From a virus: 29,083 nucleotides of DNA. Each line of letters opens with the position of its first letter. The stretch's first letter is position 1. The stretch lies in the IMG/VR virus record IMGVR_UViG_3300049477_000027, positions 1 to 29,083 of that record. One strand, given 5' to 3'. The notes under the pieces are model-generated. The model had not been told where the DNA came from. It made no database searches and saw only the letters and a list, made by a program, of their open reading frames with translations. Of this stretch, positions 1 to 29,083 are shown one piece after another. The translations under genes and the position numbers were made by a program.

Positions 1-1270
1 CTGTAGATTTTCTCAATCTTAATTTGTAGGTAGTATTTGAATTTACTGTTACTCTAGCCACTATGTCGATAGGTATCCCGCCGTTGTATCCCGGGTCTTG
101 CATTGTTGCGGCCATTAGTTGAGTAGAACTATCAATGATATTATTTGCAGAGTCAGTTATTACGATAGTGCTAAGAACTACGTTACTGTTATTAGAAAGC
201 AAATCAATAAGTCCCTGAAATCTTAATTCCCATTGCTCCCCTGCAACTGTAGGTGCGATTGAAATAGATGCTCCCGAAACATCGGAATAAGTATCTACTG
301 CCGTTACTGTAGTTGTCGAACTGTCCACATACACCGGTGCAGTAGGGAATCTTGTAGCATAAAATAATTGCTTAATGTCCGGGTCCGTTAATTCTGCCGT
401 GAAAGTATCTTGATAAATTCCCGCCGTTGTTGCCCCCACTTTGCGTATCTGCAATTTATAAGTCTTAGCAGAACTTATAGTATCTCTCGCAGTAAGTTGA
501 ACTGGGGAAGTGGAATTAACCGCAGTAGTTTTTCTGTCAATCATTAAAAGTATTGCATTATCAATTAAGTTGTTTGATGAATCTACTATCCGCAAATTGG
601 CATAACTTTGAGTACCGGCTGCGGGTACTGCCATTGTTAAAGAGCCTCTAAAGTTAATCTCAACTTTTTCATTAGCTGCATCGGGAGTAACAGTTACACT
701 TGCTCCCGTAACATCGGTCCAAGTATCGTCTGTCCCAATGCTTGTAGCGGATATTGCGCCTCCCGCTACATATACTGAGTCTTGTGGAACTTTAACAGCG
801 TAAAATTTTTGTGAAGTATCCGGGTCAGTTAATGAGCCCGTATAATTTCCTACCCAAAATTGAAAAGAGGTTCCGTTAGTGCCTTTACGGGCTCTTACTT
901 TATAAGTTTTAGATGCAGAAATAGTATCCCGTGCAACTATTCTCACCGGCCTAGCAAAAGGGTAGAACCCTCCCGGGGCTAACCCTGTAGACAACGCTAT
1001 CGAACTATCAATCACGTTATTACTAGAATCAGTAATTACTATATTTCCATAGAGTTCATCGAAAGATGCAGAGTTGTGGTCTACAGTACCTTGATAAACT
1101 ATTTCCCACTTCTCATTTGTTGCGTCCGGAACTACTGTAAGAGTAGCTCCCGGAACATCGGTCCATGTGTTTGCAGTGGCGAGGGTTAGTGCTGAGATTG
1201 AAACACTATCTAAATATTTTCTAGCTAGTGATTGAACTTTAATCTCGTCGAATATTCCTATACGTTTCAT
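1..1270 (-). CDS. Tail/fibre-associated repeat protein, partial (runs off left edge)
   Basis: The frame starts at ATG 1270-1268 behind the Shine-Dalgarno AGGAG and stays open for 423 codons to the window edge, so the C-terminus is missing. After a 24-residue leader (MKRIGIFDEIKVQSLARKYL...) the protein is built of tandem beta-rich modules at about residues 25-172, 173-319 and 320-423 (third cut off). Each carries recognisable blocks in order: TW/YTDV.GA, then EKWE/EKVE/EQWE, then IVITDSSNN-IDSS, then (V/L).ARDTIS..KTYK, and LTDPD. I do not recognise a named family. The position behind the tail tip genes and the repeated sandwich-like modules suggest a structural tail fibre or a fibre-decorating protein. 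Function is inferred from context only. Confidence 0.8.
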   Translation of the reverse strand, partial: MKRIGIFDEIKVQSLARKYLDSVSISALTLATANTWTDVPGATLTVVPDATNEKWEIVYQGTVDHNSASFDELYGNIVITDSSNNVIDSSIALSTGLAPGGFYPFARPVRIVARDTISASKTYKVRARKGTNGTSFQFWVGNYTGSLTDPDTSQKFYAVKVPQDSVYVAGGAISATSIGTDDTWTDVTGASVTVTPDAANEKVEINFRGSLTMAVPAAGTQSYANLRIVDSSNNLIDNAILLMIDRKTTAVNSTSPVQLTARDTISSAKTYKLQIRKVGATTAGIYQDTFTAELTDPDIKQLFYATRFPTAPVYVDSSTTTVTAVDTYSDVSGASISIAPTVAGEQWELRFQGLIDLLSNNSNVVLSTIVITDSANNIIDSSTQLMAATMQDPGYNGGIPIDIVARVTVNSNTTYKLRLRKST

Positions 1271-1282
1271 AAATAACTCCTA

Positions 1283-2380
1283 TTAAGGTAATGTTTCAGT
1301 CTTGACCCAAATATCTACTGAGCCCGCACTTGATTGATTTAAGTTTGCTCCGACCGATGTTGCAAATAATTTTATTCCCTCTGTCGCTGCGAAGTCTTCC
1401 CCGCCGATAGCTACTGATGAAACATTATAGTTGCCGCCAGATACAGCCGATAGAGCATTGTACGCCGGTAAATACTTACTTTCATTTCCGACAATACCTA
1501 CCGATAAATTGTAATCGGTGATTCCCGTACCTACAAAAGCAGTAGATGTTTTAATCATAATGCCTGTGACCATTCCTCGAATCGGTAAAGTTAGAACTGC
1601 CGCATTGTTTGTAAGTGCTGCCGCTTGAAGTGCTGCGTGGCCTATTGTATATTTAGTCCAAGAGGGTCCTCCGCCTCCGCCAGCCGCCCAAGATAAATTA
1701 CCACTTCCGTCGTTTGTTAAAACTGTACTTGCTGCGCCCTGTGCAGCCGGTAGAGTTAAATCGTGATTTGTGGTTGTCGCCGCCGCTTTTATTCTTACAC
1801 GACCCGATGTAGTACCCCACAAGTACATGAATCCGTCGGCTAAAGAAAATATTTTCTTCTTTGCATTTGTTAAAGAAAACTTAGTATAGAAATTCCAGAT
1901 AGTTCCTTGTGCGGCGTTTGTGTGATTCTCTAATGCCTCGGCCTCGATAGTAGCGGCGTCAATAACTTCCGTTGGAGTGTTGTCGGTAGAACTAGCAGTA
2001 ATTTGTGCGATTACGTCGCCCGTTAAAACTTGACCAGTTATGCGAGCTTTGTAAAGTTTTAAAGCTGCACCTATTGAATCATTTGAAGTTCTTTTTATTG
2101 TGGCCGTTGAACTTATGTTAGGTAAAGTGATTTCTAAAGTTACTTTATTTACAGTTAAATAAAGTACGTCGGCTGTTCCGTCGAAGAAATACATTCTCAA
2201 AATGTTTTGAGATATTTCTAACGAGTCGTCAATCCAATATCCACCCTTTAATAAACCGGCGGGTCTTGCAGCCCCAATGAAACCACTAATTACTATGTCC
2301 CTGAAAGAATTTAACAAGCTCGCAAGTTGCGAGCCGCTAGTTGTTGCAGGATTTATATTTGAAAAAATTGTTCCCGGCAT
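1283..2380 (-). CDS. Tail fibre / receptor-binding-type protein
   Basis: 365 residues. The N-terminal 100 residues (GTIFSNINPATTSGSQLASL...) look like a part that anchors to the tail. The middle has the fibre-type block DLTLPAAQGAASTVLTNDG followed by a glycine run (GGGGG, about residues 236-240), a common linker in phage fibre proteins. The C-terminal 120 residues are Ala/Val/Ser-rich and probably a beta domain, ending in SVDIWVKTETLP. It lies 9 bases after the J-like tip gene and 12 bases before the next repeat protein, so it belongs to the tail-tip operon. Role in adsorption is inferred; no enzymatic motif was seen. Confidence 0.7.
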   Translation of the reverse strand: MPGTIFSNINPATTSGSQLASLLNSFRDIVISGFIGAARPAGLLKGGYWIDDSLEISQNILRMYFFDGTADVLYLTVNKVTLEITLPNISSTATIKRTSNDSIGAALKLYKARITGQVLTGDVIAQITASSTDNTPTEVIDAATIEAEALENHTNAAQGTIWNFYTKFSLTNAKKKIFSLADGFMYLWGTTSGRVRIKAAATTTNHDLTLPAAQGAASTVLTNDGSGNLSWAAGGGGGPSWTKYTIGHAALQAAALTNNAAVLTLPIRGMVTGIMIKTSTAFVGTGITDYNLSVGIVGNESKYLPAYNALSAVSGGNYNVSSVAIGGEDFAATEGIKLFATSVGANLNQSSAGSVDIWVKTETLP

Positions 2381-2389
2381 TTTAACTCC

Positions 2390-5300
2390 CTATATTATGT
2401 TGTCTGCTTGTCTACCATAGCCTACAACCGATGCGTCGAATTGTCTGCTAACAGCATTATTTAAACTATCAAAAAAGGCAATCGTAAACCCTGTCAAGGT
2501 TCGGGAACTGAACTGCCAGTAGTCCCCACTAACCCCGTTGTTTATTGTAATCTGGACGTTAGGACTACTTCCGGGTCCATAAAACGACTCAGGGTAAGTA
2601 ACGGCTAGAGGTCCCGCAGGGGCAGTTAATCCTTGCAAGTTTAAAGTTCTTGTCTGCATTTCTACAAGAACTTGACCGAGTGTGACCCGAGGCGTAACGC
2701 TTGGATTATAACTTGTCAATTTTAATCGGAATCTAAATTGCTGTCCCGTAGCGTCCCCTGCTAAAAACTTACGCCAGTCGGTAGACTCGCCAGAGCCGTC
2801 TCCTATAATCGGAATTGAGTCTAAGGTAATCCAATCTGAAATAGGTGTGAAGTCGGCCATTGCTTGATATTGAAGTTCTACGTCCCAGTCAGAGGAGCCC
2901 GTAGTTGTTAGTGCCGGAACGTCCTCTAAATTATCCCAGTTAATCATTAGGTCGTTGTAGCTAATTGCCTCTGCAATAATCTTAGCTGAGAATCTTGCGG
3001 TAAAAATATTTCCTAAATCTAAAATATCGTCGAAGTAGTAATACCCGTCGGCGTAGAACTGTTCGTTACCTAGCGGTCCGAATACTGATTGGTCTAAAAT
3101 CAATACTGAACTTCCTTTTATAACTCTTTCAACGGAGCCCACTATTCCGGGGAAGTCGTCGATTAGGTCAATGAAATTCATGTTGGGTAAAACTGGAACT
3201 GTGGTCAAAGTTGCGGTTGCATTTTCAGATTGTCTTCCGTCAGATGCAGTAGCTTTAATGAAATATGTTCCAAGTCTCGCCTGAGTAGAGTATAGATTTG
3301 TCGCTGCCGAAACAACATTCACTATTGTTGAAGTCTCCCAAGTGCCGCCGGTCAAAGCAGGGTAGTATCGAATCATATAATTCACTACCGCATTTCCCGA
3401 TATTGTATTCCAACTAAAATGAATTGTTTGATTTGAAATGTCGTTAGAGAATCCCGTAACGTCGGGAACTGCGCCAACGTATTCTATCGGAGTAGCCGAT
3501 ACGGGAGTTACTTCACCTAACACTAATTTCTTACCACTAGAAGAAACCGCAATTACCTTAATGAAGTGTTCGATACCTAAATTGTCGGGGTCTACTTGAT
3601 ATGTGTACTTAGAATCTTTTACTACGTCCTCAAGCACATAACCTTTTCCATTATCAACATAAACTTCAAACGCTTCAAACGTAGAGTTGAGAGGCATATC
3701 CCAATCTATGTCCAAGAAATATTCTATTCCTGTATCTGACAGAACATAGTAATTATCAATGACCTCTAGGCCAATAACTTCGGGAGGAGCTAAGGACTCA
3801 AATCCCGCTATCGGGGAAAGGGCAGGAGCATAGTCTTGAAAAGCCAATATATTTTCGTAGCTGTAAACACCCTCTGCTTTTTCTATTAAAGTTATTGTTG
3901 CAGTAAAATCGGGTGACGGATTTATTGACTTAACTATGCAATCGAAAACAATAGACCCTACTTGTCCGATAACAATTAAGTCCCCTACTGCGGGAAGTGG
4001 ACTTCCATTTAAATTGAAAGTGTCAGCTTGAACTATGGTTAATGTGTTCGTATAGATAATTCCGTTGGCCGCACGATAGGTGTAGCCATAACTTCCCGGA
4101 GCAATTTCTATTTTATCATCTATTACAATTTGATTTCCTGATACAGATTTTACTCTTGCGGGAGTGCCGCCGACTTTCATTACGTCCTGAGTAATTTGAA
4201 CATAATCCCCACGGGTACAAACTAAGTTTTCAAAGTCCACTTGGATAGACATTGTTTCTTGTCGTAGTCGGAACTGAGCCATTACATATCTTGCGTATCG
4301 AGTTGCAAGTTCTAAATTTGTTACTCCGAAAGTAGGTAGGTCTTGAAACTCAGTAGCGTTTAATTCATTATATCCGTCGTCGTAAACTGTAAACTCTTTC
4401 GGTTGCCAGTTACTATTCGGGTCAATGAATTGAACTCTTACTGCGTGAGGCTTTGGAGTATAATTTCTCGAAGACTCAAATCCCCAACTATTTCTAGGAG
4501 TAAAGATTTGAGTGGGTGTGCCTCTGTTAATATCTAATAGAACTCCGTACTTTCCGTCGATAAGATTTGGAGTTGATTGAGCCGCACTTGTAACTTGCTG
4601 TAATAAACTATTTACAGTCGTGTCGAAATCTAAAATAAAATCGCAAGTGTATCGTGGTTGGAAATAGGTTAATCCCGGAGTAGTTGATGTTGGAATTGCA
4701 TCACAATAATTTGCCCACTCCACTAATGACGGAGTGTGAAGTCTTGAATACGCTAAAGGTTTTTTAGCGACCTCCCCTGCAATAATGTCGGCGTAAATCC
4801 ATGCAGGATTTCTTGTGATAGCAGATACCCAACTGACCCCATTATATTTTTTTAATACCGAAGTACAAATAGCTGAGAGGTTATCCATAGCTCCATTTAA
4901 TTGGCCAGAGGCTTTTATTCTTACTTCCATAAACACATGACGCTTATCCGTATTTATGGCTTTCTTATTTACTCTCGATACCATGTCAATCCAAGTTAAG
5001 TCGTCAATCACTTGGGTAGTAGACGACGACGAAGTGGAAAGGCGGGTTACTCTTACTTGATAATTTCCTGCCGACTTAGGTGTGAATTTTACAGTAGCAA
5101 AATGTTGTTGCTGTGTAGCTGCACGAATTTGGAATTTACCGGGAACAATATTTTCCTTTGCTAGTGGCGCAAAAGATTGCTGCTCATAGGTGCTAGGTGC
5201 GGATAGTGTGCTGCCCGATTTAATTTCTTTATAGGTTACTACGGAGAACCCCCCGAATACCGGTTCCTCGAAATAGACTTGCTTTGCTAAGTATCCGGGA

Positions 5301-6706
5301 ATAGTTGGGTGAACCCAATTGCCCGGGGCTATAGACGCAATTCTTCCGATAACTCTTTCATTAGATTTTACTGAGTCTCCAACTTTAGGCTCGGGATATC
5401 TACCTAGTCGGTCGTTAATTCGGTACTCAATAATCATCGAGTTGCCGCCGTTTGGAATACCGATTTCAATTAGCCTGTCGAATCCAAAAATATTCCCCGA
5501 GTTTGTGTAAGTCCAAGTATTCCACGGGCGCACATTAAAAATTTGATAGGGTCCTAAGAATGGTGCGGAGAAGTTCCAACCTAAAGACGGAACCCAACGG
5601 GGGTAGTAAGATAGCATTTGGGTATCGCTAACGCTTTGCGAGCCTCCGCCTCCGACAAATTTTGCTCTGGAGCTTATAGCAGGGTCGTTAAAGGGTTTCC
5701 AATCACTACTGCCAACTTTAGCAATGTCGATTTGCACTTCGATAGTTCTAGTTTGAATGTTGGCGTTTGAATCGAAAGCGTAAAGACCTCTCGGGCAAAC
5801 TAAGTTTACAGTTATTTCTTGTGGAAGTAAGTCATTATTTAAAGGCGCACTTCTCTCCGCTAAGTATTGGTCTACCGGGTCGTTATTATTTTTATTTCCG
5901 TTAATAGCTGTATTTACACTTTCCGAGGATACGTCACCCTTATAGATTACAAATTCTTTATTTAATGGTTGTTCCCAAAGATTTATGCTTTGCTCGCCTG
6001 TGTAATTGGGGTCTACTAATCTCCATGTCACTTGGTCAAAATTATTTATCGGGGTATTTCCGATACGAATATCATCTACAACCATTTCACCTAATCCGAA
6101 ATCATAAATGGCGTATAAGTATTGAGAGTAAATCCCTGTGTTCGGGTCAGGCTCTAATTCTGTGTATGGGTTTGCCGCCACTATCGGGAACATTCTGTGC
6201 CGCCCGTAAACTTTAGGAACTGTTTGAAACTTTCTAACTGAATTGGATTGAGAGGTAATAGAATAAGTTTGTGACTCGTCTAACCTAGTGTCTACCACAC
6301 TTGAGTTTAGAGTTCTAACAGGCATTAAACTACTAACTAAGTACGAAGTTACTAATGCTACACCCGCATTTATTAAACCGGCTGCAAGGAAAGATAAAGA
6401 CGTACCGCCAGTTACCGCAGCACTTATAAATACTGCGACTAAAGTAATTACTTGACCCATTCTCGCACCCTTAATTTTAGGTGCTATAAGAACTGAATCC
6501 GAAGACGAGAGTTTAGTCACTTGCCAAAACTCGCCTTGCACTAAATGTCCGTTTACTGTTGCATTAAATATTTCATGGGATTTACCTACAAGTTTTAATC
6601 CCGCTAAATTTCTATCGGCTGCATCTTGAAGTGACTCTCCGTGAACTATCGGATTTTCTAAATCCCCACTTGTAGTTGAGAGTGAGGCTAATCTAATTCT
6701 AATCAT
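2390..6706 (-). CDS. Tail tip / host-specificity protein (lambda J-like, with I-like N-terminus)
   Basis: 1438 residues, the size expected for the central tip protein that forms the distal end of a lambda-like tail and contacts the receptor. Residues 1-130 resemble the separate lambda assembly protein I: a small soluble domain, then a hydrophobic Ala/Gly-rich stretch (about 84-127). The J-type body follows, opening with SVRKFQTVPKVYGRHRMFP, a typical J entry (..VP..YGR.R). Around residues 950-1160 there are two fibronectin III-like domains (PPEVIGLEV..., then VPDVTGF...IHFSWN). The last 70 residues (VTYPESF...GDYWQFSSRTLTGFTIAFFDS) match the C-terminal beta domain often found on phage tip proteins, similar to H-type lectins. 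ATG 6706 sits behind GGGGGAAGTA and overlaps the upstream gene by 8 bases. Confidence 0.88.
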   Translation of the reverse strand: MIRIRLASLSTTSGDLENPIVHGESLQDAADRNLAGLKLVGKSHEIFNATVNGHLVQGEFWQVTKLSSSDSVLIAPKIKGARMGQVITLVAVFISAAVTGGTSLSFLAAGLINAGVALVTSYLVSSLMPVRTLNSSVVDTRLDESQTYSITSQSNSVRKFQTVPKVYGRHRMFPIVAANPYTELEPDPNTGIYSQYLYAIYDFGLGEMVVDDIRIGNTPINNFDQVTWRLVDPNYTGEQSINLWEQPLNKEFVIYKGDVSSESVNTAINGNKNNNDPVDQYLAERSAPLNNDLLPQEITVNLVCPRGLYAFDSNANIQTRTIEVQIDIAKVGSSDWKPFNDPAISSRAKFVGGGGSQSVSDTQMLSYYPRWVPSLGWNFSAPFLGPYQIFNVRPWNTWTYTNSGNIFGFDRLIEIGIPNGGNSMIIEYRINDRLGRYPEPKVGDSVKSNERVIGRIASIAPGNWVHPTIPGYLAKQVYFEEPVFGGFSVVTYKEIKSGSTLSAPSTYEQQSFAPLAKENIVPGKFQIRAATQQQHFATVKFTPKSAGNYQVRVTRLSTSSSSTTQVIDDLTWIDMVSRVNKKAINTDKRHVFMEVRIKASGQLNGAMDNLSAICTSVLKKYNGVSWVSAITRNPAWIYADIIAGEVAKKPLAYSRLHTPSLVEWANYCDAIPTSTTPGLTYFQPRYTCDFILDFDTTVNSLLQQVTSAAQSTPNLIDGKYGVLLDINRGTPTQIFTPRNSWGFESSRNYTPKPHAVRVQFIDPNSNWQPKEFTVYDDGYNELNATEFQDLPTFGVTNLELATRYARYVMAQFRLRQETMSIQVDFENLVCTRGDYVQITQDVMKVGGTPARVKSVSGNQIVIDDKIEIAPGSYGYTYRAANGIIYTNTLTIVQADTFNLNGSPLPAVGDLIVIGQVGSIVFDCIVKSINPSPDFTATITLIEKAEGVYSYENILAFQDYAPALSPIAGFESLAPPEVIGLEVIDNYYVLSDTGIEYFLDIDWDMPLNSTFEAFEVYVDNGKGYVLEDVVKDSKYTYQVDPDNLGIEHFIKVIAVSSSGKKLVLGEVTPVSATPIEYVGAVPDVTGFSNDISNQTIHFSWNTISGNAVVNYMIRYYPALTGGTWETSTIVNVVSAATNLYSTQARLGTYFIKATASDGRQSENATATLTTVPVLPNMNFIDLIDDFPGIVGSVERVIKGSSVLILDQSVFGPLGNEQFYADGYYYFDDILDLGNIFTARFSAKIIAEAISYNDLMINWDNLEDVPALTTTGSSDWDVELQYQAMADFTPISDWITLDSIPIIGDGSGESTDWRKFLAGDATGQQFRFRLKLTSYNPSVTPRVTLGQVLVEMQTRTLNLQGLTAPAGPLAVTYPESFYGPGSSPNVQITINNGVSGDYWQFSSRTLTGFTIAFFDSLNNAVSRQFDASVVGYGRQADNII

Positions 6707-7067
6707 TACTTCCCCCTAAAGTGTAGTAACCGACGATAAGTGTAGCCCACCTACTCTTGCGGTCAATGACACTTCCCGTAGGCTTCATTGTGTGAAGCAT
6801 GGTGCTGCCGTCTAAGTTTACAGCGATATGACTTTCAAGACCTTTTATCCGCAAGAGAATTAAATCTCCGAACTTAGGGTTGTCGGTCTTTACGAAATCG
6901 CCAACATTTGTATATACTAAATTTTTAATCTGCACTCTATCCTCGGGAACAGAATCGAAATAGTGCTTGAGTTCTTTTCCTAAAACATCTTTATAGAATT
7001 TTTTTGCTAAAGAAAAGCAATCCATTTCGTCGTAAGGTATTCCTACTAAGTGCTTGAAGACTTGCAT
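6699..7067 (-). CDS. NlpC/P60-family tail assembly peptidase (lambda K-like)
   Basis: 122 residues, a short stand-alone version of the cysteine peptidase domain in tail-tip genes. Candidate catalytic Cys17 lies in DEMDCFSLAKKFY, the helix that starts NlpC/P60 domains. FGDLILL at 67-73 is the usual strand before the His strand, and His80 lies in ESHIAVNLDG, with a second His at 92. Such proteins process the tip or open peptidoglycan during DNA entry. ATG 7067 overlaps the stop codon of the DUF1833 gene (TAATG), so translation is coupled. Its order, between the DUF1833 gene and J, matches other lambda-like tail tips. The third triad residue was not assigned. Confidence 0.78.
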   Translation of the reverse strand: MQVFKHLVGIPYDEMDCFSLAKKFYKDVLGKELKHYFDSVPEDRVQIKNLVYTNVGDFVKTDNPKFGDLILLRIKGLESHIAVNLDGSTMLHTMKPTGSVIDRKSRWATLIVGYYTLGGSND

Positions 7068-7540
7068 TAGAAAAGCCCCGGGAAATTATTTGGCATATAC
7101 TTTTCCCCAGTAAGGGCAGTAGACATGAAATTGTCTTGGTACATCTTTCCCGTAATTCTATCTTTGTTGTAAATTATAGAGCCTATTTTTAGTTCGTCTA
7201 ATTCCATTTGAATATCGTCTGGAATAGAGCCGAGAATCATTTTCAAATTAACATCTATCGGGTCGGTAACAGTACGCAATTCCTCAATCAATTCTAGCGA
7301 GGCATTATCCAATTCAATCGCAACTTCTCTTGCGGTTTCTCCGTCGTCTGCGGGTAGCGTAATCTTAAACGGGAAAGCACTATAGGTATTTCCGTTTGAG
7401 ATAATGTCTTCTACGTTATTAACAAGCCGAATGGTCTGAGCAAAGCTAGGGTGATTCAAAGTTAATAGAACTAAGAAACAATCGTCGCCCTGTTGTCCGA
7501 ATATCTGCGCCAGCATTTCGGGAGATAAAGTATTACTCAC
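7067..7540 (-). CDS. DUF1833-type minor tail protein (tail tip)
   Basis: The likely start is GTG 7540, which overlaps the upstream stop as GTGA behind GGGAGAA; a TTG at 7555 is open in frame but would lie inside that Shine-Dalgarno. This gives 157 residues. Blocks such as LTLNHPSFAQTIRLVNN, the FPFKITLPADDGE stretch and REVAIELDNAS are typical of DUF1833 proteins, which take the place of the lambda L protein in many siphophage tips. The protein probably forms part of the ring between tube and tip. Its stop overlaps the start of the NlpC/P60 gene by one base. No catalytic motif was seen. Confidence 0.75.
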   Translation of the reverse strand: MSNTLSPEMLAQIFGQQGDDCFLVLLTLNHPSFAQTIRLVNNVEDIISNGNTYSAFPFKITLPADDGETAREVAIELDNASLELIEELRTVTDPIDVNLKMILGSIPDDIQMELDELKIGSIIYNKDRITGKMYQDNFMSTALTGEKYMPNNFPGLF

Positions 7541-7890
7541 GGAAGTTTCTCCCAATTTAAACTAGCTGTGAAATAATTTCCTCCGATAGCTCTTATGCTC
7601 GGAGGGCTTAAAAATCTATAATCGGTTGCAACTAAAGTGAGTGGGTCGGTAAACGTGAAAGCTAAATTCCCGCCACTTAAAGTTACTTGATAAAAATTTA
7701 CTAAAGTGTCGTACTGAGTTCTTGTGATTTGCATTGTCGAAGTAAGTTTGTCGATTTGCTTAGTGTATCTCTTTCGAGTTTTTGCAAGTCCAACTTCCAT
7801 TTCAGTCCGTATAGAGTTGTTACCCATTTCGTAATTGAATGAATTTGATTCAAGAAAATCCGGCAATGTGTTTGGCCACGGCGCACCCAT
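7537..7890 (-). CDS. Minor tail protein (lambda M-like)
   Basis: 117 residues. The N-terminal MGAPWPNTLPDFLE and the region LSGGNLAFTFTDPLT followed by YRFLSPPSI are features of short tail-tip proteins that sit directly after the tape measure in lambda-like phages. ATG 7890 follows the tape measure stop codon directly (TAA ATG), with AAAGGGG upstream. Its TGA overlaps the GTG of the next gene. It probably forms part of the hub that caps the tail tube; the assignment rests on position, size and motif style. Confidence 0.65.
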   Translation of the reverse strand: MGAPWPNTLPDFLESNSFNYEMGNNSIRTEMEVGLAKTRKRYTKQIDKLTSTMQITRTQYDTLVNFYQVTLSGGNLAFTFTDPLTLVATDYRFLSPPSIRAIGGNYFTASLNWEKLP

Positions 7891-9045
7891 TTAGACCCCT
7901 TTTCTTTGAAGTCCGAAAGACTGTTTTAGAGATTGGTCAAAACTTCCGTTTGCAAATCCCTCTTTAACTTTTCCTAAAATCATTATCTCAATCATTCTAC
8001 CTCCGTCGGCAGAAGTTGATTCAGTAGTTTTAATTTCTGACTCACTCTGATTGATAACATTTATTACAACTCCCGCAGCACCTACTCCTAGTGAGCCGTC
8101 TGCGCCTCGTTTAAGTGGCAGGATAGCCTCCGGACCCGCTTCACCCATTACTCCCATTCCTTGAGAGTGTCCGAATAAAGTTGGAGAATTGACTACCCCA
8201 CCATTCGCAAAAAATTGTACCCCACTATTGAAAGCCCCGCCTTTGGCAAACGGCATGGCTACTTGGCCTACCTTACCTCCACCGCCAAAACTAAAACCGG
8301 CTCCGCCTCCACTCATCATATTCATAAAGCCTTGAAGTATCGGAGCCGTTACCGCCATTCTAACTACTAGCCGAGTTATGTCGGCAAGTAGTGAGTCTAC
8401 GAAAGAGGTAAAATCAAATTTACTTTCTGAAATCATAGATACCATGTTGTCTTCAAAATTTTTGAAAGCGTTTGAAGTAATGTCAGTAACCATAGTGGCC
8501 ACGTTACCTATTTCAAGTAGGCTTTTAGAAACTCCTGCTTTAAATCCTAATAAATAATTGTTGCTGTCCATGAGGTCTAAGTTACCTTGCAATCTTGCAA
8601 GTTCCTCATTCAACGCTGCCGCAGATATTTTACCTGTATTAAATTCTTCAACCAATTTTTGTGCGGAGAATCGGTTAGTTACCTCTTGGAAGTATTCTAA
8701 AGATATTCTCCCATAATTTATTTGGGTTGCTAGATTTTGTATTTCAACTTCTCGGGTACTTTTATTAAAATCTTTTAAAGATTTTGAACCCTCCTGCATA
8801 TCTAAAGTAAATTTCTGTATGCTAAGGTCTAATAATTTTTGAGTGTATTCCTCTACTGATATGTTCCCTTTGTTGAACGCAATATTCAAAGCACCTATTT
8901 GTTTCTCTAAACTCTCGGCCTTGTCTTTCAAAGATTTGTATGCGGCATCTAAAGCCGAGGCTCCGTCTATAGTTGAAGTAACCATGTCCCCAGTATCGGC
9001 TACAGGTACTTGTCTCCCTTTAAACCCCGAGGCCAGAGATTGCAA
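7891..9045 (-). CDS. Tape measure protein, C-terminal part (in -1 frame)
   Basis: 384 residues read from a TTG at 9045 that has no Shine-Dalgarno. The frame is open from just after a stop at 9084-9082, so it overlaps the N-terminal half (ending 9051) by about 30 bases. Predicted content is helical and coiled-coil up to about residue 200, then a hydrophobic part and Gly-rich runs (MMSGGGAGFSFGGGG), and then the tape measure hallmark with FAKGGAFNSG, FANGGVV and GEAGPEAILPLKRG. The last motif is typical of the C-terminus of lambda H-like proteins. It is therefore the second half of a roughly 760-residue tape measure joined by a -1 shift or broken by an indel. It is unlikely to be an independent gene. 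Confidence 0.82.
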   Translation of the reverse strand: MQSLASGFKGRQVPVADTGDMVTSTIDGASALDAAYKSLKDKAESLEKQIGALNIAFNKGNISVEEYTQKLLDLSIQKFTLDMQEGSKSLKDFNKSTREVEIQNLATQINYGRISLEYFQEVTNRFSAQKLVEEFNTGKISAAALNEELARLQGNLDLMDSNNYLLGFKAGVSKSLLEIGNVATMVTDITSNAFKNFEDNMVSMISESKFDFTSFVDSLLADITRLVVRMAVTAPILQGFMNMMSGGGAGFSFGGGGKVGQVAMPFAKGGAFNSGVQFFANGGVVNSPTLFGHSQGMGVMGEAGPEAILPLKRGADGSLGVGAAGVVINVINQSESEIKTTESTSADGGRMIEIMILGKVKEGFANGSFDQSLKQSFGLQRKGV

Positions 9046-9050
9046 TTCAG

Positions 9051-10172
9051 TTAAGTAGATTGCTTGAAAAGCCCCAATGCTTTAGGGGCATCTATTCCAA
9101 AAGCCCTAAATATAGAGATACCTACGTTAGCTATTTTGTCGGCCATGTCTGCGAAAACTATCGTGGCCACTAGCCCTATCTCTTTGGCGGATACAACCAG
9201 CTTATCCCAATTATCTATAACTAATATTGTTGCTGCCGTTATTCCCATTATCACTAGGGTTACGGGGTTAAGTGCAGTAACTAATGCGACAATTTTTGCA
9301 ATTAGTAGTGGTAGGGTGGCACTTGCTAATACTAAAGCTACTTTACCTAACGTCTCTAAATTATCTATTAGCGTTTGAACTCCTACAGCGAACTTCCCAT
9401 TTAGGTCAAACTCGTCATTAAGCTCTGCTACTTTATTTTGAAATTGATTCATTGCCAAAGTTAGAGTCTGTCCGAATGTCTGACTCAAACCATTTGCCTG
9501 TTTTTCTATGTTGTTAAACTGTTCGGATAAAACCTTTAATACAAACTTTGTTGTGAATCCCCCGGCCTCCGCAAACTTGTAAATATCTTTTCCAGAGCCC
9601 TCAATAGCTTTACCAAAAATATTTGCTAGTACGGAGTTCTGAGATAAAACGCTGCGTAATTCTTGACCCCGAAGTTGGCCGAAACTCAGAGCTTGCGAAA
9701 ATTGTATCGTACTGGCCGTTGCCTCCGCCGCAGTAGAGCCCGACAACCTAAAAGATTGTTGCAATATTCTCGACAAAGCTATTTGGGATTCTAGGGAAAT
9801 ATTTAATCTACTTGTAGAAGTTAAGATACGGGAGAAAACTTCTTTTGTATCATTGATTGAAGACTTTGTTTCATTGGCCTGTTTCACTAATTCCTTTAAA
9901 ACAAAATTAGTTTTATCTATGTCGCCCGTAAATGCCTGAATACGAGAACGGGTTAAAATCATTCCGTCGGCAAGGTCCATTAACTCTCTTGCTCCGAAAC
10001 CAAAAATAGATGCGCCAGTAATCCCCGCAGCAAAACTTCTCATGCTCTGTAGAGTGTTGGAAGTTTCCTTTAAAGACCGGTTCATAGAGGCAAGGGAGTT
10101 TACTACTTTTTTAATAGTCCCCTCTCCTACGGCCTCAACTACGATTTTAACTGTTCTTGTTTGCTTGGACAC
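9051..10172 (-). CDS. Tape measure protein, N-terminal part
   Basis: 373 residues starting with GTG 10172 behind GAGGGG; the start overlaps the T reading frame by 26 bases. It sets tail length and sits inside the tube. Residues 1-60 are the conserved start of siphophage tape measures (VKIVVEAVGEGTIKKVV). Around residues 145-215 lies the tape_meas_nterm type domain (FGQLRGQELRSVLSQ, then AGGFTTKFVLKVLSEQ). A strongly hydrophobic segment at about 275-320 (LPLLIAKIVALVTAL) is the kind thought to enter the host membrane. The frame ends abruptly at TAA 9053-9051, after KQST, with the remainder in the -1 frame. At 373 residues it is short and lacks the expected Gly-rich C-terminus. Confidence 0.85.
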   Translation of the reverse strand: MSKQTRTVKIVVEAVGEGTIKKVVNSLASMNRSLKETSNTLQSMRSFAAGITGASIFGFGARELMDLADGMILTRSRIQAFTGDIDKTNFVLKELVKQANETKSSINDTKEVFSRILTSTSRLNISLESQIALSRILQQSFRLSGSTAAEATASTIQFSQALSFGQLRGQELRSVLSQNSVLANIFGKAIEGSGKDIYKFAEAGGFTTKFVLKVLSEQFNNIEKQANGLSQTFGQTLTLAMNQFQNKVAELNDEFDLNGKFAVGVQTLIDNLETLGKVALVLASATLPLLIAKIVALVTALNPVTLVIMGITAATILVIDNWDKLVVSAKEIGLVATIVFADMADKIANVGISIFRAFGIDAPKALGLFKQST

Positions 10173-10503
10173 TATTTTTCCCCTCTGTACGTTGCTTTCC
10201 AGATTGTTGGTTTAAGAAAGCGTCGTCCATTCTACGAATAATATAATTGAACTCCTCGAAGTCGTCACATGGATAAACTTTAAAGTATTCTAAAATGGCT
10301 GTAAAGGGAATAGGTCCGACTGACATTCCCATTAGTCTGGTCGAGTTTAATTCCTTAAAGGATTCGAGGTAGTATTCAAACCCCGCTATATTGGGCTCTA
10401 AGTCCTCCGGCTTTATTTTACCCCGAGATAAAATGTCGTAATACATTCCACTTTGTATTGCGTCGCCCCACTTACAAGCCCATGTTATATAGCGGCTTAA
10501 GAG
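10147..10503 (-). CDS. Tail assembly chaperone T domain (expressed as G-T fusion by -1 frameshift)
   Basis: This frame is open without a stop from within the end of the G gene down to 10147. Read from the slip site at 10503-10509 it adds 118 residues to G, giving a fusion of about 249. The junction region (KLLSRYITWACKWGD) contains Trp and Cys, as T domains often do. An internal ATG at 10446 exists but has no convincing ribosome site, and starting there would lose this conserved-looking part. In lambda, GT binds tail tube subunits and the tape measure before tube polymerisation. Its end overlaps the tape measure start by 26 bases, the classical position. Confidence 0.85.
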   Translation of the reverse strand, partial: LLSRYITWACKWGDAIQSGMYYDILSRGKIKPEDLEPNIAGFEYYLESFKELNSTRLMGMSVGPIPFTAILEYFKVYPCDDFEEFNYIIRRMDDAFLNQQSGKQRTEGKNSVQANKNS

Positions 10504-10895
10504 TTTCCCAATTCTTCCTTGTACGGATTCATTTCGCTGCTATACTTAATTAAAGTTTCGGCCAGCGCAGGGAGTTCTATCAAAAGTTTGTAGGCACTCT
10601 CTACGGAAAATGGGGCTACTTGCCCGTCAATTTCTACTCCCGACCAATCAACCAAGCAGGATTCAACAAAAGACTTTATGGTAATCTCTCTGCTTTTTTC
10701 TTCCGACAAAGTTCCAAGTTCGATTTGCTTTAAAAAAGGCTTAAAATATTTTGAGGAACTTGCCTTAACTTTTTGCGTATTCATTCCACCGAATCTACGG
10801 CATTTAAATTTTACTCCGTCTTGAATCTCAAACCATATTCCGTCTGTCTCAAGTGTAGTGTCTGTTTTAAAAGCCGAATCTAAATTTGTTTTCAT
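10497..10895 (-). CDS. Tail assembly chaperone G
   Basis: 132 residues, acidic and soluble (MKTNLDSAFKTDTTLETDGIWFEI...), in the position of lambda G between tail tube and tape measure. ATG 10895 follows CAGGAGGGTTT, a strong ribosome site. The opening resembles other siphophage tail chaperones that begin with a short beta domain recognising substrate (DGIWFEIQDGVKFKCRRFGG). The gene ends ...GAA TTG GGA AAC TCT TAA and contains the heptamer GGGAAAC in the correct phase, so a fraction of ribosomes should continue into T. A terminator-like hairpin lies just upstream, so G may be made at lower level than the tube protein. No clear sequence identity with lambda G is claimed. Confidence 0.8.
   Translation of the reverse strand: MKTNLDSAFKTDTTLETDGIWFEIQDGVKFKCRRFGGMNTQKVKASSSKYFKPFLKQIELGTLSEEKSREITIKSFVESCLVDWSGVEIDGQVAPFSVESAYKLLIELPALAETLIKYSSEMNPYKEELGNS
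10503..10509 (-). other. Programmed -1 ribosomal frameshift site (GGGAAAC)
   Basis: On the minus strand the end of G reads TTG GGA AAC TCT TAA, so the heptamer G GGA AAC has the X XXY YYZ phase needed for tandem slippage. Lambda uses GGGAAAG at the same place. The -1 frame downstream is open for 118 codons, and the zero-frame stop comes only one codon after the heptamer. No stimulatory structure was evaluated. Confidence 0.9.
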
Positions 10896-10930
10896 AAACC
10901 CTCCTGTTAGGTCATTAAGTCGTATCTAAA

Positions 10931-10962
10931 TAAAAAGCCCATGTCAATTACGACATGGGCTT
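10931..10962 (-). terminator. Rho-independent terminator/attenuator after tail tube gene
   Basis: An 11-bp perfect stem (AAGCCCATGTC at 10935-10945 with its complement at 10952-10962, 6-base loop) is followed on the minus strand by TTTTTATTT. It lies 42 bases after the tail tube stop codon and 40 bases before the G start. It probably lowers expression of the genes downstream of the abundant tube protein. Confidence 0.85.
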
Positions 10963-11003
10963 AGTTTACATGGAGGTTATGTTTTAGCTTTCGAGGCCAA
11001 TAC

Positions 11004-12200
11004 CTAACTGCGATAAATGTATAATGTGCTTTCGCCGTTGTCACCGACTTTTGCCATAGCTCGCATATTCAGCATAACATCTTGGTTCTGCCCGCCAGCC
11101 GCAGGGTCGTCGAATGTAGCCTGAACCGCCGGTAAATAAAAGCCGTACCAGCCGTCAGAGTTCTTAACCATAAAGCCAAGAGCAAACGGGTCTTGTGTAA
11201 GTTTGTAAGGCATCAAACTCCAAGAGTCGTCCTCAAGGTATGCAGATAATTCAACATCAACTTTAGCAGTACCCGGAGTGTAATCTTCGGGAGCAGCTTT
11301 ACCGATACAAGTAACCGGTGTGAAATTATTATCTAGTTTTAAACCTAGAGTCTTAACACAAATTGCGGCCTCCTCGAAAGTCCCACTTAATGAGTTCACA
11401 ACAAACGGCATATCAATCGAACCATTCATCGACTGACTTGTCGCTTGAGGGTTTATTGTTCTGCCGAAAGTAAGGAAGTCGGCTGCTTGGTCTACTGCCT
11501 CGCTGAAATTACCCGAGAACATAAAGTCGCCTGTAATAATTTCTCCGTAGTTCACATTTAAGTTCATGCCTCTTGCAATCATACCTTTGTAGTTGATTGC
11601 TTTATTTGTTAAATCTAGGAAAGATTTTTCCATTGAAAAAGATTTCTTAGTTGTTCCGATTTGAAGTTTGTCGGCACGTTTGAATCCTGCGCCAACTGCG
11701 GCAACTGGCTCATTCACTAAACCTTTACCAACAATTTTAAGTACAGTCGCAGATACAACCTCAGTTACAATAATTTGAGTGTTGTTCGCAGAGTTAGCCA
11801 TTCCCGAAAGAGTGGCGTAGTCACCTTTAGCTATGCCCGCAGAAATCCAAGAACCGGCTGCTCTTGTTAATTCCCGAGTAGCAGCATTGTAAGAAAGGTC
11901 AGCATTAAATAATGCTAAAACATTCCAAGTGCTGAACATTGCAGACTCCATAAAACTTTCAAGTATGGTTTCTTTTGCAAGTTCGATGTTGTGAGTTGCC
12001 TCAACTGTTAAACCCGTAACAACTTGTCCCGAGCTTTGTCGGTCTGTACGGATTTGTTTTGATTCGGTAGTCTCGGGAGTTGCAGAGTACGACTCCGAAA
12101 CCATGCGAGGGGCACTAAAGTTTCCCGCTACCGGAGTTTCACCATATACTGTTTCAGCAATGGCCGCTATTCTTACTAGGTTTGATGATGCTACTGTCAT
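11004..12200 (-). CDS. Major tail (tube) protein
   Basis: 398 residues, starting at ATG 12200 behind GGGAGGAATTTAAA. It forms the hexameric rings of the tail tube. The opening (MTVASSNLVRIAAIAETVYGETPVAGNF) and SESYSATPETTESKQIRTDRQ are the usual start of the phage tail tube family in which a beta-sandwich core follows (T-R-Q/S block). It is longer than minimal tubes (about 200-250), so an inserted or C-terminal extra domain is likely. Around residues 120-180 (GIAKGDYATLSGMANSANN) there is a domain that many tube proteins of this type carry. The position between tail terminator and chaperone G, the strong ribosome site and the terminator after it all fit a high-copy structural gene. Confidence 0.85.
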   Translation of the reverse strand: MTVASSNLVRIAAIAETVYGETPVAGNFSAPRMVSESYSATPETTESKQIRTDRQSSGQVVTGLTVEATHNIELAKETILESFMESAMFSTWNVLALFNADLSYNAATRELTRAAGSWISAGIAKGDYATLSGMANSANNTQIIVTEVVSATVLKIVGKGLVNEPVAAVGAGFKRADKLQIGTTKKSFSMEKSFLDLTNKAINYKGMIARGMNLNVNYGEIITGDFMFSGNFSEAVDQAADFLTFGRTINPQATSQSMNGSIDMPFVVNSLSGTFEEAAICVKTLGLKLDNNFTPVTCIGKAAPEDYTPGTAKVDVELSAYLEDDSWSLMPYKLTQDPFALGFMVKNSDGWYGFYLPAVQATFDDPAAGGQNQDVMLNMRAMAKVGDNGESTLYIYRS

Positions 12201-12214
12201 TTTAAATTCCTCCC

Positions 12215-12667
12215 TTAAAGGTCTTTGTCATATTCATAACTTATTATAAAACTTGCTGCAACAAATCCGCCGTCCATGTCTAGGGTCGCCCCTATTTGAA
12301 AGTTAAGCGGAGTCATGGATTCAATCTTTACGTCCCCAATCCTACGACCTCTGAAAAGGTCACGCAAGGTTTCTCCTCTTGTAAGTATATTATCTGATGC
12401 GTCAGGATTAGCAACATCTACTAAGTGAATATAGACCGCCCCTGTTTCTCGATACTTACCGGTGTCGTTTGTTGCGGGAATGGTAATAGGACTTTCGTCT
12501 GCGGGTATAAACTGTAGGCCAACCCACGGCTCTGTCATGGCGATAGAAAACCTTGCTAAAAAGTCTTCCATGTTTTCGTACCCGCCCGACATATCCGCCA
12601 CTTTTTCCGTTGGCGCATTAGTGGCGAAGAATGATTTTATTTGGTTTCTTACATATAGGCTGCTCAT
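12215..12667 (-). CDS. Tail terminator / tail completion protein (lambda U-like)
   Basis: The preferred start is ATG 12667, giving 150 residues (MSSLYVRNQIKSFF); it is preceded by GAGGGGG and sits 2 bases after the upstream stop. A longer frame from a TTG at 12694 would run through that Shine-Dalgarno. Size, an N-terminal helix (VRNQIKSFFA), the middle AMTEPWVGLQFIPADESPITI and a late ETGAVYIHLVDVA strand fit small proteins that cap the tail tube and dock to the connector. It lies directly before the tube gene, as U does before V in lambda. Assignment is by position and general shape, not by a clear motif. Confidence 0.62.
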   Translation of the reverse strand: MSSLYVRNQIKSFFATNAPTEKVADMSGGYENMEDFLARFSIAMTEPWVGLQFIPADESPITIPATNDTGKYRETGAVYIHLVDVANPDASDNILTRGETLRDLFRGRRIGDVKIESMTPLNFQIGATLDMDGGFVAASFIISYEYDKDL

Positions 12668-12668
12668 A

Positions 12669-13496
12669 TTATAGTACCCCCTCAGACGATACAAAAATTA
12701 CTATTGTCGGGTAGGCGTATTGCCGCCCCTTTGAACCTTTGCTGCCCACCGATATTCTTCTAAAAGTTCTGCCTCTTTTATCTGCGCTAGGTGCGAGGGA
12801 AAAGTCAAGCTGACTTCCACTTATCCATTGAAACTCGATTCTTGAATTGAATTTATATTTCCTAATTACCGACCTTGAAGTTAGGAAGTAAGTTCCGTTG
12901 GCAGCAAATACTCCGTCGGGTCTACGATTACTTTTATCTTTAGATTTAACTTTCCTCGGGGACTTTCTGCCGCCAGCCGAAATGCCCCTGCGTTCTAGCC
13001 AACCGGCATACGGGGCCATGTTCACAAATCTTATTACGTCGCCACTTTTATATTTAGTGCCTTTTGCTATGTAGGCTTTTAGTTCGGACTCATTCTTGGC
13101 AACTAGAGTTCTATTTACAAAAACATAATTTAAATCGACGTAAGTTCCCCTATCAATGGCCGACCGGTTTATGAGTGACTTGTATATGAAATTTAAAATA
13201 TCCGATGCTTCAACCCGTGCGGTGTATTCGATTTTACCAAAAGGTTTTACGTCCTCTAGCCTTTTACCAACTTTACTATCTACCGAGGTTATGTACTCTT
13301 TGTCGAAACCTTTTAGTAGTTCCTCTTTCAGAGTTATTTGGGCAATCTCTATTAGTTTAGCCTTTACAAAATTTCCGACTTCATTTAAATCGGTTTCTTG
13401 ATTAGCCCCGCCAAAAGTTCTACCGCCCCTTGCCTCTCGGACAATTCCCTCCTCCTGTACTGTAACTTCAAGTCTGCCCCGGAGTGTTACTGACAT
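12669..13496 (-). CDS. Neck/tail completion protein (HK97 gp10-like position)
   Basis: 275 residues, starting ATG 13496 within TAATG overlap with the upstream stop. It is basic, with a Lys/Arg-rich central segment (about residues 175-195: GGRKSPRKVKSKDKSNRRP) after an apparent tail-completion motif (MAPYAGWLERRG, about 158-169). The phrase APYA..LE.G is typical of HK97 gp10/minor tail Z-like proteins, where a strand reads (N)..YA.YLE.G. Such proteins connect head and tail. At 275 residues it is longer than the usual 120-190; the extra length may be the N-terminal 100 residues and the Lys-rich loop. Its final bases hold the ribosome site of the next gene. Confidence 0.6.
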   Translation of the reverse strand: MSVTLRGRLEVTVQEEGIVREARGGRTFGGANQETDLNEVGNFVKAKLIEIAQITLKEELLKGFDKEYITSVDSKVGKRLEDVKPFGKIEYTARVEASDILNFIYKSLINRSAIDRGTYVDLNYVFVNRTLVAKNESELKAYIAKGTKYKSGDVIRFVNMAPYAGWLERRGISAGGRKSPRKVKSKDKSNRRPDGVFAANGTYFLTSRSVIRKYKFNSRIEFQWISGSQLDFSLAPSADKRGRTFRRISVGSKGSKGRQYAYPTIVIFVSSEGVL

Positions 13497-13825
13497 TAAG
13501 AGGTCCTACATCTGTAGCCAATTATTTCAGAGCCGAGAACGTACATTGGTTCCTCGTCTTTAATTGTTAGAGTTCCCAGTTCGGGGTCAATTATTTTATC
13601 CCCCTTTTTAATAGTTCCAAGTGCGGGGATTTTCTCTAATTCTTTTTTCGTAATTATAAACTCATGGCCGGGAACAGTTATATTTCCGAAAGCCTCTAAG
13701 TAGCGATTGTAGTTAGACGGGGAAATATAAAGTTGTCCAGTAATAGTGGGAGTGCCCACTCGGGTAATAGTTACTAAACGCTTTTTTAAATTTAATACAG
13801 TTAGGAATATTGTACTAAGTGACAT
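13496..13825 (-). CDS. Head-tail joining / head closure protein
   Basis: The start is best placed at ATG 13825 (MSLSTIFLTVLN, 109 residues), which has GGGAGTT 9 bases upstream and overlaps the connector gene by 11 bases; a TTG at 13846 is an alternative without support. Small beta-rich proteins of this length after the gp6-like connector close the head and receive the tail (SPP1 gp16/HK97 gp7 group). Seen here: repeated strands (KRLVTITRVG, ITGQLYISPSNY, HEFIITKKEL, KGDKIIDPELGTLTIKDEEP). KGDKI.DP..G.L.I is a familiar pattern in this family. No further motif is visible. Confidence 0.6.
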   Translation of the reverse strand: MSLSTIFLTVLNLKKRLVTITRVGTPTITGQLYISPSNYNRYLEAFGNITVPGHEFIITKKELEKIPALGTIKKGDKIIDPELGTLTIKDEEPMYVLGSEIIGYRCRTS

Positions 13826-14435
13826 TTGGGATAACTCCCGAGCCAACTACGGCTCTGCCACTTCGGTAGCTATCAAGAATATTTACATAACTGCCAAGTA
13901 AAACTCCGTATTTATTTTTACGTTCATTGTTGTTAAGAGTGTAATCGAAGTCTATCGAGATTGTTCCCGGGATAGAAATACGTTGTACGTCTTGCCCGAA
14001 GTTCAAAGATACTCCAGAAATCTTTTTGTTATATCTTTCTTCAACTAGGGAATATACAACTGACTTTACTTCTGCGGGAACAACTGCGTACCCTGCCGCA
14101 TAAGATATTTCTAAAAGTTTAGTATATAAAAAGAAAAGAGAGTTGCTTGTGAATCTGCCGAAGTTAGCTTGGAGCCGGTACTCGGTAATTACAACGTCGT
14201 CTTCTTTAATAGAAGTAACCGAAGTTATTGGGTAGTGGAAAGTTTCTAAATACTTTTGAGGCTTGTCGAAATCTTCTGCGTAAAATTTTTCGGTGTAACT
14301 TGCTACGTTGAATTTTCTCCCGCAGTAGTTTTCAATCGCTGCCGAAAAAAGTTGTATCTGTTCTGTTAAGAACGCATCGTAAGTATTCGTTACTATGCCT
14401 AAGTAGGTTTTCATTTCAGCTAGTGTGACTAACAT
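13815..14435 (-). CDS. Head-tail connector (HK97 gp6-like)
   Basis: 206 residues. MLVTLAEMKTYLGIVTNTYDAFLTEQIQLFSAAIENYCGRKF is the textbook start of gp6-like adaptors: ...LK.yL.i....D..L...I..A...ie.y.gr.f. Twelve copies of such a protein bind under the portal and extend the DNA channel. The later part (VKSVVYSLVEERYNKK) is the second conserved helix. ATG 14435 has AAGGGGAAATG upstream and follows the papain-like gene by 1 base. The length is slightly above HK97 gp6 (about 110) because of an added beta segment, common in relatives. Confidence 0.82.
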   Translation of the reverse strand: MLVTLAEMKTYLGIVTNTYDAFLTEQIQLFSAAIENYCGRKFNVASYTEKFYAEDFDKPQKYLETFHYPITSVTSIKEDDVVITEYRLQANFGRFTSNSLFFLYTKLLEISYAAGYAVVPAEVKSVVYSLVEERYNKKISGVSLNFGQDVQRISIPGTISIDFDYTLNNNERKNKYGVLLGSYVNILDSYRSGRAVVGSGVIPNVT

Positions 14436-14436
14436 A

Positions 14437-14934
14437 TCATTTCCCCTTTTCTAAAATCTCTCTCACATCTTTTATGCCAAGCATTTCTTGAGAGAGGGCT
14501 AATTTAAATCCGCAAGCATCAATCAAAAACTCACCTACCAACTCTGTGCAAATCAAATATTCGGTAAGGTCTAATTTAACAAAAGGAATCCACTTTGACC
14601 ACATCACAATTTTAATCCGCAAATAGATTAACAAAGGCTGTAGGAAAGAGTAGGGCTTATCCATTAGTCCAGTAAGAACATAGTCGGCGTAGGCCGAATC
14701 TAAAACTTCTATCGGAATTGCCCTTACGAGGTAGTGCGTCTTTTCTAATTGGTTTAAGTTTATTTTTCTCGACTTCGGGTAAACCGCCCCGTAGCAAATA
14801 GTTTCATTAGTATCTGCATCAAATCTTAATATTTCAACGTGGTTACTATCCTCGCCCTCAGTTTGCATTATTGTCCTAGCGTAGATATTTTCGGAATCCC
14901 TGTTTCTAAAAAATCCGACATAGTATTTAATCAT
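14437..14934 (-). CDS. Permuted papain-like (YiiX/NlpC-P60 type) hydrolase
   Basis: The start at ATG 14934 overlaps the upstream TGA as ATGA, behind AGGAGA; the longer reading from 14955 is rejected. This gives 165 residues. A His in SNHVEIL (H32), a Pro-Tyr-Ser block in DKPYSFLQPL (93-102), and a late Cys in YLICTELVGEFL (C129) occur in the order His before Cys. That is the arrangement of circularly permuted papain-like YiiX/lipid-or-peptide hydrolases, where the pattern Y.CSELV is typical. The function could be cell-wall or lipid cleavage, or processing of the fibre cassette. It lies between fibre genes and the head connector, so a virion-linked role is possible. No signal peptide was seen. 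Confidence 0.6.
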   Translation of the reverse strand: MIKYYVGFFRNRDSENIYARTIMQTEGEDSNHVEILRFDADTNETICYGAVYPKSRKINLNQLEKTHYLVRAIPIEVLDSAYADYVLTGLMDKPYSFLQPLLIYLRIKIVMWSKWIPFVKLDLTEYLICTELVGEFLIDACGFKLALSQEMLGIKDVREILEKGK

Positions 14935-15362
14935 AAGGAATCTCCTAGAATCCAAATCGCATCAATCTCGGCGGGAGTCTTACCGAATACTGCGCCGATT
15001 TGATTTACTAAAGGGTTAGACCTTAAAAATGCTGTTGAGTATTCCCACTCAATCATTGCTAATTCTTTATTCGGGCTCGGAAGTTGATTTACTGCGGCCT
15101 CAACCATAGCTGCGGTTATTCCGTTTAGGAATAATGCTTGCTTTGCTTGTCGTGGAGTGATTGATTCGGGAGTTTCGATTGGAGTGTGGTTTGTAACCAA
15201 TAAATCAAGTGCGGGCTCGTCCGTAATGGACGTACCTAAAACTGAGAAATGAGTTTCATTGGCAAACAAACCCGTAAATCCTGCAACAGTATTTGAGGCT
15301 GAAATTTCTTTATGGAGTTTATTTATATTTCTACCTGCTTTGGTATAACTTTTTAAACTCAT
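14931..15362 (-). CDS. XkdW-like phage protein (fibre accessory)
   Basis: 143 residues. The C-terminal half (SITPRQAKQALFLNGI..., then EWEYSTAFLRSNPLV, then IGAVFGKTPAEIDAIW) is a small helical module widespread in phages: ITPRQ..LAL...G, then W..A..f.R..PLV..., then G.t..qiD.lF. It is often a separate small protein or the tail of a fibre-associated protein. Its exact role is not known to me. The N-terminal 60 residues are unrecognised. ATG 15362 overlaps the stop of the upstream gene (ATGA), and its own stop overlaps the hydrolase start, so the cassette is translationally coupled. Confidence 0.65.
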   Translation of the reverse strand: MSLKSYTKAGRNINKLHKEISASNTVAGFTGLFANETHFSVLGTSITDEPALDLLVTNHTPIETPESITPRQAKQALFLNGITAAMVEAAVNQLPSPNKELAMIEWEYSTAFLRSNPLVNQIGAVFGKTPAEIDAIWILGDSL

Positions 15363-15838
15363 GCGATTCTCCTAAGAGTAACCAATGCCTCTGACATATA
15401 GACAGTCGTATTGTTAGTGTCGGCTCTGAAATTTAATGTATAAGTTTTTATACCGCTTATTCCAGTTAGCTTTTTTCTCATTGTAAGTACGGCAGTTTGA
15501 TTAGAATCTGCAAAGTGTTCGTCGTGGTCTACTAAAAGTGCGCCAGCGTCCCTCACAGTTATATACATTCTTTTGTTACCTCCGTTAGCCCTACGTTTAA
15601 AAGACCACTCTAAAATGTAATCTCCTAGCGGAAGTGAGGGGGTAACTAGCGTTACCTTTGTAGATTCAGTAACTTCCGAAGTTGTCGAAGTCTCTGCAAC
15701 AGCCTCGGCACTATATTGATTTGTTAATGACTGTAAGTAAGCGAGAGTTACATAGTCTTGAGGTAATAGGGGGTCGAGGGCATTTCGTACCCTCGCCACA
15801 TTATCTAAATCTAAATCCACTAAGACTAATTTACTCAT
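15359..15838 (-). CDS. Beta-rich structural protein of fibre cassette
   Basis: 159 residues, no named family recognised. An N-terminal helix-forming part (VDLDLDNVARVRNALDPLLPQDYVTLAYLQ) is followed by a beta domain from about residue 55: TKVTLVTPSLPLGDYILEWSF, then YITVRDAGALLVD, then TYTLNFRADTNNTTVYMSEA. The pattern TP.LP.GdY..eWS is common in phage tail and fibre appendage proteins. ATG 15838 overlaps the upstream stop (TAATG). It probably forms part of the fibre encoded by the neighbours. Confidence 0.55.
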   Translation of the reverse strand: MSKLVLVDLDLDNVARVRNALDPLLPQDYVTLAYLQSLTNQYSAEAVAETSTTSEVTESTKVTLVTPSLPLGDYILEWSFKRRANGGNKRMYITVRDAGALLVDHDEHFADSNQTAVLTMRKKLTGISGIKTYTLNFRADTNNTTVYMSEALVTLRRIA

Positions 15839-16515
15839 TAAATTTTACCTATCAAATCTACTTTAACTCCTGTTAAAGATTTTTTTGATTCAAGAGTTAC
15901 CTGATTAGCTCCGCCTAATTTACTTATGTCTAATTCTATTTTTAATCCCGCAGAGTTGTAAGTCTCTACCGAGAAAATATCTGTAATGGTAGCAGCGTTT
16001 ACATTTAGTGGAGTGTTCGCAACTAAAGTTACAGTCTGTCTTTCGGTACGAGTGTCACCTATTTTGGTATCATCTAAATTTCTTTGGATACCTAACCAGT
16101 CTGCCGCCGTTGCGGGAGTAGTGCCCGTGAATTGAATAATATCGCCAACAACTAATTCATCTGCGCCGCCGATGCCAGCGATAGTTCCGCCGACGCTTAT
16201 TACCCAAAAATCACCACGCTTAACTGTGGTTAAGTCACCTACTGTTTTATTTGCGGCAGTAGGTAGAGAGCCCGGTGAAGCATCGAAAGAGCCTTGATTC
16301 TGTCCTAGTTGATTTATTTGTTGAATGACGTAGGCTTGGTTTGCAAAAATTTGAATTGAAGTTCCGTCATAATACTTTGCTAAGTTTGTAGTGGTGTTAA
16401 ACCACACTCGCCCCTTATATAAGTCTCCACCACTAGGGTCGGAGACAAGGTTATCAATAGCGAAGTCTTTAATCTCTGCGCCATTCATATTTAAGTCTGT
16501 ATAAAAATTTCTCAT
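15838..16515 (-). CDS. Fibre protein with short N-terminal repeat and C-terminal beta tip
   Basis: 225 residues. MRNFYTDLNMNGAEIKDFAID and GRVWFNTTTNLAKYYDG are hallmarks of phage fibre proteins (DLNmNgn.I...., then GR.wfNt....l.yydG). The middle (VGDLTTVKRGDFWVISVGG, then DELVVGDIIQFTG, then ADWLGIQRN) is another common fibre domain. The final 65 residues resemble the end of the upstream collagen-like protein, including VTLVANT, KIELDI and LESKKSLTG. ATG 16515 has GGGAGTAACA upstream and follows the collagen gene by 2 bases. The role in binding is inferred. Confidence 0.7.
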   Translation of the reverse strand: MRNFYTDLNMNGAEIKDFAIDNLVSDPSGGDLYKGRVWFNTTTNLAKYYDGTSIQIFANQAYVIQQINQLGQNQGSFDASPGSLPTAANKTVGDLTTVKRGDFWVISVGGTIAGIGGADELVVGDIIQFTGTTPATAADWLGIQRNLDDTKIGDTRTERQTVTLVANTPLNVNAATITDIFSVETYNSAGLKIELDISKLGGANQVTLESKKSLTGVKVDLIGKI

Positions 16516-16517
16516 TG

Positions 16518-17828
16518 TTACTCTCCCTCAAAAAATACAGTAAATGTTTTTGCTTTCCTAGACCTTAACTCAATGTAAGACCTGTCAGCACTAAATCTAA
16601 TATCTAATTCTACTCTCTCCAAAGCTGCGTCGTCGTAAACTTCGCAATCCCTGACATATTCCATACCACTTGGATTTACTTGCTGCCAAGTGTTTGCTAA
16701 AAGGGATACGGCTACTTGCTGAAACTTTCCCGCAGACCCTCCGCTATTAGCACTACCTACTCCGCCAACTAAATACGTTGTAGATTTTCTTCCCTCCCCA
16801 ACCGATACCCAGTTTGTAACTAGGTAGCTGCCGTCTGAGAATAGGAATGTAAATCTTATCTGTCCTGCTAATTCTTCAAGCTCAACGTCCACTACAACGG
16901 GAGCATTTTTCCCGTCAAGCCCGTTGATGCCAGAACGCCCCACGGGACCCGGAAGTCCGGGAATACCTCTGATACCCGCTACTCCGTCCGTTCCTTTTTC
17001 ACCCTTTAGTCCTTGAAGTCCTTGAAGTCCTTGCTCGCCTATTTCCCCTTGAGGTCCACGCTTTCCACGCTGCCCTCTAGGTCCAGTAAGTTCCTCTTTG
17101 TCCTCTTTAGTTAGGTCTGTAAATTTTAATTTTAATAGTTCCACTTCGTCTTTACTTAAATCTAAAAACTTTAATTTAAGTTCTGACTTTTCTTCGTCGG
17201 TAAAATCTGAGAACTTAGGTTTTAAACTTTCAAAGTATTCTCTGTGTTCCTCGAAAGAAAAACTTTTTCCGTCACGCCCGTCTCGGCCTTGAGGTCCACG
17301 CAATAGGTCAATCTCATTGTCGGATAAATCTGAGAACTTTAATTTTAATTTATCTTCGATAGATTTTACGGAATCTAATACTATTGCTTTTATATTTTCT
17401 TCATGCTCCTCGAAAGAGAAACCTTTTCCGTCACGGCCATTACGCCCGTCACGACCTTTTATTTGCTCTTTGTCGGAGTCGTCCAAGTCGTCAAACTTTA
17501 ATTTTAATTTATCCGAAATGCTGTCAATATATTTTGAAATTTCAAAAGATATTCCGACTTCATTTTCCTCGAAAGAGAAATCTTTTCCGTCCTGTCCCGC
17601 AGGGCCGGTGATTCTCGATAGCTGCTCGTCGGTCAAATTGTCGAATTGGATAACTGCCGATTTTAATATTTCTTTTATTTCTTGTTCATGCTCTGCAAAA
17701 TTAAAAGGCTCGCCTTGAGGTCCACGCAATCCTCGGGGACCTCTTATAGACTCAATATCCTTTTGGCTCTTACTTACTTTGTGGTCTACCACAAGGTCTA
17801 CAAGAGCAAGCAAAGCTACCTTGTTCAA
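16518..17828 (-). CDS. Collagen-like repeat fibre protein
   Basis: 436 residues, starting with TTG 17828 behind a strong AGGAG; no ATG with a ribosome site is nearby. The N-terminal 20 residues are followed by Gly-X-Y blocks (GPRGLRGPQGEP, GPAGQDGKD, GRDGRNGRDGKG, GPQGRDGRDGKS) that alternate with charged helical modules. These modules share the pattern FSFEEH...LKLKFSDLSDNE and repeat about every 45 residues. The longest collagen-like run is at about residues 255-317. The last 115 residues are beta-rich and probably a trimeric tip (AGKFQQVAVSLLANTWQQV, IELRSRKAKTFTVFFEGE). Long trimeric fibres of this kind are known on phages. Its place next to the portal gene suggests a neck or head fibre. 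Confidence 0.85.
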   Translation of the reverse strand: MNKVALLALVDLVVDHKVSKSQKDIESIRGPRGLRGPQGEPFNFAEHEQEIKEILKSAVIQFDNLTDEQLSRITGPAGQDGKDFSFEENEVGISFEISKYIDSISDKLKLKFDDLDDSDKEQIKGRDGRNGRDGKGFSFEEHEENIKAIVLDSVKSIEDKLKLKFSDLSDNEIDLLRGPQGRDGRDGKSFSFEEHREYFESLKPKFSDFTDEEKSELKLKFLDLSKDEVELLKLKFTDLTKEDKEELTGPRGQRGKRGPQGEIGEQGLQGLQGLKGEKGTDGVAGIRGIPGLPGPVGRSGINGLDGKNAPVVVDVELEELAGQIRFTFLFSDGSYLVTNWVSVGEGRKSTTYLVGGVGSANSGGSAGKFQQVAVSLLANTWQQVNPSGMEYVRDCEVYDDAALERVELDIRFSADRSYIELRSRKAKTFTVFFEGE

Positions 17829-17831
17829 GGC

Positions 17832-19142
17832 TTACTCCTGTTTTAGTTTTTCAGTTAAAGCAGTTAGAAGTTTTATTTCGGCTTCAAGTGTCTTGTTTGC
17901 AGGGTTGTCTACAGTAACGCTATTTGGATTTGCCGCCGGTTGAGGTTTAGATTTTTCAACTTGCGAATCAATAATATCGTCAATGCGGTCTACAGGGGAA
18001 AGATTGTTCGATGCAATGTAGAACTTGTCTCCGCCGTCGTATGGTGCGTAACCCTCTTTGCGTCGGATTTCATTCGGTTGAATAGAGCCCATGCCAATCA
18101 TCTTGTTAAAGTAATTTGCTCTGGTTTCCATGTCGCCTCTTGAAACTGCGTAAAGGTCTAACTCAGCTTTTTTACCGCCGTAGCGATTGTTCAATAATTT
18201 TATGTCGGCTTGGCTTTCAAACTGTTTTGCCCAAGCATCTAAGGTATCGGTAACAACTTCTAAATTGGCATTTTCCACATTGTTGTAAGTTGCTGCCTGT
18301 ACGTCAAAAAGTTTTGTTGGAGGTACTCCGAGAAATCTTGCAATCTCAATAACATTAAATTTTCGAGATTCTAAAAACTGCATTACTTGTGGGTCAATAG
18401 TAACACTCTCATAACTTGCGCCGTCTTCGAGTACCGCAACTCCGCCGGTCTTTCTGCCGCCGTGAGCTTGCTGCCAACTGTCTCGGATTTTGTTAAAGCC
18501 CTCGTCGTTAAGAGTTCCCGTAACTTTAATTACGCCAGACGGAATACCCGCATTGTTAAATAGGGAATTTGCTAGTTGGTCTGCGCCGCTTGATATGCCG
18601 AGAATTTCTAAAGCGTATCCGATTACACCTTGTCCGACTATGCCGTCCTTAGTGTGAAAATTTTTAATATGGAAAACGTCTCTAGGATTTAAATAAACTG
18701 TCCCACCCATGTCGGCTACTTGATAAACTAAATTGCCACTTGGAGTTCTAAGAACTTGAACCCGGTCGCTGTGAAGTGGCCAAAGTGCGACGGGTCTTCC
18801 GTCCCCACTTCTTTCAATCTCTGCGAAAAAATTTCCCTTGTTGATTGCGCTTTGAATTGCCAGCATACGAAAATCCATTGCCGACATTTCTGTATTTGGG
18901 GCAACGTCGAGTAAATAAGTAACTCGGTCATTTTGTAGGATATTGTTGTCGGCATCTTTAACTGCCCACGGAAGTTTAGCTACTTGCGAGGAAATATAAA
19001 TTACCCCTCGATTGTACGCCGACACTCCCATTGCGCTTTCCTCATTTACAGGAAAGCCTTTATTCCAAGAAAAACCTCTACGGGGAGCCGATAGTTGGTC
19101 GCCCGTAGTTTTCTTAGAGAATATTCGAGATAATAAACCCAT
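17832..19142 (-). CDS. Portal protein (HK97 family)
   Basis: 436 residues, the usual length. It forms the dodecameric ring at one capsid vertex through which DNA enters. Conserved blocks seen: SAMGVSAYNRGVIYISSQVAKLPWAV near residues 36-62, TEMSAMDFRMLAIQSAINKGNFFAEIER, then VFHIKNFHTKDGIVGQGVIGYALE, then ARFLGVPPTKLFD and NVENANLEVVTDTL. The last helix (EAEIKLLTALTEKLKQE) is a coiled-coil end. ATG 19142 is behind GGAGGGGAT. Its 3' end contains AGGAG used by the TTG start of the fibre gene, 3 bases downstream. It lies after the capsid rather than between terminase and protease, so the usual HK97 order (terminase, portal, protease, capsid) is changed. Confidence 0.9.
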   Translation of the reverse strand: MGLLSRIFSKKTTGDQLSAPRRGFSWNKGFPVNEESAMGVSAYNRGVIYISSQVAKLPWAVKDADNNILQNDRVTYLLDVAPNTEMSAMDFRMLAIQSAINKGNFFAEIERSGDGRPVALWPLHSDRVQVLRTPSGNLVYQVADMGGTVYLNPRDVFHIKNFHTKDGIVGQGVIGYALEILGISSGADQLANSLFNNAGIPSGVIKVTGTLNDEGFNKIRDSWQQAHGGRKTGGVAVLEDGASYESVTIDPQVMQFLESRKFNVIEIARFLGVPPTKLFDVQAATYNNVENANLEVVTDTLDAWAKQFESQADIKLLNNRYGGKKAELDLYAVSRGDMETRANYFNKMIGMGSIQPNEIRRKEGYAPYDGGDKFYIASNNLSPVDRIDDIIDSQVEKSKPQPAANPNSVTVDNPANKTLEAEIKLLTALTEKLKQE

Positions 19143-19165
19143 ATCCCCTCCGAATTAAAATTTAA

Positions 19166-19420
19166 TTACAGTCCGTCTTCGTCTTCGTCTACTACTTTTT
19201 TCTTGTCTTCTTTGGGAGGGGCGACAGGAGTTTTAGGAGGAGGCGGAGGAGGAGGTGCGGTTTCTTTTTTCGCAGGAGCTTTTTCTGAAACTTCGGTATT
19301 GCCTCGGGCAATCCACCGGTCAGCACTTGTATTAGTTTCAAAAGCATAGGTTTCATCTTTTTTGAAAACTAATTCTCCGTTTACAAATCCGTCGCTGTTA
19401 AATTTTACAAACCTTTTCAT
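19166..19420 (-). CDS. Small Pro-rich, acidic-tailed phage protein
   Basis: The start is best at ATG 19420 (MKRFVKFNSDGF), with AAAGGA 7 bases upstream; the frame could extend to a TTG at 19435, but that would run through the Shine-Dalgarno. This gives 84 residues. The N-terminal 40 residues look like a small beta domain (KFNSDGFVNGELVFKKDETYAF) of the type found in short proteins near phage capsid genes. A low-complexity part follows: Lys/Glu/Ala, then seven prolines in a row, then a Lys-rich stretch and DEDEDGL. The tail could be flexible and bind basic surfaces. The function is unknown. It lies between the decoration-like gene and portal. Confidence 0.65.
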   Translation of the reverse strand: MKRFVKFNSDGFVNGELVFKKDETYAFETNTSADRWIARGNTEVSEKAPAKKETAPPPPPPPKTPVAPPKEDKKKVVDEDEDGL

Positions 19421-19440
19421 TGGGGTTCCTTTCAAAAGAA

Positions 19441-19462
19441 CGGGGGATATAGTTATCCCCCG
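19441..19462 (-). terminator. Hairpin after decoration-like gene
   Basis: A perfect 9-bp stem (CGGGGGATA at 19441-19449 with its complement at 19454-19462, 4-base loop) is followed on the minus strand by TTCTTTTG. It begins 31 bases after the stop of the upstream gene. The T-rich tail is imperfect, so it may be a partial terminator or an mRNA 3' end stabiliser. The ribosome site of the next gene lies directly behind. Confidence 0.6.
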
Positions 19463-19492
19463 ATGTTAGAATCTTTGCTGTGTGAGGCCAGA

Positions 19493-19975
19493 TTACAACG
19501 CTTGGTTGTAACAAGGCAAGGCACGATTTTCGTGTGCGTGAGCAGTTACAGAACCTAAGCAAGCTGCGCCAGCCGCCGCAGTATCAATCGACACATGAGA
19601 GAATCCGCCGTCTACATCTAAGTCTTCGGCATTAACTTCAAGTACGATTACTGCTTTTAAAGTAGCTACTACTGCACCTAATACATAAGCTGCCGCTTTT
19701 GCAGTAGGTTCAACTTTTGTAAAAATTTCAGCCGTTCCTACTTTATGGAAGTAAGGATTAGCTACTTCTAAATCTTTAGTTGTTCCACCCGACGCAGCGT
19801 TGTGCTGTTTCAAGGTAAGAGTTGCGGTTACTGCACCCGCAGCGATAGCAACTACGAAAGCTACTTTTTCAGCACCTTTCAAAGATACTCTCGCACCTGT
19901 TTGGCCAGCAACTAAATCGACTGGGCCGATTACTTGCTTAACATTTTCTTTTTCTAAGAGTTGTACGTTTTTCAT
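19493..19975 (-). CDS. Probable head decoration / capsid-associated protein
   Basis: 160 residues, Ala/Val/Gly-rich. The pattern KVAFVVAIAAGAVTATLTLKQHNAASGG then a late VLEVNAEDLDVDGGFSHVSIDTAA is familiar from a family of small structural proteins coded near capsid genes (..EV...LDv.gGF.hv......). The ending with ALPCYNQAL is also similar to such proteins. ATG 19975 has CGGAGACAAAA upstream. Hairpins flank it on both sides, after capsid and after itself, which suggests high and individually tuned expression. A role as decoration protein on the capsid shell is inferred. No fold evidence beyond beta propensity was seen. Confidence 0.6.
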   Translation of the reverse strand: MKNVQLLEKENVKQVIGPVDLVAGQTGARVSLKGAEKVAFVVAIAAGAVTATLTLKQHNAASGGTTKDLEVANPYFHKVGTAEIFTKVEPTAKAAAYVLGAVVATLKAVIVLEVNAEDLDVDGGFSHVSIDTAAAGAACLGSVTAHAHENRALPCYNQAL

Positions 19976-20012
19976 TTTTGTCTCCGTATTTAAAATTTTT
20001 TAAAAACATTTA

Positions 20013-20057
20013 TTGTAGAGAACCCCTCTACAAGAGGGCGGGGATAACCTCCCCGCC
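20013..20057 (-). terminator. Tandem hairpins after capsid gene
   Basis: Two stems lie just downstream of the capsid stop. The first is 8 bp (GGCGGGGA at 20037-20044 with its complement at 20050-20057, 5-base loop). The second is 8 bp (TTGTAGAG at 20013-20020 with 20026-20033, 5-base loop). Read on the minus strand, the second is followed after six bases by TTTTT. Read on the plus strand, the first is followed by GGGTTTTTT, a classical terminator form. The pair may end or slow transcription after the capsid gene and protect its mRNA. Confidence 0.65.
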
Positions 20058-20075
20058 GGGTTTTTTAATCAACTA

Positions 20076-21335
20076 CTAGGCTCGGTCTTCAAGAGTTACA
20101 AAACCTGACATTTTGTAATTCCCGTACTGAGTTGTGATAGGAGATTTGAATGGGCAAGAGCCGTCGATGCGTAAGATAAACTTGTACGCAGTTTGGTCTT
20201 TGTCAAACAACAGGTGAGTAGAAACCGCAGACTTCATGCCGCCGCCTTTTAAGATACTGTAGAAGTAGCTTAAGTCAGCAAACACAATGTCACCCTCGTC
20301 GCCAAGAGCTTTAGCTCCGCCGATAAGTGGTAATACTGGGCGACCTAAAAGAAGTGCATACGGAGATTGATTCATCTGAGAGCCCGGAGCTAAGTAGATG
20401 AAGTTTCCGCTGTCGTCTTTCATAGTCATTAACTGTGGCTCAACCGCAGGGTTGATGTACCATACAGAGTTAGCTCTTGAAGACGGAATCATTGCTGCGT
20501 ACATCTTGATTACGTTGCGAGCTACAACTGTATCCGCCGGTTGAGCAGACTCTTTAGCAATCTTAACTCGGAAATCCGAATCAAGAATACCTTTAGGCTT
20601 GCCTACGCCGTTACCATTTAAGATAGCTTCATTTACTTTGTGCATGATTGCCGCAGGAGCAGCACGGCCAATGTAAGACTCAAGACCAACTGTGTCTTCC
20701 AACAATTCGTCAGTAGTCTTAATCAAAGCAGCAAGTTTGTGTAAACGCCAGTTAGCGATACCAAATTTGTGCTTAGAGCCCTCAAGTTGCTGACCCTCTG
20801 CAATCCAATAAGCCTGAACGCCATTTGTCCACGGCTCAGTTTCGTCGATTGGTAACGACATTGTGTTACCCGAAACTGTGAATTGAGTTGTACGAGCCAA
20901 CAAAGATTCATCAGATTGTAATTTTTTAAGAATTTGATTCATCAATGTTTCAGGCACTAAGAAACCGCCGTCTTCACCGATTGATTCGCTTTGTGAATCA
21001 CCCAAAGCATTTAAGCGTTGGTCCATTTTTCCTTGAGCAGCGTTACGAACTGCTTTCAAGAAACCGCCTACAGATTCAAAACCACCTGTTTGACGAGTAG
21101 CCGCTACAACCGGAACTTGTGCTGACGGGTCAGCCGAAGTTTTACGAGTTGAAGTGTTCAACTTAGCTTGCATAGCTTCAACTTTTTCGGTTGCTTCAAT
21201 GCTTGCGGTAAGTTCTTCAAACTCAGCGTTCAAAGCATCTACCTGTTTTAATTGTTCGTCTGAGAATTTAGCCATTCCTTGAAATTGCTTTAATTCTTCT
21301 GCGATTTGTGCGAGTCTTGCTCTCATTTTATCCAT
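20076..21335 (-). CDS. Major capsid protein (HK97 fold)
   Basis: 419 residues, start ATG 21335 behind AGGAGTGTAAA. The N-terminal 70 residues form a predicted coiled coil (ARLAQIAEELKQFQGM, then LNAEFEELTASIEATEKVEAMQAKL), which is the scaffold-like delta domain removed by the prohead protease. The capsid body starts near residue 85 (GGFESVGGFLKAVRNAAQGK), with typical blocks: GEDGGFLVPETLMNQIL, TVSGNTMSLPIDETEP, then KLAALIKTTDELLEDT, then NEAILNGNGVGKPKGIL and ADLSYFYSI. ETEPW..G..AYW.aEG is the usual P-domain entry. It lies directly after the protease gene, as in HK97. A cross-linking Lys/Asn pair was not assigned. Confidence 0.93.
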   Translation of the reverse strand: MDKMRARLAQIAEELKQFQGMAKFSDEQLKQVDALNAEFEELTASIEATEKVEAMQAKLNTSTRKTSADPSAQVPVVAATRQTGGFESVGGFLKAVRNAAQGKMDQRLNALGDSQSESIGEDGGFLVPETLMNQILKKLQSDESLLARTTQFTVSGNTMSLPIDETEPWTNGVQAYWIAEGQQLEGSKHKFGIANWRLHKLAALIKTTDELLEDTVGLESYIGRAAPAAIMHKVNEAILNGNGVGKPKGILDSDFRVKIAKESAQPADTVVARNVIKMYAAMIPSSRANSVWYINPAVEPQLMTMKDDSGNFIYLAPGSQMNQSPYALLLGRPVLPLIGGAKALGDEGDIVFADLSYFYSILKGGGMKSAVSTHLLFDKDQTAYKFILRIDGSCPFKSPITTQYGNYKMSGFVTLEDRA

Positions 21336-21386
21336 TTTACACTCCTAGTGTTTTTTGTGTTATATTTAGTTTCACAAGTCGCTACG

Positions 21387-22100
21387 TTATTTACGAGCTA
21401 AAAAAGTGTGAATCTTATTTTCTAAACTTTTAATCTTTTCTTTTGCCCCGTCAATATCTGTTTTTATAGACGGCATTTTAGCAAGCCATTTGGCTTGGTT
21501 TAACATTGCCGCAGCGACAGGGTAAGAATCTTCCAACTTACGTTGAACGAGCCCAATCTCAATAGCCTCGTCTGCGTCCAACCAAGTTTCGTCCTCAAGC
21601 ATTTTCTTAACTTCTGCTCGGGTGTATTTCTTAATTTTCTTTTGGTAAATATTTAAAAGTTGGTCTTCCACATCAACCAATCGGTCAATAGTAGATTCCA
21701 AGTCCTTGCGGTTTCCGACGGCCATAGTCCACGGCAAGTGAACCATTACAAGTGCGCCGGTTCCAATTTCGATTTCGTCACCCGCCAACATAATTACCGA
21801 TGCGATTGAGGCCGCTAGACCCTCAACTACAACTTTAACTTTGGCCTTGTGTTGTTTTAAACGATTGTAAATTGTGATTCCGTCGAATACGTCTCCGCCC
21901 GGAGAGTTAATTCTAAGTGTAATGTTTTTAACTGAGCTTGAAAGTTTGTTCAATTCATCTGAGAACTGTTTTGCGGAAACTCCGTCGCCCCAAAAGTTTT
22001 CCCCGATAACCCCGTAAAGTACAATCTCGGCCTCGGTTTCACTCTTAGCTCTGATTTTAAATTCTCTTGAACTTTGGAGTTCTACGAAATTTTTGTTCAT
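21387..22100 (-). CDS. ClpP-like prohead protease
   Basis: The start at ATG 22100 (MNKNFVELQ, 237 residues) has GAGG 6 bases upstream; an open TTG at 22136 is less likely. This serine protease of the ClpP/crotonase type trims capsid N-termini during head maturation. Family blocks: RINSPGGDVFDG at 63-74 (oxyanion loop), GLAASIAS at 94-101 with probable nucleophile Ser98, then MVHLPW at 119-124 with His121, and a final acidic stretch LEDETWLDADEAIEIGLV near 168-185. A charged helical end (KEKIKSLENKIHTFLARK) follows. It sits between the large terminase and capsid. Confidence 0.92.
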   Translation of the reverse strand: MNKNFVELQSSREFKIRAKSETEAEIVLYGVIGENFWGDGVSAKQFSDELNKLSSSVKNITLRINSPGGDVFDGITIYNRLKQHKAKVKVVVEGLAASIASVIMLAGDEIEIGTGALVMVHLPWTMAVGNRKDLESTIDRLVDVEDQLLNIYQKKIKKYTRAEVKKMLEDETWLDADEAIEIGLVQRKLEDSYPVAAAMLNQAKWLAKMPSIKTDIDGAKEKIKSLENKIHTFLARK

Positions 22101-22211
22101 TGAAACCTCATTAGGTCTGAGGCTAAAGTATTTCAACTTCCCCAGTCAATTTTAATCTTAAAACGGCCAGTCCAGAAATTACGCCATGCGTCTGTAAAGT
22201 AGTGTAAAAAA

Positions 22212-23897
22212 TTAGAAGTGGCGGAGGCCACGACTATTATATACGGATTCCGAAGTTCCCGATTGCAGCCAAGATGCTAAGGCCATGAGCATTGCAATAA
22301 CCGGGTCAATCTTTAACTTCTCATTATTTTTTCTCGGGTACACATTATTGGCCGCATCTATTTTGGCAACTACGTTACCAAAGGACCAGTTTAATAGGGG
22401 TGAGCCGTTGTAGAAAATCTTTTCTTCCCGTATAAGAACGTCCATTTTTTTCATTGGTTCGGAAAGATTGGCAACTGTCATACGGAACTCGGTAGTTGGA
22501 ACTCGGTCTTTCTGTAAGTCCTGCATTAACTTAACTGTATTCCACGGGTCTAAGCAAACATCTAGGACCCGGAAGTCTTTGCACATTTGCTTCAATTCAT
22601 TTTCGATGTACTCTTGATTTATCGCTTCACCTTTTGTTTTTATTAAATATCCTTTGGCCACACATTCGTCGTACAAACTATTTCTCTTTGTAAGAAGTGA
22701 CGCCTCGGGAACATAGGACTTGTCGAACATATAATAATTCCCGTCCTCAAAAAATATTAGCCCTAATGAGGTTAAATCTATGTGACTAGAAATATCTACG
22801 CCTATCCTAACTTTCTTTCCTTTGAACTGTTCAAGAGTTATCGGCCTAGCACATTTAACAAGTTTATCAACGTCGTAGAAACTTTCCATTTCGGAAAGCC
22901 AAATATTTAAATGCTTAACCTTAAAGTTAGGTAAATCTTGAGGCTGCTCGATTGCCTTTTTAGCTTTTGCCTCAAAGGTAACTGCATCAACTGAATGTCC
23001 GTAACTCGGATTCGCTTTCTTCCAAGTTGATTCCTCAAATACGTCGTCACCCTCGTCGATAGTATAAACGACAGCAAAAAATTGGTCGTCGTCAATCTTG
23101 TCTTCGCAAATTCTTTTTGCGTAAGAGGATTGCGAGTATCCCACCGAGTCCACGCTAAAGCCCGCAGTAGTAATACATAGAGTAAGGGAGTCTTTACGTT
23201 TAGACATACCAGAATAAATTACGTCGAATACTTCTCGGGTCATTGCATGAAGTTCGTCGCATACCGCAAGTACGTCATTCAATCCGTCGAGTCCGTTTTT
23301 GTCCGAAGACAAAGCCCTAATCATGGAGTTAGATTTTTTATGCAATATCGTATGGGCTAAAACTTCTACGCCGGTTTCCCGACGAAAGGCTTTTGACTTC
23401 TGAGCCATTGCCCTTGAGGAATCCAAGACTATTCTTGCTTGGTCTTTTTTTGTGGCCACGTTTGCAATCATGTTTCCGTTAGGATTATCTAACGCTAGAA
23501 AAAATAAACTGCATTGGGACGCCATTGCCGATTTACCGCAGCCCCGAGGAACTTCCACATGGGCAATGCGGAATCTACGGAAGTTCGTAGATTTATTTTT
23601 GAACCCCATTATATTTATCCATACCCACTTTTGCCACGGGAGATAAACTATATTCGGAGTATCCCAGTTACCAATTACATGGGGGAATTTTTGTACTAGG
23701 CGCAAATATCTTTCAGCAAAGTCGGCATCAAAATAAAATGTTGCCTCTTTGTTATCTAAATCTCTTAAATATCTTTTAACTGCCCCGACAACAAATTTGC
23801 AATTAGGTATTCTGCCGCTAATAACATCGTTAGCGTACTCATGTGCGTCGTAGCAGTTAGGGTGAGTGGCGGGATTAAATGGATTATTCAAATTCAC
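22212..23897 (-). CDS. Terminase large subunit
   Basis: 561 residues. This motor pumps DNA into the prohead and cuts it. ATPase part: Walker A PRGCGKS at 117-123, Walker B VLAVCDE at 209-215 with the catalytic Glu at 215, and coupling motif TLCITTAGF at 239-247. Nuclease part (RNase H-like): Asp368 and Asp374 in RIGVDISSHIDLTSLG, Asp450 in DVCLDPWNT, and Asp531 in KIDPVIAML. The layout fits the Terminase_1/YmfN group common in HK97-like phages. The frame begins with GTG 23897; a TTG at 23891 has better spacing from AAAGGTGA, so the exact start is unsettled. It overlaps the small subunit gene by 14 bases. Confidence 0.93.
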   Translation of the reverse strand: MNLNNPFNPATHPNCYDAHEYANDVISGRIPNCKFVVGAVKRYLRDLDNKEATFYFDADFAERYLRLVQKFPHVIGNWDTPNIVYLPWQKWVWINIMGFKNKSTNFRRFRIAHVEVPRGCGKSAMASQCSLFFLALDNPNGNMIANVATKKDQARIVLDSSRAMAQKSKAFRRETGVEVLAHTILHKKSNSMIRALSSDKNGLDGLNDVLAVCDELHAMTREVFDVIYSGMSKRKDSLTLCITTAGFSVDSVGYSQSSYAKRICEDKIDDDQFFAVVYTIDEGDDVFEESTWKKANPSYGHSVDAVTFEAKAKKAIEQPQDLPNFKVKHLNIWLSEMESFYDVDKLVKCARPITLEQFKGKKVRIGVDISSHIDLTSLGLIFFEDGNYYMFDKSYVPEASLLTKRNSLYDECVAKGYLIKTKGEAINQEYIENELKQMCKDFRVLDVCLDPWNTVKLMQDLQKDRVPTTEFRMTVANLSEPMKKMDVLIREEKIFYNGSPLLNWSFGNVVAKIDAANNVYPRKNNEKLKIDPVIAMLMALASWLQSGTSESVYNSRGLRHF

Positions 23898-24237
23898 CTT
23901 TCCCGTCGTCAGAGTCCTCTTTATCTTTTTTAAGAATTAGTCCTAACATTTTTGAATACACCGCTATTTGGCCGATTACTTTAGTCCTCTGTTCAATCTC
24001 CGGTCGCATCTTTACTTGGAACCCGTTACGGCCAATAGACTCGTAAGTGTGGCCAAGCATTTCAAGGACATTGCGGAGATTTTCATACTCAACGTGCAAG
24101 TCACAAAGTATTTGAAGTTGATTTAAATGCCCGGGTTTAAAATTTTCTCTCGATGCAATGTCGTCAATGTAGCCATTCCATTTAGAAATAAATGTCGGGT
24201 GTCTACTCGGAGCAGGATATTTATTTTTTGGCTTCAT
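23884..24237 (-). CDS. Terminase small subunit (P27-like)
   Basis: 117 residues. Small terminases recognise phage DNA and recruit the large subunit. The helix-rich part (NFKPGHLNQLQILCDLHVEYENLRNVL...) and the late VIGQIAVYSKMLGLILKKD fit the P27 family. The conserved phrase there is ...L..L....w..y..a...i...G......g......P.......a......l..lGl. The acidic end (KEDSDDGKGEFE) is also usual. ATG 24237 overlaps the helicase stop (ATGA), so both are translated together. A helix-turn-helix was not located. Confidence 0.78.
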   Translation of the reverse strand: MKPKNKYPAPSRHPTFISKWNGYIDDIASRENFKPGHLNQLQILCDLHVEYENLRNVLEMLGHTYESIGRNGFQVKMRPEIEQRTKVIGQIAVYSKMLGLILKKDKEDSDDGKGEFE

Positions 24238-25787
24238 AATAAATCCTCTGCGGGAATTTTCGCTATAGATTTTATTTTAAAGTCCCCGTAAATAGAGTCT
24301 TTCGACGGGTAACATTCAAAGGCCGGTTTCCCGTCAATGGTTCTGAAAGTTCTTAGGAAATACATTGCCGAAGTGAAGTCTCCCGGAAACTCTCCGTCTT
24401 TAATTTTTATATTACGACTCTTAATCGCAATTTGCTGTACTTCCGAGAACCACATTTCGCCTCTTTCCAACATATCAGAGTGCATCTTAACAGCTTTAGA
24501 GTGGCTTGGCAAATCGGTCAATACTTTGATTGTAGCTTTTTGCCAATGGAACATCGACGAGTGCGCTAACTCCCAAAATTTTCTTCCGATGTATTCTCCT
24601 GAACGGAATAACTTTTCATTGTTTCCGTGCTTTAAAATCCAACGGCCAATTTGAGCAACATACTTAATATCGAACTCGGGACTATCATCGAACTCAATCT
24701 TTTCAGAAAATTGTTGGATTTCATCTTTAGTTAAAACTGAATCTAATCTTTTTCCAGACAGAGTAATGGGTGCAAATTTCCTTGCGTCGAAAGAAATATA
24801 ATTATCCCGGGGCTTATTGTTGGAGATAACTATTGAACAATGTATTTTTGTAGAACGGGTTGTGTTCTTAAATTTTTCTTCAATAGGTACTGTTCCGTTA
24901 GGAATCTCTTTCATTATATTTTCTTCGTCGTAAGTATATTTTAATTCGTCGAAGTGAATGTAGGTACAGTTAGCCAACTGAGAATTAAAACTTCCGACCA
25001 ATGTACTTTTCTTTCCGTCTACTGAATTATGATTTCCATGAAGCGCACGGATAACCGACTTCATTCTGTTCTTACCTACTGCCGGGTCCCCGCAAAGTAC
25101 GAGGTAGACTTGTGCCCGTGAAGTTATTGATTGGTAAATCCAATGCAAGAAAAACTTTCTGTCCATTTCATCAGTAACTTGATTAAAAAGAATTTCAATT
25201 TCCCTCGGGAGTTCGTCGGGAACTTCACCCTCGTAGCTTAACCATGCGGGCGGGATATAGGCGTTGATATGGTCTACTTCCTCCCGTGAGGTTAATTTCT
25301 TTTTGTATAAACCCTTTTGTCCTCGGGGATTATAGTCTCTGATTAGCGGCATTGCCGCTTTGTCAGGTTCTTTTATGTCCATTAAACTTATGTAGTGGTG
25401 TGCGGGAATCTGCGAAACCCGGTCGTCGTCGTTCACTAAAAAATAAGTTGGTTCTTTATCAGTAGTGAAGTCCATATCTTTAGCGAGTGTGAAATCCTGT
25501 AAGGACTCAAGTTGTTCCTCCACAATTTGACTTGTGTTAGGCATTAACCCTTTATGTTCGCACATTGCCTTAGCTAAATTTTCTACTTCCCCGTTTGTAA
25601 GTATCTTGTGCATATTTTGATTTAAGAATATTTTTGCAGTAAATATTTTCTTAGTTAAAACTGTTCCCGACATTGTGTTGTCGGGGAATTTTATGCACTT
25701 AGTTTTACCGGGTAGGAACCCCACCACTTTTAAATTGATTTGTTTTAAGATTTCTTCAAAATCTTTGAAGTCCGAATCCGAATACAT
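24234..25787 (-). CDS. SF3-type helicase / primase-helicase C-terminal-like protein
   Basis: 517 residues, start ATG 25787 behind GAGGGG. The ATPase core lies at about 225-345. Walker A is CGDPAVGKN at 232-240, with Asn where most relatives have Ser/Thr. Walker B is YIHFDEL at 276-282. Motif C is SIVISNNKPRDN at 318-329, and Arg336 in DARKF is a candidate arginine finger. This set is that of superfamily 3 helicases, as in DUF5906-type phage proteins. The N-terminal 200 residues are not a recognisable primase-polymerase, so priming may come from elsewhere. It is the only replication gene in the window and is fused by overlap to the terminase genes. Confidence 0.82.
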   Translation of the reverse strand: MYSDSDFKDFEEILKQINLKVVGFLPGKTKCIKFPDNTMSGTVLTKKIFTAKIFLNQNMHKILTNGEVENLAKAMCEHKGLMPNTSQIVEEQLESLQDFTLAKDMDFTTDKEPTYFLVNDDDRVSQIPAHHYISLMDIKEPDKAAMPLIRDYNPRGQKGLYKKKLTSREEVDHINAYIPPAWLSYEGEVPDELPREIEILFNQVTDEMDRKFFLHWIYQSITSRAQVYLVLCGDPAVGKNRMKSVIRALHGNHNSVDGKKSTLVGSFNSQLANCTYIHFDELKYTYDEENIMKEIPNGTVPIEEKFKNTTRSTKIHCSIVISNNKPRDNYISFDARKFAPITLSGKRLDSVLTKDEIQQFSEKIEFDDSPEFDIKYVAQIGRWILKHGNNEKLFRSGEYIGRKFWELAHSSMFHWQKATIKVLTDLPSHSKAVKMHSDMLERGEMWFSEVQQIAIKSRNIKIKDGEFPGDFTSAMYFLRTFRTIDGKPAFECYPSKDSIYGDFKIKSIAKIPAEDLL

Positions 25788-25868
25788 TGAAACCCCTCAT
25801 ATTAGTCTTTGCCGACGAATAGTAAATATAACTTGAATTTATAAAAGTAAAGAACTAAAACTATTTTC

Positions 25869-25949
25869 GGTCATTAAGATTAGTTGCAAATTACTTCCCG
25901 AGATTTAAACCCCTCAAGTAAAATGCGCCGACCTCTAATCTTAATGGCC
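25869..25949 (+). repeat. Wide inverted repeat followed by T6
   Basis: The arms at 25869-25883 and 25935-25949 pair over 15 bases (11 perfect, then GGTC against GGCC with one G-T pair). A second shorter pair (TTACTT at 25891-25896 with AAGTAA at 25916-25921) is nested inside. The plus strand continues with TTTTTT. It has the form of a structured RNA with a terminator end read to the right, but no plus-strand gene precedes it. It may also be a protein-binding cruciform upstream of the helicase promoter. Confidence 0.5.
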
Positions 25950-26031
25950 TTTTTTATTTGTGTTTACTTATAGTTAGATTTTTGTACTTAGGTCAAAACT
26001 TGATGCGTAAAGATATTACGCCTATTGACAA

Positions 26032-26057
26032 TGCGCCTTACGAGATAGTAAGGCGCA
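26032..26057 (-). terminator. Hairpin after AcrVA2-like gene
   Basis: A perfect 10-bp stem (TGCGCCTTAC at 26032-26041, loop of 6, complement at 26048-26057) begins 6 bases after the stop codon of the upstream gene. The T tract on the minus strand is poor (TTGTCAAT), so it may be a factor-dependent end or an mRNA stabiliser. Read on the plus strand it is followed by an AT-rich tail with T5. Confidence 0.45.
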
Positions 26058-26063
26058 ATAAAT

Positions 26064-26909
26064 TTAATTTTTGTTTGTAGAATAATTTACAGTAGTTGAT
26101 GAAATATAGACCAATTTTCTGTCGCACCACATTTTACCACATGGTTGCCAACGGAAATGTCCTTTGCGAGTTCCCATTTCAACAGAATATTCTCGCCCGT
26201 GAAAATCCCACCCGAGAGAATAAATATTAAATAGTTCCGATTCGTTTTTTGGTTTTCCGATAAATTTTTCTCTGAAAACTTTTTGATTATAGATTTGCGG
26301 TTTGAGTCGCATAATATCCGCACTCGGACTGTTCATGTAAAGAATTAAATTTAGAGACAGACGTAGGATTCTCAATTTAACTTCGTCCTCAATAGGGTTT
26401 CCGAGATTTTCCAAAGAAGTATTTAAAATATCTTGCATTGTAGAGCCTTTTTTATATCTCGCACCGATATAAATTCCCGCCATAATTCCTTTTTCGTCGG
26501 GGTGTCCAACCAAATACAGAGTAATCTTATGTTCGTCTTCCGAAGAATTTGAATGATAGCCCAACATAGTTTTCGGCGGGAGTATCGTCATTACCATTTC
26601 TTTGTATTGATATTGGCTGTCACATAAAAATCCGTCTTTAAAAATAAAGTTGAAAGCCTTTATTCCGTCAAGTCCCCAATTCCCCACTTCGGAAAAATCT
26701 ACAGTATCTAAGGCGTCGGCTAAAGATTCCGAAACAACGTAGGAAACTTTATCATTATTTATTGCTACCGACGCCACGCTATGTAAAGTAGTTAATCCGT
26801 CACGCAATAATATATTTTTTGTTTCTTGTATCTGCCTCGCTAGCGGCAGCAATAGTGCAGGGTTTCTTACATAGTCGTTTACTAATGTTGTCGATGATAC
26901 TTTTCTCAT
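26064..26909 (-). CDS. AcrVA2-like phage protein (early gene)
   Basis: The start is placed at ATG 26909 (MRKVSSTTLVNDY, 281 residues), which overlaps the upstream TGA as ATGA and has AGGAG upstream; an upstream TTG at 26975 would give a Lys/Arg-rich extension inside the previous gene. Blocks that resemble a family annotated as AcrVA2-like: NLILYMNSPSADI (many relatives read l.YL....ad) and the end GTRKGHFRWQPCGKMWCDRKLVYI (relatives: gHwR.q..G......k..wI.P). AcrVA2 of Moraxella prophages counters Cas12a, but relatives are widespread in phages whose targets are unknown. The gene is last in the early cluster. The match is from memory, so treat the function as open. Confidence 0.6.
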   Translation of the reverse strand: MRKVSSTTLVNDYVRNPALLLPLARQIQETKNILLRDGLTTLHSVASVAINNDKVSYVVSESLADALDTVDFSEVGNWGLDGIKAFNFIFKDGFLCDSQYQYKEMVMTILPPKTMLGYHSNSSEDEHKITLYLVGHPDEKGIMAGIYIGARYKKGSTMQDILNTSLENLGNPIEDEVKLRILRLSLNLILYMNSPSADIMRLKPQIYNQKVFREKFIGKPKNESELFNIYSLGWDFHGREYSVEMGTRKGHFRWQPCGKMWCDRKLVYISSTTVNYSTNKN

Positions 26910-27298
26910 GTTCCTAATTCTCCTAAGAATGTTAATTTTCTTCTTTCTAAATTTAATTTTCTTTGCACTTGCCAATCGGGTGAGCCGTGGGAAATTAAAG
27001 TTTTACTTTTTAAGGATACGGCTTTTCGGATTATGAAATCTGCTACTTCGGGGTCAATAGTATTTAGATTTGCCACAAATACTTTTGAAAAAACATTTCC
27101 GTTCAATGTTGCAACATTGTACCCGTGATAAAACCTAAATATTGTTCCGAGGTATTCAAACCTAATAACTCCACTTTGTATCTTTCGGTTTTTTATCCTA
27201 GTTATTAGTCTTCGGCAATAATTGTTATCAACAAAAAATTCAAAAAAATCTCTACTACACCCTACGACTAAAACTTTATACACTTTCTGTTCGGTCAT
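26906..27298 (-). CDS. Hypothetical early protein ending in LGT
   Basis: 130 residues. ATG 27298 overlaps the stop of the upstream gene as ATGA. The N-terminal part (KVYKVLVVGCSRDFFEFFVDN) begins with a beta strand and could be a small alpha/beta fold. The middle FEYLGTIFRFYHGYNVATLNG and VFVANLNTIDPEVADFIIRKA alternate strands and helices. The C-terminal 30 residues are basic (VQRKLNLERRKLTF) and end in GELGT. I do not recognise a family. Its final codons hold the ribosome site and start of the AcrVA2-like gene, so expression is coupled. Confidence 0.7.
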   Translation of the reverse strand: MTEQKVYKVLVVGCSRDFFEFFVDNNYCRRLITRIKNRKIQSGVIRFEYLGTIFRFYHGYNVATLNGNVFSKVFVANLNTIDPEVADFIIRKAVSLKSKTLISHGSPDWQVQRKLNLERRKLTFLGELGT

Positions 27299-27552
27299 GT
27301 GCCCAACTCATTAAATATTTGTAATCTAGGGTCTACGTCGTTAATTAACATTGTGGAAAACGCCTCGTAATTCTCCCTCATTTTTTTACTAGGCAGATTA
27401 AGACCTTTCTCCAACCTAGTTGCTAAATTGTGACAATGGTTCAGATAGCGATTGTTGCTAGAGTTATCCGCATACTTGTCCCTGCGTATAAGTAGTCGGA
27501 TATGGTTGGCAACTCTCACCCTATGTTCTGGAGTGTCCTCTTTATACCCCAT
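27295..27552 (-). CDS. Hypothetical small basic early protein ending in LGT
   Basis: 85 residues, basic and probably helical (HRVRVANHIRLLIRRDKYADN, then RYLNHCHNLATRLEKGL). The last ten residues RLQIFNELGT match seven of ten at the end of the next gene upstream (RLAIFDKLGT). ATG 27552 lies 3 bases after that gene's stop; the only ribosome-like bases are TTGGGA 10 bases upstream, so translation may depend on coupling. No known domain was recognised. A DNA- or RNA-binding role would fit the charge but is a guess. Confidence 0.68.
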   Translation of the reverse strand: MGYKEDTPEHRVRVANHIRLLIRRDKYADNSSNNRYLNHCHNLATRLEKGLNLPSKKMRENYEAFSTMLINDVDPRLQIFNELGT

Positions 27553-27555
27553 AAA

Positions 27556-27804
27556 TTATGTTCCCAACTTATCGAAAATTGCTAGTCGGCCTTTTACTCT
27601 ATTCAAAGTGCTTAAGGTTATCGGGGAGAGTTTAAGTTTGGGGTTATTGGTTAAAGCCTCATAGAAGAATTGCACCTTTCCCTCGTCGTCACAATCAACG
27701 TGAGCAAAGGATATTTCCTCCGCCGCCTTATTTAAACTCTCAACGGAGTCAAACTCCAAAAGCCGGATTCTATTAGAAAGTAAAATTGAGTTAATTATTT
27801 TCAT
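27556..27804 (-). CDS. Hypothetical small early protein ending in LGT
   Basis: The start at ATG 27804 (MKIINSILLSNRIR) has AGGAGG 7 bases upstream and is preferred to the in-frame ATG at 27825, which would include that site. 82 residues. Content: a beta strand-like opening, an acidic helix (FDSVESLNKAAEEI), then VDCDDEGKVQFFYEALTNNP, then a basic end KGRLAIFDKLGT. I do not recognise the family. The terminal motif is shared with the next two genes. Confidence 0.68.
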   Translation of the reverse strand: MKIINSILLSNRIRLLEFDSVESLNKAAEEISFAHVDCDDEGKVQFFYEALTNNPKLKLSPITLSTLNRVKGRLAIFDKLGT

Positions 27805-27870
27805 GCCCGAACCTCCTGTAATCATTTTACTATGTCTTCTCGGATAACCAGAATAAATACTAATTGTTTC

Positions 27871-28317
27871 TCACTTTGGAACATTAAATTTATGGCGCAT
27901 TTTTTTGCCCCACCTAATCTCTGCCAAGTTTTTATTTCTCTCTACTGATGCCTCTTTATATGTGTTGTAGCCAACGTCACCTATAATGTCCCAATCTGAA
28001 CCGGCCAACTTATAGGATATGTTAGTCCCCTCAACGTAGTAGTAACTCTTTCCAATACCAACTCCCGTATTATTGTAAGACTCTAAAGATTGTTGGGCCA
28101 ATTTAGATAGGCGGATTTTTCTATACGCAATAGTGGCCAAAAATTTCTTAAGTATTTTTTCGTCCGTCTGCCGGACAACCGGGTTATGCCCGCTTTCCCG
28201 CAATTTGTTGTAGGTTTCTAAAAGCTCCTCGGACGACTCAAAACTTAACTCCGAAAATTTCCAATATAGTGTAGGGGTACGAACTCGCATGAAATCAAAA
28301 TACTGCCAAAGCTCCAT
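27871..28317 (-). CDS. Hypothetical first early gene (leaderless start)
   Basis: 148 residues, no recognised domain. An aromatic N-terminus (MELWQYFDFMRV) is followed by a helical region (SSEELLETYNKLRESGHNP, then ILKKFLATIAYRKIRLSKLAQQSLESY) and a basic C-terminus (RWGKKMRHKFNVPK). The central SYYYVEGTNISYKLAGSDWDI looks beta-rich. ATG 28317 has no Shine-Dalgarno. The only nearby alternative, ATG 28290, has none either. A promoter ends 8 bases upstream, so the mRNA would begin at or next to the start codon. As the first gene under this promoter it is likely expressed early after infection. Confidence 0.68.
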   Translation of the reverse strand: MELWQYFDFMRVRTPTLYWKFSELSFESSEELLETYNKLRESGHNPVVRQTDEKILKKFLATIAYRKIRLSKLAQQSLESYNNTGVGIGKSYYYVEGTNISYKLAGSDWDIIGDVGYNTYKEASVERNKNLAEIRWGKKMRHKFNVPK

Positions 28318-28325
28318 TTATGCAA

Positions 28326-28355
28326 ATTTTAGGAAATTTATTGAAAAGTATTCAA
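28326..28355 (-). promoter_or_regulatory. Sigma70-type promoter of early operon
   Basis: On the minus strand TTGAAT (28355-28350), an 18-base spacer and TAAAAT (28331-28326) form a promoter (4/6 and 5/6 to consensus). Only 8 bases separate the -10 box from ATG 28317, so the transcript would start at or within a few bases of the start codon. The 14-bp element at 28385-28398 lies about 30 bases upstream of the -35. Confidence 0.65.
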
Positions 28356-28377
28356 TTTGAAAATACCTAGTGATTAC

Positions 28378-28401
28378 AGACACTTATGCCTGAGAGTGTC
28401 T
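28378..28401 (-). repeat. 14-bp element copy 1 inside a hairpin
   Basis: The element CACTCTCAGGCATA lies on the minus strand at 28398-28385. It is framed by a 7-bp inverted repeat (AGACACT at 28378-28384 and AGTGTCT at 28395-28401). Other copies are on the plus strand at 28567-28580 and 28668-28681. Confidence 0.75.
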
Positions 28402-28549
28402 TAACACCCCGTAATCATTGAGGAATTTGGCCTAAGTGCAAAAAACACCACTATTTAATACTTTATATAAATATGAATATAAACTAATGCGAAAATTTTT
28501 TTATAGATATATTTCCGAAAACGTGGGGTCGTTCCAAATTCATTTTAGG

Positions 28550-28580
28550 ATTTCAAGCACTTAGCTCACTCTCAGGCATA
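28550..28580 (+). repeat. Compound repeat: 15-bp element copy a with 14-bp element copy 2
   Basis: ATTTCAAGCACTTAG (28550-28564) is followed directly by CTCACTCTCAGGCATA. The block 28551-28580 matches 28652-28681 at 28 of 30 positions, 101 bases away. Confidence 0.8.
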
Positions 28581-28612
28581 TTGTCGAAAAATGGAGTTCT
28601 ATTACATCAATG

Positions 28613-28627
28613 ATTTCAACTACTTAC
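28613..28627 (+). repeat. 15-bp element copy b
   Basis: ATTTCAACTACTTAC, one mismatch from copies c and d at the last base. It is not followed by the 14-bp element. Confidence 0.75.
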
Positions 28628-28633
28628 AACGAA

Positions 28634-28681
28634 ATGTTCAAAAACGAGTAATTTCAACTACTTAGCTCACTCTCAGGCATA
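28634..28681 (+). repeat. Compound repeat: ATGTTCAAAA, 15-bp element copy c and 14-bp element copy 3
   Basis: ATGTTCAAAA (28634-28643), then ATTTCAACTACTTAG (28651-28665), then CTCACTCTCAGGCATA. The first two parts recur at 28926-28958 with nearly the same spacing (17 and 18 bases). Confidence 0.8.
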
Positions 28682-28843
28682 AACCTAAAAATTTCCTCAT
28701 TTTGCTAAATAGGGGAAAGTTTATCTGGTAAATATTTTTGTGTTTAAGGGGCTCGATATAAAATCCAAATTTCCCGGAATTTTTTGAAATTTGTTTCCGC
28801 CGGACGTTCTGAAAGGGTGGACTGAAAACCGGTCGGAGTGAAT

Positions 28844-28884
28844 AATTATGCGCATAATTTCATTTTAGGTGCATAATTATTCAC
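28844..28884. promoter_or_regulatory. Perfect 16-bp palindrome with additional half-site (operator-like)
   Basis: AATTATGCGCATAATT at 28844-28859 is a perfect palindrome. A third half-site GCATAATT occurs at 28871-28878. Seen with wider limits, 28838-28851 and 28871-28884 are 14-bp perfect inverted arms. Dimeric regulators or initiators often bind such sites. No promoter adjacent to it was clear. Confidence 0.65.
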
Positions 28885-28925
28885 AACTTATTTGGCCAAA
28901 TCGTTTAGGGCAGAGTTAAGCCGAT

Positions 28926-28958
28926 ATGTTCAAAACCAGCGTGATTTCAACTACTTAG
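28926..28958 (+). repeat. Repeat: ATGTTCAAAA with 15-bp element copy d
   Basis: ATGTTCAAAA at 28926-28935 and ATTTCAACTACTTAG at 28944-28958, as in the compound repeat at 28634-28681 but without the 14-bp element following. A degenerate TCAGGCAT occurs further on at 29059-29066. Confidence 0.75.
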
Positions 28959-29083
28959 GACAGTTTTGACGAAAGTTGGGCACTCTTTTTCAGGCCGTAC
29001 TTTCGCATTTTTTGAGGGGCTTATTATTCCCCAGTAATATCAGGTACTTAACAGGGTGTCAGGCATGACTCAATACCTCATGG

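Follow-up and report, generated by a model that had tools for sequence, protein, structure and literature searches.

The 29,083-bp stretch of DNA analyzed here (the window), which is the entire IMG/VR record IMGVR_UViG_3300049477_000027, contains no GATC, and this word is one of at least 24 that have been purged from it. The best explanation, to which we give a probability of about 0.9, is restriction-site avoidance in a phage whose hosts have many Type II systems, probably as a union over strains. By the mechanism proposed, the genome would have been stripped of the sites of many host restriction endonucleases, mostly through synonymous or otherwise tolerated substitutions, GATC being the most frequent of the stripped words, and an incoming unmethylated genome would stay uncut for want of a site. 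Cleavage by nucleases would be the selective agent, and several hosts would contribute to the set of words. Restriction-site avoidance itself is already known, and the point of interest is its breadth here.

Gene content of the record

The window derives from a dsDNA siphovirus, of whose genome it is a fragment; its HK97-type capsid, portal, large terminase subunit and tail genes place it with the dsDNA phages. Essentially all of its genes lie on the minus strand. The terminases are a small subunit (Terminase_4, PF05119; 23884-24237) and a large subunit (phrog_9, E 1e-137; 22212-23897), and they are accompanied by a ClpP-like prohead protease (PF00574, E 4e-31; 21387-22136), a major capsid protein of HK97 type (phrog_10, E 3e-57; 20076-21335), a portal protein (phrog_12, E 5e-103; 17832-19142), a collagen-like protein of tail-fibre type (16518-17828) and head-tail connectors, among them a head-tail adaptor (phrog_442; 13815-14435). 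The tail genes encode a protein of the minor tail protein family (phrog_290; 11004-12200), the assembly chaperones G and GT (phrog_8233/3817 and sequence; 10147-10895), a tape measure protein (7891-10172) and a J-like central tail fibre or tail-tip protein of 1438 aa (phrog_31, E 8e-91; 2390-6706). A structural-type protein with a weak match to phrog_20179 runs off the record end (2-1270), a DUF5906/primase-helicase-like protein lies at 24234-25787 (PF19263 and phrog_1156), and five small ORFs between 26064 and 28317 gave no family match. No integrase was seen among the window genes scanned, the record being a fragment; complete site elimination is commonest in non-temperate phages.

Several local features were also observed. 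Just upstream of its stop codon, chaperone G has the in-frame heptamer G GGA AAC, and reading in the -1 frame runs on without a stop into GT, an arrangement predicted to be a classical programmed frameshift. The tape measure gene consists of two ORFs (9051-10172 and 7891-9045) with a frame change between them at 9045-9053, where no canonical slippery site was seen; a relative, L121, has both halves in a single frame, and the split is either a sequencing indel or a true interruption. At 26906-27825, on the minus strand, three successive small ORFs each terminate in ...LGT, at or close to the point where the following gene begins, and the codons of these endings may double as ribosome-binding sites. 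The non-coding end (28318-29083) carries direct repeats; between 28548 and 29067 it holds the 16-nt repeat TGATTTCAACTACTTA in four copies at least 78% alike, 31-nt relatives of it and a 20-nt inverted repeat, and it is a possible origin or control region.

Loss of GATC and of many other words

An exact string search counted GATC 0 times in 29,083 bp, so that the total absence reported in an earlier, sequence-only reading is borne out. The expectation was 80 (sd 8.3) in dinucleotide shuffles, 63.5 by a maximal-order Markov estimate, and again 63.5, with a minimum of 46 in 500, in shuffles with all proteins and the pooled codon usage held constant. Its figure of about a hundred expected copies was therefore a little high (64-80), while its base composition of near 40% GC agrees with the 40.5% measured. 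Zero against 64-80 lies below an observed-to-expected ratio of 0.1, the site-elimination threshold taken after Rusinov (CB <0.1) and applied with our own nulls in place of the exact CB formula.

The word is missing in all frames and in the non-coding end, and it is dodged in codon contexts of all three frames. Before a codon starting with C, aspartate is encoded 62 times by GAC and never by GAT, whereas before a codon starting with A the two are used 65 and 74 times. After G, isoleucine is ATT (74) or ATA (31) and never ATC, although ATC is used 51 times after A. After a codon ending in GA, serine is AGT in 12 of 12 cases, though TCN makes up most serines. The loss is thus specific to the word and is explained neither by composition nor by coding. 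The neighboring words GATG and CATC, described earlier as abundant, occur in the coding strand about half as often as expected from synonymous shuffles (GATG 49 vs. 99, CATC 27 vs. 53), because GGATG and CCATC have been eliminated in their own right.

A scan for depletion (≤0.15, Bonferroni 0.01) covered 3,064 words of 4-6 bp, simple degenerate palindromes included. Sixty passed and were reduced to 24 non-overlapping words: GATC, ACCGT, CGCG, CCTTC, GMATKC, CATCC, GGCCC, CACTG, GTYRAC, CGCTC, WCTAGW, CCATC, ATTAAT, CCAGG, AWCGWT, GCMKGC, ACACG, CTCTTC, AAGGAG, CCWWGG, AGTACT, YACGTR, GWGCWC and TTCGAA. This number counts words and is a lower bound, not a count of enzymes, and GMATKC (GAATTC, GCATGC, GAATGC) may represent several enzymes. 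Five simulated order-2 genomes gave no eliminated word, and when 30 genes were shuffled synonymously 100 times, each of the 24 (CCAGG being taken as CCWGG) stayed above its observed count. Several of the words are asymmetric and 5-6 bp long. We take GATC to be the site of DpnII, CGCG of FnuDII, CCWGG of EcoRII, GTYRAC of HincII, GGATG of FokI, CCATC of BccI, CCTTC of HpyAV, CTCTTC of EarI, CCWWGG of StyI, GWGCWC of HgiAI and GAANNNNTTC of XmnI, and some others to be sites of ordinary 6-cutters; for ACCGT, GAGCG, AAGGAG and ACACG we know of no matching enzyme. Against synonymous shuffles, the coding strand at 1283-28317 has a strong excess of the strings CGGG, TCGG and CCGA (z 9-10), perhaps as a side product of the avoided words.

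The sequence-only reading had attributed the loss of GATC to a restriction system cutting there, or to nucleases and mismatch systems acting at that site. Restriction is still the best reading of this loss, which is only one symptom; since at least 24 words are purged, a single GATC system or a GATC mismatch-repair nuclease is insufficient. Mismatch repair of the MutH kind was rejected, as it would touch only GATC.

Contiguous 6-bp palindromes fall well below expectation as a class (z -12.7), at a window ratio of 0.21, and 44 of the 56 that contain G or C are absent where 2 absences are expected. These figures could mean that palindromes or hairpins are avoided in general, or that the loss is a by-product of codon usage or composition, but we consider either scarcely credible. 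Palindromes made up of A and T only, such as AAATTT (52 vs. 44 expected) and TTTAAA, stand at, near or above expectation, CCCGGG, ACCGGT, TGGCCA and TTGCAA are at, above or close to it, most 4-bp palindromes are near normal, and synonymous shuffles fail to reproduce the eliminations. Gapped palindromes (N1-N12) show no depletion as a class (z -2.6 to +2.8), GAANNNNTTC and GCANNNNNTGC being among the few with zero count. Sister words are spared, as seen from the observed and expected counts: ACSGT 0/44 against ACWGT 59/51, CCWGG 0/19 against CCSGG 44/58, CASTG 1/30 against CAWTG 81/58, GTYRAC 0/24 against GTMKAC 25/21, and CGCG 0/41 against GCGC 32/40. CATG, ACGT, AGCT, GANTC, CCCGGG, ACCGGT and TGGCCA are spared also. 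The spared sisters and the undepleted gapped palindromes therefore exclude a general dislike of palindromes.

So many classical cloning sites are missing that the sequence might at first seem designed, and a chimera, a restriction-treated library or an engineered sequence might be suspected. Such an artefact has hardly any chance of being correct: digestion would hit only one or two words, the depletion includes non-classical words and is even along the window (GC-containing 6-bp palindromes at 0.14-0.25 of expectation per 13-kb slice tested), and about nine of the eliminations recur in a natural contig of another IMG/VR record, L018, described below.

Relatives, hosts and methyltransferases

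Relatives were gathered by capsid, portal and terminase, and some 36 were compared. The closest, L018 (IMGVR_UViG_3300026919_000001), has a capsid 75% identical to that of the window, core proteins 60-76% identical and a similar gene order; scans of viral contigs gave no nearer relative. Among GenBank phages, a near-identity search found no match at the DNA level, and the terminase matches listed were below 40% identity. Some terminase genes of the relatives have features of their own. The large subunit gene of L018 (2107-4788) carries an apparent intein at the Walker A motif (junction GNGK / HNS), the large subunit sequence of L020 (23-2035) starts inside an apparent intein, and between the small and large subunit genes of L003 an ORF at 392-1129 resembles, by eye, an HNH-type homing endonuclease.

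About nine losses are common to L018 and the window: ACSGT (ACCGT), CGCG, CCTTC, GMATKC, GTYRAC, ATTAAT, CCWGG and TTCGAA, with WCTAGW strongly depleted. Unlike the window, L018 keeps CATCC, CCATC, CACTG, GGCCC, CCWWGG and GWGCWC, as well as 22 GATC where 47 are expected, with GATCC (0/25) and RGATCY (0/15) eliminated. At an equal length of 13 kb, L018 has 6 eliminated words and window slices 6-7, and the palindrome ratios are 0.60 and 0.14-0.25, respectively. In the other relatives, pooled, ACCGT (1.11), CCTTC (0.99), CCWGG (1.06) and GATC (0.80) are near their expectation. From these shared and unshared losses, the window and L018 probably have a common host background, and the full loss of GATC is specific to the branch of the window. 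The strong pressure through the lineage proposed from the sequence is consequently seen at its tip only, as the closest relative keeps its 22 GATC and the others about 0.8 of expectation. Elimination of a GATC subset, with GATC itself kept, was also observed for RGATCY in L062, L063, L058, L023 and L031, and for GATCC in L076 and L018.

The gain of avoidance could be followed in gene alignments with 23 related loci, which hold 646 GATC sites when one present in several relatives is counted once per relative. The window keeps none of them, whereas it keeps 4-21% of other 4-bp palindromes, except CGCG. At these sites it most commonly has GATT (66), followed by GACC (55), AATC (29) and many others. 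The prominence of GATT, which like TGCG is over-represented in the coding strand against synonymous shuffles, would suit a mutational origin, in which host cytosine methylation and deamination turn GATC into GATT or AATC and CGCG into TGCG or CGCA. We hold this to be very improbable, because GACC arises from GATC by a T-to-C change, which deamination does not cause, the loss is total, and ATTAAT, which has no cytosine, is lost too. As a sole cause, deamination was rejected by the substitution spectrum, which is not confined to GATT and AATC.

Neither N6/N4 nor C5 methyltransferases (PF01555, PF00145) were found in the window, and scans of its proteins with Pfam and PHROG recognized no methyltransferase or known anti-restriction gene. 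Within the window there is thus no gene by which the phage would be classed as protected by its own DNA methyltransferase; since the record is a fragment, such a gene or another anti-restriction gene may lie outside it. A Dam-like methyltransferase (PF02086) was found in none of 40 relatives, and a C5 methyltransferase (PF00145) in 6 of 41 records, all of them relatives (L027, L029, L037, L060, L071 and L091). In L027, which has the strongest match, GATC stands at 107 against 91 expected. This suggests, short of proof, two anti-restriction strategies in the phage group, methyltransferase and site loss.

Clues to the host were sought in several ways. No tRNA was present in the window or in 13 related loci. 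A scan of genome contigs gave a single match, L020, which is a phage contig of 16 kb in a MAG of Ca. Dependentiae, and a search of Ca. Dependentiae found this MAG only, 1 of 101 genomes. As its sampled contigs are compositionally mixed (26 to 51% GC), the link to Ca. Dependentiae was set aside.

Could one host account for the whole set? Microcystis genomes have about 16 R-M systems each, the genus median being about 2 (PMC8262939), and 21 putative restriction enzymes are listed for M. aeruginosa PCC 7806 (PMC2442094). Genera this rich exist, and the core of about nine words in common with L018 suggests a stable host background, so that one host, or one clonal host lineage, with at least 20 Type II systems is conceivable. 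We nevertheless regard it as unlikely: the published means for genera lie below 24, many words distinguish L018 from the window, as would fit varying strain repertoires, and the Microcystis and Planktothrix phages compared do not have the same word set. Bloom cyanobacteria, considered for their wealth of R-M systems, may still be among the hosts, the cyanophages compared being without the word set of the window. Because 24 or more words exceed the approximately 16 R-M systems per Microcystis genome (PMC8262939), restriction-site avoidance probably reflects a union across many strains.

How far restriction can bend coding sequence is seen from the simultaneous loss of two dozen specificities, which makes an uncultured phage a probe of the enzymes of its hosts. 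It is possible, and we put it forward tentatively, that the restriction specificities of the host population as a whole can be read from the word list, among them ACSGT, GAGCG, AAGGAG and ACACG, which have no well-known enzyme, and that the phage is among the broadest natural cases of elimination, asymmetric sites thought to be unavoided included. Word lists could point to restriction specificities still undescribed. The comparison with L018, in which GATCC and RGATCY are lost where the window has lost all GATC, shows turnover of the set within a lineage, and such lists could therefore help to assign hosts to uncultured phages.

Comparison with known phages

The same word test was applied to 12 phages, up to 29 kb each. 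With 24 words and a palindrome ratio of 0.21 the window leads this set, a comparison that gives no fair ranking, as the window was picked for its absence of GATC. Like the window, coliphage T7 is depleted in GATC (4/101) and CCWGG (2/60) in its first 29 kb, but it has 9 eliminated words and a ratio of 0.40. Anabaena phage A-4L is also without GATC (0/70) and has lost 13 words; these form another set (GGNCC, RCATGY, SAGCTS), and the ratio is 0.45. Staphylococcus phage K shares the absence of GATC (0/62 in the first 29 kb), but has only 3 eliminated words and a ratio of 0.76. For the H. pylori phage KHP30 the values were 11 words and 0.57, for phi29 10 and 0.58, for lambda 2 and 0.53, and for the Microcystis phage Ma-LMM01 0 and 0.85.

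Site avoidance is widespread among viruses; in roughly one viral genome in ten elimination is complete or nearly so, mainly at orthodox Type II sites (PMC6286503), and no avoidance was found for Type IIG sites (Rusinov et al. 2018; PMC6286503). Two points weigh against our explanation: some of the eliminated words have no matching enzyme known to us, and several are asymmetric, whereas the avoidance described in that work is mostly of orthodox Type II sites. The window resembles the dsDNA phages of Rusinov et al. (2018) in the complete loss of Type II sites, GATC included, and in having no recognized methyltransferase, and it differs from them in that about two dozen words, several of them asymmetric and 5-6 bp long, have been lost at once.
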